The notes beneath the pieces are model-generated. The model saw only the letters and a program-made list of their open reading frames with translations. It did no database searches and had not been told where the DNA came from. From Nitrosospira multiformis (lineage in GTDB: Bacteria; Pseudomonadota; Gammaproteobacteria; Burkholderiales; Nitrosomonadaceae), in assembly GCA_017306155.1 (NCBI GenBank), contig JAFKJB010000008.1:1-64000 (forward strand): a stretch of DNA of 64,000 bases, written 5' to 3'. Each line of letters begins with the position of its first letter. The first letter of the stretch is position 1. Made by a program: the position numbers and the translations under genes. Positions 1-64,000 of the stretch are shown here, piece by piece.

Positions 1-131
1 GGCATCTGGTGGAAAACACCTTTGCCCGTTTGAAGCATTATCGGGCGGTAGCATCACGATTCGACAAGCTGAAGAGAAATTACGAAAGTGTAGTAGCCAT
101 GGCCTGTATGATCCTCTGGCTACCAATGTGA
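1..131 (+). pseudogene. 3' end of an IS5-family-like transposase, cut by the window edge
   Basis: The frame that opens at base 3 reads 42 codons to a TGA at 129-131. It contains the motif VENTFARLKHYR followed by a basic stretch (ASRFDKLKRNYES) and a hydrophobic end (ACMILWLP). This is the usual C-terminal block around the last acidic residue of IS5-family DDE transposases. Only the tail lies in the window, so I cannot tell whether the full gene is intact to the left. The right terminal inverted repeat of the element probably follows directly. Confidence 0.75.
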
Positions 132-146
132 AACGTCAACAGACCC
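129..146 (+). repeat. Probable right terminal inverted repeat of the IS5-like element
   Basis: Just after the transposase stop the sequence reads TGAAACGTCAACAGACCC. Its complement, starting GGGTCTGTTGACG, resembles the ends of IS5/IS427-type elements as I remember them. The partner end lies outside the window, so the call rests on position and resemblance only. A CTAG sequence follows at 146-149 and may be part of the target. Confidence 0.45.
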
Positions 147-245
147 TAGTGTAGTGTTGCATGCTAATTGAAGCATATGAAACCCAGTATTCACGCGGTT
201 TATAGCCTGATTATAAGTTTCATCAAGAGCGCTTCACTACACTAG
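146..245. repeat. 100-bp element bounded by perfect 11-bp inverted repeats
   Basis: CTAGTGTAGTG at 146-156 is exactly repeated in inverted orientation as CACTACACTAG at 235-245. Further in, GAAGC...ATGAAAC (about 165-181) and GTTTCAT...GCTTC (about 217-234) are also inverted, with an offset. There is no coding capacity. It could be a small non-autonomous element (MITE-like) or a relic of the neighbouring insertion. The right repeat supplies the TAG stop codon of the lytic transglycosylase gene, so the end of that protein may have been shaped by it. Confidence 0.5.
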
Positions 246-868
246 AGCCTCTTTCTTGTCTGATATCTGCGATAGAGATCGAGAACCTTCGGCACATAAG
301 CCCTCGTCTCCTGAAACGGCGGAATCCGGTTGCCATACTTGACGACGTTGTTTTCGCCGGCATTGTAGGCGGCCAAAGTCAAACTCAAGTTGCCGTTGAA
401 CATTCTCAGCAGTTCAGTGAGATATCTGGCGCCGCCGTGGAGATTCTGTACGGGATCGAAACGATCTGTGACGCCGTATCTCTGGGCAGTTTCCGGCATG
501 AGCTGCATCAGGCCCGCTGCGCCCTTTTTTGAAACCGCCCTGGGGTTGTAGGCCGATTCGGCAGTAACCATGGCGTGGAGCAGCGCCTCTTCGAGGGCGT
601 GGGCGCGAGCGACTTCCTTGATTACCGAAGCATATTGCGTCTTGAGCGATGCGATCAGATGCCCGTTATTTGAAGCTGTCCGTGATTTCCTGGGGCTGGT
701 GCTGCGCCCGATGAATGGAACATACCGTTCATCCGTCGGCACATTGGTAAAGTGCACCACGCCATGGTCATCCGTAAACGAGTAGATGACCTCCCCCCAG
801 GCTGACTGTATTAATCCGAAACCCAGTAGCAATGCCACGGTCGGCAGTATCGATTGTTTCATGTTCAT
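242..868 (-). CDS. Periplasmic lytic transglycosylase (SLT domain) with N-terminal DUF4124-like segment
   Basis: The 208-residue protein starts with a signal peptide (hydrophobic residues 7-25, cleavage near SAWG-EV). A short beta-rich segment follows (VIYSFTDDHGVVHFTNVP, about 27-45) of the DUF4124 type. The soluble lytic transglycosylase domain covers about 75-200: the catalytic Glu is in TAESAYNPRA, followed by KGAAGLMQLMP and the AAYNAGENNV motif. Enzymes of this family cleave the MurNAc-GlcNAc bond of peptidoglycan to give 1,6-anhydroMurNAc. It is transcribed leftwards, separately from rsmA. Two ATG codons lie close together (868 and 862) and neither has a strong ribosome-binding site. 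The stop codon lies inside a terminal repeat of the 146-245 element, so the extreme C-terminus could be altered. Confidence 0.85.
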   Translation of the reverse strand: MNMKQSILPTVALLLGFGLIQSAWGEVIYSFTDDHGVVHFTNVPTDERYVPFIGRSTSPRKSRTASNNGHLIASLKTQYASVIKEVARAHALEEALLHAMVTAESAYNPRAVSKKGAAGLMQLMPETAQRYGVTDRFDPVQNLHGGARYLTELLRMFNGNLSLTLAAYNAGENNVVKYGNRIPPFQETRAYVPKVLDLYRRYQTRKRL

Positions 869-955
869 AAAACCGGGGAGTCTGCTTTTTTACCTTTTCG
901 CATGCCCTGGAAATGGCTTCCAGATTATACTCATGTTCATGTTAAGGATTTGCTT

Positions 956-982
956 CATAAACAGGCGTTTTGCCTGTTTATG
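956..982. terminator. Hairpin downstream of rsmA
   Basis: CATAAACAGGC (956-966) and GCCTGTTTATG (972-982) form a perfect 11-bp stem with a GTTTT loop. It lies between the end of rsmA and the start of the transglycosylase gene, both read leftwards. There is no U-run after the stem on the minus strand, so it may be a weak terminator or an mRNA-end stabiliser. Confidence 0.4.
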
Positions 983-1081
983 AATGAGAAACCGGAGATC
1001 GGCAGGATCAGGCCCGATTGATTTTTTGCCCTGATCTCGGTTCAGAACTTCGCGCAACACTTTTGCCAATTTGCATCAACT

Positions 1082-1861
1082 TCAATCGAGTCTGGCTCCA
1101 CTGAAATGGTTTGTAATCGCTACATACTGCGGGATTGATAAATTTTCTGCCCGAAGGTTAGGGTCAATCTCCAGCTTCAGGTAATCGTCAGGCTTGAGAT
1201 AATTGCGTAGTGTGTTGCGCAGCGTTTTGCGGCGGTGCGAGAAGGCGGTGGAGACGATTTCCGCAAACAATTTTTCCTGGCTCGCCTCGATCAGCGGTTT
1301 CCTGAGTGGAATCACCCGAACCATCGCCGATTCGACTTTTGGCGGCGGGCGGAAGCATTCGGCCGAGACGATGAAGAGCTGCTCCATTTCGAAGCGGCAT
1401 TGCAGCATGACTGAAAGCCGTCCGTAATCCGAAGTAGAGGGGTTGGCTACCATGCGGGCGACCACTTCCTTCTGCAGCATGAAGTGCATATCGCGGACGT
1501 TGTCTATGAACCGGCTCAGGTGGAAAAGGAGCGGAGTGGAAATGTTGTAGGGCAGGTTGCCCACTACCCGCAGATTTTCACCGAGGCTGGAGAAGTCGAA
1601 TTTGAGCGCATCCCCTGCATGTATTGTCAGCTTTTTCGCGGAAAATTCCTCCCCTAGCCGCTTCACGATATCCCGGTCGATCTCCACCACGTGCAGATGT
1701 TCAAGTGACTGCAGCAGGGGCCGTGTCAAGGCTCCCAGTCCTGGACCGATCTCTACCATTACATCCTCCCGATGGGGATGGAGGGCGCGAATAATGTCGG
1801 CTACGGTTTGGGAATCAACGAGGAAATTCTGGCCGAAGCGCTTGCGGGGGGTGTGCTGCAT
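1082..1861 (-). CDS. rsmA: 16S rRNA (adenine1518/1519-N6)-dimethyltransferase
   Basis: RsmA (KsgA) uses S-adenosylmethionine to dimethylate two adjacent adenines in the 3' hairpin of 16S rRNA during late 30S assembly. The 259-residue protein starts with the hallmark RKRFGQNFL and has the SAM-binding motif EIGPGLGALT (about 37-46) and the catalytic NLPYNIS (about 102-108). Length is normal for the family. The start at 1861 is an ATG. It is the last gene of the lptD-surA-pdxA-rsmA operon, the same order as in E. coli. The 69-bp gap to pdxA contains a REP-like palindrome. Confidence 0.97.
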   Translation of the reverse strand: MQHTPRKRFGQNFLVDSQTVADIIRALHPHREDVMVEIGPGLGALTRPLLQSLEHLHVVEIDRDIVKRLGEEFSAKKLTIHAGDALKFDFSSLGENLRVVGNLPYNISTPLLFHLSRFIDNVRDMHFMLQKEVVARMVANPSTSDYGRLSVMLQCRFEMEQLFIVSAECFRPPPKVESAMVRVIPLRKPLIEASQEKLFAEIVSTAFSHRRKTLRNTLRNYLKPDDYLKLEIDPNLRAENLSIPQYVAITNHFSGARLD

Positions 1862-1880
1862 GGTTTATGAAAGTTTGCAG

Positions 1881-1916
1881 GTTCGTTTACCCTTTGACAA
1901 GCTCAGGCGAACGAAG
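1881..1916. repeat. REP-like palindrome between pdxA and rsmA
   Basis: TTCGTT at 1882 and AACGAA near 1915 form the ends of an imperfect palindrome whose centre reads CCTTTGACAAGCTCAGG. The core resembles the TTCGACAAGCTCAGG-type interspersed palindromes found in many proteobacterial genomes, and a related copy lies at 27963-28022. Confidence 0.55.
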
Positions 1917-1930
1917 ATGCAGGTTGAAAG

Positions 1931-2908
1931 TTATCGCTGTTGCGCAACCAGTGATGCCATTTCGATAGCTGCCACCAGGCTGCCCGGATCAGCTTTGCCT
2001 GTGCCTGCCAATTCAAGTGCGGTGCCATGATCCACGGAGGTGCGGATGATAGGCAAGCCCAGCGTGACGTTGATGGCGGTTCCAAAGCTTGCATGCTTGA
2101 GCACCGGCAACCCCTGGTCGTGGTACATGGCGAATATGCAGTCGTAATTCTTCAGCTTCGATGGATTGAAAAGTGTATCGGCAGGCAGCGGGCCGATCAG
2201 ACTCATTCCCTCGGCGCGCAGCTTGTCGAGCAAAGGGATGATGACATCGATTTCTTCCCTGCCCAGATGACCTGATTCTCCTGCATGAGGATTCAAGCCC
2301 GCTACGGCAATGCGTGGCTTTGGAATACCAAAGCGGTTGACCAGATCATGCTCGATGATGCGCAGCTTCTGCTCCAAAGCATCGCTCGTAATGGCACTCG
2401 CGACGTCTTTCAGGGGCAGGTGGGTGGTGGCGAGCGCTACCCGCATGCCGCCGCCGGCGAGCATCATGACGGGGCGGCCATTTGTCAGTTGCGCGAGATA
2501 TTCAGTGTGGCCAGTAAAAGAAATGCCGGCATCGTTGATGATGCCTTTATGCACCGGCGCCGTTACCATTGCACCAAATTCGCCATGGATGCATCCGGCA
2601 ACAGCCCGCTCGAGCATCTTCAGCACATAAGGTGCATTGGCCGCATCGAGTTTACCGGCAGTGACAATCCCGGCCACGGGAATGTGGAGCACGTGCAGAT
2701 TCCCTTTTTCCGGCTTTGATTCAGAGCGGGAGGAGTAGTCCGTTATTGTCAATGGAAGCCGCAGCAAGCGTGCGCGCTCCCGCAGCAGTTCCTTGTCGGC
2801 AATGACAACGAGCGTGAAAGGCAAGCCCAGTTGGGCGATCTGCACACACAGATCGGGACCGATTCCGGCGGGTTCTCCCGTGGTGAGAGCGAGCTTGGGA
2901 TTATTCAA
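1931..2908 (-). CDS. pdxA: 4-hydroxythreonine-4-phosphate dehydrogenase
   Basis: PdxA oxidises 4-phosphohydroxy-L-threonine with NAD in the DXP-dependent route to pyridoxal phosphate. The protein (325 residues) begins NNPKLALTTGEPAGIGPD and shows VTAPVHKG, the metal-binding SFTGHTEYLA, GLNPHAGESGHLG, and YHDQGLPVLK with the metal-binding Asp and His. Upstream reading-frame codons run into surA. The best start is the TTG at 2908, with a GAGG ribosome-binding site about 9 bases before it; this gives the expected N-terminus. It sits 41 bases after surA and before rsmA in the lptD operon. Confidence 0.95.
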   Translation of the reverse strand: MNNPKLALTTGEPAGIGPDLCVQIAQLGLPFTLVVIADKELLRERARLLRLPLTITDYSSRSESKPEKGNLHVLHIPVAGIVTAGKLDAANAPYVLKMLERAVAGCIHGEFGAMVTAPVHKGIINDAGISFTGHTEYLAQLTNGRPVMMLAGGGMRVALATTHLPLKDVASAITSDALEQKLRIIEHDLVNRFGIPKPRIAVAGLNPHAGESGHLGREEIDVIIPLLDKLRAEGMSLIGPLPADTLFNPSKLKNYDCIFAMYHDQGLPVLKHASFGTAINVTLGLPIIRTSVDHGTALELAGTGKADPGSLVAAIEMASLVAQQR

Positions 2909-2949
2909 TATTGGCTGCCTCGGTCCACGGCGTTTTTCAAGGCTTCCAG

Positions 2950-4272
2950 CTAGCCTTCTTCCAGCCGGTACTCGACATATGCCCGGTCCCGCAGGCGCTG
3001 CAACCATTCCTGGAATGCCGTCTCCGCCTTGCGGGCGCGGATCGCCTGGCGTGCGGACTGGCGCTTGCGCTCCTGACTTACATCCTGGGTGCGGCGCTCG
3101 ATGACCTGAATGAGGTGCCAGCCAAAAGGAGATTGGACAGGCTCGCTGATTTCTCCCGGTTTAAGAGCGCTCATGGCCTGTTCAAATTCCGGAACCGTGT
3201 CGCCCGGCGAGATCCAGCTGAGATCTCCCCCCGTGGAAGCGCTGGCATCTTCCGAATGAAGCTTCGCCAGTTCCTCGAACTGGCCGCCATTATCCAGGCG
3301 TTCTTTCAATTCGACTACCCGCCTGTGGGCGTCAGCCTCCGAGGTGAGCTCGCTGATTTTTATAAGAATGTGACGCGCATGCGTCTGGTCTATCACGGTG
3401 GTTACCATATCCTGGTTGCGGCGGTCGACCAGCTTGAGGATATGAAATCCATTCGGACTTGGAATTATCCCGGTGATTTCTCCCGGTTTCATTGGAGTCA
3501 GTATTTCGGCAAACTTTTTTGTGAGCTGGGCAGCAGGACGCCAGTTAAGCAGGCCACCTTCCATCGCATCCGGCGCATCCGAGAACTCGGCGGCTGCCTG
3601 AGCAAACTCGCTTCCCGCCTTCAATTTTGCCAGGACGCTTTCTGCCCGCTGCCGTGCTGCATCGCGCTTCAAAGAGTCGGCTCCTTCGGGAACCTGCACC
3701 AGAATATGGGCAATGCGATATTCGTCGCTCTGGCTGGGCGAATCTTCCTGCGTTTCCAGAAAATGATCGACTTCCCCTTCGGTCACGCTCACGCGATTGC
3801 TCACCTCACGCTCTTTCAGCCGGACCAGGATGATTTCCTCGCGAATCTCGTCACGGAATTTGCTGAAGCTGACTCCGTCTTCCGCCAGCGCTTTGTCGAA
3901 CTCATGCAGCGACATCTTGTTTTCCTGCGCGATGCGGCGCAAAGTCTGGTCGAGTTCCGCGTCGCTTACGGTCAATCCGGTTTCGTTCGCAAGTTGCAGC
4001 TGCACGCGGTTAAGGATTAACCGCTCCAGAAGCTGTTTTTCCAGTACAGCAGGCGGGGGAGGCTGTACGCCTTGCTTTTGCAGTTGTTTCAGCATGGCGC
4101 TGAGCATTTCGTCCAGTTCATGGCGGGTAACCACGTTCTCATTCACAACCGCAACGATATGATCGATGGTTTCCACTCCGGAATGCGCCGGTTGCTGGGT
4201 AATGGCCAGTCCGGCAAGCATCGTTAAAAGAGGAAAGGAAATGGGAGAACGCGACGACAATTTCGTGCCCAT
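2950..4272 (-). CDS. surA: Periplasmic chaperone / peptidyl-prolyl isomerase SurA
   Basis: SurA escorts unfolded outer-membrane proteins through the periplasm; LptD is one of its main clients. The 440-residue protein has a signal peptide (about 1-31), an N-terminal chaperone domain (about 35-175, starting IDHIVAVVNENVVTRHEL), then two parvulin-type PPIase domains (about 185-285 and 300-400; motifs AHILVQVPEG...GGLLNWR and ARHILIKIS...GGDLSWI) and a C-terminal helix that packs on the N-domain. The start at 4272 is an ATG. It lies 69 bases downstream of lptD, so chaperone and client are co-transcribed. Confidence 0.96.
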   Translation of the reverse strand: MGTKLSSRSPISFPLLTMLAGLAITQQPAHSGVETIDHIVAVVNENVVTRHELDEMLSAMLKQLQKQGVQPPPPAVLEKQLLERLILNRVQLQLANETGLTVSDAELDQTLRRIAQENKMSLHEFDKALAEDGVSFSKFRDEIREEIILVRLKEREVSNRVSVTEGEVDHFLETQEDSPSQSDEYRIAHILVQVPEGADSLKRDAARQRAESVLAKLKAGSEFAQAAAEFSDAPDAMEGGLLNWRPAAQLTKKFAEILTPMKPGEITGIIPSPNGFHILKLVDRRNQDMVTTVIDQTHARHILIKISELTSEADAHRRVVELKERLDNGGQFEELAKLHSEDASASTGGDLSWISPGDTVPEFEQAMSALKPGEISEPVQSPFGWHLIQVIERRTQDVSQERKRQSARQAIRARKAETAFQEWLQRLRDRAYVEYRLEEG

Positions 4273-4341
4273 ATGAATAAGTTTCTGGAATAGGGGAAAG
4301 ATGGCGTGATCGTGACGTGCGAACAGTGATAGATGTGAGGT

Positions 4342-7137
4342 CTATGGCCCTTCTATCAAGCTGCTTCCCTGGCTACCCGTCCTGATATACCCGGGAATGC
4401 TGCGTTGCAATACGGTCAACGGGTTCGATCCGATTTGCATCAGGCCGTTCAACTCAAGTTGCAAAAAAGCCGCTGTGTTCGATTTCTGCGTAGCAAGGGT
4501 CAAATGCTGAAGCACAAACCGCAACGACCAGCAGCACGCATTATACTCAACTCCTGCCAGCCCTTCCAGAATTCTGTGGTCTAGTAGCGAGTAATTCAGG
4601 CGGGCCACAGTTTGCCATCTTTCCGACCATCGCCACTGGCTGGAAGCATCCACCTGATGCAGCACGTCGCGGGTAAAACGGTAACCGAAATTCAACACGC
4701 GACCGGGCTCGGGACGATAGCTTATACCCGAGCGGACCACCTCTGCCAGGAGGCGTCTCTGATCGAATTGAAAACTGCTGTCGGTACTGATGGTCGGTGT
4801 GAGAAACCCCGACACCGCGGCAATAAAATCAGGTCGGCGATCGATGGTCTGCGGGGTCTCCAGCATGATGCGGCGATCGATAAAGCTTAACTGATGTCCG
4901 ACAGCCAGACGCAAACGCTCCTTTCCGGTACTGGACTCCAGCAGGCGGGTCGTCAGCGCAAAAGTCACCTGGTTGGCATCATTGATACGGTCGCTCCCGC
5001 TGAAACGGTTTTCCGACAGCATCTGCGCAAAGCTGAAGTCAGTTTTGGCGGAATCGAAATTCGGCAATTGATTTTGCGCGCGGAACGGGACGTAAACATA
5101 GAACACACGCGGCTCGAGCGTTTGCGTAAAGCTTTCTCCACCCAGGGACATTTTGCGATCGAAGGCAAGGCCGCTGTCGAGGCTGAATATCGGCAAGGTG
5201 CGGGTAGGGGTTTCATCTGCCGATCCGGCATCCTCCCCGAGGCTGTAACGGGTGTAGTGCATTCCCACCTTGGGCGTGATAAAGCCGAACGAATTGCGAA
5301 GAGGGTAGCTCATGCTTGGGAAGAGCACGATCCTGCGGCCGCTGACCAGGGTGGGATGGGAGAAGTTGGTCCAGCTCCCCAAAAGACTGACATCGACTCC
5401 CGTTCCCAGGACATCCGGCTTGTTCGCGTTCAACCCCACCTGCGGCAGGCGCTTGTAAGGCACGACAATTGTAGCCAGGGGATCCTGAATTGTCTGGAAG
5501 CTCTGGACAAGCGAGGTTACGTTAAATATGCCGTCATCTCCCAGCCCGCGATTGTAAGACAGCACTCCCTGCTGCAGCAGGTTGGTGCGGGATGTGAGAT
5601 TCAGGTTGTTGCCAAAGTGACGGAAATAGGCAGCATCCGACACCCTGTTGTAATCCAGACGAGCGGAAAAGCCGGCTCCCAGATAATGATTGTGCCAGAA
5701 CGAAGTGCGCCAGCGCGTCGTTTCCGTATCCAGGTCACGAGGCACGATATCGGCGATCAGGTTGCTGCTCGAGTTTCTGCCCAGGAAGCGAAATTCGTTA
5801 TTGATCGCCAGGCCGCGCTTCGACATCATGCGCGCGGAAACCGTGGCATCATAGTTGGGCGCGATGTTCCAGTAGAAGGGCAAAGCCAGTTCAAGACCTG
5901 TCCTGCCGCTGGTGCCGTACGTCGGCGCCAGTAATCCTGATTTGCGCTCGCCGCTGTATGAGAAATTCATCCAGGGGGTATACAATATCGGCACATCCTT
6001 GAAGGTGAGCTTCACATTTTTGGCAGTGCCCACTTTCTTGTCATTGTCGAGCTTCAGGTCAGTCACCTGGAGAATCCAACTGTCGTCTCCCACCGGACAG
6101 GTGGTGTAGTTGGCTTTCTGCAGGCGGTACTGGTTCTCGCCTTCAAACAGGAGCATGCCCGCATAGCCGCGGCTGCTTGCATCCTTCAAACGATAGTTGG
6201 GCTCGCTCAACTGGCCGGTTTTGCTCAGCAGATTGAACTTGAGATTGGATCCTTCCAGTATGTCGCCTTCTTTTTCCACGCGAACATTGCCCTGGGCTTC
6301 GGCATCGTTGGTGCTCTGGTTGTATTTCATCCGCTCAGCGGAAATAAGCTGATCTCCGGTAGACAGTTCCGCCTTGCCTATCGCTTCGATTTCCTGCTCC
6401 ACGTGACCTTGCAAGCGGTCTGCAACGACGAACACCGGAGGCTGTTTGTCCGTTTCCGCCTCAATTTCTGCCAGTTTTTGCTCAACCGCCTCGGGCTCAG
6501 CCTCGCCGGCAAGACGCAGCCTTGCTTCGTCCGCTTCTTCCCTGTGTCCTCCAATGCGCTCGCCTTCTGCAAACCCCGGTCTGCCCTCGTCTGCTTCTGC
6601 CGCCGCTGCTGCCCTTGCGGGCTTCTCTCCGCGCTTTTGCGCGGATAAGCTGCGCGGTGCAGCCTGCGTCGTAGTGCGCAGCCTGGGCTCTCCTTTTTCT
6701 ACGACGGGTCGGGGAAGGCGTTCCATGCCATCTGGTAAAACCATGCTTTCCGTCTTCTCCGATTCCTGGGCAGAGGCGTTTGTTCGGGAGTCGGTTTTTA
6801 TTGCGGGGGATAGTGTATAGTTCTGCTGAGGCCCGGGTGGCGCATCTTTAGCGGTGGGGTCCGCTTTTTGATTGGGGTTTTTTATCTGATCGGTTGAAAT
6901 GGTCGAGCGATTGCGCAATTCACTCTCGTTTCTGGCGCCAGACTCATATTCATGATGGCCCCGGATGCGTTCCGTATCGATAACCACCGGTTTATCATCG
7001 CCCTCACCAGGAGGGACCGCGCGTTCCTGCTCTGGCCTGGAAGAAAGCGGCGGCTCGGTGGGTTCGGCGCGCACATTCCAGGCAAGGCAAAACAGCAAAA
7101 AAGACCAGCAGGCGAAACGGATAAACCGCAATTTCAT
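4342..7137 (-). CDS. lptD: LPS-assembly outer-membrane protein LptD, with a long N-terminal extension
   Basis: LptD with LptE inserts lipopolysaccharide into the outer leaflet of the outer membrane. The 931-residue protein has a signal peptide (1-24), a low-complexity Glu/Ala/Arg/Pro-rich linker of about 210 residues, an OstA/LptA-like beta-taco domain (about 235-345), and a C-terminal beta-barrel (about 380-900). The mature protein seems to have only three cysteines: one in TTCPVG (about 347) and the adjacent pair in NACCWS near the C-terminus. The E. coli protein has four and forms two disulphides, so one N-terminal partner is absent here. The linker carries two degenerate copies of the motif that opens the OstA domain (see findings). 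First gene of the lptD-surA-pdxA-rsmA operon. Confidence 0.95.
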   Translation of the reverse strand: MKLRFIRFACWSFLLFCLAWNVRAEPTEPPLSSRPEQERAVPPGEGDDKPVVIDTERIRGHHEYESGARNESELRNRSTISTDQIKNPNQKADPTAKDAPPGPQQNYTLSPAIKTDSRTNASAQESEKTESMVLPDGMERLPRPVVEKGEPRLRTTTQAAPRSLSAQKRGEKPARAAAAAEADEGRPGFAEGERIGGHREEADEARLRLAGEAEPEAVEQKLAEIEAETDKQPPVFVVADRLQGHVEQEIEAIGKAELSTGDQLISAERMKYNQSTNDAEAQGNVRVEKEGDILEGSNLKFNLLSKTGQLSEPNYRLKDASSRGYAGMLLFEGENQYRLQKANYTTCPVGDDSWILQVTDLKLDNDKKVGTAKNVKLTFKDVPILYTPWMNFSYSGERKSGLLAPTYGTSGRTGLELALPFYWNIAPNYDATVSARMMSKRGLAINNEFRFLGRNSSSNLIADIVPRDLDTETTRWRTSFWHNHYLGAGFSARLDYNRVSDAAYFRHFGNNLNLTSRTNLLQQGVLSYNRGLGDDGIFNVTSLVQSFQTIQDPLATIVVPYKRLPQVGLNANKPDVLGTGVDVSLLGSWTNFSHPTLVSGRRIVLFPSMSYPLRNSFGFITPKVGMHYTRYSLGEDAGSADETPTRTLPIFSLDSGLAFDRKMSLGGESFTQTLEPRVFYVYVPFRAQNQLPNFDSAKTDFSFAQMLSENRFSGSDRINDANQVTFALTTRLLESSTGKERLRLAVGHQLSFIDRRIMLETPQTIDRRPDFIAAVSGFLTPTISTDSSFQFDQRRLLAEVVRSGISYRPEPGRVLNFGYRFTRDVLHQVDASSQWRWSERWQTVARLNYSLLDHRILEGLAGVEYNACCWSLRFVLQHLTLATQKSNTAAFLQLELNGLMQIGSNPLTVLQRSIPGYIRTGSQGSSLIEGP

Positions 7138-7526
7138 GTGAAGTTCTTCAACCTGAAAACGATATCATCCGGAAATGGATGAGTGCCTATTTTCAAGCTC
7201 ATAAGTCTCGCGTCACCGTATGGAAACTGCCATATGGAAGCCACCTATGGAAGCATGAGCGCAGAGATAGCGGGGCGCCGTGCGTGCAAATGGAAGCTGC
7301 TCCTGCATGCAGTCTGCCGCTCAACCGGCATCAGTAGTGGGCTGCAAGCAAACAAAAGCCGTAAGTGTAACAAAAAAGAGTGGCAAGCCAGCAGCGATGA
7401 GATCGAACGCCAATCGAAGCACGCTGACAGGATAGAGCAGGCCAATTCCAGCGGGCATATGGGGCGGATATATTTTAGCCGCAAGCAGGCGGGCGCGTAA
7501 TTCATTTTATATATCGGGAGCAAGCT
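7138..7526. other. Intergenic region between divergent lptD and mpl
   Basis: These 389 bases should carry the promoters for the lptD operon (leftwards) and mpl (rightwards). ATGGAA occurs three times within about 35 bases (around 7219-7250), without an obvious meaning. No reading frame here looks like a real gene, and I could not fix a convincing -35/-10 pair on either strand. Confidence 0.5.
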
Positions 7527-8897
7527 TTGCATATTCATATTCTTGGCATCTGCGGCACATTCATGGGAGGCATTGCGGCAATTGCACAGGAAGCAGGTCA
7601 CAGGGTTACCGGTTGCGATGCAGGAGTCTATCCCCCAATGAGCACGCAATTGAAATCGCGGGGTATCGAGTTGATCGAAGGGTTTTCGCCGGAGCAAACC
7701 CGGTTGAATCCCGATCTGTTCGTGATAGGGAACGTGGTGAGCCGCGGCAATCCCCTCATGGAAGAGATTCTTGACCGCAATCTGCGCTATATTTCCGGTC
7801 CTCAGTGGCTTTCGGAAAATGTCCTGCGGGACAAATGGGTGCTTGCGGTGGCGGGAACGCACGGCAAAACCACAACCAGTTCCATGCTGGCTTGGATTCT
7901 AGAATATGCCGGGATGGAACCCGGATTTCTCATTGGCGGCATACCGCAGAATTTCGAGATCTCGGCCAGACTGGGGGGTTCAGGTTTTTTCGTCATAGAA
8001 GCCGACGAATACGACACGGCTTTTTTTGACAAGCGTTCCAAGTTTGTTCATTTTCATCCCAGAACAGCCATTCTCAATAACCTGGAATACGATCATGCAG
8101 ATATTTTCAGGAACCTGGAGGAGATCGAGCAGCAGTTCCATCACCTTGTGCGCATCGTTCCCGGCAGTGGTCTTATCGTCAGCAATGGCCAGGAAGAGAA
8201 TCTGGAGCGGGTCTTACGGAAGGGGTGCTGGACGCCCGTCGAAAGGATAGGCGTCTCTAACGGGTGGGAGGCAAGCGTCCTCACGGATGGTGCGGTTGCC
8301 GTATCCTTTTTGGGTGAATCCCAGGGAACGCTGTTATGGGAATTGCTGGGAAAGCACAACCGGATGAACGCGCTCGCCGCGCTGGCCGCTGCTCGTCACG
8401 CCGGTGTACCGGTAAAGACAGGCATTGCCGCGCTGACGGAGTTCAGGAATGTCAAGCGCCGCATGGAAGTAAGGGGTGTAGCAAGGGGCATCACGGTCTA
8501 TGACGATTTTGCCCATCACCCGACAGCGATCCGTACAACCATCGATGGGCTGCGCAACAGGGTGAAGGAGGCGCGCATCATTGCCGTGCTTGAGCCACGC
8601 TCGAACACCATGAAAATGGGTGTATGGAAGGAGAGTCTGGCAGACAGCCTGACAGGAGCGGATGTGGTGTTCTGCTATGCTGCCAACCTGGGCTGGGACC
8701 TGTCGCAAGCGCTGCTTCCGCTGGGCGAAAAGGCGGTTGCCTTTGAAGAACTGGACCAATTGATGGCTGCGATTACGGCATATGCCCAACCAGGCGACCA
8801 TGTGCTCGTCATGAGCAATGCCGGGTTCGGTGGCATTCACGAAAAACTGCTCAAAAGGATAGCCGCAGTCACAGCAGACGAAGTTGCCAGCGGGTAA
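7527..8897 (+). CDS. mpl: UDP-N-acetylmuramate:L-alanyl-gamma-D-glutamyl-meso-diaminopimelate ligase (murein tripeptide recycling)
   Basis: Mpl is a cytoplasmic Mur-ligase homologue that attaches recycled murein tripeptide to UDP-MurNAc, returning cell-wall peptide to biosynthesis. The 456-residue protein opens with HIHILGICGTFMGGIA, has the ATP-binding loop VAGTHGKTTTSSML (about 109-122), EADEYDTAF, NLEYDHADIF and the late DDFAHHPTAI motif, all typical of Mpl rather than MurC. The start is a TTG at 7527 preceded by GGGAG (7516-7520) at 6 bases. It stands alone and diverges from lptD. anmK, farther along at 47212, belongs to the same recycling pathway. Confidence 0.93.
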   Translation: MHIHILGICGTFMGGIAAIAQEAGHRVTGCDAGVYPPMSTQLKSRGIELIEGFSPEQTRLNPDLFVIGNVVSRGNPLMEEILDRNLRYISGPQWLSENVLRDKWVLAVAGTHGKTTTSSMLAWILEYAGMEPGFLIGGIPQNFEISARLGGSGFFVIEADEYDTAFFDKRSKFVHFHPRTAILNNLEYDHADIFRNLEEIEQQFHHLVRIVPGSGLIVSNGQEENLERVLRKGCWTPVERIGVSNGWEASVLTDGAVAVSFLGESQGTLLWELLGKHNRMNALAALAAARHAGVPVKTGIAALTEFRNVKRRMEVRGVARGITVYDDFAHHPTAIRTTIDGLRNRVKEARIIAVLEPRSNTMKMGVWKESLADSLTGADVVFCYAANLGWDLSQALLPLGEKAVAFEELDQLMAAITAYAQPGDHVLVMSNAGFGGIHEKLLKRIAAVTADEVASG

Positions 8898-8962
8898 GCG
8901 GCTAAACGGTTAAGCCACCGCAGTCAGGCAGGCGGGTATGGCAGGACAGGAGCCGGTTGACG

Positions 8963-9481
8963 TCAATGCGGTAATTTTGCCTTGCCACAACTTGCGCTGA
9001 TCCATCGTCCCGTAGTATCGGCGTGCTCATTGACGGGAGTATTTTGCATTGTGCCCGTGAACACGGTCCATCCCGAAAAACTCTCCGAGGTCGTAAACGA
9101 ACCCTCGGCTCGCCCCTTGCCCTGCAATTGAGGATTGGTGCAGACGAGATCCATCTTGTAATCATTCTCGGTGCGGATGGCATTCCTGATGCTGCATCCC
9201 GCTTCGTGAACGTGCAGATAGGAAGGAATCTCCTGATCGGCCATTTCCTGGGTGATGCAGATTCTGGAGGTGAGCGCTCTATTCTCGATCCGGGGCAAGG
9301 CCAGTCCATATTGCTTCGCCAGATTCGTCAGTTGCTGCATTTGCTCGGGCGGAATCTGTGGCACCAGGGCCAATAGCATGGATGTCGTTGTTATTTCCCA
9401 TAAGCCGGGCCGTATAGGGATTTCTGCCGCATTGCCTGCCGAAACCATGAATAACAGTAGTGATGGAAGGATTTTTCGCAT
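8963..9481 (-). CDS. DUF3617 family periplasmic protein
   Basis: The 172-residue protein has a signal peptide (MRKILPSLLLFMVSAGNAA, cleaved near AA-EI) and then RPGLWEITTTS, the opening that defines the DUF3617 family. Mature cysteines occur in SRICIT, AGCSIR, LVCTNP and ASCGKA, so two disulphides are possible. The function of the family is unknown. The start at 9481 is an ATG with a GAGAG-type ribosome-binding site; a longer frame to 9571 has no such support. It converges with mpl, 65 bases from its end. Confidence 0.8.
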   Translation of the reverse strand: MRKILPSLLLFMVSAGNAAEIPIRPGLWEITTTSMLLALVPQIPPEQMQQLTNLAKQYGLALPRIENRALTSRICITQEMADQEIPSYLHVHEAGCSIRNAIRTENDYKMDLVCTNPQLQGKGRAEGSFTTSESFSGWTVFTGTMQNTPVNEHADTTGRWISASCGKAKLPH

Positions 9482-9629
9482 CGAATCTCTCTGACCGGTT
9501 CTCCAGATATTCACTTTGATTATACCAGCCGCCCGCAAAGGAATTGATGCGCAGAAAGCGGGGCGACGCAACGGGAAGGAGCCGGGATTGAGCGGTGAAT
9601 TGCTCTCCTTGCTGCCAGGGCGCGGGGAG

Positions 9630-11615
9630 TTATGAACGGGAATATAAGTGTCGGCTTACTCTTTCGGCTGCCGTGTTTTCCGCATCCCCGCTGATTACGT
9701 CGCAGGCTTTTTCGCTGATCATGTAGACGGATGAGGCGATGAAGAAACCGGGTATTTTGGGGAAAATGGACGCATCCACAATACGCAGATTCCGGGTGCC
9801 ATAAACGCGAAACCGGCTGTCGACGACAGCCATGGGATCAGTGGCAGTGCCCATTTTACAACTGCACGAGGCATGGTGCCCCCACGCTTGATTTTTTATG
9901 AAACGCCGTATATCTTCACGGCTCTTGACTTCCGGGCCAGGCAGAATCTCCTCCTCGATCACGTCGGAGGAAAGCCTGACGATATTGCGCACTGCTTCCA
10001 CTCCGGCGACGAGCGATTCCATGTCTTCCCCGGCGTTCGTGCCTTCCGAAAAATAATGAAAGTTTATATCCGGTACATCACGGGGATCGGCGGACCGGAG
10101 CGTGACCCGGCCGGCTGTATTAGCGGTATGGCCCTTCAGGATGGCCCAGGTAAAGGCATTTTCCGTTCTGGCGATATTATCGGCATAACCGGGATAATAT
10201 CCCCGGAAATCCCCGATCAGGCCGAAAATGAATAAATCGGGATTGGGGCGTTCGGGAAACGAGCGCTTCATGAGCGCGATCGTCGCACCATTGGTAGTAT
10301 AGGGCCCGATGCCCTGAAGCCACTGGCTGAACTGGGAATCAGGGGCTTCGCCGGGGGCGGGACAGCGAAGTTTCATTCCCTTGATCAGGGGGATGTTTTC
10401 CCTGAGCCGGGTCACCACTCCCAGTTCATAACGATCTTGAAGGTTTTCTCCGACCCCTGGCAAGTCTACTTTTACCGTAATGCCATGGTCCACCAGTTCT
10501 TCCCGAGGGCCGATGCCGGAGAGTTTGAGCAATTGGGGTGTATTGAATGCACCTGCGGAAACAATCACCTCCCGTTCTGCAAGCACGGTTTCCACGATCC
10601 CCGGGGTTGCTGTCCCATGCCGCGGATCCGCACGATACTGATGGGCACCGGAAATGTACTCCACCCCATAGGCCTTGTTCTGTTCATCGAGCAGGATGCG
10701 CTTTGCCAGCGCGTGAGTCCTGACTTCGAGAAAATTCGGGCATTGCTCGCGAACGCGCAATATGTACTCCCGGGCTCCAGCCCGACGCCCCTGCCGGGTG
10801 GTGATCGGTATCTTGCACAAGCCTTCCGGCCTTCTGCGGATAAAACGCCAATCGTTGGGATCACCATGGGTTTTTATCTTGAGCAACGTTCGTTTGATCG
10901 GGTTGATAATGCCGCTCAACGATTCCTCGAGTGCGGCTTTTGAAAGCCTCCTCAGGACTTTGTCTCTCAGCAGCATTTCCCGCTCTGCCAGATTTGTCGG
11001 AAGCCAGCCTTCGAATCCATGCCGGCTGTCCGGTTCTTCAGCCCGGGTGGCATACTCGCAGCGCTCCATGCGCTTGAAATATTTCTGCATGTTTTCGCTG
11101 CGCCAGGATTCATCGCCAGTCTTCTCGGCGATATCGTCCCAATCGCTATTGTGGGGATAGATCAACAACATCGCATTGTGCGCGGTACATCCCCCCAGGG
11201 TGCCGGAGCGCGGGTATAACACGCCGTTTCGTTCCGGAACGAACTTGTCATCCCGTTTCTGCTGCTCGTCATCGGCGTAGTGACGCACAAAGAAGTCCCA
11301 GCGCAATGCCTCGTGCTCCGAGGTACGTGCGTGAAAGGCGGGAACGTAATATTCGCAGGGATCGTCTTCTCCCCCTGCCTCCAGCAGCAGCACGCGGAAA
11401 CCTTTCAGTGCGAGGTTACAGGCAAGCGGGCCGCCACCTGCCCCGGAACCGATGATGATGTAATCGAATTTGTTCCCCCCAACTGGCGGACAATTCAGGG
11501 GAGCAAAGGGTCGCGAGGATCCCTTCCAGAGAAGGGTAGAGCAACTGGCAAGAAAGGTGCTTGCGCCGGATACCAGCAGGGTACTGAGCTTGACAAAACT
11601 GCGTCGGGAGATCAA
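9630..11615 (-). CDS. GMC-family FAD oxidoreductase with Tat signal and lipobox
   Basis: Glucose-methanol-choline flavoproteins oxidise alcohols, sugars or sterols with FAD. Near the N-terminus ISRRSFVKLSTLLVSG is a twin-arginine signal, followed by FLASC, a lipobox that would make Cys25 the lipidated first residue. The FAD-binding loop IIGSGAGGGP (about 55-63), the second GMC signature GTLGGCTAHNAML, and the C-terminal WGHHASCSCKMG with the active-site His (about 580) are present. So a folded flavoprotein is probably exported and held at a membrane on the periplasmic side. The start is uncertain: I chose the TTG at 11615 that places the Tat motif at the N-terminus; the frame remains open upstream to 11735, but that lies in a terminator hairpin. 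Substrate unknown; a long-chain alcohol or sterol-like compound would fit the family. Last gene after tyrosinase and a dihaem lipoprotein. Confidence 0.85.
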   Translation of the reverse strand: MISRRSFVKLSTLLVSGASTFLASCSTLLWKGSSRPFAPLNCPPVGGNKFDYIIIGSGAGGGPLACNLALKGFRVLLLEAGGEDDPCEYYVPAFHARTSEHEALRWDFFVRHYADDEQQKRDDKFVPERNGVLYPRSGTLGGCTAHNAMLLIYPHNSDWDDIAEKTGDESWRSENMQKYFKRMERCEYATRAEEPDSRHGFEGWLPTNLAEREMLLRDKVLRRLSKAALEESLSGIINPIKRTLLKIKTHGDPNDWRFIRRRPEGLCKIPITTRQGRRAGAREYILRVREQCPNFLEVRTHALAKRILLDEQNKAYGVEYISGAHQYRADPRHGTATPGIVETVLAEREVIVSAGAFNTPQLLKLSGIGPREELVDHGITVKVDLPGVGENLQDRYELGVVTRLRENIPLIKGMKLRCPAPGEAPDSQFSQWLQGIGPYTTNGATIALMKRSFPERPNPDLFIFGLIGDFRGYYPGYADNIARTENAFTWAILKGHTANTAGRVTLRSADPRDVPDINFHYFSEGTNAGEDMESLVAGVEAVRNIVRLSSDVIEEEILPGPEVKSREDIRRFIKNQAWGHHASCSCKMGTATDPMAVVDSRFRVYGTRNLRIVDASIFPKIPGFFIASSVYMISEKACDVISGDAENTAAERVSRHLYSRS

Positions 11616-11731
11616 GGCGGAACCAATAGTATTTTTCTGCGGAGAGTCGCAAAAATCATTATAAAGGAAAAATTTCCACCGGTTTGGCTGCAACTCCCCT
11701 TCGATTTGCCCTGCCTTGCAATAAAGAATTC

Positions 11732-11784
11732 GCACTGCTCCCCCGAGGGGAGCAGTGCTTCTGGCAGTGATCCTGGCAGTGATC
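11732..11784 (-). terminator. Terminator-like hairpin and 12-bp tandem repeat after the dihaem gene
   Basis: GCACTGCTCCCC and GGGGAGCAGTGC (11732-11758) form a perfect 12-bp stem with a 3-base loop, placed after the stop of the leftward dihaem gene; TTCTTTATT follows on the minus strand. Immediately before it CTGGCAGTGATC occurs twice in tandem (11761-11784). The hairpin separates the dihaem gene from the GMC gene, so the latter may need read-through or its own promoter. Confidence 0.65.
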
Positions 11785-11795
11785 CGGGTAGCGCG

Positions 11796-14441
11796 TCACA
11801 TCGTTTTAAGGAATTCGATCAATGCGCGTTTGTCGCTATCTCCGAGTCCCGGCCGCCCTTCGTCTCCCGGCAGGTAATCGGTTCCAAAATAGTGACCCCG
11901 GTTGATCACGAAGTCCGGACATTTGCTCACGCCGATCAGGGGATCGACCAGGTCGGAATAGACCTTGCGTAATTCCGCATCCGTGATCCGGTCAGGCGTT
12001 ACCTTGGCGGCGATCAAATCCCCCAGATGACCTTTGAGTGTCTTCAACAGCGTCTTGACTTCACCGCCTCTCTTTTCGAGGTCCAGATTGGACAGAAGGC
12101 TGACGGGAGTGCCCTCCGGGATGGGTCCCAGATTCAATACGCCATCATGGATCGGCAACCTGACATACCAGGGCAGGTAACCCTCCGGTATCAGCAGCCA
12201 GCTTCTTGCCCAGGTTCGGTCGATGATGCCCGGCACTTCCTTGCCCGAGCGAGTGACATAAGTGCGGCTTTCGCAGCTTGTTCGTTCCTGAGTCCCATAA
12301 TTCTTTTCCGCATAGTAACCACCCCCGTACAGATCCTCCTGGTCGCAGTAGCGTTTTTCCGGCCAGAGCAATTGCTCTATCCCACTATAAAAGGATTTCA
12401 TCCTGTCCTCAACAGTGCCTGAGGGATAGAATTTGCCCAGGGTGTTATTCAACAGGAAGGGTGCCGAGGACCAGAGGCTCGCAAGCGAAGGGGGCCGGAT
12501 ATACCCGCGGCCACCATCAGGCATGGGATAGGAGCGCGGCTCCCGTGTTACGGGATGGTGAATGAGCGCGCTTCCCACGGAGGGCAGTTCTTTGTACGAG
12601 GTGGAGGAAAAATTATCCCAGGTATCGCCCTTGAGCGCGTTGGTTGCAAGGGAAGCGCAGATATTCGTTTCAAGGAGGGTGACAGGAATACGCAACTCGG
12701 TAGAAAGATAATTGTCAGCAAGAAAATCCTCCTTCAGAACGATTTTTTTCATCTCCTGCCTGAATTCGTCGGTCTTTGTCCAGTTCCAGTACTGGCTCCA
12801 GCAACTCAGGTAATCAGGCCCGACGCAACCGTTATTGGGGAAGAATTTCACCGCTTTCTCGGGCAGCTTGCTCGAGTGGCAGCCGGCGCAGTTCTCCGCA
12901 AATACTTCCTTGCCGCGTTTCAGGGTGGCTGCATCGGCGCTCAGATGACGCTTGCCTCCCGGCGCTTCCGCCAGATAATCCGGCCGGCTGGCTGCGAGGA
13001 AAAACAGCGATGTATCCAGAGTCTGGTTTTCCGTTGCCCGCCAATAGCTGGAATTCTTGTTGGCAGTGGCGATCGGGAACGGCGTGAACGGCCTGCCGCC
13101 GATCAGTGGATTGATATGCTGAAGCCACTCCTCGCTGAAAAGCCCGATATTTACGAAAACGCGGTTAAAGGCGCCGAGCGCGCCCACGGAATCCGCTCCA
13201 TCCTTGAGTACCCGTGGGGTGAACACCGTGCCCGATTTTTCGAAGAACCTTCTCAGCGGACTTTCGGAAGATATCTCCCGATAATCGTTAAACTGCTTAT
13301 TGTTGAGCTCATCGCCCGTCAGTTGCTCCTTGCCGGAGCGCAACGCATTCTTCATCCGCGCGCCCAGGTTATATACCCCATTCATGCTGCGCGGATTGTT
13401 TATGTAGTCCGTTGAAATGAGCGAGGTATCCAGGGCGCCAGGGCGATTGGTACTGAGGAACTGATAGGCGAAGCTGTTCTTGTCGGCTTCGTAGGCGAAT
13501 ACCCGGTCGAACCAGAAATATTGCGCGCCAGGGTTGGAATTAAGATTGGCCCACTGCGGGTTTTCCGGATCCTTGGGCGGATTGGAAGGGTTCGGGCCTA
13601 CATGGCAGAACCCGCACGACATGCCAACCCGGTAAGGCTTCACCAGGTTGGCATCGTTGTAGTAGGACGGATCGGTATAGTATCTCTCAGGGTCCCAGCG
13701 CTTTTTTGCGGCTTCATCGAAATCGGGATTGGGGAACAATCGCAACCCTACAATCCCGCTCGCATATCCGTAGTAAGACCCGATCGGCACTGTCTTGCCG
13801 CGCGCGCCGATCTTTACGCCAGGGTATTTCTCTTCATTTTCGAACGGATCGCGCGCGCAATTCGGATCACGCACGTCGAGATACAGGCCGAAGCGGTCCA
13901 CGCGTCCTAGCGGCTTGCCCTGGGCATCCACGTTCTTCCTGAAGCACGGTTCATTGACAAGACCGAACCAGTACCACCGGTTATCCCGGCTATATCCCGG
14001 TTTTTCCATGAGATGCGGATGGTTTGAAAGGACCTTCAGGAGATCGAAGCTGCCCTGGCTGTTGATATTGATGTGGTCCCAGAACTTGTCATCGCCGCCT
14101 GTCCAGACTATCCAGTTGTTGCGGCCCCTGACGATGGCTTTTACAGCTTCTTGCGGAGCGCGGGAAATACCGGGAACAAACGGTTCCAGCGTGGCGACAA
14201 CCTTCTGGGGATCCTTACTGATCCCATAGTCCATGTCCTTGAAGTAATCTTCGTCCGCGCCGGGGAAGCTTTCTGCTGATCGATTCACGCATTGTGCCTC
14301 GTCCTTTACTGCTCCGGCCTTCGCAAACGGACCTTCAACACACTCGACTGCAATCCAGGGCGGGCGCTTGTAGGCGCAGCCGATAAGCAATGTAGTCAAT
14401 CCCATTGCAATGAGAGTGATCGCAACACTTTTGGAATTCAT
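11796..14441 (-). CDS. Large lipoprotein with two c-type haem motifs (possible dihaem oxygenase/peroxidase-like protein)
   Basis: The 881-residue protein has a lipoprotein signal (LTTLLIGC, lipidated Cys22) and two CxxCH haem-attachment motifs, CGFCH (276-280) and CAGCH (518-522), about 240 residues apart. The second lies in a normal cytochrome c-like context (LKRGKEVFAENCAGCH). Large proteins with two widely spaced c-haems include the RoxA-type rubber oxygenases; the layout is reminiscent but I cannot prove family membership. The start at 14441 is an ATG with GGAGG 8 bases upstream. It is 88 bases after tyrosinase and precedes the GMC flavoprotein, so it could accept electrons from that enzyme or itself oxidise a substrate in the periplasm. 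Confidence 0.8.
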   Translation of the reverse strand: MNSKSVAITLIAMGLTTLLIGCAYKRPPWIAVECVEGPFAKAGAVKDEAQCVNRSAESFPGADEDYFKDMDYGISKDPQKVVATLEPFVPGISRAPQEAVKAIVRGRNNWIVWTGGDDKFWDHININSQGSFDLLKVLSNHPHLMEKPGYSRDNRWYWFGLVNEPCFRKNVDAQGKPLGRVDRFGLYLDVRDPNCARDPFENEEKYPGVKIGARGKTVPIGSYYGYASGIVGLRLFPNPDFDEAAKKRWDPERYYTDPSYYNDANLVKPYRVGMSCGFCHVGPNPSNPPKDPENPQWANLNSNPGAQYFWFDRVFAYEADKNSFAYQFLSTNRPGALDTSLISTDYINNPRSMNGVYNLGARMKNALRSGKEQLTGDELNNKQFNDYREISSESPLRRFFEKSGTVFTPRVLKDGADSVGALGAFNRVFVNIGLFSEEWLQHINPLIGGRPFTPFPIATANKNSSYWRATENQTLDTSLFFLAASRPDYLAEAPGGKRHLSADAATLKRGKEVFAENCAGCHSSKLPEKAVKFFPNNGCVGPDYLSCWSQYWNWTKTDEFRQEMKKIVLKEDFLADNYLSTELRIPVTLLETNICASLATNALKGDTWDNFSSTSYKELPSVGSALIHHPVTREPRSYPMPDGGRGYIRPPSLASLWSSAPFLLNNTLGKFYPSGTVEDRMKSFYSGIEQLLWPEKRYCDQEDLYGGGYYAEKNYGTQERTSCESRTYVTRSGKEVPGIIDRTWARSWLLIPEGYLPWYVRLPIHDGVLNLGPIPEGTPVSLLSNLDLEKRGGEVKTLLKTLKGHLGDLIAAKVTPDRITDAELRKVYSDLVDPLIGVSKCPDFVINRGHYFGTDYLPGDEGRPGLGDSDKRALIEFLKTM

Positions 14442-14529
14442 GAGACAGCCTCCAGGGAGAAATTGAATATTATTGGTTTTTGCGGGTGCTGAAGAAAGTA
14501 TCTCCCGACGATGAAAACTCAGCCTCTTT

Positions 14530-15471
14530 TTACAACGATGCTGAATCGTAGACGTAGCCCAGATCTTCCGTATCCACCAGGTCATCGTACGATTCCCCCC
14601 ACGGATCCATGATGCGGTCAGACCCGTTCAGGTTGGGTTCCGCCGATGAATTGGCCTGTTGCCAGATATGCCACAAGCGATCCACTTCGGCGTGATGAAG
14701 CCAGAAAACCGGGTCCGTGGGGGATGACATCGTATTGTTCATGATGCCGCCCACCCAGGCATGACCGTGATTATGAGCGGGAAGGCTCGTTCCGTCCGGC
14801 CTCCGGCCCCAGCCCTCGAGCCCATAGGTGAATTTCGTGTAGTCATTCTCATTGGCAAGACCGGTATTCTGGATGGAGAACTGGTTAACGATGATATCCA
14901 CATCCGTCACGCTGGCTTTTTGCGGCGGCGATGCATTTTTGCGCGACGGCGGTTGCGTTCCCGTATCCGGATCGTTTGCAGGCAGAAAACCGTTCAGCCA
15001 GGCGGGAAAGGGGTCTTCCCAGCGCCAATAGGGGACCGTGAGCTTTTCATTGGAACCAGGGCGCAGAACAGCGTCAACACGCTGCAATTCCCGCTCGAAC
15101 TCGATGAGATAACGGCGGTGCCAGCCCAGAAAACGGTAAAGGCCAGTCTCGCCCATCATGCCATGCATGTCATGCGACATGTCCATGTGAAACCGGACCA
15201 GTTCCAGGTATTTGCCTTCCTCCACCAGGCGAACAACCGCATTGCGGAATGCCTCCCGTTTTTCCGGGGAAAGGTCCGCCTGATTCTGACGGGTGACTGG
15301 TGCGCCCGGCGGTTTGGGCGCGAAGGCGGCTGCTCCGCCAAGCAGGGGCTTTACGAGTTTCTTGTGAGCTTCCTTGAGCAACTCCAGCTTATCCAGGGGA
15401 AAGCCTTCAGCGAGAACTTCATCGAAGGTTTTGGGATGAAGGTGCTCGCCGGTCTCATGCGAATGATTCAT
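14530..15471 (-). CDS. Tyrosinase-like binuclear copper enzyme
   Basis: Tyrosinases hydroxylate phenols and oxidise catechols to quinones at a type-3 copper pair. The CuA region shows FHMDMSHDMHG and FLGWHRRYLIEFE (His near 95-103 and His118). The CuB region shows PAHNHGHAWVGG (His233 and His237) and DPVFWLHHAEVDRLW (His259/260). At 313 residues it is about the size of bacterial core enzymes, and I see no signal peptide and no separate C-terminal lid domain. The ATG at 15471 follows AGGAG at 7 bases. It is the first gene of a leftward unit with the dihaem lipoprotein and the GMC flavoprotein. Copper enzymes suit an ammonia oxidiser, but the substrate cannot be read from sequence. Confidence 0.9.
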   Translation of the reverse strand: MNHSHETGEHLHPKTFDEVLAEGFPLDKLELLKEAHKKLVKPLLGGAAAFAPKPPGAPVTRQNQADLSPEKREAFRNAVVRLVEEGKYLELVRFHMDMSHDMHGMMGETGLYRFLGWHRRYLIEFERELQRVDAVLRPGSNEKLTVPYWRWEDPFPAWLNGFLPANDPDTGTQPPSRKNASPPQKASVTDVDIIVNQFSIQNTGLANENDYTKFTYGLEGWGRRPDGTSLPAHNHGHAWVGGIMNNTMSSPTDPVFWLHHAEVDRLWHIWQQANSSAEPNLNGSDRIMDPWGESYDDLVDTEDLGYVYDSASL

Positions 15472-16015
15472 TTTTTTGCTCCTGTCCTGACAAGGGGGTG
15501 GCGGAGTTCAGGAAAAAAGCGGGCAATATGACTCTCGCTCGATATCCAGTACGCCTTATACACAGTAACTATAGTACATGGCGGTTGGTTCGCTCGATTT
15601 TTCGGAGGTCGGTGTGGTCTGCCTGCGCTTAGACAAGAACTCTGAGGGGTTCTGCAGCAGCCATGGCTGCGAAGGCCGGTTTCACCAAGGTCAACGTCAG
15701 AATCAACAAAAGGATGCACATCCGATAAAAATTCACATTGACTAATTGGGGATCGGATATATGATGAAATAGGTGGGTTAAGCGGAGGCGCCTGAGTCTG
15801 AGTGCGTGGATTCGCAATTCCTCAATTTCTGATGGACAGGATAGATCATCGGCCCTGCTTTTGAAGAGCGGGATCTGAGGCGAGCAACCAAAAAACTTAT
15901 TCGAGTCTGGAAGAGCCGCTACAGCGAGTTCGCGATGCGGCAGGAGCAGCAGGATCGTGCGTGCGGGGCCGGCCTGGGTTAATAAAGATGTGCAACAGGA
16001 GATAGGGAGGTAATC
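15472..16015. other. 544-bp divergent regulatory region between the two halves of the oxidative island
   Basis: No convincing gene longer than 30 codons lies here. It should contain the promoter for the tyrosinase unit (leftwards) and for the peroxidase/catalase unit (rightwards). One good rightward promoter match is at 15738-15765. On the minus strand a 30-codon frame (15629-15721) would encode a signal-peptide-like peptide; see findings. Confidence 0.5.
15738..15765 (+). promoter_or_regulatory. Sigma-70-like promoter for the peroxidase unit
   Basis: TTGACT (15738-15743) and TATGAT (15760-15765) are separated by 16 bases. A transcript from here would have a leader of roughly 240 bases before the first gene at 16016, so it may not be the only promoter. 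Confidence 0.45.
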
Positions 16016-16447
16016 ATGGCTTACGATATTCATCAGGTGATCAATATGTCGCAAGAGGAACTCGATCAGCTGTTTTCCTCGGGGGAAGTCGGTGAGATAC
16101 CGGATGGGGAAGCAAGGGGCACCGCTATTATCGCGCCTGGCACGCCTTACAATTATGCTATCGCGCAAGCCATCAATTTTTTTGCCTGGCAGGGGAAGGT
16201 TTTTGATGCCAAGACAAGTACCCTGAAGAACGAAATTTCACCTTTTGGTTTTCGTGCGATCATCGCCAGGGTGTACAAGGATGATAGCTGGTTCGACCAC
16301 AAGCCGTGCATCGTTCTCGATTATTCGGAAACATCCACAGTGGCCCAACGGGTGCGCGACGAAATCCGCAAGGTGGCGGACAAGCAATATCTGGGGAAGG
16401 TTTACTGGGGCAACAAGCATCTTATAGAGTTCTTCCTGCAGTTCTGA
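16016..16447 (+). CDS. Small conserved protein of unknown function in the oxidative island
   Basis: The 143-residue protein has no signal peptide or membrane segment. It has the segments IPDGEARGTAIIAPGT (about 28-43), FFAWQGKVF, ISPFGFRAIIARVYKD and VLDYSETSTVAQRVRDEIR, then YLGKVYWGNKHLIEFFLQF at the end. From memory, similar short proteins occur beside haem peroxidase and lipid-oxidising genes in other bacteria, but I cannot check this and no function is established. The alternating hydrophobic pattern suggests a small beta-barrel or lipocalin-like fold, which would suit binding of a lipid; this is speculation. The ATG at 16016 has a strong GGGAGGT ribosome-binding site. First gene of the rightward unit. 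Confidence 0.8.
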   Translation: MAYDIHQVINMSQEELDQLFSSGEVGEIPDGEARGTAIIAPGTPYNYAIAQAINFFAWQGKVFDAKTSTLKNEISPFGFRAIIARVYKDDSWFDHKPCIVLDYSETSTVAQRVRDEIRKVADKQYLGKVYWGNKHLIEFFLQF

Positions 16448-16678
16448 GTTATCCGGATGATTCCGCCACACCCGGCTTTCAGGCATTCGAGCTGAGTGCT
16501 TGAGACTTCAAACGCTGAGGGTTATGCAAGTTTGGTTTGCGGTTATCGGAACTCCGCCGTTTTACGATGGCGTCTGCTTCACTGACGGGCTCGGCATATA
16601 CTCCGCAATCCACCGACAGGAAAGCCGGCTGAGCAGAAAAACAAGAAGTCGTATAAATATCTAGTGAGATAAAAAGCC

Positions 16679-17983
16679 ATGACACCTCAATCCGGCTTCA
16701 TGATTGTTGCTGCTGTACGTGACGGGCAGTTGAAAGACCTGCGCGACTTGCTGGCTTCGATGAATAACCTGCCCGGCCATGCTGATCCTGATAATGAATT
16801 GATTCCATTCGGGAAATTTGAGCGCGTGCATTTTGCGCGTTTCGTGATCATAGAAGCAAGAACCGCGCAGGAAATCAGAGAATTCGGTGTAACGCCAAGA
16901 CCGTGGCGACCCGCACTCGCCTTTCTTGGCGATATCGACGGGGATATGCAGACTTTTTTGCTGGAACTGATTGAGCGCGCAGAGCCCGGTCTAAAAAAAA
17001 TCTTTTCTCATTGCGAAGGTTTTTCTGAGGAAAATCAGGACCTGCTGGGCTGGATGAATGCAAACAATATAAATGCCGGCGCCAATTATGTTAACTGGAT
17101 TGGTCGAACGGTCAGGCAAATCCATGAAGAAGCAGCGCTACATCGAAGCTTGTCCATCTATCTGCCAAAAATTGCTGACGATGTGGGCCGGGAGAATGTC
17201 CGTGCTTTACGGCAAAAGCTGTTGTCCTATGTCGAAATGGAAAAATACAAAGGCAGGCTTACGTTAACTCCGCCCGAACCCACGCCCCCCGAATGGAAAA
17301 TGCGCAATCTTCTGCATATGATCGGGATTCCATTGATCCTGCTTCTTCTATCCCCGCTATTACTGGTTATCGCACTTATTTTTGCACTACGTTTGAGAAT
17401 GCTCGAACGCTCTGACCCTGAGCTCTTCATTCGGCCCAGCCGTGAACATCTGGCAGAGCTTACAGTGCAGGAAGATCAGGATGTCAGTAATCAGTACAGT
17501 GTGTTCGGCGACGTGAAACCGGGTCCGGTCCGCCTGCTGACTTTCAAATTCATACTCCTGCTGACCGACTATGTTGCCAGGCACATATATAACCATGGAT
17601 TTCTCGCTCGAATAAAAACGATTCATTTTGCCCGCTGGGTGTTCATGGACAATAACCATAGAATTTTTTTCGCCAGTAATTATGATGGCAGCCATGAAAG
17701 CTACATGGATGATTTTATCAATAAGGTTGGCTGGGGTCTCAATCTTACCTTCACGAATGGTGTCGGCTACCCTACCACCCGGTGGATCGTCAAGGAAGGC
17801 GCAAACCGGGAGCATGCCTTCAAATATACGCAAAGGCGACATCAGATACCCACGGAGGTTTGGTACAAGGCTTACCCGGGATTGACAGCCGTTGATCTGG
17901 CGCGAAACAGCCGTATCCGTCAAGGCGTGGAAATTCGGCAATCCAATGATGCGGAAATCCGTGAATGGCTCAGCCTGATCTGA
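16679..17983 (+). CDS. Membrane-anchored protein with duplicated VHFAR domain, unknown function
   Basis: The 434-residue protein has one or two close membrane helices at about 212-236 (MIGIPLILLLLSPLLLVIAL). The N-terminal half contains FERVHFARFVIIEA (about 47-60) and the C-terminal half contains IKTIHFARWVFMD (about 302-314), each followed by similarly spaced strands (ALAFLGDIDGD versus RIFFASNYDGS) and an amphipathic segment. This indicates an internal duplication of an alpha+beta domain, possibly ferredoxin-like as in DyP peroxidases and chlorite dismutases. I see no catalytic signature. It is followed after 11 bases by the DyP peroxidase gene, so it may be a membrane platform or partner for it. 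Confidence 0.8.
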   Translation: MTPQSGFMIVAAVRDGQLKDLRDLLASMNNLPGHADPDNELIPFGKFERVHFARFVIIEARTAQEIREFGVTPRPWRPALAFLGDIDGDMQTFLLELIERAEPGLKKIFSHCEGFSEENQDLLGWMNANNINAGANYVNWIGRTVRQIHEEAALHRSLSIYLPKIADDVGRENVRALRQKLLSYVEMEKYKGRLTLTPPEPTPPEWKMRNLLHMIGIPLILLLLSPLLLVIALIFALRLRMLERSDPELFIRPSREHLAELTVQEDQDVSNQYSVFGDVKPGPVRLLTFKFILLLTDYVARHIYNHGFLARIKTIHFARWVFMDNNHRIFFASNYDGSHESYMDDFINKVGWGLNLTFTNGVGYPTTRWIVKEGANREHAFKYTQRRHQIPTEVWYKAYPGLTAVDLARNSRIRQGVEIRQSNDAEIREWLSLI

Positions 17984-17994
17984 GGAGCATGGAA

Positions 17995-19509
17995 ATGAAA
18001 GAATCAAGCGACTTTGAATTTGATGATCTTCAGGGGCTGCTGCGCTTTGGATATGGGAAGCTGACGGATACCTCTTTCATGTTGCTGAATATCGTAAATG
18101 CTGATCTGGCCAAAAAATGGCTGGAGACAGCCCCCGTCAGCAACGCCGTCGCGCAGGATCCTCCGCCGGAAACGGCGCTGCAGATTGCCTTTTCCGTGGA
18201 GGGCCTGCGCACCCTCGGACTGGAGGAATCCGTTGTCGAGGGCTTTTCCGACGAGTTCATCGTCGGTATGGCGGGAGATGAAAGCCGTTCCCGCCGCCTG
18301 GGTGATGTCGGCAGCAATGGGCCGCCACAGTGGAAATGGGGAGGCAATGCAGTGCAGGTGCCGCATGTCCTGTTACTGCTTTACGCCACGAGAGGACGTA
18401 TCAACGCCTGGCAAAAAACCATAGAAGGCGAATATTTTTCAGGCGCATTTCAGTTGCTGCAGGAACTGCCTACGCTTCATATCGGCGATATCGAGCCTTT
18501 CGGATTCCCGGATAGCGTCAGCCAGCCAACCGTGGACTGGATGCAGCGGCAAAGCACGGATACCCATGAGCGCGATCGTTATTCCAACTTGCTGGCCCCT
18601 GGAGAAATCGTGCTTGGCTATCGCAATGAATATGGGCAGTACACTGCGCGGCCGCTCATCGATTCCCGGAAAGACAAGCTTGCAACCATGCTGCCCGGTG
18701 CCGAGGATGATCCCTCGCTGAAGGATTTCGGCCGTAATGGAACGTATCTGGTGCTTCGTCAGCTGAGCCAGGATGTTCCCGGCTTTTGGCAGTTTCTTGA
18801 CCAGGTGGCGGATCACATACCGGAAAAACGCGAGCAACTTGCCGCCGCCATGGTGGGCCGGGAACTCGACGGCACGCCTTTGGTTCCGGCACATATTCCA
18901 GGTATTTCGCGCAAAGAATATGAAAACGATTTTACCTACGACCCGGACCCAAAGGGGAACTATTGCCCGCTCGGTGCGCATGTGCGTCGGTCCAATCCGC
19001 GTACAGGCGATCTGCCCACGAGTGCATGCGGTCCCCTGGACCGATTGATCAAAATACTGGGTTTTGGTCAAAGGCCGGATGAAGACCTGATCGCCTCTTC
19101 CCGTTTTCATCGTTTGCTGCGGCGTGGTCGCACCTATGGTCCGGTGCTTGCACCGAAAGACGCCATCAAACCCGATGCGCCTGTCGCCGAACGGGGAATA
19201 CAGTTTATCTGCCTGGTGGGCAATATATCGCGGCAATTCGAGTTTGTTCAGAATGCATGGACCATGAACAGTAAATTCGATGGCGTGCAAGATGAAAAAG
19301 ATCCCATGCTGGGGAACCGCGAACCCCTGATGAGCGGTGAGAGCACCGATCATTTCAATTCTCCCGACCCGTCCGGGCCGATGCGGACAATCTGCCATCT
19401 GCCGCAGTTTGTTACCACTCTTGGCGGCGGATATTTTTTTATGCCGGGGCTGCGCGCACTCAAATACATTTCCGCCTTACCTGCTAACAGGACTGGTAGC
19501 CCATCATGA
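17995..19509 (+). CDS. DyP-type haem peroxidase
   Basis: Dye-decolourising peroxidases use H2O2 to oxidise bulky phenols and dyes, and some have other substrates. The 504-residue protein has GFPDSVSQP (about 170-178), the counterpart of the GxxDG haem motif with the catalytic Asp kept but Ser replacing the final Gly. It also has YCPLGAHVRRSNPR with the proximal haem His (about 329), LLRRGRTYGP (distal Arg region, about 374-383) and NISRQFEFVQNAW. There is no Tat or Sec signal, so it is probably cytoplasmic. I chose the ATG at 17995 because GGAG lies 7 bases before it; ATGs at 17989 and 17965 have worse spacing. Its stop overlaps the start of the catalase-related gene (ATGA), so the two are translationally coupled. 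Confidence 0.92.
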   Translation: MKESSDFEFDDLQGLLRFGYGKLTDTSFMLLNIVNADLAKKWLETAPVSNAVAQDPPPETALQIAFSVEGLRTLGLEESVVEGFSDEFIVGMAGDESRSRRLGDVGSNGPPQWKWGGNAVQVPHVLLLLYATRGRINAWQKTIEGEYFSGAFQLLQELPTLHIGDIEPFGFPDSVSQPTVDWMQRQSTDTHERDRYSNLLAPGEIVLGYRNEYGQYTARPLIDSRKDKLATMLPGAEDDPSLKDFGRNGTYLVLRQLSQDVPGFWQFLDQVADHIPEKREQLAAAMVGRELDGTPLVPAHIPGISRKEYENDFTYDPDPKGNYCPLGAHVRRSNPRTGDLPTSACGPLDRLIKILGFGQRPDEDLIASSRFHRLLRRGRTYGPVLAPKDAIKPDAPVAERGIQFICLVGNISRQFEFVQNAWTMNSKFDGVQDEKDPMLGNREPLMSGESTDHFNSPDPSGPMRTICHLPQFVTTLGGGYFFMPGLRALKYISALPANRTGSPS

Positions 19510-20711
19510 CGAAGATAAAGAACCGGATACTGAAGGCTATTCACAATTTTCTGATTCTGCTGCTACGGATCGAGCGTCGGCTGGAACCCTGGTTCCGCGC
19601 ACAGTGGAACTATCTCTTCCGCGAGCCCAGTGCGAAGTTTATTCAGTATTTGATCAATCGTCGGCGCAAGAACGAAGGTTTGCAGCTGGCTGAAGAAAAA
19701 TTCTATCCGGATGAAGAAGAAAGCCTGAACAAGATTATCGACTTGATGAAGGATCAGATGCGCGGGCGTTTCAAGCCGGGAGGGTACGAGCGGGGCGGCA
19801 ATACAAAAACGCATGGCATTGTGCGTGCCACGGTAACCATACGGGAGGATTTGCCGGAACATTGCCGCAAGGGTATTTTTGCCAATCCACGCACCTATCC
19901 TGCCTATGTGCGTTATTCCGGACCGGGACCGAACGTGCCTGCGGATATCAATGATGTCGGTTTCATGAGCATGGCGGTGAAACTCATGGGCGTTCCGGGC
20001 GAAAAGCTCATGAGCGAGGAGAAGTTCACGCAGGATTTCATAACGACCAGTGGCGGCGCGACGTTCGTTACACCCAACACCCGGGAAAATGCCAAGCTGC
20101 AATACTGGAGCCTGGTGGATATGACGCTTTATTATTTTCTCAATCCCAAGGATTCCCACCTGCTTGACTTCTTCATGCAGAGCCTGTGGAACGAAACTCA
20201 ATATAATCCGCTGGGACGGCGTTACTGGAGCTGCACTCCCTATCTGCTGGGGGAGGGACAGGCCATGATGTATTCATTCGTGCCGAAAACAAAAGAAGTT
20301 GAAACCCATATCCCCGGCCTGCCATTTGGGACCCCGCCATTTAATTATCTGCGGGAGAACATGGTTAAGACCTTGAATGAGAAGGATGTCGAGTTTGATC
20401 TTATGATTCAACTCCAGACGGACCCTCATCTGATGCCCATTGAAGACAGTTCGGTACGCTGGCCCGAAGAGCTTTCCCCGTTTATTCCCGCTGCCACGGT
20501 TCATATCCCGAAACAGAAATTTGATTCCGATGCGCAGTTTGAGTTTGCCAAGCGGCTGAAAATGAATCCGTGGCATTGCCTGCCTGAACACAAGCCATTA
20601 GGCAACCTGAATCGGGCGCGCTTCAGAATGTATTACGAGCTATCCAAATTCCGGCAGGAAATGAATGAAACCACACATCTGGAACCCACCGGGGATGAGG
20701 TATTCGATTGA
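19506..20711 (+). CDS. Catalase-related haem protein, allene-oxide-synthase-like distal site
   Basis: The 401-residue protein is a small member of the catalase superfamily without the C-terminal domain of large catalases. The distal His is His103 in KTHGIVRATV, preceded by Thr102: true catalases have Val before this His, whereas coral allene oxide synthase has Thr, and that Thr-to-Val change is known to convert the coral enzyme toward catalase activity. The proximal haem Tyr is probably Tyr376 with Arg372 (RxxxY) in NRARFRMYYE. YWSCTPYLLGEG is the usual mid-domain motif. The segment aligned to the distal Asn reads DFITTSGGATF, with Ser in place of Asn. Coupled to the DyP gene by a 4-base overlap and facing the lipoxygenase gene 60 bases away. 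It could act on a fatty-acid hydroperoxide rather than H2O2. Confidence 0.85.
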   Translation: MTKIKNRILKAIHNFLILLLRIERRLEPWFRAQWNYLFREPSAKFIQYLINRRRKNEGLQLAEEKFYPDEEESLNKIIDLMKDQMRGRFKPGGYERGGNTKTHGIVRATVTIREDLPEHCRKGIFANPRTYPAYVRYSGPGPNVPADINDVGFMSMAVKLMGVPGEKLMSEEKFTQDFITTSGGATFVTPNTRENAKLQYWSLVDMTLYYFLNPKDSHLLDFFMQSLWNETQYNPLGRRYWSCTPYLLGEGQAMMYSFVPKTKEVETHIPGLPFGTPPFNYLRENMVKTLNEKDVEFDLMIQLQTDPHLMPIEDSSVRWPEELSPFIPAATVHIPKQKFDSDAQFEFAKRLKMNPWHCLPEHKPLGNLNRARFRMYYELSKFRQEMNETTHLEPTGDEVFD

Positions 20712-20771
20712 TAGTTGTATAGTTCAGAATTAATCTGACAGGTGGGTGTGTGCTGTAATTTTACCCTTCCA

Positions 20772-22436
20772 TTAAATGGTTACACCGTTCGGAATGAATC
20801 TTGGATTCATGCGATCATAGGCAAAGGAACGTCTGCTGTTTCTCTGGTCGATTTCTCCTTCTATTTCTTCCAGCCTGTCCCCAAACCGCTCTATCACCTC
20901 GTGTGCCTCAGAATCGAATTGCTGCAAGTCGTACTGACCGATCGAGCTGACACGAAAATTCGTCAGGAAATAGGTCCAGGTTTGCGAATAAGCAGCTCGA
21001 AACGCCGGTTGAAACTTCAATAATCCAGCTGCATCAATTTCAGCGTTTTTTCCCGTGGGAGGGGGCGCATAAGCTGAATGCGGCATATTGGGAACGAACC
21101 CAGGATATTTGTATTGGTTGAAGTGAATGCAGGAATGAAAAGCAGTACACAGGAAAATGATATGACCGAAAGTCTCGCTCAGCTCTTGCCTGGATCCGAA
21201 TCTGGCAGGAAACCCGGGAATTCTGCCGCGATCCTGCGCGCTGATATCATGGGCCCATGCCTGAATTTCATAGTCGTCAGTAACATTCGTTTCAGATTTG
21301 TAATATAAATCGACATATTCTTTGCAAAAGCCTTGAATCGCATCCCACAGCAAAATGCCGTCATCGCGATAGGGATAAAAAAGATCAGGATTATCGACTT
21401 CCCGCTTCGCAATATCATCAGGGAAGGCGGATTCTTTAAAATTAAAGCTCGTCATGCCATTGGCCATGCACTGCGTCATGGCGTCATAGTCTCCGGCAAA
21501 CAACTCACCGTACCGGCCCGGCCGCCCTTTCCGGTCTTTCAGGAAAGTGTGCTGGTGATTGACATTGAGCGTATGCTGAAGATGCGGATTTAACAGAACA
21601 TAAAGCGGGTGAGATTTATAAAGCTGCCTTCGTGAAGCCATGATGATGGCTTCCATGACGTAATGAATACGGGTCGCATGGGTATACAGGATGTGATGAT
21701 TGCTATCCGCGACCTGGGCGAACGTTTTTGCTGTCAGCCAGAGATTGCCGTCTTTTGACGTATGGATTGGATTATCGGGCCGGGCATCCTGGTACAGCTG
21801 GATGGCAATCGGCCGCAGCATGCCATCCGGTTGCAGGAACAGCACGACGATCGGAGTCGTGACATATTGTTTCTGACCGCCGTCGATATATCCGGGATTT
21901 GACTGTAATACATCCAGGACTGCATAGTCCAGGACGTACAGGCGCTTTTGCTCGGTGGCAGCCGCATAGTCGATCTCATCAACCTGCTCTTCAAAAATTT
22001 GCCGTATCTCAGGTTCCGGTAGCTTTTCCGGTAGAGGATTCTGATGGGTTACAGCGCGCAACATCACAGGATTTACGCCAATGACGCGTTGCAGGCCAAA
22101 TACCAGGTCTTGCTGGAAGCTGTCGACGAGACCGGGGTTTGGAGGACTCGCCGGAAAAAAAACATAATCCCGATAACTTTCCATCGGCTTGCCGAGCAGG
22201 TAGCGCAAAAAAGTAATCGACAGGCTGGGTAAACTTGGAATCAACCGTAAAAGGTTCATCCCCCCGCGGAGCCAATATCCAATGCCGGGTATCTCCCGCC
22301 ATGGCAGTTTACGCACGACTGCAATAGTATTGACATACTCATAGGCATATTGATACTCAGCCTGCCTCTGAAGAAGATAATTCTTCCGATCTTCTTTACC
22401 TGCATTTTCTTCATTCTGCGGTAGCTTGTTCGACAC
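20772..22436 (-). CDS. Bacterial lipoxygenase, predicted R-type
   Basis: Lipoxygenases add O2 to polyunsaturated fatty acids, giving hydroperoxides. The protein (554 residues) lacks an N-terminal PLAT domain. Iron ligands are all visible: His248 and His253 (HILYTH), His434 and His438 (AFHSCIHFNQ), and the C-terminal carboxylate of Ile554 (NGVTI). WLTAKTFAQVADSNH and LLNPHLQHTLNVN are family landmarks. At the Coffa position (YRDDG, Gly360) it has Gly, the residue associated with R stereochemistry; S enzymes have Ala. The GTG at 22436 has AAAGGAG seven bases upstream and is a better start than the longer frame to 22505. It lies 72 bases after the cyclooxygenase-like gene and converges on the catalase-related gene. 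Confidence 0.93.
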   Translation of the reverse strand: MSNKLPQNEENAGKEDRKNYLLQRQAEYQYAYEYVNTIAVVRKLPWREIPGIGYWLRGGMNLLRLIPSLPSLSITFLRYLLGKPMESYRDYVFFPASPPNPGLVDSFQQDLVFGLQRVIGVNPVMLRAVTHQNPLPEKLPEPEIRQIFEEQVDEIDYAAATEQKRLYVLDYAVLDVLQSNPGYIDGGQKQYVTTPIVVLFLQPDGMLRPIAIQLYQDARPDNPIHTSKDGNLWLTAKTFAQVADSNHHILYTHATRIHYVMEAIIMASRRQLYKSHPLYVLLNPHLQHTLNVNHQHTFLKDRKGRPGRYGELFAGDYDAMTQCMANGMTSFNFKESAFPDDIAKREVDNPDLFYPYRDDGILLWDAIQGFCKEYVDLYYKSETNVTDDYEIQAWAHDISAQDRGRIPGFPARFGSRQELSETFGHIIFLCTAFHSCIHFNQYKYPGFVPNMPHSAYAPPPTGKNAEIDAAGLLKFQPAFRAAYSQTWTYFLTNFRVSSIGQYDLQQFDSEAHEVIERFGDRLEEIEGEIDQRNSRRSFAYDRMNPRFIPNGVTI

Positions 22437-22508
22437 GAGGCACTCCTTTGTAAAAATAAGGTTCTCGCCCGGTTTCCATAGCCTTTCCATATGCCCGTCC
22501 GTCACTGA

Positions 22509-24104
22509 TCACTGGGCAGATGTATTGAAGCTTGCAACAACCGTATCGCTATCCTTTACATTACGTTTAACGATATCCGCAAGCGAGTTCGTTTCTTCAA
22601 TAACGGATTGTCCAACCCTTGAAAAGGTCTTTTCATTGTGTACATAGATCGATACAAGCGGGTTTGTCAGAGCATGGGTAAATGCATCGTACCCCACCAT
22701 CCGTACCATAAGGCGCCCAAGACTGAAGCCTTCATCATGATCTTCGGCAAATATGCCAACCTGCCACTCCAGATCATCGATCCGGTCTTTATAGAGGTCC
22801 TTCAGTTCCCGTTGTAGTTCGCTGTCCACCGTCAATTCCTCGAAACTCTGCAAACGGGGCATGCTGAACGCCTCGCGATAGTCGTTGAAAGGGCGCAGCC
22901 TGGCCTGACGTCCCATTGCAATGGAGCGCTCCATGACGCTTCGATTATCGTCACCAACGGGCAACGGATAGAAAAAGTAACCATGTGTATTGTGAAGACC
23001 AATACGGCCCGCCCTTTGCATCGATGCAGCCGTTATCAGCTTGCCGATGCCGTGTTGAATTGCCAGCGGGGTATTATTGCGAAACTCATCCAGTTGATAT
23101 GATTTGCTGCCGACCCTGTAACTTTCCGGGACCATGGAATGCCACCGGTACAGGAGATTGAATTCCAGGGAGATCCAGTTGGTGCGGTACCAGCGCTGCT
23201 TTTCCGCCAGGTCGGGGGATGGGTCGAGGGTAAAACCAAACTGTGTAAAACGCGAGACGTAATCCGCCAGAACCACTTTGATCAGCAGCACAACCATGAT
23301 GTTTCTTGCCGTCTGAAACAGACGTTCGTCATCCCATGCCGGGTAAGCTTCTTTTAGCAGGTCGCAGATCCGGTTGTGTTCACGCAACATCACCGTATTC
23401 ATGATGGTATAGCCAATCGATGAGTTGCCATGCTCCAGTCCGGCGGCAAACATGCGTTTCAACCGTTCTTCGGGGACATTGCTAAAAACAAAATCCAGAA
23501 CCTCGCGGGAGTGCAGCTTCTCGAGTTCTTTATCTGCGAACACCCAGTTGCCCGTAGTCGTCTCCTCAACGTTAAAAAGGTAGGGAGGAAAAATTTCTCC
23601 ATCGATAATCTGGTACTTCAGCTTCCCATCTTTTTTCAGTCGTAAATAATGCGTAATTTCTTCCCGCAAACCATAGAGCTGGCAAAGATCGATTTCATGG
23701 TTCGATGTATTTTTCCGGCGATCGCGAAAATCTGTCCTGAGGAAACTATCGGTAAACCACTGGGCAAAGAAAGCAAACAGTATGCTTGTATCGACCGAGG
23801 GTATTTCTTTGTTCTCTTTTCTTCGCCATAAATCAACGACTCTTTCCATATCCGGCAGACTCTGATCTCCTTCCGCCTCCGGCAGATGCCGTCCGGTAAA
23901 TGTCTTGTCAGTCAACGATTGCCATGTCGTATAGGATGAAGCCAGCGAGAACGGCCGGGGCCGAGGGTTTGTGGAATAGGCTTGCCAATTGATAAAAGCG
24001 TCACTGATAAACCGCCGTAACCATGTTATCCGCGAAACGATTCTGACGAGCCAGGGAAATCTGTTCGCAATCCGAAACAGGATCGGGAAAAAAAACTCAT
24101 ACAT
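22509..24104 (-). CDS. Cyclooxygenase-like haem dioxygenase/peroxidase with Asp at the distal His site
   Basis: The 531-residue protein aligns with animal prostaglandin H synthases from SYTTWQSLTDKTFTGR through FAFFAQWFT, KLKYQIIDGEIFPP, LREHNRICDLL, EFNLLYRWHS and a C-terminal ETNSLADIVKRNVKD. Tyr319 and proximal His322 (YRWH) match the catalytic Tyr385 and His388 of COX-1; Ser507 matches the aspirin-acetylated Ser530. Gln115 is kept, but the distal peroxidase His207 is replaced by Asp119 (AQWFTD). The EGF-like domain is missing; instead the N-terminus is two short hydrophobic/basic helices, which may bind the membrane. I chose the ATG at 24104 with AAGGGG upstream over the longer frame from a TTG at 24272. 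Same family as plant alpha-dioxygenases and fungal diol synthases, so the product may be a hydroperoxide rather than a prostaglandin. Confidence 0.88.
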   Translation of the reverse strand: MYEFFFPILFRIANRFPWLVRIVSRITWLRRFISDAFINWQAYSTNPRPRPFSLASSYTTWQSLTDKTFTGRHLPEAEGDQSLPDMERVVDLWRRKENKEIPSVDTSILFAFFAQWFTDSFLRTDFRDRRKNTSNHEIDLCQLYGLREEITHYLRLKKDGKLKYQIIDGEIFPPYLFNVEETTTGNWVFADKELEKLHSREVLDFVFSNVPEERLKRMFAAGLEHGNSSIGYTIMNTVMLREHNRICDLLKEAYPAWDDERLFQTARNIMVVLLIKVVLADYVSRFTQFGFTLDPSPDLAEKQRWYRTNWISLEFNLLYRWHSMVPESYRVGSKSYQLDEFRNNTPLAIQHGIGKLITAASMQRAGRIGLHNTHGYFFYPLPVGDDNRSVMERSIAMGRQARLRPFNDYREAFSMPRLQSFEELTVDSELQRELKDLYKDRIDDLEWQVGIFAEDHDEGFSLGRLMVRMVGYDAFTHALTNPLVSIYVHNEKTFSRVGQSVIEETNSLADIVKRNVKDSDTVVASFNTSAQ

Positions 24105-24485
24105 AATCTCTACCCCTTCTTCGCGTAAGCGACAAGTCGTTGACGAATCCAATCTTCCTGTTTTCCAGAACGGCGGTGTATGCACCGGATAGAGATTCCA
24201 CGAATAGAGATCCGTAAGCCAGCGATGCTGTCCACGGGAATGGATGAGTTGCTCATTTTTCGACCCCGTCAACCTGCATGCTTAGATGGCTGCATTTCGC
24301 CGCCGGGCTGGAACAGGAAATCCCGCGACCCGCACAAAAACATGCTTTGGCATGAATATCGTCAATTCACCATAGTTCATAAAAAAGGGGACGTCAAAAC
24401 CGGGCGGTGTGTTGTAAAAACTGAAAAATAGCCTAATATCAGAATGCGAATGCAGCGTTATCCTGGTTCACGACAAGAGGTCGCA
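24105..24485. other. Divergent region between the cyclooxygenase-like and protease genes
   Basis: These 381 bases should carry the promoter of the leftward COX-LOX unit and of the rightward protease-hydrolase unit. A good rightward promoter is at 24412-24439. A reading frame continues upstream of the chosen COX start to 24272, but it starts at a TTG without a ribosome-binding site and resembles nothing. Confidence 0.5.
24412..24439 (+). promoter_or_regulatory. Sigma-70-like promoter for the protease-hydrolase unit
   Basis: TTGTAA (24412-24417) and TAATAT (24434-24439) are spaced by 16 bases in an AT-rich stretch. Transcription would begin near 24446, which supports the ATG at 24486 over the ATG at 24444 as start of the protease. 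Confidence 0.5.
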
Positions 24486-26579
24486 ATGTCCCCTTCCCAC
24501 CAGCCCCCGGAAACCCAGTCCACTGTCAAAGTTTTTGACCCGCTGGAGCTTGACCGTTCCGTGATTGCTATTCCTCTTCTGCGGCAGATGGAGGAGGAAT
24601 TAAGAGGAATTGAAGCTTTTCGGGTTGCGCATCCGTTTTCCGAAAATGGAGAATTCAATACGCTGATCGAATACAACAGAGAATTCGATGGAAAGCCGGA
24701 GGAGATGCGGGAACTGGTCGTCAAGATGGCTGAAGAGGCGGCAGCGAAGGCATTGGAGGCATCGAAAAAACGGGTCGAAGAGAGCAAGGAGGTGGCCCCG
24801 GCGGGAACAGAGGGCACGCCGTTGAATGGTGGCTCGACAAGGAGCCGGGCCGATATTTACGGAAATCTTTTTTTGATGGAGCAGCGGCGCCACAAGGATC
24901 TCGAAGAAGCGATCGGCGCCCAGAAAATCGGGCCGGTCTCGGAGGATGGCGCCTATAGCTTTGCCAGCTTGCACGCAACCATAATACGGCGAATATCAGC
25001 TGCAAACGAACGGCTGTCACAGGGTGAGGAAACTTCGAAGAAACCTATCCTTCATATCCACCCTACACGTTACGAAGTCATCATCGATATCAATCTCGAA
25101 TATCCGGGTGGGCGGGAAGAGGCCCGGCGCTGGATTTACCAGAATATCGAAGAGGCCAAGAACAAAGCGAAAGTGTACGACGCGGGCCAGGATATTCATC
25201 TCAGGAAGGAACAGCGCGAAAGCGGTTACATGTTCGCCTGTCTGGAAGCCCGTACCATCAAGGCGCTCATCGAGCTCGATGTCGCGCAGGCAAAGGTGAG
25301 GGCTCACGAGGCTCGGGAAAGGGTGCGGGATACGAGCCATGAAGCAAAGGCTCGTGCAGCAAAAATCAACCCGGCCAAATTTCGCGCCATCTTCCGCATA
25401 TGGCCGGATTTCGAGATTTCTGCCTCTATCACCCACTCCATTGCCACGATAAAAGCCGATGCGGCGCAGAATTCTTTTTCCGCGCGTGGCGCCGGAATCA
25501 CCTGGGCGGTGATGGATTCAGGAATAAAGCAGGATCACGGGCATTTTCGCAAACACAACAACGTTGATAAAGATTCCACATGGCATAAAGACTTTACGGC
25601 TGACGGCAGCGGTCCGTTCGACGATGAGAACGGACATGGGACGCACGTGGCAGGCATCATCGCCGGCGAGTGGCGTCCGGCCGGTGCGCCAGGAGGAACG
25701 GAAGGGGCTGCGTCAGCGGATATTTCCCCTCCGGCGGGCGATTCTGCCACGCCATCCCGAATTCCCGTAGCGGTTTCCCGTTATCTGAAAACGGGTTCCG
25801 AAGATGTCGAATACCAGCAGATAAAACTCGTGGACGGCATCAGCGGAATGGCCCCGCGTTGCAAGCTGATAAGCCTGCGGGTACTGGACGAAAACGGAAA
25901 AGGAAGCGTGAGCAATCTCATCGCGGCCATTGCCCATGTGCAGGAGATCAACGGTTACGGCCGAAAGCTTCTGATCCACGGAGTCAACATGAGCCTCGGA
26001 TATACCTTCGAGCCCGAATGGTTCGCCTGCGGCCAGAGTCCGCTCTGCGTCGAGGTTGACCGGTTGGTAAAAACCGGTGTCGTGGTCGTCGTCGCCGCGG
26101 GCAATACAGGTTACGGCACATTGAAGGCCGCCACAGGTGCGCTCTCGGCAGGAATGGCGTTGACCATCAATGATCCCGGCAATGCGGATCTCGCCATTAC
26201 GGTAGGTTCGACCCATCGCGACATGCCGCACGTTTACGGAGTTTCCTACTTTTCCTCGAAAGGGCCGACGGGCGACGGCCGTCTCAAGCCGGATCTCGTT
26301 GCGCCCGGCGAAAAAATCATCTCATGCGCCACTGGCCTGTTAAAAAATGAGGGCGCGCAGGGCATCGAGTGCGACTACGTCGAAACCAGCGGCACCAGTA
26401 TGGCGGCTCCCCATGTCAGCGGCGCGATCGCAGCGTTTCTCTCGGTGCGAACCGAGTTCATCGGCAAGGCAGAACGTGTTAAGGAGATTTTCGTTGATAC
26501 GGCTACTGATCTGCGGCGCGACCGCTACTTCCAGGGCACGGGTCTCATTGATCTGATGCGCGCTATTCAGTCAGTGTGA
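24486..26579 (+). CDS. Subtilisin-like serine protease (S8 family) with long N-terminal domain
   Basis: The 697-residue protein has about 330 residues of unassigned N-terminal sequence rich in Glu, Lys and Arg helices, then an S8 catalytic domain. The triad is visible: Asp344 in WAVMDSGI, His384 in NGHGTHVAG, Ser638 in SGTSMAAPHVSG; the oxyanion Asn540 is in AAGNTGYG. There is no signal peptide, so it appears to act in the cytoplasm. I chose the ATG at 24486, which has AAGAGG upstream. It is followed after 48 bases by an alpha/beta hydrolase gene, and the two are probably one unit. The target is unknown; the neighbouring oxidative enzymes give no direct hint. Confidence 0.92.
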   Translation: MSPSHQPPETQSTVKVFDPLELDRSVIAIPLLRQMEEELRGIEAFRVAHPFSENGEFNTLIEYNREFDGKPEEMRELVVKMAEEAAAKALEASKKRVEESKEVAPAGTEGTPLNGGSTRSRADIYGNLFLMEQRRHKDLEEAIGAQKIGPVSEDGAYSFASLHATIIRRISAANERLSQGEETSKKPILHIHPTRYEVIIDINLEYPGGREEARRWIYQNIEEAKNKAKVYDAGQDIHLRKEQRESGYMFACLEARTIKALIELDVAQAKVRAHEARERVRDTSHEAKARAAKINPAKFRAIFRIWPDFEISASITHSIATIKADAAQNSFSARGAGITWAVMDSGIKQDHGHFRKHNNVDKDSTWHKDFTADGSGPFDDENGHGTHVAGIIAGEWRPAGAPGGTEGAASADISPPAGDSATPSRIPVAVSRYLKTGSEDVEYQQIKLVDGISGMAPRCKLISLRVLDENGKGSVSNLIAAIAHVQEINGYGRKLLIHGVNMSLGYTFEPEWFACGQSPLCVEVDRLVKTGVVVVVAAGNTGYGTLKAATGALSAGMALTINDPGNADLAITVGSTHRDMPHVYGVSYFSSKGPTGDGRLKPDLVAPGEKIISCATGLLKNEGAQGIECDYVETSGTSMAAPHVSGAIAAFLSVRTEFIGKAERVKEIFVDTATDLRRDRYFQGTGLIDLMRAIQSV

Positions 26580-26627
26580 TTTTGAGAGTATAAAGAAAGT
26601 ATAAAAAGAGAAAAAAGGAGCGCAGCC

Positions 26628-27935
26628 ATGGATGAAATCGCGGGAATTCCTTATGTGGAAGCAAGCTTCGACAAGAACGGTCAGGGTCCTGAAAAGGGGG
26701 TCGTTCTGCCTGCCGGTGTGACCGACCTTGTCATCATGTCGCACGGGTGGAATAACGACAAGTCCAAGGCAGAAGATCTATATAACAGCTTTTTTGCAAG
26801 CTTTGCCGCTGCCGCGCAGCCAAACGATTTGTCCGGCCGAAAGCTTGTCATCCTGGGCGTATTCTGGCCATCCAGGGAATACGATACGTCTGTTGCCGTT
26901 TCGGGTACTCCTGCCGCTGGAGGAGGCGGCGCAGCCCTCGGGGGTGGAAACGGCGACTCGATCAAGCGGCTGGAAGAAAAACTGGATGACATGAAAGAAA
27001 TTTTCACGGAGACGGAGCAGAAGAAACTTCTTGATGAGGCGAAAGCGTTGCTTCCGGATCTCGAGGAGAAAGCCTCGGTCCGGGATCAATTTGTGAACAA
27101 AATGCGTTCCCTGCTCGATCCGAGCGCTGCTGGCAAAGAGGATGCGTCCAATGTCTTCTTCAAGGATGGCGGCAACGAACTGATGAAAAACCTGAAGGCC
27201 GAGGAAGAGGATCTGGGGGAAGATGTCGCAGGAGGCGGAGCAGCGTTGCCGCTCGGTGTGAGCGCTCCCGCCCCGGCAGAGGGCGGAGCGGCGGGATTGG
27301 TAGAGATTCTTTCCGGATTCAAGGCAGCTGCCATAAATCTGCTCAACTATACTACCTACTACGAGATGAAGACGCGATCTGGAACCGTGGGCAGGAACGG
27401 GGTTGCTCCGCTGATCGATAAACTTGCCTCGCAGGTCGAACGTATCCATCTGATCGGGCACAGCTTCGGCTGTCGGGTTGTCACTTCGGCAGCGCTCAAC
27501 TCGAAAACCGACAAGATAAAAAGCATGATACTCATCCAGGCGGCCTTCTCCCAGAACGGGTTTTCAAGGATTGAACAGGGATTCTATCGCGCGGTCGTGG
27601 ATAATCATCGAGTCAAAGGCGCGGTCCTTATCACGCACACGCCCAATGATAGAGCGGTAGGTCTGGCATATCCGCTCGCATCTCGCATCAGCGGCGATAA
27701 AACCATGGCGTTTGGGGATAAGGATGACTTGTTCGGAGCCATGGGTCGCAATGGCGCGCAGAAAATGGAGCAGGGCGAAGCTGTCGAAGGCAAGTTGCTT
27801 CCCATGGGGGGTGCCTATGTTTTCAAGGCCGATACCTATTTCAACCTGGAAGCCAGCGATTTCATCAAGAACCACAACGACATAAAGGGGAAGGAGGTTG
27901 GCCACATGGTGCGCAGAGCCGTCGCAACCGCATAG
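26628..27935 (+). CDS. Alpha/beta-hydrolase-fold protein with a long helical insertion
   Basis: The 435-residue protein starts with a hydrolase core (DLVIMSHGWNNDKSKA, about 33-48, the oxyanion-side loop), and the nucleophile elbow is LIGHSFGCR with Ser279. Likely acid and base are in THTPNDRA and in NHNDIKGKEVGH near the C-terminus. Between them, about 90-230, is an insertion with a Gly-rich linker (GGGGAALGGGNG) and a charged probable coiled coil, then another Gly/Ala-rich linker. No signal peptide. The ATG follows AAGGAG. Paired with the S8 protease upstream. It could be an esterase or lipase that releases fatty acids, which would suit a lipid-oxidising island, but the substrate is inference. 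Confidence 0.82.
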   Translation: MDEIAGIPYVEASFDKNGQGPEKGVVLPAGVTDLVIMSHGWNNDKSKAEDLYNSFFASFAAAAQPNDLSGRKLVILGVFWPSREYDTSVAVSGTPAAGGGGAALGGGNGDSIKRLEEKLDDMKEIFTETEQKKLLDEAKALLPDLEEKASVRDQFVNKMRSLLDPSAAGKEDASNVFFKDGGNELMKNLKAEEEDLGEDVAGGGAALPLGVSAPAPAEGGAAGLVEILSGFKAAAINLLNYTTYYEMKTRSGTVGRNGVAPLIDKLASQVERIHLIGHSFGCRVVTSAALNSKTDKIKSMILIQAAFSQNGFSRIEQGFYRAVVDNHRVKGAVLITHTPNDRAVGLAYPLASRISGDKTMAFGDKDDLFGAMGRNGAQKMEQGEAVEGKLLPMGGAYVFKADTYFNLEASDFIKNHNDIKGKEVGHMVRRAVATA

Positions 27936-27962
27936 ATAGCCTAATCCCCAGGCGGAGAACAT

Positions 27963-28022
27963 CTTCGTCCCTTGTATGCTTCGGCACGCTTGTCCTGAGC
28001 CTGCCGAAGGACCAGGACGAAG
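27963..28022. repeat. REP-like nested palindrome
   Basis: CTTCGTCC (27963-27970) pairs with GGACGAAG (28015-28022), and inside them CTTCGGCA (27979-27986) pairs with TGCCGAAG (28002-28009). The centre reads CGCTTGTCCTGAGCC. It belongs to the same broad family as the palindrome at 1881-1916 and lies at the right end of the oxidative island. Confidence 0.65.
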
Positions 28023-28237
28023 GGAAGTGCGCCGCGTAATCCTCTCGAAAAAAACCGGCAGGATAGAAAACTTTTGTCCCCGACGAGCATCTAAGGTTTG
28101 GGTTTTTCGGGACTTCCTGCGGATCGTTTCGCTTGACGACAAAACCCCCGTCATCATTGATAGCTTTCTCTTTATCGTCAGCCGTTTTGCTCAGGCGGGA
28201 CAGCGCCTGCCCAGTCTGCTGAAAATACGTTTCGGGC

Positions 28238-28243
28238 TATAAT
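28238..28243 (+). promoter_or_regulatory. Possible -10 box of the RNase II gene
   Basis: A perfect TATAAT lies 84 bases before the ATG at 28327. The -35 region is a poor match (CTGCTG at 17 bases), so an activator may be needed or the match may be chance. Confidence 0.35.
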
Positions 28244-28326
28244 CTGGTGACCGATATGCACTGATATGCATTGAGATATGGCTTCGCCAGGTCTCATGTC
28301 CTTCTGTTTGCTCCAAGAATCATTTC

Positions 28327-30180
28327 ATGAATGTTTTTTACGAAGAAGAAGGCACCTTCAAGGTAGGTGCGATTCTTGCCGATAACACGACCTCGCTGCA
28401 GGTGGAGGCGCCTCACGGCAAACGCGCAAAAATAAAGGCAGCATCTGTGCTGCTGCGGTTTGACGCGTCTTCATTGACTGAATTCATGGATGTCGCGCAA
28501 AAAACGGCGGAAGACCTTGACCCGAATTTTCTCTGGGAGTGCTGTGAGAGCGAGGCCGAATTCGCCAGCGATGCGCTTGCCGCAGATTATTTCGGCGATC
28601 GGGTGACGCCGGAAGAAGCTGCCGCAGTATTGATCCGGCTGCATAGCGCACCGATGTATTTTTACAAAAAAGGGCGTGGACGTTACAAGGCTGCGCCGCC
28701 GAAAGCGCTGGAGGCGGCGCTTGCCAGCCAGGAGAAAAAGCGTCGGCAGGCGGAACAGCAAGCTCGTTACATGCAATCGCTAAGCGAGTTTATCCTCCCG
28801 GAAGAATTCAAGCCATCACTGTTCAATCTGCTCTATCGCCCGGACAAAAATTCGGTCGAGTGGAAAGCGCTGGACGCCGTTTGTGCCGCAACGAAACTGA
28901 GTGTTTCCCAGTTGCTGCAAAAATGCGGCGCGATCCCTTCTACGCATGACTATCATCTCAACCGTTTCCTGCTGGAACATTTCCCCGAGGGTACCGGCTT
29001 CGGCGAACTGGACGCAGACCAGCTGGCGGTCCTGCCCGATCTGCCGGTAGCGGAGGTGACTGCTTTCAGCATCGATGATGTCACCACCACTGAAATTGAC
29101 GATGCCTTTTCCGTTACGCCGCTGACGCTGGGAAGTTTTCGCATCGGTATTCACATTGCCGTACCCACGCTGGGCATTGCGCCCGGTTCGCCCCTGGACA
29201 GAGTGGCGGAACAGCGTGCCTCAACCGTGTATATTCCGGGCAACAAGATCACCATGTTGCCGGAACCGGTGATACAGCAGTACACGTTGAACGAAAAACA
29301 ATTGCGTCCCGCTGTCTCGATGTATCTGGACGTGGCTGATGATTTCACGGTGACTGCTACCAGCACGCGCATCGAGCAAGTAAAGGTTGCGGCCAACCTC
29401 CGGCACGATACATTGGAGGAGCAATTCAATGAGGCTACCCTGGCTGGAGGAAGCATCGATCATCCCTTCGGCAGGGAGCTGGCCGCACTATGGAATTTTG
29501 CCTGCAAGATGGAAATACTTCGGGGCAAGATCAACGACAGCAATAACGAACGCATCGATTACAGCTTCAATCTTCATGGCGACCATGTCATGATTACCGA
29601 GCGCCGCCGGGGCTCGCCTATCGATAAGGTGGTGTCCGAGTTGATGATTTACGTGAATGCCGAATGGGGCAGGCTGCTTGCAGACAATGGAGTCGCTGGC
29701 ATCTATCGCAGTCAGGGCAATGGCAAGGTCAGGATGAGCACGTCCCCGGCGCCGCATCAGAGCCTCGGGGTTTCACAGTACGCCTGGATCAGTTCGCCCA
29801 TGCGCCGCTACGTGGATTTCATCAATCAGCGGCAACTGGTTGCATTGCTGTGCGGAGAAGAACCACTTTACACGAGAGAGAGCGAGAGCCTGCACATGTT
29901 CATGCGGAATTTCGAGTCCACTTATGAGGTGTACGGCGATTTTCAACGCTCGATGGAACGCTACTGGTGCCTGCGCTGGTTATTGCAGGAAAATGTTGTG
30001 ACAACGGGTGCCCAGGTGCTGAAGGAAAACCTGGTGAAGCTCGATCGCCTGCCGCTTGTGGCGCGTGTCGCATCGTTGCCGGAACTGTCGCCGGAAACGG
30101 CTGTCGAGGTTGAAATCTCGAATATCGATCTGCTGGAATTTACCTTCAGTATAAAATTCCTGCGAAAACTGCAAGCTTGA
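28327..30180 (+). CDS. RNase II-family 3'-5' exoribonuclease
   Basis: The 617-residue protein has an N-terminal OB-like/winged-helix region (about 1-235) and an RNB catalytic domain (about 245-560). The catalytic cluster of acidic residues is in FSIDDVTTTEIDDAFSV (247-263), with VYIPGNKITMLP downstream and the C-terminal RNB landmark SSPMRRYVDFINQRQL. Such enzymes degrade single-stranded RNA processively from the 3' end in the cytoplasm. It is shorter than RNase R and lacks the Lys-rich tail, so it belongs with RNase II-like proteins. It stands upstream of a TonB-like gene and aroE on the same strand. The start at 28327 is an ATG without a strong ribosome-binding site. Confidence 0.92.
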   Translation: MNVFYEEEGTFKVGAILADNTTSLQVEAPHGKRAKIKAASVLLRFDASSLTEFMDVAQKTAEDLDPNFLWECCESEAEFASDALAADYFGDRVTPEEAAAVLIRLHSAPMYFYKKGRGRYKAAPPKALEAALASQEKKRRQAEQQARYMQSLSEFILPEEFKPSLFNLLYRPDKNSVEWKALDAVCAATKLSVSQLLQKCGAIPSTHDYHLNRFLLEHFPEGTGFGELDADQLAVLPDLPVAEVTAFSIDDVTTTEIDDAFSVTPLTLGSFRIGIHIAVPTLGIAPGSPLDRVAEQRASTVYIPGNKITMLPEPVIQQYTLNEKQLRPAVSMYLDVADDFTVTATSTRIEQVKVAANLRHDTLEEQFNEATLAGGSIDHPFGRELAALWNFACKMEILRGKINDSNNERIDYSFNLHGDHVMITERRRGSPIDKVVSELMIYVNAEWGRLLADNGVAGIYRSQGNGKVRMSTSPAPHQSLGVSQYAWISSPMRRYVDFINQRQLVALLCGEEPLYTRESESLHMFMRNFESTYEVYGDFQRSMERYWCLRWLLQENVVTTGAQVLKENLVKLDRLPLVARVASLPELSPETAVEVEISNIDLLEFTFSIKFLRKLQA

Positions 30181-30247
30181 GATTTATCCTGTAACATAGC
30201 AGGCCGTCAAGCTTACAGCCTTTCAGCTTCACTACTCTTCGGCAGAT

Positions 30248-31318
30248 TTGAGCGCTGCCCCGACTATAGCGACAATAACGACCCTGAACACAACCCTAAA
30301 CGAGTTTAATCCGGGCGTGAGTTACAGTTCGCCGCTGAATGGCGTATCGCGTCTGAAAATCGCGATACTGGTCTCGGTTATTCTCCATATCGTGGTTCTG
30401 TCCGGCGTCACTTTCAAATTTCCTCTTTCGCAAATCCGTACAGTGAGCGCCCCGCTGGAAGTGATGCTGGTGAACAGGGAGCCTGCTCCCTATCCGGATA
30501 AAGCAGATAAGGCGGACAAGGCGGACAAAGCGGACAGGAAAGAAGCGTTGCCACCCGTGACGCGCGACAGTGCTGCTGTAGAAGGCAACGCCAGCCGGCC
30601 TCCGGCCCAACCCATTCCTCCCTTGCCGAAGCAGAAGGACGCAACAAATATTCCCCGAAAGACTATTGCCGATTCCGTTCCCCCCGCTCCTGTCGTCCGC
30701 CGGGAAGCCGATCCGCGTGAACCCCAGGCACAGCCCTTGATGCCGGCCACTGCTGATAGTGGCAGCCATCAAAGTGCTGATGAGGCTGATCCCCTGGTCC
30801 CCCAGCCTCAACTTCAGCCTCAAGATCAGACTCAGCCTCAAGCCGGACGGGACCAGAATGCTATCTTTGATACTGCCGACCTCGTTCAGCGCGGACTGGC
30901 GATCGCGCGTGTGGCCGCGCGTGGCGATGCGAGTCTTGAAACCTACCAAAAGCCCCTGAAACGAAAATTTATCGGCAGCCGCACCCGGGACTATCGTTTT
31001 GATCGCTACGCGGAAGATTGGCGCCTCAAAGTGGAGCGGATCGGGAACCTCAACTATCCCGAGGCGGCAAGACGTGAGCAGGTGTATGGCAGCCTGCAGC
31101 TTACCGTTGGCATCCGTTCCGATGGCAGTCTGGAATCGGTTGAAATAAACCGTTCTTCCGGAAAGAAAATTCTGGACCAGGCAGCCGTTCGCATCGTGAA
31201 GCTGGCAGGGCAGAATGGCTTCGCTCCTTTTCCCCCGGAGCTTAGCCGGGATACCGATATTCTGCATATTACCCGCTCCTGGGTATTCACCAGCGCCGAT
31301 GAGCTGACAAGTGAGTAA
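30248..31318 (+). CDS. TonB-like energy transducer
   Basis: TonB proteins carry proton-motive energy from ExbBD to outer-membrane receptors. The 356-residue protein has an inner-membrane helix (about 37-60, AILVSVILHIVVLSGV) and a long Pro/Gln/Lys-rich periplasmic linker, including ADKADKADKADRKE and PQPQLQPQDQTQPQ. The C-terminal TonB domain is about 258-345 (NLNYPEAARREQVYG, then SLESVEINRSSG). The helix is preceded by an unusually long cytoplasmic tail. The start is taken as the TTG at 30248, with low certainty; a GTG near 30318 is possible. No exbB, exbD or receptor gene is nearby, so it must work with partners elsewhere. Confidence 0.85.
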   Translation: MSAAPTIATITTLNTTLNEFNPGVSYSSPLNGVSRLKIAILVSVILHIVVLSGVTFKFPLSQIRTVSAPLEVMLVNREPAPYPDKADKADKADKADRKEALPPVTRDSAAVEGNASRPPAQPIPPLPKQKDATNIPRKTIADSVPPAPVVRREADPREPQAQPLMPATADSGSHQSADEADPLVPQPQLQPQDQTQPQAGRDQNAIFDTADLVQRGLAIARVAARGDASLETYQKPLKRKFIGSRTRDYRFDRYAEDWRLKVERIGNLNYPEAARREQVYGSLQLTVGIRSDGSLESVEINRSSGKKILDQAAVRIVKLAGQNGFAPFPPELSRDTDILHITRSWVFTSADELTSE

Positions 31319-31322
31319 TCAT

Positions 31323-31344
31323 GCGGGCGTACCGATCCGCCCGC
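31323..31344. terminator. GC-rich hairpin after the TonB-like gene
   Basis: GCGGGCG (31323-31329) and CGCCCGC (31338-31344) form a 7-bp stem just after the TonB-like stop codon. There is no T-run, so terminator function is uncertain. Confidence 0.3.
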
Positions 31345-31432
31345 AGGTATTGCCCACGACGGCGTGTCTCCCTGCTTCTCCTCCCGGTCGGGCTTCCTCC
31401 ATGCCTGATTCCATGATTGACGCTGAACGGCC

Positions 31433-32260
31433 ATGAGTGACCTTTATGCCGTCATCGGCAATCCTGTCGCTCATAGCAAGTCGCCCCTGATACACGCCGG
31501 CTTTGCCCGTCAAAGCGGGCAGGATATTCGCTATGAAGCGATATTTGCGCCATTGGATGGGTTCGTGGAAACGGCAGGTGCCTTCAGGCAGCGAGGTGGC
31601 AAAGGGGCAAACATAACCGTGCCATTCAAGCTGGAAGCCCACGCGCTATCAAGCCGCCTCACGGAGCGGGCAAAGGCTGCCGGGGCAGTGAACACGCTTG
31701 TATTCGAAGCGGGTGACATCCTGGGAGATAACACGGATGGCGCGGGACTGGTGCGTGACATCACTGTCAATCTCGGCCATGCGCTCGATGACCGGCGGGT
31801 TTTGCTCATGGGCGCGGGCGGAGCAGCCCGCGGGGTAATCAGACCTTTGCTCGAGCATGAGCCTGCCGCGCTGGTGATCGCCAATCGCACCCGGCAAAAA
31901 GCAGATGACTTGCAGCAGTTGTTTGCCTCCCTGGGGAACGTTGTTTCCGCAGCGTACGGGGACCTTCGCGGGCAGGAGTTCGACCTTGTCATCAATGCCA
32001 CCTCCGCCAGCCTGCATGGCGACCTGCCGCCCCTGCCGAAAGGCATTTTTGCCAGTGCTTCGCTGGCCTACGACATGATGTACGGCAAGGGGCTTACTCC
32101 TTTTCTGCAATTCGCGCAGCAGCAGGGGGCGGCACGACTGGCCGATGGCATCGGCATGCTGGTGGAACAGGCGGCTGAATCCTTCTTTCTCTGGCGCGGG
32201 ATACGGCCGGAAACGGGACCGGTCATTGAAATGTTAAGGTCAAGCCCTGGCAGTCTGTAG
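31433..32260 (+). CDS. aroE: Shikimate dehydrogenase
   Basis: AroE reduces 3-dehydroshikimate to shikimate with NADPH in aromatic amino-acid synthesis. The 275-residue protein begins YAVIGNPVAHSKSP, has the catalytic Lys in NITVPFKLEA, the Asp of NTDGAGLVRD, the nucleotide-binding GAGGAARGV, and ANRTRQKA that reads the NADP 2'-phosphate. Length is normal. The ATG at 31433 is the obvious start. The stop TAG is immediately followed by an ATG in the frame of mtgA, a sign of translational coupling or of very tight packing. Confidence 0.97.
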   Translation: MSDLYAVIGNPVAHSKSPLIHAGFARQSGQDIRYEAIFAPLDGFVETAGAFRQRGGKGANITVPFKLEAHALSSRLTERAKAAGAVNTLVFEAGDILGDNTDGAGLVRDITVNLGHALDDRRVLLMGAGGAARGVIRPLLEHEPAALVIANRTRQKADDLQQLFASLGNVVSAAYGDLRGQEFDLVINATSASLHGDLPPLPKGIFASASLAYDMMYGKGLTPFLQFAQQQGAARLADGIGMLVEQAAESFFLWRGIRPETGPVIEMLRSSPGSL

Positions 32261-32347
32261 ATGGGTAAGCGGATCAGCGATAACGTCATCCGCCGGGGAG
32301 GGCGGCGCAACTGCGCAGCCCGTCAAACAACAGTGGGAATAATAAGA

Positions 32348-33040
32348 ATGTTTTTCAAGCGCTGGTTCTGGCGGATGTTCCTGTTTTTCATTGCCGCCAT
32401 GTTGACCTATCAATTCTGGATTTTCAGTCAGATCGTCTACTGGAACTATTTCAATCCTTCTTCCAGCGCTTTCATGCAAACCCGGCTGGAAGCACTGCGG
32501 GAAAAAAATACGGAGGCGGCGCTGCGTATCCGCTGGATTCCTTATGAACAGATTTCTCCGCATCTCAAGCGTGCAATCGTTGCAGCAGAGGACGCGAAAT
32601 TTCTGGAGCATGAAGGATTCGATTTCGACGCTATCCAGAAGGCATACGAGAAAAACCTGAAAAAGGGCAGGCTGATCATGGGCGGCTCCACCATCAGCCA
32701 GCAGCTGGCAAAAAACCTGTTTCTTTCCGGTGACAAGACCCCATGGCGTAAACTCCAGGAAGCGTTCATCACGCTGATGCTCGAGAAAGTGATGTCCAAG
32801 CGCCGCATCCTGGAGATTTACCTGAATGTGATCGAATGGGGCAATGTGGTGTTTGGAGCCGAGGCCGCAGCCCGCCATTACTACGGCATTTCCGCTTCGT
32901 CTGTTTCAAGGGAGCAGGCGGCCCGGCTTGCTGCCATGGTTCCCAGCCCCCGGTTCTACGACGAAAACCGCAACACGGCCTGGTTGTCGAAGAAAACGCG
33001 CATGATTTTGCGCCGCATGGCGTCGGCTTCCATCCCCTGA
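32348..33040 (+). CDS. mtgA: Monofunctional biosynthetic peptidoglycan transglycosylase
   Basis: MtgA polymerises lipid II into glycan strands on the outer face of the inner membrane. The protein has an N-terminal membrane anchor (about 5-28, rich in Phe and Trp) and a GT51 domain with AAEDAKFLEHEGFD (catalytic Glu), GGSTISQQLAKNLFL and ILEIYLNVIEWG. I chose the ATG at 32348, which puts the membrane helix at the N-terminus and gives 230 residues. An in-frame ATG at 32261, touching the aroE stop, would add 29 residues unlike the family. A 14-bp stem-loop follows the gene at 33064-33100. Confidence 0.93.
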   Translation: MFFKRWFWRMFLFFIAAMLTYQFWIFSQIVYWNYFNPSSSAFMQTRLEALREKNTEAALRIRWIPYEQISPHLKRAIVAAEDAKFLEHEGFDFDAIQKAYEKNLKKGRLIMGGSTISQQLAKNLFLSGDKTPWRKLQEAFITLMLEKVMSKRRILEIYLNVIEWGNVVFGAEAAARHYYGISASSVSREQAARLAAMVPSPRFYDENRNTAWLSKKTRMILRRMASASIP

Positions 33041-33063
33041 GATAAAATAGCAGAGGTCGAGAG

Positions 33064-33100
33064 GACCCGAAGCTCTGTCTTTCGGGCAGAGCTTCGGGTC
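33064..33100. terminator. Strong 14-bp hairpin between mtgA and mgtE
   Basis: GACCCGAAGCTCTG (33064-33077) and CAGAGCTTCGGGTC (33087-33100) pair perfectly around a TCTTTCGGG loop. There is no following T-run. It may end the aroE-mtgA transcript or lie in the leader of mgtE, whose start is 148 bases further on. Confidence 0.5.
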
Positions 33101-33248
33101 GTGGGAGAAGTTCCATTCCGTTGGCTGTCGATTACCGATCGGCTTGTCCGCGCTTTTATGGCCGGGTTTGCGTCTTCGCTCGCCTTGTCATAATATTCGA
33201 CGTTTTTTTCCCTACAATCAGGCAAAACCTGTTCCAGGAACCTCCCTA

Positions 33249-34685
33249 ATGGCAAATAACCTCAGGGAAACAGAAAACCTGCAAGAACATTTGCAGCGGG
33301 TAATCCAGCTACTGTACGAGCACAAGCTCGCGGAAGGGCTCCTGCCCCCGCAGCCCATGCCGGAGCAGGAGTTCGTGGATGGGCTGCTGCACGGGCAAAG
33401 CCTGGCTGAACTGCAGGAATTCCTTGACGAGCTTCATCCCGCTGACGTCGCTCACATCCTCGAGGTGATGCCGCTCGAAGACCGCTTGTTGATCTGGGAC
33501 CTGGTGAAGGCGGAGCGTGACGGCGAAATCCTGCTGGAGGTGTCGGACGCCGTCCGTGAAACCCTGATCGCTTCGATGGAGCGCGGCGAGATGCGCGCTG
33601 CGGCAGAGCAGCTTGATGCCGACGAAATCGCGGACATCGCGCCTGATCTTCCCCGCGACGTTCTCGAAGATGTGTTCCAGTCGCTTCCCATGGAAGAGCG
33701 CGAGAAGCTGCGGGCGGCCATGTCCTATCCGGAAGACGCGGTGGGCGCGCTCATGGATTTCGATGTGGTCACCATTCGCGAGGATGTAACGCTGGAAGTG
33801 GTGCTTCGTTACCTGCGCCGCCTGAACGAATTGCCGGATCAGACCGATCTGTTGTTCGTGGTGGACCGGAACGAGTATTTCAAGGGCGTGCTGCCCTTGA
33901 ACCGCCTGCTGGTAAGCGACCCGGCGGTGCTGGTAAGTTCGGTCATGAGCAAGGAAACCATCGTGTTCTATCCTGATGAAAGAGCGCAACAGGCAGCGCA
34001 GGCGTTCGAGCGCTACGACCTCGTTACCGCCGCGGTGGTGAATGCGGAAGGAAAACTGGTGGGGCGCGTCACGATCGATGCCGTGATGGACTTCATCCGG
34101 GAAGAATCAGCCAGCGAAGCCCTGAGCGTAGGCGGCTTGAGCCAGGAAGAAGACCTGTTCGCGCCCATCTGGAAGAGTCTCAAGAATCGCTGGACCTGGC
34201 TTGCCCTCAACCTCGTTACCGCGTTCGTCGCCTCGCGGGTGATCGGCCTGTTTGAAGATTCGATTGAAAAACTCGTTGCCCTGGCGGCGCTCATGCCGAT
34301 CATTGCCGGAATAGGGGGAAATTCCGGTAATCAGACCATTACCATGATCGTGCGCGCACTCGCTCTGGGGCAATTGAATGGGGGGAATGCCCGTACGCTG
34401 ATCACCAAGGAAATCGGCGTGAGCGCCGTAAACGGCGTGGTGTGGGGCGCAGTGGTCGGCGGGTTTGCCTACATCATTTACCGCAGTGTTTCGCTCAGCC
34501 TGGTGATGATGATGGCAATGATGCTCAACCTGTTGCTGGCCGCGCTCATGGGTGTGCTCATACCGCTGACCCTCCACAGCCTGGGGCGCGATCCCGCCGC
34601 AGGCTCCAGCGTGCTGATCACCGCCGTGACCGACAGCGGCGGTTTTTTTATCTTCCTCGGGCTTGCAACCCTTTTCCTGCTGTGA
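33249..34685 (+). CDS. mgtE: MgtE-family magnesium transporter
   Basis: MgtE is a dimeric inner-membrane Mg2+ channel gated by cytosolic Mg2+. The 478-residue protein has the N domain (about 20-155, ELHPADVAHILEVMP and QLDADEIADIAPDLP repeats), two CBS domains (about 160-280, with VDRNEYFKGVLPLNRLL), and about five membrane helices (about 315-475). GIGGNSGNQTITMIVRAL is the pore region, and the Asp of VTDSGGFFIFLG is also typical. The ATG at 33249 with AGGAA upstream gives the usual N-terminus. It converges on lysA with only 23 bases between the stop codons. Confidence 0.95.
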   Translation: MANNLRETENLQEHLQRVIQLLYEHKLAEGLLPPQPMPEQEFVDGLLHGQSLAELQEFLDELHPADVAHILEVMPLEDRLLIWDLVKAERDGEILLEVSDAVRETLIASMERGEMRAAAEQLDADEIADIAPDLPRDVLEDVFQSLPMEEREKLRAAMSYPEDAVGALMDFDVVTIREDVTLEVVLRYLRRLNELPDQTDLLFVVDRNEYFKGVLPLNRLLVSDPAVLVSSVMSKETIVFYPDERAQQAAQAFERYDLVTAAVVNAEGKLVGRVTIDAVMDFIREESASEALSVGGLSQEEDLFAPIWKSLKNRWTWLALNLVTAFVASRVIGLFEDSIEKLVALAALMPIIAGIGGNSGNQTITMIVRALALGQLNGGNARTLITKEIGVSAVNGVVWGAVVGGFAYIIYRSVSLSLVMMMAMMLNLLLAALMGVLIPLTLHSLGRDPAAGSSVLITAVTDSGGFFIFLGLATLFLL

Positions 34686-34708
34686 CTCGCCAAGCGCCAC
34701 TTGACGGA

Positions 34709-35965
34709 CTATGGGAGAATTTTCTCCCCTGTCATCAATTGCTCGACCGATTCCCGCTCGCGGATGAGATGCATGCGATCGCCGTCGATCATCACCTCGG
34801 CGGCGCGCGGCCGCGTATTATAGTTGGAGCTCATGCTCATGCCATAAGCGCCGGCGGACATGACCGCGAGCAGATCACCCTGAGCCAGCGCCAGGTGACG
34901 GTCATGCCCGAGAAAATCGCCGGTTTCACAGACCGGGCCGACGACCTGGTAGGTTTTTGCAGCCGCCCCGCCGCGCGCCACCACCGAAAGGATTTCATGA
35001 TAAGCCTTGTATAAGGCCGGGCGCATCAGGTCGTTCATGGCCGCATCGACAATGGCAAAATCCCGATGCGGCGTAGGCTTGAGATACTCGACGGTTGTGA
35101 GCAGCACGCCCGCGTTGCCTACCAGCGACCTTCCCGGTTCGATCAGGATTTTCTGCCTGCGTTCACCCACCACGCCGCGCAACGTTTCAACATATTCCCG
35201 CGCCGAAGGGGGATTTTCCCCGGCATACCGTATCCCCAGGCCCCCGCCCAGATCGAGGTGTTCGATCTGCAAGCCCTGCGTCTCCAGCCGGTCGAGCAGC
35301 CCCAGCATCTTCCTGCAGGTTTCGATGAAAGGCGCCAGTTCCGTCAGTTGCGAACCGATATGGCAATCGAGACCGGCAACCCGGATGTTGCCGAGCTGCT
35401 GCGCAGAAGCATACAGCGCCTCCGCCTCATCGAAAGGAATGCCGAACTTGTTTTCCTTGAGGCCGGTGGAAATATAGGGGTGGGTTTTCGCATCCACATC
35501 CGGGTTCACCCGCAGGCTCACCGGCGCAACCTTGCCCATTTCCCCCGCCACGCGGTCCAGCGCATGCAGTTCCGCTTCCGATTCCACGTTGAAGCACAGT
35601 ATGTCCGCTTCGAGCGCCGCTTTCATTTCCGCAGGCTGCTTGCCCACACCCGAAAAAACGATTTTCTGCGGCTCGCCCCCCGCCTTCAATACCCGCTGCA
35701 GCTCTCCCCCGGAGACGATGTCAAAGCCGCTTCCCAGGCGGGCGAGCAGGTTGAGGATGGCAAGGTTGGAATTCGCCTTGACGGCGTAACAGACCAGATG
35801 ATCGCGTTCCCCGAAGGCATCGTCAAATGCCCGGTAGGCTGCCGTCAGCGCCGCGCGCGAATAGACATAGCAGGGCGTGCCGAATTCAAGGGCGACGCGC
35901 TCCAGTTGCACCGATTCCCCCCACAAACGCCCGTTGTGGTAACTGAATGAAGGAAAACCGCTCAC
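34709..35965 (-). CDS. lysA: Diaminopimelate decarboxylase
   Basis: LysA is the PLP enzyme that makes L-lysine from meso-diaminopimelate. The 418-residue protein has the PLP Lys in VCYAVKANSNL, the His/Gly loop DIVSGGELQR, DCHIGSQL, the PLP-phosphate loop HLDLGGGLGI, and the partner-subunit active-site CETGDFLG and YGMSMSSNYN motifs. The start is a GTG at 35965 that overlaps the stop codon of the small lipoprotein gene upstream by four bases (GTGA), so the two are coupled; the ribosome-binding AGAGG is inside the end of that gene. Confidence 0.97.
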   Translation of the reverse strand: MSGFPSFSYHNGRLWGESVQLERVALEFGTPCYVYSRAALTAAYRAFDDAFGERDHLVCYAVKANSNLAILNLLARLGSGFDIVSGGELQRVLKAGGEPQKIVFSGVGKQPAEMKAALEADILCFNVESEAELHALDRVAGEMGKVAPVSLRVNPDVDAKTHPYISTGLKENKFGIPFDEAEALYASAQQLGNIRVAGLDCHIGSQLTELAPFIETCRKMLGLLDRLETQGLQIEHLDLGGGLGIRYAGENPPSAREYVETLRGVVGERRQKILIEPGRSLVGNAGVLLTTVEYLKPTPHRDFAIVDAAMNDLMRPALYKAYHEILSVVARGGAAAKTYQVVGPVCETGDFLGHDRHLALAQGDLLAVMSAGAYGMSMSSNYNTRPRAAEVMIDGDRMHLIRERESVEQLMTGEKILP

Positions 35966-36111
35966 CTCTTTTTCTCTGTATCCGGGGATTTTTGTGGCTG
36001 CGCTGCGGGCGGTTTTTCAGGAGCAGGCTCCTGCGGAAGGTAGAGCGGGCCCTTGAGGCCGCAGGCATTCAGCAGCAGGACGGTCAGGGCGAGAGCGATG
36101 AGAGTGCGCAT
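35962..36111 (-). CDS. lptM: Small LptM-like (YifL family) lipoprotein
   Basis: A 49-codon gene that begins ATG at 36111 and ends in a TGA overlapping the lysA start. It encodes a lipoprotein signal with lipobox LLNAC (lipidated Cys17), followed by GLKGPLYLP, the conserved block of LptM/YifL proteins, then a Pro/Lys/Glu-rich tail. In E. coli LptM binds LptDE and helps LptD form its native disulphides. The lysA neighbourhood is usual for this gene in many proteobacteria. It is easily missed because of its size. LptD itself is far away in this window and has only three mature cysteines. Confidence 0.9.
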   Translation of the reverse strand: MRTLIALALTVLLLNACGLKGPLYLPQEPAPEKPPAAQPQKSPDTEKKR

Positions 36112-36344
36112 GAGTAGTTGTAAGAACGAGGAGCGGAAATACTAACATGAAATTAACGACCTCGAATGAGGCTCAAAATTCATCAATTCGTCTTACAGAC
36201 TATCCCCTTTACAGAATATCTCAGTGTCCAAGTTAACAAAATTGTAATTTTAAAACGCATCATTTAAACAGGCAGAGATAGATTCAAGTTCGGGAAAATT
36301 CTTCTTTAAAGAAGGCGGATTTTGATATTCTAAGGTCTTATGCG
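36112..36344. other. AT-rich intergenic stretch
   Basis: Upstream of the lptM-lysA unit the sequence becomes clearly AT-rich (for example around 36220-36330) compared with the flanking genes. It must hold the lptM-lysA promoter. No gene was seen. Confidence 0.4.
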
Positions 36345-36878
36345 CTAGTGCCACTTTCGCGCATCGACCATAAACCACTCCAGCATTTGCCAGTGATTGA
36401 GTTGAGTCATGTCGTTTCCCATGCTGCGACGGATTTGAAGCAGGAATTTCCCCAGTAGGGACATTATTATTTTCAGGCTCTCTTCCGAGTTGCCTAGACT
36501 ATCCCCTTGTGTATAGAAGTACTGCATAAGATCGTTGTAGGCAATAACGACTTGATCAGAGCCAATCAGTGAGAGCTTGAACCCTTGTTTACGATACTCA
36601 AAAGAAAGCATTTTACTAACTGCAATATCGTTCTTATTTTTTCCCTTGTTCTGTTTGTCGTACTGCCATGCCGCATCAGTCATCAAGAGCATAATGAATG
36701 GTTCAAGAATTTGATTGTAGATATTAATACGATCGTCGCGAAGCTTATCTTCAAGTTCAATTCGGCGCTCAAGTTTCCGCCGTAGTCGCCACCCTACCGC
36801 TGTGAGCGCCAAGACAAGTACTGGTGTTGCAATGGAACCAATTCCAGTTAGGTAGTCAAGCCAATGCTTTTCATCCAC
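36345..36878 (-). CDS. Unknown protein with N-terminal membrane helix, in an AT-rich insert
   Basis: I do not recognise this 177-residue protein. It has one membrane helix at about 12-32 (IGSIATPVLVLALTAVGW), a basic/acidic coiled-coil-like segment (LRRKLERRIELEDKLRDDRINIYNQ, about 33-55, broken here for description only in part), and a helical C-terminal region with no catalytic signature. Codon use and base composition are more AT-rich than in the neighbours, which suggests acquisition by transfer. The start is taken as the GTG at 36878 with GGAG about 9 bases before it. Short proteins with a helix followed by a helical cytoplasmic domain sometimes occur as orphan genes in mobile regions, but no mobility gene is visible here. 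Confidence 0.65.
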   Translation of the reverse strand: MDEKHWLDYLTGIGSIATPVLVLALTAVGWRLRRKLERRIELEDKLRDDRINIYNQILEPFIMLLMTDAAWQYDKQNKGKNKNDIAVSKMLSFEYRKQGFKLSLIGSDQVVIAYNDLMQYFYTQGDSLGNSEESLKIIMSLLGKFLLQIRRSMGNDMTQLNHWQMLEWFMVDARKWH

Positions 36879-37153
36879 CCCTGACTACTCCGATGAGACG
36901 CGCAAATGACCGAAACAAGAGCAGCAGTAACACTCGTAAGACGAGAACGGATAGCTAACGAACTGCAGTGCTGCACTTTTTTCCGGGTTGCAAAATTCAT
37001 TTTTTATCGTCTACTCTCCCATTTTGGATTACTCTATTCTGGAGGAAGAGGAGGAACTTAATACCTCAGTTAATGTCCGAGCTTACCTGACCCGTTTCGC
37101 TGAAGTTGAATTCTTCTATTAAGGTTGTACTTGGCTTCCCGTCGGAATATAGC
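36879..37153. other. Intergenic region beside the unknown membrane protein
   Basis: These 275 bases contain CTGCAGTGCTGCAC followed by TTTTTT near 36962-36985, a weak hairpin with a T-run. No gene was seen. Confidence 0.35.
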
Positions 37154-37909
37154 TTATCCAACTCCTCTCAACTTCTTCCTCGCCGTCGCGTAATCGGGAT
37201 ACACGCTTCCCACGGTTTCCCAAAACGCTTTCGAATGGTTCATTTCGATGAGGTGGGAGAGTTCATGCGCGACGACGTAATCCACCAGATCGAGCGGCTT
37301 CTGGATCAGGCGCCAGTTGAGGCGGATAATGCCGCGCGAGTTGCAGCTGCCCCAGAGGGTGCGGGCATTGGAGAGGTGCAGTTGCGGCAGGGCCACGCCA
37401 AGTTTATCTGCATAAAGGGTGATGCGTTCGGTAAAGCAGGTCAGCGCGTGCTGGCGGTACCATTTCATCACGGCGTTTTCGATCTGCCCGGCAGCAACCC
37501 TGGAGGACAGGGATAGACCCGACTGCTCATTTTTGCTTGTGGCGTTCCCGCCTGCCTGCATCATCTGCACCGCGCCGGCAGCGGTAACCGTCACCTGCCA
37601 GGGTTCTCCCAGCAGGGAGAAGATGGCGCCTTCTTCCCACATGGGACGGGCGGGTTTTCTGTTCTTCCATTCGTCGAGCTTGGTGACGATCCAGTCGGCC
37701 CTTTTTTGCAGCACGGATTCGACCCAGCTCAATGATTCCCGCATCGGAATGCGCACCGTCAAGCCCTCGCTGCTCACTCTCATGCCGATGGTCTTGCGCC
37801 TGCAACGCATGAGCGTGTAAGGGACTTCGCTGCCGTTCAGGTTTATACGGTGCAGTTCGTTTGCCGCGAGTTTGCTCGTCTTCGTCCCCTGGAATGCGAC
37901 CTTCTTCAC
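37154..37909 (-). CDS. YgjP-like zinc metallopeptidase domain protein
   Basis: The 251-residue protein has a beta-rich N-terminal part (RRKTIGMRVSSEGLTVRIP, about 36-54) and a C-terminal metallopeptidase-like domain with VAHELSHLIEMNHS (HExxH, about 214-227) and a later FW..V....PDY block, as in the YgjP/DUF45 family. Substrate is unknown in general. The start is a GTG at 37909 that overlaps the plsC stop by four bases, with AGGAGG upstream inside plsC. Last gene of the leftward unit glyQ-glyS-gmhB-plsC. Confidence 0.88.
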   Translation of the reverse strand: MKKVAFQGTKTSKLAANELHRINLNGSEVPYTLMRCRRKTIGMRVSSEGLTVRIPMRESLSWVESVLQKRADWIVTKLDEWKNRKPARPMWEEGAIFSLLGEPWQVTVTAAGAVQMMQAGGNATSKNEQSGLSLSSRVAAGQIENAVMKWYRQHALTCFTERITLYADKLGVALPQLHLSNARTLWGSCNSRGIIRLNWRLIQKPLDLVDYVVAHELSHLIEMNHSKAFWETVGSVYPDYATARKKLRGVG

Positions 37910-38679
37910 GCCACGGGTTCCTCCTGCGTCTGGTCCGGACTGGGATTTGCGTCCGGATGCAGGTTATCGATCCGTGCCACTTCCGCTTCTATCCAGGCCT
38001 CCACTTTTGCATTGAGTTCGCCCGGTTCCATGCCGCTGGGATCGATGGGCGCGCCGATACTGACGGTGATCGTGCCGGGACGCTTGATGAAGGCGTTCTT
38101 GCCCCAGAAGCGGCCCGCATTGTGCGCCACCGGTATGACCGGCGCGCCGGTATGGGTGCCGAGCCAGGCGCCGCCGATGCCGTATCTGCCCCTTTTGCCG
38201 GGGGCGATGCGGGTGCCTTCCGGAAAGATGACGATGCAGAAGCCCTGCCTGAGCCGGTCTTTTCCCTGCTCGACGATCTGCTTCAGCGCTGCTTTTCTCG
38301 AACTGCGATCGATCGCGATGGGGTTGGTCATCGCCAGCCCCCAGCCGAAAAACGGGACCAGCAACAGTTCTTTCTTTAGCACCCACACCTGCGGAGGAAA
38401 GATCTGCTGGAAGGCGATCGTTTCCCATGCCGATTGGTGCTTCGACAGAATGATGCTCGGCGTAGAGAGGATATTTTCCTTCCCTATGACGCGATAGCGG
38501 ATGCCGCAGATCGCAGTCAGCAGAAACAGCATCAGGTGCGCCCAGCCGGAGGTGATGCGATAGCGGTTGAGGCGCGAAAGCGGGAACGCGGCAAAGACGA
38601 TCAGGAAGTAGAAAGGGGTGATGATGAGCTGCAGGAGCGCGTAAAGCATCGAGCGCAGCACGACCGGAATCCAGTTCAT
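37906..38679 (-). CDS. plsC: 1-acyl-sn-glycerol-3-phosphate acyltransferase
   Basis: PlsC acylates lysophosphatidic acid to phosphatidic acid in the inner membrane. The 257-residue protein has membrane helices at about 8-30 and 45-62, the catalytic His in SKHQSAWE (HxxxxE here in place of the more common HxxxxD), IDRSSRKAAL, and the FPEGTR glycerol-phosphate motif. Its C-terminus is a Pro/Gln/Glu-rich tail. The ATG at 38679 overlaps the gmhB stop (ATGA) and the end overlaps the YgjP-like gene (GTGA), so three genes are coupled. Confidence 0.93.
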   Translation of the reverse strand: MNWIPVVLRSMLYALLQLIITPFYFLIVFAAFPLSRLNRYRITSGWAHLMLFLLTAICGIRYRVIGKENILSTPSIILSKHQSAWETIAFQQIFPPQVWVLKKELLLVPFFGWGLAMTNPIAIDRSSRKAALKQIVEQGKDRLRQGFCIVIFPEGTRIAPGKRGRYGIGGAWLGTHTGAPVIPVAHNAGRFWGKNAFIKRPGTITVSIGAPIDPSGMEPGELNAKVEAWIEAEVARIDNLHPDANPSPDQTQEEPVA

Positions 38680-39209
38680 TGCGTCAGGGCATCGACCGCC
38701 GCCGAAAGATTGGCGAATATTTTCGTGTTCTCGGGCAGGCCATCCTCGGCTTCGGTCTTTTTTCCTTTGCCGGTCAGCACCAGCACGGGAAGCGCCCCGA
38801 CAGCGGCTGCGCACTGCAAATCGCGCAGGGAGTCGCCGATCGCGGGCACGCCCTTCAAGTCCAGCCCCAAGCGTTCGGAAATTTCCTTGAACATGCCGGT
38901 GGCAGGCTTGCGGCAATCGCAATTGTCGGTATTGGCATGGGGACAGAAAAACATGGCATCGATGCGCCCCCCGGCCTGGATGACGGCTTTGCACATCTTG
39001 TCGTTGATGGCATTGAATGACACCATGTCCAGCAAACCCCTGCCAATGCCGGACTGGTTGGTGGCGACCACCACCCGGTAGCCCGCCTGCGTGAGGTGCG
39101 CGATTGCTTCCAGGCTGCCGGGAATCGGCTTCCATTCATCCGGCGTCTTGATAAAGGCGGCGCTGTCATAATTGATGACGCCGTCCCGGTCGAGAATGAC
39201 GAGTTTCAT
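38676..39209 (-). CDS. gmhB: D-glycero-D-manno-heptose-1,7-bisphosphate 7-phosphatase
   Basis: GmhB is a HAD-family phosphatase in ADP-heptose synthesis for the LPS inner core. The 177-residue protein begins VILDRDGVINYD (nucleophile Asp and acid/base Asp), has ATNQSGIGRG, and the zinc-binding Cys/His loop CPHANTDNCDCRKP, then GDSLRDLQCA. Length and motifs are those of the standard enzyme. It lies 14 bases after glyS and overlaps plsC by four bases. This arrangement of glyQS with gmhB and plsC is common in betaproteobacteria. Confidence 0.95.
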   Translation of the reverse strand: MKLVILDRDGVINYDSAAFIKTPDEWKPIPGSLEAIAHLTQAGYRVVVATNQSGIGRGLLDMVSFNAINDKMCKAVIQAGGRIDAMFFCPHANTDNCDCRKPATGMFKEISERLGLDLKGVPAIGDSLRDLQCAAAVGALPVLVLTGKGKKTEAEDGLPENTKIFANLSAAVDALTQ

Positions 39210-39223
39210 GATTAGTTGCAGTA

Positions 39224-41455
39224 TCAGATCGCCAGCCGGGAAATATCCGCGATCCGGTTCATTGTCTTCTGCATCTGCGCAAGCAGGGCAAGCCGGTTGT
39301 GGCGCAGCGCCGCGTCCTCCGTATTCACCATTACTGTATCGAAAAACCGGTCTACCGGGATTTTCAGTGCCGCCAATGCCTGCAGCGAAGCGGTATAGTC
39401 GCCGGCAGCAAAGGCTGTATCGGCTTCCGGTATTATACGGTTTAATGCCTGATGCAAAGTCTGTTCCGCGGGGGTCTGCAACAGATCGGCATCAACTTCT
39501 CTGCCTGTACCGACTTCCGCTTTTCTGAGAATGTTGCTCACCCGCTTGTTGGTTGCCGCGAGACTTTCGGCCTCCGGCAGGGCGGCGAAAGCGCGCACCG
39601 CGATCAGGCGTTTTTTGACATCGTTCAGCAACTGGGGCCGCAGGGCAAGTACCGCATCGATCTGCTGTGGAGAGAAAGCCGCCCGGTTCTCGTCATTTGG
39701 TTTGTCAAGGTCCGTTGCCTGTCCCTCGATGGACTCGGCGCTGAAATAGTGCCTCAGCCGTTCGTAAATGAAATCACTCAGGGTTTCAATCGCGGTTTCA
39801 GCTGTAGTTCCAGTTGGGTCCTTGATTTTTTGTCCAAAAATGTCCGCAGTCTGCCCGAGCAGTGCGTGCAGTGCCAGAGGCGCTTCCTTTTCGATCAATA
39901 TGCGGATGACACCCAGCGCGTGACGGCGCAAGGCGAAGGGGTCTTTGTCTCCAGTGGGTATTTGGCCAATGCCGAACAAGCCGACAAGCGTTTCCAGTTT
40001 GTCGGCGAGCGCAACGCACACGCCCACCGGGTTGCGCGGCAATTCGTCGCCCGCAAAGCGGGGTTTGTAGTGGTCTTCGATCGCATCGGCGACCTCCTCG
40101 GCCACGCCGTCATGCCTGGCGTAATAGCGTCCCATGATGCCCTGCAACTCCGGAAACTCGCCGACCATACCGGTCAAAAGGTCGGCTTTGGCAAGCATGG
40201 CTGCTTCGCCCGCCCTGGCCGCGAGTTCATTGCCGCCGAGCTGTAAACCGATGGTTTGTGCGATGGCCCAGATCCTTTCCACCCGCTCCGCCTGCGTGCC
40301 CAGCTTGTTGTGGTATACCACCCTTTGCAGGCCTTCCACCCGCGAGGCCAGCGTCTTCCTGCGATCCTGGTCGAAAAAGAATTTCGCGTCCGCCAGGCGG
40401 GAGCGCAGCACGCGCTCGTTGCCGGCAATCACTGCACCCGCATCCGCCGGGCGGATATTGGATACGATCAGAAACTTGTGCGAAAGCCTGCCGGCGGCAT
40501 CGAGCAGGGGAAAATACTTCTGGTTGGCCTGCATGGTCAGGATCAGGCATTCCTGGGGTACATCCAGGAATGCCGTTTCAAATTCACCGATCAGCACGCT
40601 GGGGCGTTCGACCAGCGCGGTAACTTCATCCAGCAGATCATCATACCGGCTCAATCCGAGGTCTTCCTTGCCAGCCGCGGCCAGCAACTGACGCTCGATC
40701 TCGGCGCGTCGACGGGAGAAACCGGCAATCACCGCACCTTCTTCCTGTAACTGATGCTCGTAGCTATCTGCATCTTTCACGGTCAGCGGGTTCGTCATCG
40801 CTTCGAAACGGTGCCCCTGCGTTTGACGTCCGGCTGCCAGGCCCAGTATGGATACGTCCACGACTTCTTCCCCATGCAGGGCAACGAGCGCATGTGCCGG
40901 GCGGACGAAATTGATGGTATTCCAGCCATCGGCCAGTTGATACGTCATCATTCTGGCAATCGGCAATTTCTGCAGCGTCTCGTCGAGCGCGGCCTGCAGG
41001 CCTTCCGTCAGGATCGCTCCCTTCACCACGCTGTCCAGGAATAAGGTTTCTGTTTTTCCATCCTGAGCGCGCTTGAGCTGAGAGAGAAGAGGAGGATCAG
41101 CATCGCCGCAAAGACTGCGCAGCTTCTTGAGGAGGGCAGGGGTGGGCTGGCCGCTTGCATCCAGGCCCACCGCTACCGGCATCAGCTTTTTCAGGGAGGA
41201 TGTGTCTGGCGCCTGTGCTGCTACACGTGTGAGATGCACGGCAAGGCGCCGTGGAGAGGCAAAAGGGGTAGCGGTCGCATCTTCCCGCGCCAGGCCCTGT
41301 TTTCTCAGGCCTGCGGCTATTCCCTGAGCGAAACTGTCGCCGAGTTTCTTCAGCGACCTGGGGGGCAGCTCCTCTACCAGCAGTTCAACCAGGAGATTTC
41401 GGATTGGCAAACCCAAACTTTGTGTTGCCTGCGTTGCTTGCGTTGCATCAGTCAA
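39224..41455 (-). CDS. glyS: Glycine-tRNA ligase beta subunit
   Basis: GlyS binds tRNA-Gly in the alpha2beta2 glycyl-tRNA synthetase. The 743-residue protein has [15 protein letters not shown] at the start, [22 protein letters not shown], and near the end a DALR-like anticodon-binding region ([25 protein letters not shown]). I chose the TTG at 41455, which overlaps the TGA of glyQ (TTGA) and has GGAG 8 bases before it; the frame upstream of it lies within glyQ. Just after the start there is a short TQATQATQ repeat. Confidence 0.96.
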
Positions 41456-42357
41456 GCGGCTTTCTCCAGCAATTCCTGCACCCATTCCACCGGCGCCAGG
41501 GGAAAGCCCAGGCGCTTGCGGCTTTCGTAATAGGCGTGCGCCACGCTGCGTGCAAGTTCCCGGATGCGCCCGATATAAGCGGCGCGCTCGGTGACTGAAA
41601 TCGCCCCGCGCGCATCGAGAAGATTGAAAGTGTGCGCGGCTTTCAGTACCTGCTCGTAGGCCGGCAGGGACAGTCCCTGTTCCACCAGATGCCGGGCTTG
41701 TGCTTCATGGCTTGCGAAGGCCTGGAACAGGAAACCCAGGTCGCTGTGCTCGAAGTTGTAGGAGGATTGCTCGACCTCATTCTGGTGGTAGACATCGCGA
41801 TAGGAAAGCCCCTCTGTCCAGGTGAGGTCGAAAACGTTGTCCACGCCTTGCAGGTACATGGCCAGCCGCTCCAGTCCATAGGTGATTTCACCCGTGATGG
41901 GTTTGCAGTTCATGCCGCCCACCTGCTGGAAATAGGTGAACTGCGTCACTTCCATGCCGTTCAACCACACTTCCCAGCCCAGTCCCCACGCGCCGAGAGT
42001 GGGGTTTTCCCAGTCATCCTCGACGAAACGAATATCATTCTGGCGGAGATCGAAGCCGAGTTCTTCGAGCGAGCCGAGGTACAGTTCAAGGATGTTGGCA
42101 GGAGCAGGCTTCAGCACCGCCTGAAACTGGTAGTAGTGTTGCAGCCTGTTGGGATTCTCGCCGTAACGCCCGTCTTTCGGGCGACGGGTGGGCTGTACAT
42201 ACGCCGCTTTCCACGGCTCGGGGCCGAGCGCGCGCAGGAACGTGGCGGTGTGGGACGTTCCCGCCCCCACTTCCATATCATACGGCTGAAGCAGCGCGCA
42301 GCCCTGCCTGGCCCAGTAGTGTTGCAGGGCAAGAATGATTTCCTGAAATGTACGCAT
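41452..42357 (-). CDS. glyQ: Glycine-tRNA ligase alpha subunit
   Basis: GlyQ carries the class II catalytic core that activates glycine. The 301-residue protein begins [18 protein letters not shown] and has [46 protein letters not shown] and [22 protein letters not shown], all hallmark segments. The ATG at 42357 gives the standard N-terminus; the frame above it is the end region of lnt and noncoding. 97 bases separate it from lnt on the same strand. Confidence 0.97.
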
Positions 42358-42454
42358 GTAAGATCCGGGCGGGCCGTAATTGACAAAAAGGCGTAAAAGC
42401 AAGCGGCAGCAAGAGGCGGTAAGAGGCGCCGTAAAACTGCGTGAGAACGTGATT

Positions 42455-43963
42455 TTACCGTTTTTTGCGGGTTTCGCGAAAAACGGATAACAAGGCAAGC
42501 CCCAGCACTATTCCGCAAAGCCCGAGAATCAGGCTGTTGCCGAATCGCACATAGGGTGTAGCGCCGCCAAATCCCTGTGCCGTGCCGTGTAGCGCGGTGG
42601 TGGTGAATATTTCCGCCTCCTGCAATACCCGGCCGCGCTCGTCGATGATTGCCGTGACCCCTGTATTGGTTGCCCGCACCATATAGCGTCCCGTTTCAAG
42701 GGCGCGCATCTGGGATATCTGCAAGTGCTGTCGCGGACCGATGGAGCGGCCAAACCAGGCATCGTTGCTGACGTTGGCGAGCAGGGTGGCTTGCGGCAGC
42801 TGCTGGATGATCTCTTCGCCGAACACGTCTTCATAGCAGATATTCACCGCGACCCGCTGCCCCGCGATATTCATGGGCTGCTGCCCGAGAGCGCCCCGTG
42901 AAAAATCGGACAACGGAATTTTCAGGACGTTGATGATCCACCCGAACACCGGCTTCAACGGGATGAATTCGCCGAATGGCACCAGGTGGTACTTGCGGTA
43001 GCTCTGTTCAGGGGAGGTGCCGAAGCTGAACATGGAATTATAGTATTCGCTGCGGCCCCCCGGTGCTTCCACCAGGCCAACCAGGATGTCGCCATTATTC
43101 CGCCTTGCATGGGCCGCGAGCTGGGCAAGATAGGCGGGCGATACCTCATTCCGGTAGAGCGGGATCGAAATTTCCGGTGTGATGATCAGGCGGCTGTCGC
43201 TTTGCAGTGCAAGCCGGCCGTAGTTTTCCATGGAACTGATGAGCTGGTCTTCACGCCACTTCATATCCTGCGGAATGTTTCCCTGCAACAGGCTTACGGT
43301 CACCGGCTCGCCTTCGGGTTCGGTCCAGTGAATCTGCTGGAGGCCCCAACCGGCAAGCCAGAGCGTCAGCAGGGATAAAAAATAGAGGGGCTTGCGAAAT
43401 TCCTTCTCTTTCTGAACGAGCAAACACAGCAGCGCGGCACTCAGCACCACCAGCAGGGAAATGCCGTATACGCCGATAACTGGCGCGAAACCGGCCAGGG
43501 GACTGAGCGGCGCTTGGGAGTAACCCAGGGTCAGCCATGGAAAACCGGTGAACAATACGCTGCGCAGCCAGTCGGACAAGGCCCACAGCGCCCCCGCAGT
43601 CAGCGCCCATACGATAGGGGACGCGATATCCAGTTTTCTCAATGTCCAGCCTGTCATTGCCGGAAACAGCGCGAGGTAGCCGCACAGGAAGATGAGCGCA
43701 AGCACGGCCACCGGCATCGGCATAGCCCCGAAATCATGCAGGGAAATATACAGCCAGGTGACGCCCGCACTGAACATTCCCATGCCGAACGAGAAGCCGA
43801 GCCATCCGGCGGCGCGAGGTTGCGCGCTGTTGCGCCAGAAATGGCACAACAGCGCGAGGGTCACAAGCGGGATCGGAAAAAGATAAAACGGCGCAAAACC
43901 GGGAACGGTAAGTGCGCCGAGCAGAAAGCAGACCAGCAGTTCCGAACGGATTATTTTATTCAA
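42455..43963 (-). CDS. lnt: Apolipoprotein N-acyltransferase
   Basis: Lnt adds the third acyl chain to the N-terminal Cys of lipoproteins in the inner membrane. The 502-residue protein has about six N-terminal and one C-terminal membrane helices around a periplasmic nitrilase-like domain. The catalytic triad is in [11 protein letters not shown] (Glu), [12 protein letters not shown] (Lys) and [11 protein letters not shown] (Cys). The start is taken as the TTG at 43963 with no clear ribosome-binding site. Its usual upstream neighbour, a CorC-like gene, is missing here. The lipoproteins of this window (dihaem protein, GMC protein, LptM) would be substrates. Confidence 0.93.
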
Positions 43964-44218
43964 TGTGTTTCAATGATTCGCGCTTGCGCGATCGTGTATC
44001 CACCTGTACTACCTCTTTGGAACCGGGCGACAGAAAACCATTTGCGAGTCACCCCGCCCATTCCGGCACCGGGATCCCGATCTTCATAACTGCTTGCCTG
44101 AAAAGATGCACTATACCGGCCTGATACGCAGAGGAGCGCGGACAATCAGCAGCAGAGCCTGCTGAACTCCCGCTATGTCCGGCGGAGCGAGTGCTTATCC
44201 TGCAAAAAGACGCCAGGA

Positions 44219-45409
44219 TCACGCGCCTCGATCAGAAACCTCGTCTTCCAGTATGTGGCAGGGCAGCAGTAATCGGAAGGTCGAACCGGCCCCTACCACC
44301 GATTCCACTTCCAGTTTTCCTCCCAGAAGCCGGGTCGCTTCTGAAGCGATGGACAAACCCAGTCCGACGCCCGGTTTGCCGTAGGTATCGGCGCGCTGGA
44401 AAGCATCGAACAGATGGGTCAGGTTTTCCGGCGCAATGCCCGGACCCTGATCGCTCACGCTGAGGATCCAGGCACTGTTTTCCCTGCTGGCGTTATGTCG
44501 GGCTGTGACTTCTATCCGGCCATCCGAACTGTATTTTACCGCGTTTCCCAGCAGATTCTGCAATATAGGCACCAGCAGCGCTTCTTCACTGATCACTTTC
44601 GCGTCTTCCGGCACATCGATGCGTAACTCTATTCCCTTCGATTGCGCTTCCGGTGTGATCTGCCTGACTGCTTCAGATACCAGTGAATTCAGATCCACCG
44701 CTTCCATCGCCAGGTGAAAGTACCCTTTTCGCAGTTGCTCGGATTGTAGCAGGCGATCCATTCCAGCAGTGGTCTTGAGTATGATGCTCCTCACCGACTC
44801 CAGGTCCGCGACGTTGCCGGCAAGCTCGGGAATTTTAGCGAGCTTCATTGCAAGCATCTGGATGTACAATGTCATGTGACTGAGGTGATTGCGAAGATCA
44901 TGAGAAAGAAAAGAGAGATATTTGGACTGGATTTCCGTCGCAGACTTGAGCTGCCGCTGCAGATTCTCGACGAATATGACCGTTCCGCTTTGCAGGGCCG
45001 CATCCACTGCCATATTCAGGGCAACATTGCTTGTCTCGTCCAGTTCGCCATTCAATTCTTCGGAGATCTGTTCGATCATTACGCGCCGCAGAAGCTGGTA
45101 CTCGACTACCAGCTCGCGCATGTTGTAGTTTTCCTGAAAGCGCGACTCGCCATGCAGTTTGCTGCCTTCCACCAGCGCCTGGGTAGTGACGGGATGGCTG
45201 GAGGAAAACGCGTCGATCACCTCTTCCAGGATGAGAGGCACGGAATCGCGGAGATTTCTTAGCGTGAGCGCATCAGCCGCGGGGAGGGTGCAAGCGACAG
45301 ACTTCTCCCACTCCCGCAGGATGGCGTCCTTGCGCGCGCGCAGGGCGGAGGCGAGGTGAGGAAACGCATGATAGGCCAGCAGGTCCAGGGTGGGGTCGGC
45401 TGTAGACAT
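44219..45409 (-). CDS. Soluble sensor histidine kinase with RsbRD-like N-terminal domain
   Basis: The 396-residue protein has no membrane helix. The N-terminal part (about 10-150) resembles the globin-like/RsbRD-type sensor domains (ILREWEKSV, ...RELVVEYQLLRRV). The kinase core shows the H-box FLSHDLRNHLSHM (His170), N-box NLLGNAVKYSSDG, G1 SDQGPGIAPENL, F-box and GVGLGLSIASEATRLLGG. No response regulator or target gene is adjacent: it is an orphan, 255 bases from lnt and divergent from the M23 peptidase gene. The signal is unknown. Confidence 0.88.
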   Translation of the reverse strand: MSTADPTLDLLAYHAFPHLASALRARKDAILREWEKSVACTLPAADALTLRNLRDSVPLILEEVIDAFSSSHPVTTQALVEGSKLHGESRFQENYNMRELVVEYQLLRRVMIEQISEELNGELDETSNVALNMAVDAALQSGTVIFVENLQRQLKSATEIQSKYLSFLSHDLRNHLSHMTLYIQMLAMKLAKIPELAGNVADLESVRSIILKTTAGMDRLLQSEQLRKGYFHLAMEAVDLNSLVSEAVRQITPEAQSKGIELRIDVPEDAKVISEEALLVPILQNLLGNAVKYSSDGRIEVTARHNASRENSAWILSVSDQGPGIAPENLTHLFDAFQRADTYGKPGVGLGLSIASEATRLLGGKLEVESVVGAGSTFRLLLPCHILEDEVSDRGA

Positions 45410-45545
45410 AAGTTCTGAAAACCGATAGTTTGGAGAGCGCTATTTTACTGCCAAATGGGGAGATGAAGTTGGGGAGCGATATCTTTCAATCCCGGGTTGA
45501 CCTGAGGCAGGACCTTTGTCTTTTAAAGGGGGCTTGCAGGTGGCC

Positions 45546-45576
45546 TTGATATGGGCTGCTGATTTTGTGCTAGACT
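45546..45576 (+). promoter_or_regulatory. Promoter for the M23 peptidase gene
   Basis: An extended -10 box TGCTAGACT (TAGACT at 45571-45576) lies 34 bases before the ATG. TTGATA at 45546-45551 is the likely -35, at a long 19-base spacing that the extended -10 could offset. Confidence 0.45.
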
Positions 45577-45610
45577 CATATTCTGAAGCCATGACGTCGA
45601 GAGGGAACCT

Positions 45611-47158
45611 ATGCGAGGATATAGGAATAGGGGTTCCGCGCACAGTCTGCTGACGCTCACGAAGGATGTATTGTGCTGGCTGTTTCGGCACGGGCAGCGA
45701 GGGTTGGAGAGAGCGGCCAATAGCTGGACACTGGCATACATGAAAAAGGGATTCGTCCGGCTGATTTCCCGCGCATGGGAGACGGCAAGCAACAGGCAGA
45801 CATGGGCGCGCATAAGAAACAGCTTATATTGGCCCATTTACCAGGGACTTGAGATAGTGAGCAACAGCCAGGCTCTTACACTGACAAGAAAAACACTGCG
45901 TGGCCTGATACTGTTATCCAGCATTCCATTGTTTGGAATGGTGGCAGCTTTCGGTATTGCCCCCGATACGGCGGTGGAAGACGTGCCGGCGGTCGAGCAG
46001 GTCGTCCTCGGCCTGGCGATTCCGGAAATCCGCGCCGCCTCGGCGGAGGGCATGACTTTCTGGCGTCATGAACGTATCCAGCAGGGCGATACCATCGGGA
46101 GCCTGCTCTCCCGGCTTGAAGTGAATAATCAGGATGTGGCGCGTCTCATTCGGGATGCCTCGGATCTGAAAGCCTTGCATCCACTGATCGCGGGCAGAAT
46201 GGTGCATGCCGAAACCAGCGCTGTGGGCGAATTGCTGCTGCTGCGCTACTTTCCCGGCGGCAGCGAACAGGTGGTGCTGGAAAAGCGTGATGACAGCTAT
46301 GCGGTGAGCGACAAACCGGCATTGCTGGAAACACATATCCAGATGAAATCAGGCGTGATCGAAAGCTCGCTTTTTTCTGCGATCGACCGCGCGGGCATTC
46401 CGGACACCGTGGCTTCCCAGATTGTCGATATCCTGGCTTCTCAAATAGATTTTCACCGCGACTTGCGCAAGGGAGATCGTTTCACGGTGGTGTACGATTC
46501 CCTCTACGGCAACGGGGAACCGACGAGAGCAGGCCGGGTGCTGGCGGTGGAATTCGTCAACCAGGGAGTGCCTTATCGGGGAGTGTACTTCCCGGGGGGC
46601 GAAGGTGGGGAAGGCGGTTATTACACGCCGGAGGGCAAGAACCTGCGCAGGTCGTTTCTGCGCTCGCCGCTGGAATTTTCTCGCATCAGTTCCGGTTTTT
46701 CCAGCGGCCGCTTCCATCCAGTCCTGAAAAAATGGCGGGCTCATAAGGGCATCGACTATGTGGCGCCCACCGGCACAGGGGTAAAGGCGGTAGCCGATGG
46801 CGTCGTGACGGTGGCAGGATGGGAAGGGGGATATGGAAACGTGATTATCCTCGAGCATGAAGGGTCGTATGCCACGGTCTACGGCCACTTGTCTGCTTTT
46901 GCCAAAGGGTTGCGCAAGGGTCAGCGTGTGCGCCAGGGACATATCATTGGCCGGGTTGGGGCCACTGGCCTGGCGAGCGGGCCCCATCTGCACTTTGAGT
47001 TCCGTGTCAATGGCATTCAACGCGATCCTCTGATCGAGCCCATGCCGGAAGGAAAGCCGATCGCTCCCGCGCACCTTGCAGCATTTCGCGAATCAACGAA
47101 ATCGTCGATGGCGAGGCTCGATATGCTGCATGGCATCAATCTCGCGCTGCTGGATTAA
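45611..47158 (+). CDS. M23-family peptidoglycan endopeptidase with an N-terminal cytoplasmic repeat region
   Basis: The 515-residue protein is MepM-like: a membrane helix (about 96-117), an OapA/LysM-like region (about 145-200, RIQQGDTIGSLLSRLEV), a middle domain, and a zinc M23 endopeptidase domain (about 360-475) with RFHPVLKKWRAHKGIDY, YGHLSAFAKGL and GLASGPHLHFEF (metal and catalytic His/Asp). Such enzymes cut peptide cross-links to let the cell wall grow. Unusually, the first 95 residues consist of about four amphipathic 24-residue repeats (see findings). The ATG at 45611 has AGGGA upstream. anmK follows 53 bases later. Confidence 0.9.
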   Translation: MRGYRNRGSAHSLLTLTKDVLCWLFRHGQRGLERAANSWTLAYMKKGFVRLISRAWETASNRQTWARIRNSLYWPIYQGLEIVSNSQALTLTRKTLRGLILLSSIPLFGMVAAFGIAPDTAVEDVPAVEQVVLGLAIPEIRAASAEGMTFWRHERIQQGDTIGSLLSRLEVNNQDVARLIRDASDLKALHPLIAGRMVHAETSAVGELLLLRYFPGGSEQVVLEKRDDSYAVSDKPALLETHIQMKSGVIESSLFSAIDRAGIPDTVASQIVDILASQIDFHRDLRKGDRFTVVYDSLYGNGEPTRAGRVLAVEFVNQGVPYRGVYFPGGEGGEGGYYTPEGKNLRRSFLRSPLEFSRISSGFSSGRFHPVLKKWRAHKGIDYVAPTGTGVKAVADGVVTVAGWEGGYGNVIILEHEGSYATVYGHLSAFAKGLRKGQRVRQGHIIGRVGATGLASGPHLHFEFRVNGIQRDPLIEPMPEGKPIAPAHLAAFRESTKSSMARLDMLHGINLALLD

Positions 47159-47211
47159 CGGCCGGTGGTCGGCCGGATCGGCTGGGTAAAGGTCACGTCA
47201 GCGGGAGAGAT

Positions 47212-48312
47212 TTGAAAGCAGCGTATTATATCGGCATCATGTCGGGCACCAGCCTGGATGGGATCGATGCAGTGCTTGCCGATTTTGAAGCCTTCCGGCC
47301 GGTATTGCTCGACAGCTTCTATCTGCCCTACCCGGGGAAGCTTCGCGAACAGCTCAAGGAACTCCACTTTCCCGGGCATGATGAGTTGCACCGTGCCGCG
47401 ATGCTTGGTAATCAGCTTGCCCGCCATTACGCCGAAGCAGTGGCAGGCCTGCTCCGCAAAAGCGGCGTTGCGCCATACGAAGTCGCTGCCATCGGATGTC
47501 ACGGGCAAACCGTACGTCATTGTCCCGAGGCAGAAGCGGGTTACACCATCCAGTTATGCAATTCCCCGTTGCTGGTAGAACTGACCGGAATCAGGGTGGT
47601 TTCCGATTTCAGGAGTCGCGATATCGCCGCGGGAGGACAGGGCGCGCCCCTGGTGCCGGCATTTCATCAGGCTTTGTTCGCGGACCCGCATGTTCATCGC
47701 GTAATCGTCAACATCGGAGGAATCAGCAATCTCACTGATCTGCCGCGAAGTGGAAACGTGACGGGATTCGATTGCGGCCCGGGCAATGCAATGATGGACG
47801 AGTGGTGCGCGCGACATACCGGGCAAGCGTATGATGAGGATGGAAGGTGGGCAGCAACCGGAAATCCGATCCCCCTGCTGCTGGAAAAGCTGCTGGGACT
47901 GCCGTTTTTTTCCCTTTCCCCCCCAAAAAGCGTCAGCAGGGAATTATTCAGTATAACCTGGCTGGACGGTTATCTGAAGGGAGAGGAGAGCCCGGCCGAT
48001 GTCCAGGCTACGCTGTTGGAACTGACCGTTACCGGAATTGCCCGTTGCATACTCGATTATTGCGGAGATGCAGCCGAAATTTACGTGTGCGGTGGGGGCG
48101 CGCGGAACAGTCACCTTATCGGCTCCCTTCAGGCGGCATTACCTGGCAGGAAGGTTGCATTGACGGATAGCGTGGGTGTGGACGCGGACTGGCTGGAAGC
48201 TTTCGCTTTTGCCTGGCTTGCGCGACAAGTCATCCATGGCATGCCTGGCAATATTTCCTCGGTCACGGGCGCGAAGGGGGAGCGCCTTCTCGGGGCCATC
48301 CATCCTGCCTAG
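47212..48312 (+). CDS. anmK: Anhydro-N-acetylmuramic acid kinase
   Basis: AnmK cleaves the 1,6-anhydro ring of anhMurNAc and phosphorylates it, in cell-wall recycling. The 366-residue protein begins AAYYIGIMSGTSLDGID, then GCHGQTVRH, VSDFRSRDIAAGGQGAPLVP, FDCGPGNAMMD and VCGGGARNSHL, all family hallmarks. The TTG start at 47212 is preceded by GGGAG at 5 bases. Downstream of an M23 endopeptidase; with the lytic transglycosylase (242) and mpl (7527) it completes a visible part of the recycling route. It converges on erpA. Confidence 0.95.
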   Translation: MKAAYYIGIMSGTSLDGIDAVLADFEAFRPVLLDSFYLPYPGKLREQLKELHFPGHDELHRAAMLGNQLARHYAEAVAGLLRKSGVAPYEVAAIGCHGQTVRHCPEAEAGYTIQLCNSPLLVELTGIRVVSDFRSRDIAAGGQGAPLVPAFHQALFADPHVHRVIVNIGGISNLTDLPRSGNVTGFDCGPGNAMMDEWCARHTGQAYDEDGRWAATGNPIPLLLEKLLGLPFFSLSPPKSVSRELFSITWLDGYLKGEESPADVQATLLELTVTGIARCILDYCGDAAEIYVCGGGARNSHLIGSLQAALPGRKVALTDSVGVDADWLEAFAFAWLARQVIHGMPGNISSVTGAKGERLLGAIHPA

Positions 48313-48398
48313 GCACTGGTATCCCATTCAAAACTCTGCTTGTACCCGGGAGCGACGAAAGCAGGGACTGGAAGGCGCGAACTCCAGTCCGGCTTAAA

Positions 48399-48447
48399 CG
48401 CAGGGTTTGAACCGCAGAGTGCAGAGTTTAAACCGCAGGGTTTAAAC
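48399..48447. repeat. Short direct repeats between anmK and erpA
   Basis: CGCAGGGTTTGAAC (48399-48412) and CGCAGGGTTTAAAC (48434-48447) flank CGCAGAG-TGCAGAGTTTAAAC (48413-48433), giving three diverged tandem units. The last one runs over the erpA stop codon. Confidence 0.6.
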
Positions 48448-48825
48448 GGAGAATGAAGAGCCGCAACCGCAGGTGCTTGCAGCGCCCGGATTCTTGATAA
48501 CGAACTGGGCGCCCTCGGCGTTTTCCTGATAATCGATTTCCGCTCCTGCCAGATACTGAAAACTCATGGCGTCTACCAGAAGCTTGACACCGTTTTTTTC
48601 CATTACCGTGTCGTCTTCACTTATCAGTTCATCAAAGGTGAATCCGTACTTGAAGCCGGAGCATCCGCCTCCTGCCACGAATACCCGCAGCTTGAGATCG
48701 TTGTTTCCTTCCTCGTCGATCAGCTCTTTGACCTTGTTTGCCGCGCTGTCGGTAAAGATCAGTGGCGTCGGGATGTTCGTCATCGAATCAGTCTGACCTG
48801 AACCATCGTTGAAAGGGGCGTTCAT
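48442..48825 (-). CDS. erpA: Iron-sulphur cluster insertion protein ErpA
   Basis: ErpA is an A-type carrier that delivers Fe-S clusters to apoproteins. The 127-residue protein has the three conserved cysteines in GGCSGFKY and STCGCGSSF at the C-terminus, and [15 protein letters not shown]. The N-terminus has about 20 extra polar residues. The ATG at 48825 is clear. It is downstream of a bactofilin gene, an order common in betaproteobacteria. Its last codons run into a short direct repeat. Confidence 0.95.
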
Positions 48826-48861
48826 AAGCGTTTCCGAATAGCCTGGTAAGAGATTACAGTG

Positions 48862-49287
48862 TTACACGTGCTTCAAATCGTTGATCTGGGCCGCCGGCAA
48901 TAATGTAACGACATTGCTTCCGCATTCCAGGATTTCCGTATGGAGCAGCATGCCCTGAACAGATGCGCCGAGATGTATTTCCATGCCCTTATAGTGTACA
49001 TCGCCACAGACCTTTGCCTTTGGCTGGAGTTCCACATACTCGGTAACCTTTATCGTGCCGACTACCGTGCCATTGATCACCGCATGGGAAACGTGGATGA
49101 CACCCTCTACGACCGCCTGATCACTTAAAACCAGAGTGCTCGGCATGTCGCTCAACCCGGTGATGTTTCCCGTAACACGGCCATCTATCCGTACTCCCCC
49201 GCTGAAGATGATATTGCCTTCAATGTGAGTATCAACGCTGATAAGCGAATCGATCTGGTTGTGCGGCCTGCCTATTTTCTCAAACAT
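48862..49287 (-). CDS. Bactofilin
   Basis: Bactofilins are cytoskeletal proteins that polymerise through a right-handed beta-helix. The 141-residue protein has the core repeat pattern HIEGNIIFSGGVRIDGRVTGNI, here given only as DTHIEGNII..RIDGRVTGNI (about 19-43), through KVCGDVHYKGMEIHLGASVQG (about 92-112), then a hydrophobic tail. The ATG has AAGGAGAG upstream. It follows the coiled-coil membrane protein by 9 bases, so they are co-transcribed; the partner may anchor the filament to the membrane. Confidence 0.92.
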   Translation of the reverse strand: MFEKIGRPHNQIDSLISVDTHIEGNIIFSGGVRIDGRVTGNITGLSDMPSTLVLSDQAVVEGVIHVSHAVINGTVVGTIKVTEYVELQPKAKVCGDVHYKGMEIHLGASVQGMLLHTEILECGSNVVTLLPAAQINDLKHV

Positions 49288-49296
49288 TTTCTCTCC

Positions 49297-50073
49297 TTAC
49301 AAAGACAGATTCACCGTTTGCATGAGCCTGACCTGCGTTTCGCCTTTTTCGAACACTTTCACCTGCAAGCTGTCGACAATGGCGTCCGGATCCAGCCAGA
49401 AAGTGCTTTCCACTCGCCGATAAAATCGGAAGCTGACATCGAACTTTTTCGATGGGTCGTCGCTGGTCTCGTTGGAGGTCAATGACTGGACCATTTTTTC
49501 CCCGTTTTGCTGAAAGTTGACGGCAAATTCCAGGTTTCCGTGAAAATCCTTGCCCCGCACTCCCGATTGAACCAGGAGCAGGCTGTACCGGTATTCGCCG
49601 GGCAGTTTACCCTTTTCCAGCTTCAGGCCTCCGATGGAAACACGCTGCCCGGTCTTGCCGGGAACAGAACCAAGATTCTGGAAAAAGGCCAGATCTTCCT
49701 TGAGGCGCGTATTTTCACCCTGCAGGGTCTTGACCTGGCTTGCGATGTCCTGACGGGCGGCCTGATCCATTTGCAACTGCTGATCGAGCCCTGCCACTTT
49801 TATGCGCAGTTCGTCATTTTCGCGCTGCAGCCGCGCATTCGACTGCGACAACCGCTCGATCTCCGGTCCTGTCTCCGTTTTTTCCTCCTGCAGGGGTTCG
49901 ATTCTGCCGGGAACACCGGAATTGCGCCCGGCCTCATACATACCCCACGAAAGAATCAGCGCAGCCACGAGCAAGATGGCAAAAAACACCCAGCGGACAT
50001 GAGCGGGAGTCTGCAGGCGGACCGCGGCTGGTGCCGCAGCTATTTTATGCCTTCTGTTACGCGACTTGATCAT
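49297..50073 (-). CDS. Single-pass membrane protein with periplasmic coiled coil (DUF6776-like)
   Basis: The 258-residue protein has a basic cytoplasmic tail, one membrane helix (about 27-48, WVFFAILLVAALILSWGMY), a coiled coil (about 65-130, EIERLSQSNARLQRENDELR), and a C-terminal beta domain (about 140-258, RYSLLLVQSG and NLEFAVNFQQNG). The family name DUF6776 is from memory. Function unknown; its fixed position beside bactofilin suggests a role in filament attachment or cell shape (inference). Confidence 0.8.
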   Translation of the reverse strand: MIKSRNRRHKIAAAPAAVRLQTPAHVRWVFFAILLVAALILSWGMYEAGRNSGVPGRIEPLQEEKTETGPEIERLSQSNARLQRENDELRIKVAGLDQQLQMDQAARQDIASQVKTLQGENTRLKEDLAFFQNLGSVPGKTGQRVSIGGLKLEKGKLPGEYRYSLLLVQSGVRGKDFHGNLEFAVNFQQNGEKMVQSLTSNETSDDPSKKFDVSFRFYRRVESTFWLDPDAIVDSLQVKVFEKGETQVRLMQTVNLSL

Positions 50074-50315
50074 AAGCGCATGTCATACCCTTTGAAGCGG
50101 CAGCCAGGCGTGTCCGAAACATCGCAAAAGAGCATCAGATCGAAATAATGGAAAGTTCTTGCAGGCTGGATTCTTGACCACTACCAGGAGACGTGTCGAG
50201 AGAAACCCGCAGCCGACCATGGATATTCTAACGATGAACTTCCCTCTTGACAAAGACTATTGATCTGGCCAGAAAGTACTATGAATCCCGTCACCCTTAT
50301 CTTATTTACGATTTC

Positions 50316-51344
50316 TTACGGAAACAAGGGAGCCTGGGTGATGGCAAGGGTTTCCGGCAAACCGAACATGAGGTTCATATTCTGCACTGCCTGTCCGGCC
50401 GCGCCTTTGACAAGGTTATCCGTAACCGAGAGTATGACAGCCGTATCCCCGCCCTGGGGGCGGTGGACGGCGATGCGGCAGAGATTCGAACCTCGCACGG
50501 AGCGGGTTTCCGGATGAGAGCCTGCCGGAAGTACGTCGACAAACGGTTCATTCACGTAGCGGTTTTCATATAACGCCTGCAAATCGACTTCTTTAAGGAG
50601 TTTTGCATAAAGCGTGGCATGGATGCCGCGAATCATCGGGGTGAGGTGCGGCACGAATGTCAGGCCGACGGGGTGTTTTGCCACTTGCGACAAGCCCTGG
50701 CTGATCTCGGGAAGATGACGATGCCCGGATACTCCATAGGCCTTGAAATTATCCGCTGCTTCAGCAAAAAGAGTATGAATTTCCGCGTTGCGTCCCGCGC
50801 CCGACACCCCTGACTTGGCGTCTGCGACGAGATGACCCAGATCTGCGGCGCCCGATTCCACCAGAGGAAGGAAACCCAGTTGCACGGCAGTAGGGTAACA
50901 GCCGGGATTCGCTATGAGCCGTGCTGCCTTTATCCGGTCGCGATTGATTTCCGGCAAACCATAGACCGCCTCCGCCACCAGTTCGGGGCAGGCATGGGGC
51001 ATTCCATACCATTTTTCCCAGACGGCGATATCCTTGATGCGAAAATCGGCGGCAAGATCGATTATCCGTACACCTGCATCGAGCAGGGATGGAACCTGCT
51101 TCATGGCAATGCCATTCGGAGTGGCAAAGAATACCACATCGCATTTATCGAGGTTTGCCTCCGCGGGATCGGAAAATTTCAACTCTATTCGTCCGCGCAG
51201 ACTTGGAAACAATTGGGCGACATCCATGCCAGCTTCCTTGCGCGATGTAATTGCCTCGATACTCACCTGTGGGTGCTGAGACAAAATGCGCAGCAGTTCT
51301 ACTCCGGTATATCCGGTTCCACCTACGATGCCAATCTTAAGCAT
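50316..51344 (-). CDS. argC: N-acetyl-gamma-glutamyl-phosphate reductase
   Basis: ArgC reduces N-acetylglutamyl phosphate with NADPH in arginine synthesis. The 342-residue protein begins [19 protein letters not shown] (dinucleotide fold) and has the catalytic Cys in [12 protein letters not shown] and the SGVSGAGR and [11 protein letters not shown] segments. The ATG at 51344 is clear. It lies between the ribosomal S9/L13 pair and the bactofilin unit, on the same strand; a strong terminator (51456-51503) separates it from rpsI. Confidence 0.97.
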
Positions 51345-51455
51345 GGTTCTTCGAAATTTTCGTGTAGTTAAAATTCGTTGTCACGCTGCATTTACCTGAC
51401 ATCTGGATGATGTCTGTGGAAGGTTGCGATTACAGACGCCAAAAAAGGAAAAAAC

Positions 51456-51503
51456 AAAAAGGCCGCTTGCCCGCCAGAAGCAGCGGACAGGCGGCCTTTT
51501 ATT
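51456..51503 (-). terminator. Rho-independent terminator of rplM-rpsI
   Basis: Read on the minus strand, GGCCGCCTGTCCGC pairs with GCGGGCAAGCGGCC (one mismatch), followed by TTTTTGTTTTTT. It begins about 12 bases after the rpsI stop codon. A-rich sequence on the other side gives it weaker ability in the other direction. Confidence 0.85.
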
Positions 51504-51515
51504 ATAGATAAAAGC

Positions 51516-51908
51516 TTATCGCTTGGAGAACTGCTTCCGGCGTCGTGCCTTGCGCAAACCAACTTTTTTGCGCTCTACTTCACGCGCGTCACGCGTCACC
51601 AGTCCGGCGTTGCTCAACACAGGTTTCAGGGTTGCATCGAAGTCAATCAGCGCGCGCGTAATTCCATGCCTCACTGCGCCTGCCTGTCCGGATTCGCCTC
51701 CGCCATGAATATTCACCAGGATGTCGAAGCGATCGAGATTTCCGGTCAGTTCCAGCGGCTGGCGTACCACCATGCGCCCCGTTTCCCGTGAAAAAAATTC
51801 ATCCACGGGCTTGTTGTTGACTGTTATCACGCCGCTACCTGGCTTGATGAACACGCGCGCCACGGCGCTTTTGCGCCGCCCCGTACCGTAACTGTAGGTT
51901 CCATTCAT
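51516..51908 (-). CDS. rpsI: 30S ribosomal protein S9 (uS9)
   Basis: S9 binds the 16S rRNA 3' domain; its basic C-terminal tail reaches the P-site tRNA. The 130-residue protein has [18 protein letters not shown] near the start and ends [18 protein letters not shown] with the invariant tail. I chose the ATG at 51908, giving the standard length; a TTG at 51917 overlaps the rplM stop and is possible. Co-transcribed with rplM, followed by a strong terminator. Confidence 0.98.
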
Positions 51909-51913
51909 GATGA

Positions 51914-52348
51914 TCAAGCCCTGACTTCAAGTTGCCGCGGCTGTTGCGCGGCGTGTGGATGTGCTGCACCGGCATATATTTTGAGCTTCTTCAGCATTGC
52001 ATAGCCGAGAGGACCTTTCGGCAACATGCCTTTTACCGCTTTTTCCAGCGGTCTGCCGGGAAAACGCGCATGCATTTTCGCGAAACTCGTTTCGTATATA
52101 CCACCAGGGTAACCGCTGTGGCGATAGTACATCTTGTTTTCAGCCTTGTTGCCGGTAACACGCATCTTGTCCACGTTGATCACGACAATGAAATCACCGG
52201 TATCCACATGCGGCGTATAGATGGGCTTATGCTTGCCCCGAAGACGGTGGGCAATCTCGGCAGCGAGACGTCCAAGTACCTTGTCCGCCGCATCAATCAC
52301 GAACCATTCCCGATTCACTTCATGTGGCTTGGCTGAAAAGGTTTTCAC
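51914..52348 (-). CDS. rplM: 50S ribosomal protein L13 (uL13)
   Basis: L13 is an early-assembly protein of the large subunit. The 144-residue protein has the typical [18 protein letters not shown] start, [31 protein letters not shown] and [20 protein letters not shown]. The start is a GTG at 52348 with AGGGG upstream. A near-consensus promoter lies at 52383-52411. Confidence 0.98.
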
Positions 52349-52382
52349 AAACCTACCCCTGCTTATTTACTGAAAGCCGCGC

Positions 52383-52411
52383 ATTCTATGTCAGAGATGT
52401 GCAAATGTCAA
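52383..52411 (-). promoter_or_regulatory. Strong sigma-70 promoter of rplM-rpsI
   Basis: On the minus strand TTGACA (52411-52406) and TAGAAT (52388-52383) are spaced by exactly 17 bases, followed by GCGCGG, a possible discriminator for stringent control. Transcription would start near 52376, about 28 bases before the GTG. Confidence 0.85.
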
Positions 52412-52715
52412 ACCGGCATCTGCAGGCAGAAACCTATTCGGCTGCCATTTGCTTGCCGTAGCACCGCTCTCTTCGTTGACTTTCGTTTTGCAAGACGGGG
52501 AATGCCGGCAACTTCTGTTCCCACCAAAATCATTGAGAAAACGGTTATCATAACGCACCTTAAAATTGCCGGCGGAAGATTAAAGCGGATTACACCGAAG
52601 TATTGAGGCAGGAACTGCAGGAAGCCTCTGAACAGGTGCTCCATGCTCGCCTGGCAACGCGTTCGAAGATTCCATAACATCATCTTATTATCTTATTTGT
52701 TTGAGGAGAAGTTGT
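52412..52715. other. Intergenic region upstream of prk
   Basis: About 300 bases between the rplM promoter and prk. On the plus strand about 34 codons (52590-52678) read without a stop but have no credible start; I take it as chance. AT-rich sequence at 52675-52705 is the most likely site of the prk promoter. No LysR-type gene (cbbR) is adjacent. Confidence 0.4.
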
Positions 52716-53588
52716 ATGTCGCAAAAACACCCTGTCATCGCCGTTACCGGATCATCCGGCGCCGGTACGTCGACGGTCAAGAATAGTTTCGAGCACATTT
52801 TCCGGCGCGAGAAGCTGACTGCTGCGGTGGTGGAGGGGGATAGCTTCCATCGTTATGATCGCGATGCCATGAAAAAAGCCGTAGCCGAATCCGAAAAGGA
52901 CGGAGGACGCCCCATCAGCCATTTCGGTCCGGAAGCCAACGAGTTCGAGAGGCTGGAAGCCTTGTTCAAGGAATACGGCGAGACTGGCGGCGGGGAGACG
53001 CGCCTGTATCTGCACAATGACGAGGAAGCTGCACCCTACCAGCAGAAGGCAGGCACCTTCACGCCCTGGGCGCCGATAAGGCCCGGTTCGGATCTGCTGT
53101 TTTACGAAGGGTTGCATGGAGGAGTGCAGAGCGACACGGTGGATGCGGCCAGATATGTCGACCTGCTGGTTGGGGTTGTGCCCATCGTGAATCTGGAGTG
53201 GATTCAGAAAATCCACCGCGACATGAATGCGCGTGGCTATTCGGCCGAAGCGGTGACGCACACGATACTGCGCCGTATGCACGATTACGTGCATTACATT
53301 ACTCCGCAATTTTCCCTGACGCATATCAATTTCCAGCGGGTGCCGACAGTGGATACCTCCAACCCCTTCATCGCACGGGATATTCCGGCACTGGACGAAA
53401 GTTTCGTCGTGATCCGGTTCCGCGATCCAAGGAATGTGGACTTTCCATATCTGCTTGCCATGATTCACAACTCATTCATGTCCCGCCCGAACACTATCGT
53501 CGTTCCCGGCGGGAAAATGGGTCTGGCCATAGAGCTCATATTGACGCCGCTCATTCTTGATCTCGTAGTGGCGAGCCGCAAAAAATAG
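52716..53588 (+). CDS. prk: Phosphoribulokinase
   Basis: Prk phosphorylates ribulose 5-phosphate to ribulose 1,5-bisphosphate, the CO2 acceptor of the Calvin cycle. The 290-residue protein has the P-loop TGSSGAGTSTV (about 11-21), VVEGDSFHRYDR, ISHFGPEANEFE, FYEGLHGG and RMHDYVHYITPQF, and matches the short proteobacterial class. The ATG at 52716 has GAGGAGAA upstream. It stands alone, away from other cbb genes. This gene is the main evidence in the window for an autotrophic way of life. Confidence 0.96.
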   Translation: MSQKHPVIAVTGSSGAGTSTVKNSFEHIFRREKLTAAVVEGDSFHRYDRDAMKKAVAESEKDGGRPISHFGPEANEFERLEALFKEYGETGGGETRLYLHNDEEAAPYQQKAGTFTPWAPIRPGSDLLFYEGLHGGVQSDTVDAARYVDLLVGVVPIVNLEWIQKIHRDMNARGYSAEAVTHTILRRMHDYVHYITPQFSLTHINFQRVPTVDTSNPFIARDIPALDESFVVIRFRDPRNVDFPYLLAMIHNSFMSRPNTIVVPGGKMGLAIELILTPLILDLVVASRKK

Positions 53589-53810
53589 CCGCAGGCAATA
53601 GCGCCCGAAGCGTTATAGTAAAATATCCCGTAAACCCGGCGTCCCTTCGTCTCTTTCTGCGCGCGCACCTCGCGGATTTGCGCAGATTCCACCCCGGAAG
53701 GAGAACCAGGCGCCGGGTATGCAGGAGCATCAAGCCTGCCTTGCTTTTAATCCGGTTTTGCAGAGCCTGAACGATTCCGGCCCTGTCCGGACCGGAAAAA
53801 TCTTTGCTGT

Positions 53811-56057
53811 ATGCCTTCTCTACTTACCGCACTAAACCCGGAACAACTCGAAGCCGTTACGCTACCCCATCAGTCGGCGTTGGTGCTTGCCGGCGCGGGC
53901 AGTGGCAAGACCAGGGTCCTTACGACCCGCATCGCGTATCTGATCCAGTCCGGCGAGGCCAGTCCTCACGGGATGTTGGCCGTTACTTTTACCAACAAGG
54001 CGGCCAAGGAAATGCTCACTCGCATTGCCGCCATGCTGCCCATCAATACCCGCGGCATGTGGATAGGTACCTTCCACGGCTTATGCAACCGCCTGCTTCG
54101 CGCTCACCACCAGGATGCAGGCTTGCCCCAGACCTTTCAGATTCTGGATTCCGGCGATCAGCTGGCGGTCATCAAGCGCATCCTGAAAAATCTGGGCGCA
54201 AACGATGATAAATTTCCTCCGCGCCAGGTTCAATGGTTCATCAATAATGCCAAGGAGGAGGGACTGCGCGCCTCGCAGGTGGAAGCTTACGATGACTATA
54301 CGCGCAAGATGGTCGAGTTTTATGCATCTTACGAGCAACAATGCAACAAGGAAGGGGTGGTTGATTTTGCCGAGTTGCTGCTGCGCAGCTATGAATTGCT
54401 GATGCGCAACGAAATCGTACGTGAACATTATCGCGGTCGTTTCCTGCATATCCTGGTGGATGAGTTCCAGGATACGAGCCGGCTGCAATACAAATGGCTG
54501 CGGCTGCTCGCCGGTCCGAAAACCGCTGTCTTTGCCGTGGGCGATGACGATCAGAGCATTTATGCCTTTCGCGGCGCCAATACTGGCAACATGAGAGAGT
54601 TCGAACAGGATTTTCGCATCCCCAGGATCATCAAGCTGGAGCAGAACTACCGTTCGCATGGCAATATCCTGGATGCAGCCAATACGTTGATACGCAACAA
54701 CAATGGGCGGCTCGGCAAGAATCTCTGGACTTCGGAAGGGCGCGGCGAGCCGATACGGGTATACAACGCCCCGACTGATTTCGATGAAGCGGCGTTTATC
54801 GTGGAGGAAGTCAGATCCCTGCGTGCGGAGGGTGTCGCATTGTCCCAGATCGCACTGCTCTATCGTTCCAATGCCCAATCACGTGTTCTGGAGCATGCCT
54901 TGTTCAATGCCTCCCTGCCTTATCGGGTGTATGGCGGCATGCGCTTCTTCGAGCGGCAGGAAATCAAGCACGCATTGGCTTACCTGCGGATGATAGCCAA
55001 TCCGGAGGATGACAACGCGCTACTGAGAATCGTCAACTTTCCTGCGCGTGGCATCGGCTTGCGGAGCCTGGAGCAATTGCAGGACGAAGCCAGGCAACAA
55101 GGAGGAAGTCTCTGGGACGCGATGCTGAAAAAATGCAGAGGCAGAGAGCCTTCCATGCCAGACTTGCCGAATAAGTTCCCGGCGGGAACGGGAGAGAATA
55201 AAGAGCCGAACAGGCCCAGAAGAGGCATTGAGGGTTTCGTTGCGCTGATCGAATCGATGCGACAGGTTTGTGAAACCCTGCCGCTCCCGGAAATCGTCGG
55301 GCACATGCTGGAGCACAGCGGATTGGTCGAGCATTACCGCGCCGAACGCGAGGGTGCCGACCGGCTGGAAAATCTGAACGAGTTGATCAATGCGGCTACT
55401 GCCTTTGTGCATGAAGCCGAAGAGGATGGCCTGGCCGTTTTTCTCAATCACGCTTCCCTGGAAGCAGGTGAGCACCAGGCTGGCGGAGGGGAGGACGCCT
55501 TGCAGCTGATGACCGTGCACTCCGCCAAAGGGCTGGAATTTCACAGCGTATTTCTAAGCGGCCTCGAGGAAGGTCTGTTTCCCCACGATAACAGCCGCAA
55601 CGAGGCAGGGGGGCTGGAAGAGGAGCGGCGCCTGATGTACGTAGCCCTGACGCGCGCGAGGCGCCGCCTGTATTTGAGTTTTGCCCAAAGCCGCATGCTG
55701 CATGGCCAGACCCGCTATAACATTCCCAGCCGATTCATAGAGGAAATACCGCAGAGCGTGCTCAAGTGGCTGCAACCCGTACAGAAGACAGCACCCTGGC
55801 GGCCGGAGCCGGTTTCTCCCACCCAGGCGTTTGCGGCGCGCCCGCAAATCCGGGAAACGGGTGCACGGGAAACAGGTACCCGGGAGGCGGCGGCATCGCC
55901 CTGGCGGGTGGGTCAGAACGTGGTTCATGCAAGGTTCGGGGCAGGGGTGATCGTCAATTGCGAAGGCCGCGGTGCAGACGCGCGGGTTGAGGTTAAATTC
56001 GGCCGCAATGGCACCAAGTGGCTGTTACTGGAATACGCTAAACTGACGGCGGTGTGA
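53811..56057 (+). CDS. uvrD: UvrD/Rep-family DNA helicase
   Basis: The 748-residue protein is a superfamily 1A 3'-5' helicase: Q motif and Walker A LVLAGAGSGKTRVLTTRIAYL (GAGSGKT at 28-34), TFTNKAAKEML, LVDEFQDTS (Walker B), AVGDDDQSIYAFRGA, LEQNYRS, LMTVHSAKGLEF and LMYVALTRARRRLYLS. The C-terminal end (VGQNVVHARFGAGVIVNCEG) is the Tudor-like tail of UvrD/PcrA. UvrD unwinds DNA in mismatch and excision repair; Rep cannot be wholly ruled out, but the tail favours UvrD. The start at 53811 is an ATG. Confidence 0.93.
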   Translation: MPSLLTALNPEQLEAVTLPHQSALVLAGAGSGKTRVLTTRIAYLIQSGEASPHGMLAVTFTNKAAKEMLTRIAAMLPINTRGMWIGTFHGLCNRLLRAHHQDAGLPQTFQILDSGDQLAVIKRILKNLGANDDKFPPRQVQWFINNAKEEGLRASQVEAYDDYTRKMVEFYASYEQQCNKEGVVDFAELLLRSYELLMRNEIVREHYRGRFLHILVDEFQDTSRLQYKWLRLLAGPKTAVFAVGDDDQSIYAFRGANTGNMREFEQDFRIPRIIKLEQNYRSHGNILDAANTLIRNNNGRLGKNLWTSEGRGEPIRVYNAPTDFDEAAFIVEEVRSLRAEGVALSQIALLYRSNAQSRVLEHALFNASLPYRVYGGMRFFERQEIKHALAYLRMIANPEDDNALLRIVNFPARGIGLRSLEQLQDEARQQGGSLWDAMLKKCRGREPSMPDLPNKFPAGTGENKEPNRPRRGIEGFVALIESMRQVCETLPLPEIVGHMLEHSGLVEHYRAEREGADRLENLNELINAATAFVHEAEEDGLAVFLNHASLEAGEHQAGGGEDALQLMTVHSAKGLEFHSVFLSGLEEGLFPHDNSRNEAGGLEEERRLMYVALTRARRRLYLSFAQSRMLHGQTRYNIPSRFIEEIPQSVLKWLQPVQKTAPWRPEPVSPTQAFAARPQIRETGARETGTREAAASPWRVGQNVVHARFGAGVIVNCEGRGADARVEVKFGRNGTKWLLLEYAKLTAV

Positions 56058-56164
56058 GTTCGTGAGTCCACGTGAGCCCCGGTGTCCGGCATGATCCGGA
56101 AACGCTGCACCTCCGCATTCCCCCGTAGTTTTCCGCCGGCAATTCCCGGGAACTGCCAGCGGAT

Positions 56165-56902
56165 TCATGCGGCTTCCGTGACATCCCCGGAGTTCGCCGT
56201 TTCCTGAAAGATATCCATGTAGCTGGCATAGATCGAAGCAAAAACAGTGGGGATCAGCACAAAAAATCCCAGGCCGTAAGGAATCATGGCGGTGATTGTG
56301 AGCCCTACGAGTACCACCAGGTAAATCTGGAATGCCACGATATTTTTCACGCATGCGAAAAAGCTCGTTCGCATTGCTTCCACCGGCGGCATTTCATTGA
56401 ATACCGTGAGCAGAGGCGCGAACCAGGTCGCCATCAGGAGAGGGATGGACAGGGTCAGTGCCACCAGGGAAGCGGATAGCATATCGCCTGATACGTTTTT
56501 CAATTCGTTTTCATCGACTCGTTTTCCTTCCAGCAGCAGGCTCATGAGCACGTCGCCACCGACCAGCATGAATATGCCAACGATGAGCACCTGGCCCACC
56601 AGATAAATTCCTCCTATCGTAACCAGCGGTCCGGCGTGGCGAAAGCCCGCAAAAAGATGCGCTATTTCCAGTTGTCCCCCGCGCTCCAGCGTTCTGCAGC
56701 CGATCATCAGTCCTGCCAGGAATACCGGCGAGAGCAGCGTGAAAATGAATTGGCCCGCTGTCGGGATAAGTCCCAGGGTGGCTGCGATCAGCAGAAGGGT
56801 GGTGCAAAGAAGAATCCATACCATGGGGACCTTGCGGAACAACTGAAAACCTTCAGCTATCCACTCCCATCCCCTTCTCCCATCTACCTGCCTGATATCC
56901 AT
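56165..56902 (-). CDS. BPSS1780-type multi-pass membrane protein
   Basis: The 245-residue protein has about six membrane helices (from about 28 to 230) after a short N-terminus with GRGWEWIAEGFQLFRKVP-like sequence (GRRGWEWIAEGFQLF). This pattern is typical of the BPSS1780 family, conserved in betaproteobacteria and of unknown function. I chose the ATG at 56902; an ATG at 56932 in frame is possible. It follows thrB by 63 bases on the same strand. Confidence 0.8.
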   Translation of the reverse strand: MDIRQVDGRRGWEWIAEGFQLFRKVPMVWILLCTTLLLIAATLGLIPTAGQFIFTLLSPVFLAGLMIGCRTLERGGQLEIAHLFAGFRHAGPLVTIGGIYLVGQVLIVGIFMLVGGDVLMSLLLEGKRVDENELKNVSGDMLSASLVALTLSIPLLMATWFAPLLTVFNEMPPVEAMRTSFFACVKNIVAFQIYLVVLVGLTITAMIPYGLGFFVLIPTVFASIYASYMDIFQETANSGDVTEAA

Positions 56903-56965
56903 CTTGTTTTTTCTCCGGTAAACGACTTCCATGCTCTTCCATGCCGCTGGCTGCTCAACTGACGA

Positions 56966-57916
56966 TCAGATCCACACCTCGGCGAGCTTCGAGCGTGCTG
57001 CTGCATGGTTTTTCAGTATACGCTTGAAGTGAGCGGGATCCTTGACATGCGTAAGTTCCCCGGTCCGCGGCAGGTGGTAATCCTGCAGGCGTGAGAGCCA
57101 GAAGCGCAACGCGCCACCGCGCAGCATCACCGGCCAGGCGGCACGCTCGACTTCCATCAGCGGCCGGGTGCGATGATAGGCTTCGAGCAGTGAGGAGGTC
57201 CGCTCCGGGTCCAGTTCCGCATTTTCGTCGAGGCACCAGTCGTTTGCTGTAATCGCCAGGTCGTATAGCAGCACGTCGTTGCAGGCAAAGTAGAAATCGA
57301 TCACGCCGCCCATTGCACCGTCGTTGAAAAGCACGTTGTCACGAAACAGGTCGGCATGAATTACGCCGCGCGGAAGACTTTCCGCCCGATGCGATGATTG
57401 AAAGCGTAATTCCTCCCTGAGAATCGCAGCCTCATCCTCTGAAAGAAACGGCATGACTTCCTGTGCCGCGGCTTTCCACCACCTGGGTCCGCGCGAGTTT
57501 TCCATTTTTTCCGGATAGGACAAGCCGGATAAATGCATGTTCGCCAGGAGTTCGCCAACCTCGGCACAGTGCGCCGCCGTGGGAGATTCCTGTGATTTTC
57601 CGGGAAGGCAGGTGACAATGCTCGCCGGCTTGCCGTTGAGCTCTCCCAGGAATTTATTGGCAAGGTCCGCAACAGGGCTGGGGCAGGGAAGGCCGTGGCG
57701 CGCCAGGTAGGCCATCAGGTTCAAATAATAGGGCAGCTCCGCCGGAGCCAGTTTTTCAAACAGGGTCAGAACATATTTGCCGTGGCTGGTGGTGACAAAA
57801 TAATTTGTGTTTTCAATGCCGGAAGAGATGCCCTGCAGATTGATCAGTTTGCCGATGGAATAATTTCTCAGCCACGCGGAAAGCTGCTCATAGGTAACTG
57901 TGGTGAAGACAGACAT
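56966..57916 (-). CDS. thrB: Homoserine kinase, type II (APH fold)
   Basis: This enzyme phosphorylates homoserine in threonine synthesis and belongs to the aminoglycoside-phosphotransferase-like fold, unlike the GHMP ThrB of E. coli. The 316-residue protein has [13 protein letters not shown], the catalytic loop [14 protein letters not shown] (about 180-193), [12 protein letters not shown] (DFG-like Asp), and a C-terminal helical part [16 protein letters not shown]. These are hallmarks of the betaproteobacterial ThrB. Part of a leftward unit with the DUF2782 gene and the membrane protein. Confidence 0.93.
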
Positions 57917-57973
57917 GGAGCGGGAAAGTAAGGCAGAAGCAGTTTAATCAGGCGCAATGACTGTCCTGGGAAA

Positions 57974-58339
57974 TCAGAACTCACGTATCACCCACATCGG
58001 AGGGCGAATGCGCTGATCCAGGCCGCCTGTATCATGGGTGGAAAAAGTGCCGTCGCCGCGATTGTCGATCAGGTAATACGGAAGCCCTATGCGCGGTATG
58101 ACCTTGATCATGTAGAGGCGTCCATTGAGGCGATATTCCTCGATCTGGTCCTCTCCCCGCTTGGTGATGGTAACTTGCGGTTCAAGCGATTCTTCCTCGT
58201 CTTCGATACCGGGCGAAGGCAGCGATAATTCCGGGGGTTCCGGCACTTCGGGTATGGGCCGCAAATCCTTGGGCTGATTGGATTGCGCCGCTGCCGGTAG
58301 TGCAGAACTCAATAACAATGCAACAACGATACGACGCAT
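57974..58339 (-). CDS. DUF2782 family periplasmic protein
   Basis: The 121-residue protein has a signal peptide (1-18, cleaved near AAA-QS), a Pro/Glu-rich segment (IPEVPEPPELSLPSPG), then EPQVTITKRGEDQIEEYRLNG and MIKVIPRIGLPYYLID, the conserved core of DUF2782. Function unknown. It lies 57 bases upstream of thrB, the same position as in other betaproteobacteria. Confidence 0.85.
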   Translation of the reverse strand: MRRIVVALLLSSALPAAAQSNQPKDLRPIPEVPEPPELSLPSPGIEDEEESLEPQVTITKRGEDQIEEYRLNGRLYMIKVIPRIGLPYYLIDNRGDGTFSTHDTGGLDQRIRPPMWVIREF

Positions 58340-58394
58340 GGCGCCTCCCGGCGGGTCAGGTCAATACGCCATTCTATCCGAAATGTCCTGGCTG

Positions 58395-59123
58395 TTATAG
58401 ATTGAGTTGAATTTCCCGTTCCGCAGCGGAAGGCTCGAAGCCGCGCGTCTCGTAATACTTGAATATCGCATCCACCACCTCTGCCGGCTCGTCGATTATC
58501 TGGATCAGGTCCATATCTTCCGGGGCGATCATGCCCTCCACAACGAGCACATTCTGCAACCACTCGAGCATGCCGCGCCAGAAATCCGAACGAACCAGGA
58601 TGATAGGCATCCTGCGCGTCTTTCCGGTCTGGACCAGTGTCAGCGCTTCCATCAGTTCGTCCAGCGTGCCGAATCCGCCGGGCAGCACCACATAGGCTGT
58701 CGCGAGTTTGACGAACATGTATTTGCGCGCAAAAAAATGGCGAAACGTCTGGCTGACGTCCTGATAAACATTCCGGTGCTGCTCGTGCGGCAACTGGATA
58801 TTCAGGCCGATACTGGGGGATTCGCCATAATAGGCTCCCTTGTTCGCGGCTTCCATGATGCCCGGACCTCCGCCGGAAATGACGGAAAAACCTGCATCAG
58901 AGAGTTGCCGTGCAATCTGTTCGGTTAACTCATAATAGGGATGATCAGGGAGGGTGCGGGCGCTGCCGAAAATGCTGACCGCGGGCATGACGGCATGGAG
59001 GCGTTCCGTTGCCTCGACAAATTCTGCCATAATCCCGAACACGCGCCAGGATTCACGTCCTGACCATGCCTTCTCCCGGAAATCGTTTGTCATGGTACGG
59101 GCTGCTTTGTTTTTCAGGCTCAT
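58395..59123 (-). CDS. LOG-family protein (cytokinin riboside 5'-monophosphate phosphoribohydrolase-like)
   Basis: The 242-residue protein has VSIFGSARTLPDHPYYE, VISGGGPGIMEAANKGAY and YVVLPGGFGTLDELMEAL, the Rossmann-fold motifs GGGxGxM and PGGxGTxxE of the LOG family. These enzymes hydrolyse nucleoside 5'-monophosphates to base and ribose phosphate. It belongs to the longer subgroup often annotated TIGR00730. The start at 59123 is an ATG, only 21 bases from polA on the other strand, so their promoters must overlap. Confidence 0.9.
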   Translation of the reverse strand: MSLKNKAARTMTNDFREKAWSGRESWRVFGIMAEFVEATERLHAVMPAVSIFGSARTLPDHPYYELTEQIARQLSDAGFSVISGGGPGIMEAANKGAYYGESPSIGLNIQLPHEQHRNVYQDVSQTFRHFFARKYMFVKLATAYVVLPGGFGTLDELMEALTLVQTGKTRRMPIILVRSDFWRGMLEWLQNVLVVEGMIAPEDMDLIQIIDEPAEVVDAIFKYYETRGFEPSAAEREIQLNL

Positions 59124-59144
59124 CGGAAAACCTTTGGAAGTTAA

Positions 59145-61862
59145 ATGAAAACACTACTGCTGGTCGATGGTTCATCTTATCTGTATCGCGCTTTTCACGC
59201 GCTGCCCGATTTTCGCAACCGCAATAACGAGCCGACCGGCGCAATCTATGGCGTGCTGAATATGCTGCGCCGCTTGCACAAGGATCATCAGGCCGATTAT
59301 AGCGCTTGCGTATTTGATGCAAAAGGCAAGACTTTCCGTGATGAACTCTATGCCGAGTACAAGGCGAACCGGCCCTCCATGCCCGACGAACTTGCCGCCC
59401 AGATTGCGCCGCTCCTGGAATGCATAAATGCGATGGGATGGCCAATGCTTTCCGTGGAAGGAGTAGAAGCGGACGATGTGATCGGCACGCTGGTCAGGCA
59501 GGCGGAATGCGAGAACATGCGCTGCATCATTTCGACTGGCGACAAGGACATTGCGCAATTGGTGAACCCCCGGGTGACGCTCGTCAATACCATGACGAAT
59601 GAAATGCTCGACGAAGCCGGCGTGCTCGGACGTTTCGGCGTACCCCCGGAACGCATGCTCGACTATCTGGCGCTGGTGGGCGACGCGGTCGACAATATTC
59701 CCGGCGTAGCGAAAGTGGGACCGAAAACTGCGGTGAAGTGGCTCAACCAGTATGGGACACTCGACAACCTGATTGTTCACGCTCACGAAATAGGCGGCGT
59801 AATCGGGGAGAATCTGCGCAATGCTCTGGACTGGTTGAGCAGGTCGCGGCAGCTGCTCTCCATCAAATGCGATGTTTCGTTGCCGGTCAGTCTGCATGAT
59901 CTCGGACCCCAGCCCCTGAACACAGTAAAGCTCGCGGAGTTGTACGAACGGCTGGATTTCAAGAGCTGGTTGCGCGAGTTGCAACAGGAATCCCAGGGGG
60001 GAGGAGATGCTGATGCGCTTTCTGCGGGTTCAGCCCAGGCAGGCTCGGATCTGGTGCAGGCCGATTATCAAGTCGTTCTTACCCCGGAGCAGCTTGATGA
60101 GTGGATGATGCGAATCGCTGCCGCACAGCTTGTTTCGCTCGACACCGAGACAACCGGGCTCGATCCCATGCGCGCCGAGCTGGTGGGTATCTCGTTTTCA
60201 GTGGAACCGCATCAGGGGGCCTATGTACCGCTGGGGCATCGTTATGCCGGCGCTCCCAGCCAGTTGCCGCTCGACTTCGTGCTCGAAAAGCTCAAACCCT
60301 GGCTGACAGACGCTGCTGCCCCGAAAGTGGGGCAGAACCTGAAGTTTGACAGGCATGTGCTCGCCAACCACGGCATCGGGTTAAAAGGAATCGTTCACGA
60401 CACGCTGCTGCAATCCTATGTCTTTGAATCCCACCGCCCGCACGATATGGACAACCTTGCGCTGCGGCATCTGGGGATCAAAACCATCAGCTATGATGAA
60501 GTCACCGGCAAGGGAGCCGCCCGGATAAGTTTCGATCAGGTGGATATTGAACGCGCTGCGCAATACGCGGCCGAGGATACGGATATCACGCTGCAGTTGC
60601 ACCAGCATCTGTATGCTGAAGTTGGCAAGGATGCAAAGCTTGACCATATCTATCGCACGCTGGAAATGCCCGTGATGGATGTCTTGTTCGAGATGGAGCG
60701 CAACGGCGTGCTGCTGGATCTCAAATTACTGGAAACGCAAAGCCGTGAGCTCGGTGAGAAAATGCTGGCGCTGGAGGAGCGCGCCTGCACTATTGCAGGA
60801 TTGCCATTCAACCTGAATTCGCCCAAACAGATTCAGGAAATCCTGTTTGACAGACTCAAGCTGCCTGTCATAAAAAAAACACCGAGCGGCGTTCCTTCCA
60901 CCGATGAAGATGTGCTGCAAAAACTCGCGCTCGATTATCCGCTTGCCAGGGTCTTGCTGGATTATCGCGGTCTTGCCAAACTCAAGTCGACTTACACTGA
61001 CAAGCTGCCGCGCATGGTGCATCCCGTTACTGGAAGAGTGCACACCAATTATGCCCAGGCTGTTGCCGTGACGGGCAGGCTCGCCAGTAACGAACCGAAC
61101 CTGCAGAATATACCGATTCGCACCGCCGAAGGGCGGCGTATCCGGGAAGCATTCATCGCCCCGAGCGGATACAGGATCGTTTCCGCGGATTATTCACAGA
61201 TCGAATTACGCATCATGGCACATATTTCACAGGATGCCGGACTGCTCAAGGCTTTTGCACAAGGGGAGGATATCCATCGTGCCACGGGTTCCGAGATATT
61301 CGGCGTGCCCCTGGAGGCAGTGAGCAACGAACAGCGCAGATATGCAAAGATCATCAATTTTGGCCTCATCTACGGCATGTCGGAATTCGGGCTCTCGACG
61401 CAGCTCGGCATTGAGCGGGCCGCGGCCAGAGCCTATATGGACCGCTACTTTGCCCGCTATCCGGGGGTGGCGGACTACATGCAGCGGACGCGAAAGACTG
61501 CAAGGGAAAACCGCTATGTGGAGACTGTCCTGGGGCGGCGGCTGTGGTTGACGGAGATCAACAGTTCCAACGGCATGCGCAGACAGGCGGCGGAACGTGC
61601 AGCGATCAATGCGCCCATGCAGGGGACTGCGGCGGATATCATCAAGCTTGCGATGATAGAAGTGCATGACTGGTTGCGGCGCCATGACCTGGGCAGCAAA
61701 CTCATCATGCAGGTCCATGACGAACTGGTATTGGAGGTACCGGAAAATGAAATCGAGACGATAGAGCGTGAGTTGCCGGGGCTCATGGGCAACGTGGCGC
61801 AACTTCAGGTGCCGTTACTGGTGGAGGTAGGCATCGGGCCGAATTGGGAGCAGGCGCACTGA
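59145..61862 (+). CDS. polA: DNA polymerase I
   Basis: PolA removes RNA primers and fills gaps. The 905-residue protein has all three domains: a 5'-3' nuclease (about 1-290, VFDAKGKTFRDELYAEYKANR-type motif and VEADDVIGTL), a proofreading 3'-5' exonuclease with intact Asp333 and Glu335 (SLDTETTGLDP), and the polymerase (about 520-905) with motif A DYSQIELR (Asp682), motif B RRYAKIINFGLIYG and motif C QVHDELVLE (Asp859). Proofreading residues are kept, unlike in Taq-like enzymes. The ATG at 59145 has GGAAG close upstream. Confidence 0.97.
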   Translation: MKTLLLVDGSSYLYRAFHALPDFRNRNNEPTGAIYGVLNMLRRLHKDHQADYSACVFDAKGKTFRDELYAEYKANRPSMPDELAAQIAPLLECINAMGWPMLSVEGVEADDVIGTLVRQAECENMRCIISTGDKDIAQLVNPRVTLVNTMTNEMLDEAGVLGRFGVPPERMLDYLALVGDAVDNIPGVAKVGPKTAVKWLNQYGTLDNLIVHAHEIGGVIGENLRNALDWLSRSRQLLSIKCDVSLPVSLHDLGPQPLNTVKLAELYERLDFKSWLRELQQESQGGGDADALSAGSAQAGSDLVQADYQVVLTPEQLDEWMMRIAAAQLVSLDTETTGLDPMRAELVGISFSVEPHQGAYVPLGHRYAGAPSQLPLDFVLEKLKPWLTDAAAPKVGQNLKFDRHVLANHGIGLKGIVHDTLLQSYVFESHRPHDMDNLALRHLGIKTISYDEVTGKGAARISFDQVDIERAAQYAAEDTDITLQLHQHLYAEVGKDAKLDHIYRTLEMPVMDVLFEMERNGVLLDLKLLETQSRELGEKMLALEERACTIAGLPFNLNSPKQIQEILFDRLKLPVIKKTPSGVPSTDEDVLQKLALDYPLARVLLDYRGLAKLKSTYTDKLPRMVHPVTGRVHTNYAQAVAVTGRLASNEPNLQNIPIRTAEGRRIREAFIAPSGYRIVSADYSQIELRIMAHISQDAGLLKAFAQGEDIHRATGSEIFGVPLEAVSNEQRRYAKIINFGLIYGMSEFGLSTQLGIERAAARAYMDRYFARYPGVADYMQRTRKTARENRYVETVLGRRLWLTEINSSNGMRRQAAERAAINAPMQGTAADIIKLAMIEVHDWLRRHDLGSKLIMQVHDELVLEVPENEIETIERELPGLMGNVAQLQVPLLVEVGIGPNWEQAH

Positions 61863-61897
61863 GCACAGGGACGGAAAGAGTCGAGAGGAAGTATTAC

Positions 61898-61927
61898 TTG
61901 CTATATCCCTGAAAATTACCGTAAAAT
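61898..61927 (+). promoter_or_regulatory. Promoter of the rpsP-rimM-trmD-rplS operon
   Basis: TTGCTA (61898-61903) and TAAAAT (61922-61927) are spaced by 18 bases, about 40 bases before the rpsP start codon. Confidence 0.65.
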
Positions 61928-61966
61928 CTCACCCTTTTCAGTTTTGGACCTCCATAGGCAATTTAC

Positions 61967-62230
61967 ATGGTCATTATTCGACTGGCGCGAGGCGGCGCAA
62001 AAAAACGCCCGTTTTTCAACATGGTTGTAGCAGATTCACGCAATGCGCGTGATGGCAAATTCATCGAGCGCATCGGTTTTTATAACCCGCGGGCAGCTGG
62101 GGGGGAGGAATCGCTGCGCGTCAAGCTGGATCGCGTCACCTATTGGCAGTCAAAAGGCGCGCAATTGTCAGACACCGTGGGAAAGCTGATCAAGCAGTTT
62201 GATTCCAGGCAAGAAATCGCAGGAAGCTGA
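61967..62230 (+). CDS. rpsP: 30S ribosomal protein S16 (bS16)
   Basis: S16 is an early-assembly protein of the small subunit. The 87-residue protein has the standard [20 protein letters not shown] start, [20 protein letters not shown] and [15 protein letters not shown]. First gene of the classic rpsP-rimM-trmD-rplS operon; the promoter is at 61898-61927. Confidence 0.98.
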
Positions 62231-62252
62231 ACCGCGCCAAGCAACCGAACCA

Positions 62253-62759
62253 ATGGTGATAATGGGCCGCGTTGCCGGTCCATATGCGGTAGCCGGCTGG
62301 ATCAAGGTTTTTCCCTATACTGAATATGTGGATGGCTTGCTGGATTACCCGGACTGGTGGCTGGGCAGCGAGGGCGGCAAATGGCACAGATTCAAAGTGA
62401 TCGAAGGCGAAGTTCACGGAAATGTATTGCTGGTTTCACTTGAACGATGTGCGGACCGTGACGCGGCTGCGCGGCTGAAGGGACTGAAGATCGCCATTCC
62501 GCGCAGCCTGTTGCCGGTATTGCCGGAGAGCGGCGAGGAAGGTTATTACTGGTCGGATCTCATCGGGCTTGCGGTCGTCAACTTGCAGGGCGAGGCGCTG
62601 GGTAAGGTGACAAGGCTGCTGGAAACCGGAGCGAACGATGTGCTTCAGGTGCAAAGCCCGGGAGAAACCGAAAGACTGATACCTTTCATTGACCAGGTGA
62701 TCATCAAAGTGGATCTGGGTGCGGGTCGGATGATAGTGGATTGGGGTCTGGACTACTGA
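62253..62759 (+). CDS. rimM: Ribosome maturation factor RimM
   Basis: RimM binds S19 and aids 30S head assembly. The protein has the N-terminal barrel [20 protein letters not shown] and the C-terminal PRC barrel ([36 protein letters not shown]). I chose the ATG at 62253, which gives 168 residues; an upstream TTG at 62199 inside rpsP would add 18 unlikely residues. No strong ribosome-binding site is seen, so translation is probably coupled to rpsP. Confidence 0.93.
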
Positions 62760-62761
62760 TC

Positions 62762-63532
62762 ATGACGTTCGATTTCGACGTTATCACCCTGTTCCCCGAA
62801 ATGTTCAATGCTGTAACCAGGTACGGGGTAACCGGGCGGGCGAATGAAAACGCCATTTATCGCCTGTATACCTGGAATCCGCGGGAATTTACCGAGGACA
62901 ATTATCGCAGGGTGGACGATCGGCCCTATGGAGGCGGTCCCGGCATGGTAATGCTGGCGGAGCCCCTGGAAAAAGCGATAGACGCTGCCAGGGAAAGGCA
63001 AAGGGCCTGTGGTATCAGTAACACGAGAGTGGTTTATCTGTCACCTCAGGGAAGACCCCTGAACCAGGACGTGGTGACGGAGTTAAGCGAATTGCCCGCA
63101 TTGGTGCTGCTGGCAGGCCGTTATGAAGGCGTGGATGAGCGGCTGATCGAACGTCGGGTGGATTATGAGATTTCCATAGGAGATTATGTCATATCCGGCG
63201 GTGAATTGGCGTCGATGGTGCTCATGGATTGCCTGGTGCGGCAGTTGCCCGGCGTATTGGGAGATCCGGAATCCGCGAACCAGGATTCCTTTACAGCAGG
63301 TTTGCTGGATTTTCCCCACTACACCCGGCCGGAAGTCTATCGGGGGAGCGTGGTGCCCGAGGTTTTATTGTCCGGAAATCACGCCAGGATTGAACGCTGG
63401 CGGCTACAGCAGTCCTTGGGAAGAACATGGTTGCGGCGGCCTGACCTGCTGGCATTGAAAATGGAGAAAGGCCTCAGCGCGGAAGAGCGGAAATTACTGG
63501 AAGAGTTCCAGCACGCATACGAAGCGAATTGA
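62762..63532 (+). CDS. trmD: tRNA (guanine37-N1)-methyltransferase
   Basis: TrmD methylates G37 of tRNAs that read CNN codons and prevents +1 frameshifting. The 256-residue protein has [51 protein letters not shown] and the SAM-binding trefoil knot [18 protein letters not shown]. The ATG at 62762 is 2 bases after the rimM stop. Confidence 0.97.
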
Positions 63533-63586
63533 GTGCTAAACTGGAAGTTACTGAAACGCAAGGAATATAAGGCAAGGAGTCATGAA

Positions 63587-63994
63587 ATGAATCTGATCGA
63601 GCAACTTGAAAGCGAAGAAATCAGCCGCCTGGGCAAGACAATTCCCGATTTTGCCCCTGGAGATACGGTCGTCGTCAACGTCAAGGTGGTGGAAGGAGAC
63701 CGAAAACGCATTCAGGCGTATGAGGGCACCGTCATTGCCAAGCGTAACCGTGGTCTCAATTCTGCCTTTACCGTGCGCAAAGTATCGAGCGGTGAGGGAG
63801 TGGAAAGAACTTTCCAGACGTATTCTCCCCTGATCGCGAGCATAGAGATCAAACGCCGCGGTGCAGTGCGCCGCGCCAAGCTTTATTATCTGCGTGATCG
63901 CTCCGGCAAATCTGCTCGCATTCGCGAAAAACTGCCGGCTCGCGCTTCAGCCAGGAAAGCAGAAAACGGAACACAAAAGACCGAACAGGCCTAG
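63587..63994 (+). CDS. rplS: 50S ribosomal protein L19 (bL19)
   Basis: L19 sits at the 30S-50S interface. The 135-residue protein has [56 protein letters not shown] and [18 protein letters not shown]. The ATG at 63587 has AAGGAG 7 bases upstream. The C-terminus has about 20 extra residues ([20 protein letters not shown]) beyond the usual length. Confidence 0.98.
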
Positions 63995-64000
63995 ACGGTT

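What the first reader, a model, noticed from the sequence alone, without database searches (positions are those of the whole stretch)
9630..27935. A bacterial island that combines cyclooxygenase-like, lipoxygenase and catalase-related (allene-oxide-synthase-like) genes
Within 18 kb lie a COX homologue, a lipoxygenase, a catalase-related haem protein, a DyP peroxidase, a tyrosinase, a GMC flavoprotein, a dihaem lipoprotein, an alpha/beta hydrolase, a subtilase and two conserved unknowns. The three lipid-oxidising families are best known from animals, corals and plants. Their close packing, in two converging units, suggests a pathway: release of a fatty acid (hydrolase), oxygenation (LOX, COX), and conversion of the hydroperoxide (catalase-related protein, DyP). 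This pathway is inference; individual families are clear from motifs. The source of a polyunsaturated substrate in such a bacterium is an open question, so the target may be an external lipid or host/competitor membrane.
Basis: partly seen in the sequence, partly recalled or inferred. Interest (0 to 1): 0.93.

Follow-up and report, generated by a model that had tools for sequence, protein, structure and literature searches.

The report
Lipid-oxidising enzyme island in ammonia oxidisers
Some ammonia-oxidising bacteria carry, as one block of genes, a relative of the animal enzyme cyclooxygenase beside a lipoxygenase and a set of haem enzymes, which together are predicted to make and process oxidised fatty acids; the true substrate and products are untested.

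Summary
The genes are there and the cluster is real. The window belongs to an ammonia-oxidising betaproteobacterium (Nitrosospira/Nitrosovibrio genus). The island joins a COX-like/LOX tandem, a four-gene operon (small unknown u143, membrane protein u16679, DyP, catalase-related) and a GMC dehydrogenase with a dihaem lipoprotein. Of 125 family genomes, all 17 with LOX carry full-length u16679; 1 of 108 without LOX does. The COX-LOX tandem is kept in 14 of 14 complete loci. The COX-like enzyme is not of the prostaglandin-synthase type: distal His, Ser530 and Arg120 are replaced; it resembles the cyanobacterial 10S-dioxygenase, reviewed as oxidising oleic and linoleic acid, so that step may not need polyunsaturated lipid. 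'Allene-oxide-synthase-like' is not supported. Unexpected: in 12 of 12 non-carriers with both flanks read, the same slot holds a RoxA-like dihaem protein, a P450 and an ankyrin protein. Against a dedicated pathway: outside the family, u16679-type domains with DyP have no COX or LOX nearby in 18 of 18 loci. No chemistry is shown. Island near certain; pathway about even.

The parts
9630..11735 (-). GMC-type flavoprotein dehydrogenase with a twin-arginine (SRRSFVK) motif near the N-terminus; the ORF start probably lies upstream of the true start
   Evidence: Pfam GMC_oxred_N/C; motif read in the translation, Tat motif recalled; next to the dihaem gene also in Nitrosomonas and in G293
11796..14441 (-). 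Dihaem c-type lipoprotein: two CXXCH motifs (ORF residues 324-328 and 566-570) and a lipobox LIGC; the ORF runs to 14585 but homologues start at ORF residue 49
   Evidence: alignment; Pfam Cytochrom_C; NCBIfam NF040606 di-haem peroxidase E 5e-8, below cut-off
14530..15471 (-). Tyrosinase-domain protein; found in 4 of the 6 carriers whose stretch covers the place (not in G019 and G020)
   Evidence: Pfam Tyrosinase E 2e-36
16016..16447 (+). u143, small conserved unknown protein, first gene of the four-gene operon
   Evidence: no Pfam, NCBIfam or PADLOC match; kept directly upstream of u16679 in Nitrosospira, Nitrosomonas (about 45%), G293 (62%) and G130 (42%)
16679..17983 (+). u16679, unknown membrane protein: two alpha/beta domains around a long helical, presumably membrane, stretch; possible dimeric alpha/beta-barrel fold
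   Evidence: 6004 homologues at E<=1e-3 among 7999 scored, no Pfam; AlphaFold mean pLDDT 67.6; best Foldseek hit WhiE-ORFI, probability 0.98 but E 0.02, none at E<=0.001
17965..19509 (+). DyP-type peroxidase; ORF overlaps u16679 by 19 bp
   Evidence: PDB 8re3 E 4e-38; TIGR01413 below cut-off; gap
19506..20711 (+). Catalase-related haem protein; ORF overlaps DyP by 4 bp
   Evidence: homologues named catalase family protein; key residues; gap
20772..22505 (-). Lipoxygenase with full iron site (His271, His276, His457, His461, C-terminal Ile577)
   Evidence: Pfam E 4e-59; PDB 5med E 4e-72 and alignment; residues across 15 sequences
22509..24104 (-). COX-like haem dioxygenase of the bacterial 10S-dioxygenase type (Tyr375, proximal His378, distal Asp175, Asp529-Ala530, ORF numbering); the ORF runs to 24272 but homologues start at ORF residue 57; ORF ends 3 bp before the LOX ORF
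24444..26579 (+). Subtilase-family protease, seen only in Nitrosospira-type stretches
   Evidence: Pfam Peptidase_S8
26628..27935 (+). Alpha/beta-hydrolase-like protein, seen only in Nitrosospira-type stretches
   Evidence: Pfam Abhydrolase_1 E 2e-5, just below cut-off
8963..9571 (-). Left border of the slot: DUF3617 protein, seen in 12 of the 15 non-carrier stretches
28327..30180 (+). Right border of the slot: RNB-domain ribonuclease, found in 22 of 23 genus genomes

Best explanation
The stretch is a co-inherited island in which a tandem COX-like haem dioxygenase and lipoxygenase are predicted to turn unsaturated fatty acids into hydroperoxides that the neighbouring u143-u16679-DyP-catalase-related operon would likely convert or reduce. 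The COX-like enzyme most likely works like the cyanobacterial 10S-dioxygenase: a tyrosyl radical (Tyr375) abstracts hydrogen and O2 is added near C10 of oleic-type and linoleic-type chains (inferred from shared residues). The lipoxygenase would oxygenate pentadiene-containing chains. The catalase-related protein would act on the hydroperoxides and DyP would use them or hydrogen peroxide, probably at the inner membrane where u16679 is thought to sit (inferred). The GMC protein (Tat motif) and the dihaem lipoprotein would oxidise alcohol or aldehyde products in the periplasm (inferred). Shown: gene content, order, co-inheritance, catalytic residues, and that the slot holds a different gene set in non-carriers. 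Not shown: any activity, substrate or product.
For: Co-inheritance: COX of this type, LOX and cat in the same 8 of 23 genus genomes; LOX in 17 of 125 family genomes, full-length u16679 in those 17 plus one (Fisher p 4.5e-20 ignoring relatedness). COX-LOX head to tail in 14 of 14 complete loci with COX of 74% or more; COX and LOX pairwise identities correlate (Spearman 0.91, 15 sequences, pairs not independent). Residues: distal Asp and Asp-Ala at F529/S530 in 25 of 25 sequences aligned, including a Nostoc punctiforme ORF whose Tyr342, Ile483, Asp486, Ala487 and FTDSF match those printed for the 10S-dioxygenase. The four His columns of the LOX iron site are complete in 14 of 15. A catalase-related gene follows the COX-like gene in 12 of the 16 cyanobacterial loci. 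DyP-catalase-related fusion in G436. Patatin and aldehyde dehydrogenase behind LOX in N. marina.
Against: u16679-type domains with DyP have no COX or LOX nearby in 18 of 18 loci outside the family, and G533 inside the family has the operon without LOX, so the operon has a life of its own. In 3 of 17 LOX genomes LOX and u16679 lie on different contigs. Of 80 COX-like loci, 66 show no LOX in the fetched flank (several flanks are short). The catalase-related protein lacks the distal Asn. No pentadiene source is shown; the genome has three desaturase-family proteins, one above an NCBIfam cut-off. MAG locus L086 has Gln at one LOX iron-ligand column.
Confidence: 0.5

Rival explanations
1. The island is mainly a peroxide and oxidative-stress defence set: DyP, catalase-related protein and dihaem protein remove peroxides made during ammonia oxidation, and COX-LOX is a separate pair that rides along.
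For: u16679-type domains with DyP have no COX or LOX nearby in 18 of 18 loci outside the family; G533 has the operon without LOX; short u16679-like + DyP pairs occur in the 5 non-carrier genomes looked at.
Against: All 17 LOX genomes of the family have full-length u16679 and 107 of 108 LOX-less ones do not, though 14 of those show part of its C-terminal domain at 28-34%; plain stress defence would not predict this. The distal Asn of catalases is absent (motif recalled).
Confidence: 0.25
2. The island makes an outward-acting oxidised-lipid product or attacks lipids of competitors or hosts.
For: GMC (Tat motif) and dihaem protein (lipobox) look exported; a patatin-like protein lies by COX-LOX in N. 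marina.
Against: COX, LOX, DyP and the catalase-related protein show no export signal by eye (no signal-peptide program was run), so the oxygenation steps look internal.
Confidence: 0.13
3. The genes are a hot-spot assembly of unrelated oxidative genes brought by gene transfer, without a shared pathway.
For: The slot DUF3617-RNB holds different gene sets in carriers and non-carriers; modules are separable; tyrosinase, subtilase and hydrolase are lineage-specific in the stretches fetched.
Against: COX-LOX, GMC-dihaem and the operon stay together, in changed order, in most of the Nitrosomonas genomes examined, which a neutral assembly would not keep.
Confidence: 0.12

Closest known systems
Nostoc punctiforme linoleate/oleate 10S-dioxygenase with its catalase-related hydroperoxide lyase (Brash 2014, seen only through the review PMC13049297)
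   Same: COX-like enzyme with distal Asp (FTDSF), catalytic Tyr, proximal His, Asp-Ala at F529/S530; a catalase-related gene close by
   Different: Window enzyme has His281 where the Nostoc ORF has Arg248 and Val526 for Ile483; 39% identity; a lipoxygenase is in tandem instead, and the catalase-related gene lies with DyP and u16679 on the other strand, 26% identical, without the distal Asn
Animal COX-1/COX-2 (PGHS)
   Same: Sequence family, Tyr385 and His388 equivalents
   Different: Distal His207, Ser530 and Arg120 replaced by Asp, Ala and Gln
Lipoxygenase of PDB 5med (named Arachidonate 15-lipoxygenase there; cyanobacterial origin recalled)
   Same: Best PDB match, aligned over 24-576, same iron-site pattern
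   Different: Fourth ligand His instead of Asn, and a short insertion after the NVN stretch
P. aeruginosa oleate-diol synthase dihaem proteins PA2077/PA2078 (FadCcp) and rubber oxygenase RoxA
   Same: Dihaem, two CXXCH, exported (passages of PMC4496055)
   Different: Window protein gives no RoxA match by Pfam or PDB sequence and RoxA is not among the 60 of 66 profile hits shown; it has APFLLNN where FadCcp has PYLHNGSV. The slot protein of non-carriers does match RoxA-like_Cyt-c (69 bits, cut-off 26.7) and has PYLHNGSV

Membership tests
Prostaglandin G/H synthase (COX) | Tyr385 and proximal His388 | tested here: met
   Y375 and H378
Prostaglandin G/H synthase (COX) | Distal haem His207 | tested here: not met
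   Asp175; invariant in the 16 sequences of A1
Prostaglandin G/H synthase (COX) | Ser530 and Arg120 | tested here: not met
   Ala530 and Gln97
Bacterial 10S-dioxygenase type | FTDSF with distal Asp, Asp-Ala at F529/S530, catalytic Tyr, proximal His | tested here: met
   against the residues printed in PMC13049297
Bacterial 10S-dioxygenase type | Arg at the position of Val291 (Arg248 in the Nostoc ORF) | tested here: not met
   His281; His in 11, Arg in 13, Asn in 1 of 25 sequences
Bacterial 10S-dioxygenase type | 10S-hydroperoxide product from oleic or linoleic acid | not testable with these tools
   needs an enzyme assay
Lipoxygenase | Three His, fourth ligand, C-terminal Ile at the iron | tested here: met
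   H271, H276, H457, H461, I577
Catalase-related allene oxide synthase / hydroperoxide lyase | Proximal Tyr with Arg four residues before | tested here: met
   R372 and Y376; in 15 sequences aligned, Tyr 15 and Arg 14
Catalase-related allene oxide synthase / hydroperoxide lyase | Distal His (recalled) | tested here: met
   H103, invariant in the 23 sequences of A3; varies in more distant relatives
Catalase-related allene oxide synthase / hydroperoxide lyase | Distal Asn (recalled) | tested here: not met
   the region reads TSGGATF in the window protein and no Asn stands there in its close relatives; fold model too poor to check
DyP peroxidase | Distal Asp and proximal His motifs (recalled) | tested here: met
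   GFPDS and AHVRRSNPR read by eye in the translation; homology
RoxA / FadCcp dihaem oxygenases | Two CXXCH motifs | tested here: met
RoxA / FadCcp dihaem oxygenases | RoxA-like sequence profile and PYLHNGSV motif | tested here: not met
   no RoxA-like match for the window protein; 4 of 6 family members match weakly, best E 0.0046, below cut-off; RoxA not found or not among the hits shown; APFLLNN in the window protein
IetAS-type defence (subtilase) | IetS model as best match | tested here: not met
   generic subtilase model far better (1.3e-47 against 2.1e-17)
IetAS-type defence (subtilase) | ATPase partner gene (recalled) | tested here: not met
   no ATPase family among the island ORFs scanned

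The most novel reading that the evidence does not exclude
Ammonia oxidisers of this genus swap two different fatty-acid-oxygenation systems at one chromosomal slot: a COX-like/LOX island with a new four-gene hydroperoxide-handling operon, or a RoxA-like dihaem oxygenase with a P450; and that operon belongs to a widespread module in which an uncharacterised alpha/beta-barrel protein and a DyP peroxidase work with either a catalase-related protein or a P450 as interchangeable hydroperoxide-processing partner.
Probability: 0.33. Interest if true: 0.88.

Novelty: new variant of a known kind. Interest (0 to 1): 0.74.

Why it matters
COX-like and LOX genes sit back to back in autotrophic nitrifiers. 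If the products are oxylipins, they could be signals, membrane-repair products or antagonists in the nitrifying communities that control soil nitrogen loss, and carriers and natural non-carriers of one genus make the question testable. The uncharacterised u143 and u16679 proteins, the latter with thousands of homologues, gain a testable role next to DyP.

Tried and rejected
Prostaglandin synthase: rejected, key residues differ. Allene oxide synthase label: rejected for lack of the distal Asn; the fold model of the catalase-related protein was too poor (pLDDT 47.6) to search, so no fold search was made with it. RoxA/FadCcp membership of the window's dihaem protein: not met. Anti-phage role: no PADLOC match in the 10 proteins scanned (GMC not among them) except the subtilase, which fits the generic model better than IetS. 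Plasmid origin: plasmid searches gave only relatives under 60% identity (8 LOX, 45 u16679 and 29 COX records), of which four were opened; phage records and viral contigs were not searched. GC content does not mark a recent arrival: island 0.529 against 0.547 and 0.560, though COX, LOX and u16679 have lower GC3. DNA polymerase I identities (66-72% to the Nitrosomonas genomes) do not separate transfer from descent. The non-carrier slot P450 is not close to the COX-fused P450s. Exclusivity of the slot swap is limited: besides the slot protein, more distant RoxA-like hits (32-39%, about 570-600 aa frames) occur elsewhere in 7 of 8 carriers (a short frame in G007) and in several non-carriers. Literature (library of open-licence papers only; search listings unless said): searches listed no paper on this cluster in ammonia oxidisers, but listings are capped (one search showed 3 of 2,866 papers, one search showed 20 of 560, one search showed 25 of 162, one search showed 25 of 103, one search showed 12 of 162). 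A Nitrosomonas europaea lipoxygenase is mentioned in a passage of PMC11941309. Brash 2014 itself is not held. PMC11719350 was searched for six terms, none found in the held 300,000 of 522,781 characters.
Full report
WHAT IS THERE. The ORFs fall into packed groups: COX-like then LOX on the minus strand, 3 bp apart; u16679, DyP and the catalase-related gene (called cat below) on the plus strand with overlaps of 19 and 4 bp; cat and LOX converge with 60 bp between; GMC, dihaem and tyrosinase on the minus strand. The window is the first 64 kb of a 168-kb contig of a 3.02-Mb draft genome.

WHOSE GENOME. The closest named COX homologues are Nitrosovibrio sp. Nv4 (86%) and Nitrosomonas europaea (82%). 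Several unnamed same-genus genomes have contigs of the same lengths as named records of Nitrosospira multiformis Nl7, Nl12, Nl18 and Nitrosovibrio Nv4, Nv6, so the genus is that of Nitrosospira/Nitrosovibrio (inferred from lengths).

CO-INHERITANCE. In the 23 genomes of the genus, the COX of this type (85% or more), LOX and cat (92% or more) are found in the same 8 and in no other. In three of the 8 the COX match shows one or two stops; those matches begin at query residue 12-15, inside the over-long N-terminal extension of the window ORF, and the Nl12 and Nl18 genes read open for 531 aa from residue 57. One further genome, G013, has only a second, about 40%-identical COX paralogue, and G004 only a 28% cat-like domain, fused to a LodA-type oxidase. 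At family level (125 genomes) LOX is in 17: 8 of this genus and 9 of a second genus, which holds N. europaea (same contig coordinates as). Full-length u16679 (78% or more) is in the same 17 and in G533; 14 further genomes show only a part of its C-terminal domain at 28-34%. Fisher p is 4.5e-20, ignoring relatedness. LOX and u16679 share a contig, about 3-14 kb apart, in 14 of 17; in G518, G520 and G529 they are on different contigs.

GENE ORDER. A scan of named genomes with a COX alignment kept 80 loci of 164 relatives found. In 14 the COX is at least 74% identical and complete, all from Nitrosospira, Nitrosovibrio or Nitrosomonas, and in 14 of 14 LOX follows head to tail. The other 66 show no LOX in the fetched flank; one of them (L131, 78%) is cut by its contig end. 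In the 8 Nitrosomonas genomes examined around u16679, u143-u16679-DyP-cat is contiguous in 8 of 8, and dihaem plus GMC adjoin it in 6 of 8; in the two N. marina genomes homologues of about 45% of both lie on the other side of COX. In the stretches fetched, subtilase and hydrolase were seen only in the Nitrosospira-type island; a distant tyrosinase lies by COX in N. europaea. So the conserved unit is COX-LOX + GMC-dihaem + u143-u16679-DyP-cat, in changed order in Nitrosomonas.

THE COX-LIKE ENZYME. It aligns with COX-1 and COX-2 (E 1e-68). Tyr385 and His388 are kept; His207 is Asp175, Ser530 is Ala530, Arg120 is Gln97. A 2026 review (PMC13049297; passages, section 20 read) prints for the Nostoc punctiforme 10S-dioxygenase Tyr342, F143-t-d-s-F, Ile483, D486 and Ala487, and says it oxidises oleic and linoleic acid to 10S-hydroperoxides; the linoleic product can be transformed by a catalase-related lyase. 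The ORF of N. punctiforme NIES-2108 (L146) carries Tyr342, Ile483, Asp486, Ala487 and FTDSF (distal Asp at 145) and has a catalase-related gene right behind it. The window enzyme shares the distal Asp and the Asp-Ala pair (25 of 25 sequences aligned) but has His281 where Nostoc has Arg248. It works like that type by residues; product and full membership are untested.

LOX. All iron ligands are present in the window protein; across 15 sequences one MAG (L086) has Gln at one ligand column. At the C-terminal column 6 sequences, including the window, have Ile and 9 have Val.

CAT, DyP, u16679, u143. Cat keeps the proximal Tyr (15 of 15) and Arg (14 of 15) and a distal His, but the window clade lacks the distal Asn. 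u16679 has at least 6004 homologues at E<=1e-3 and no Pfam family; the model (pLDDT 67.6) suggests alpha/beta domains around a long helical stretch, with only a weak best match to an ABM/SchA-like protein. In a sample of 398 genomes of the phylum 21 gave a hit. Outside the family I examined 18 loci with u16679-type domains (L043, L163-L179): DyP adjoins in 18 of 18; a cat-type gene is adjacent in 7, a P450 is fused or adjacent in 9 (one, L179, by a short weak match), neither in 2, both in 0; COX or LOX within the fetched 12-20 kb in 0. The rest of those genomes was not searched for COX or LOX, and three weak hits without DyP were not followed. A DyP-cat fusion occurs in G436 (L176); P450-u16679-DyP fusions occur in six of the loci (P450 by Pfam in both of the two scanned). 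G293, of another class, has dihaem-GMC-u143-u16679-DyP-cat in one row. So the operon belongs to a module of its own that the ammonia oxidisers combine with COX-LOX. This is the main evidence against reading the island as a closed lipid pathway.

THE SLOT. In carriers the island lies between DUF3617 and an RNB ribonuclease. Of the 15 non-carrier stretches, 12 show both borders, and in 12 of 12 a RoxA-like dihaem protein, a P450 and an ankyrin-repeat protein lie there instead; L060 has only the ankyrin gene between Mpl and RNB, L054 and L061 do not cover the slot. The RoxA-like protein (76% or more) is in 14 of 15 non-carriers and 0 of 8 carriers; in two of the 14 (G016, G018) it lies on another contig than RNB. 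More distant RoxA-like proteins (32-39%) are found elsewhere in 7 of 8 carriers and in several non-carriers, so carriers are not free of the superfamily. The slot protein matches the RoxA-like Pfam family above cut-off and RoxA itself in the PDB (4b2n, E 1e-6), both over a short stretch of about 33 residues, and carries PYLHNGSV, a signature printed for MauG and the P. aeruginosa fatty-acid dihaem oxygenases (passage of PMC4496055; sequence). By DNA polymerase I the three carriers examined (83-94%) are closer to the window than the four non-carriers examined (75-81%), so one swap on the carriers' common stem would suffice.

SUBSTRATE. For LOX a diene is still needed; the genome has three desaturase-family proteins, one above the NCBIfam cut-off for the DesA family. 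A patatin-like phospholipase and an aldehyde dehydrogenase follow LOX in both N. marina loci and a 39% patatin relative precedes COX in N. communis, consistent with release, oxygenation and aldehyde oxidation; this is inference.

VERDICT. Island and co-inheritance: shown. 10S-dioxygenase-type COX relative: shown by residues, activity inferred. Pathway: inferred, about even odds. Slot swap between two gene sets: shown; a shared oxygenase function of the two sets is inferred.

Noticed in passing
L047-L053, L055-L059 (non-carrier slot, DUF3617-RNB): RoxA-like dihaem protein, P450 and ankyrin gene stand where carriers have the island.
   Followed up: yes
G000:C11:94941-96425 (L029), outside the window: A second COX-like paralogue (36-42%, Arg at the V291 position) beside a lipase-like hydrolase; present in the 8 carriers and in G013 only among the 23 genus genomes.
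   Followed up: partly
L163, L164, L165, L167, L168, L170, L208; L166, L210: u16679-type domain and DyP are fused to or followed by a P450; P450 and a catalase-related gene did not occur together in the 18 loci examined.
   Followed up: partly
P0032, P0035, P0039, P0043, P0052 and others; L096, L139: The same COX-like subfamily is fused to a P450 domain in other bacteria such as Marivivens and Methylocapsa, recalling fungal dioxygenase-P450 fusions.
   Followed up: partly
L196-L200 (non-carriers, other site): Short u16679-like proteins (164-218 aa) directly before a second type of DyP.
   Followed up: no
L044:9274-12207: A catalase-related domain fused to a LodA-type lysine epsilon-oxidase.
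   Followed up: no
L092:13835-19214, L153: Patatin-like protein, aldehyde dehydrogenase and a second animal-type haem peroxidase between LOX and u143 in N. marina.
   Followed up: partly
L094:13391-16252 and relatives: A 953-aa animal-haem-peroxidase protein between LOX and GMC in several Nitrosomonas.
   Followed up: no
L202 (G465), L203 (G475): Two genomes of the Nitrosomonas genus keep cat-DyP-u16679-u143, dihaem-GMC and LOX within about 20 kb in changed order; COX follows LOX at the edge of L202 and lies beyond the stretch in L203.
   Followed up: partly
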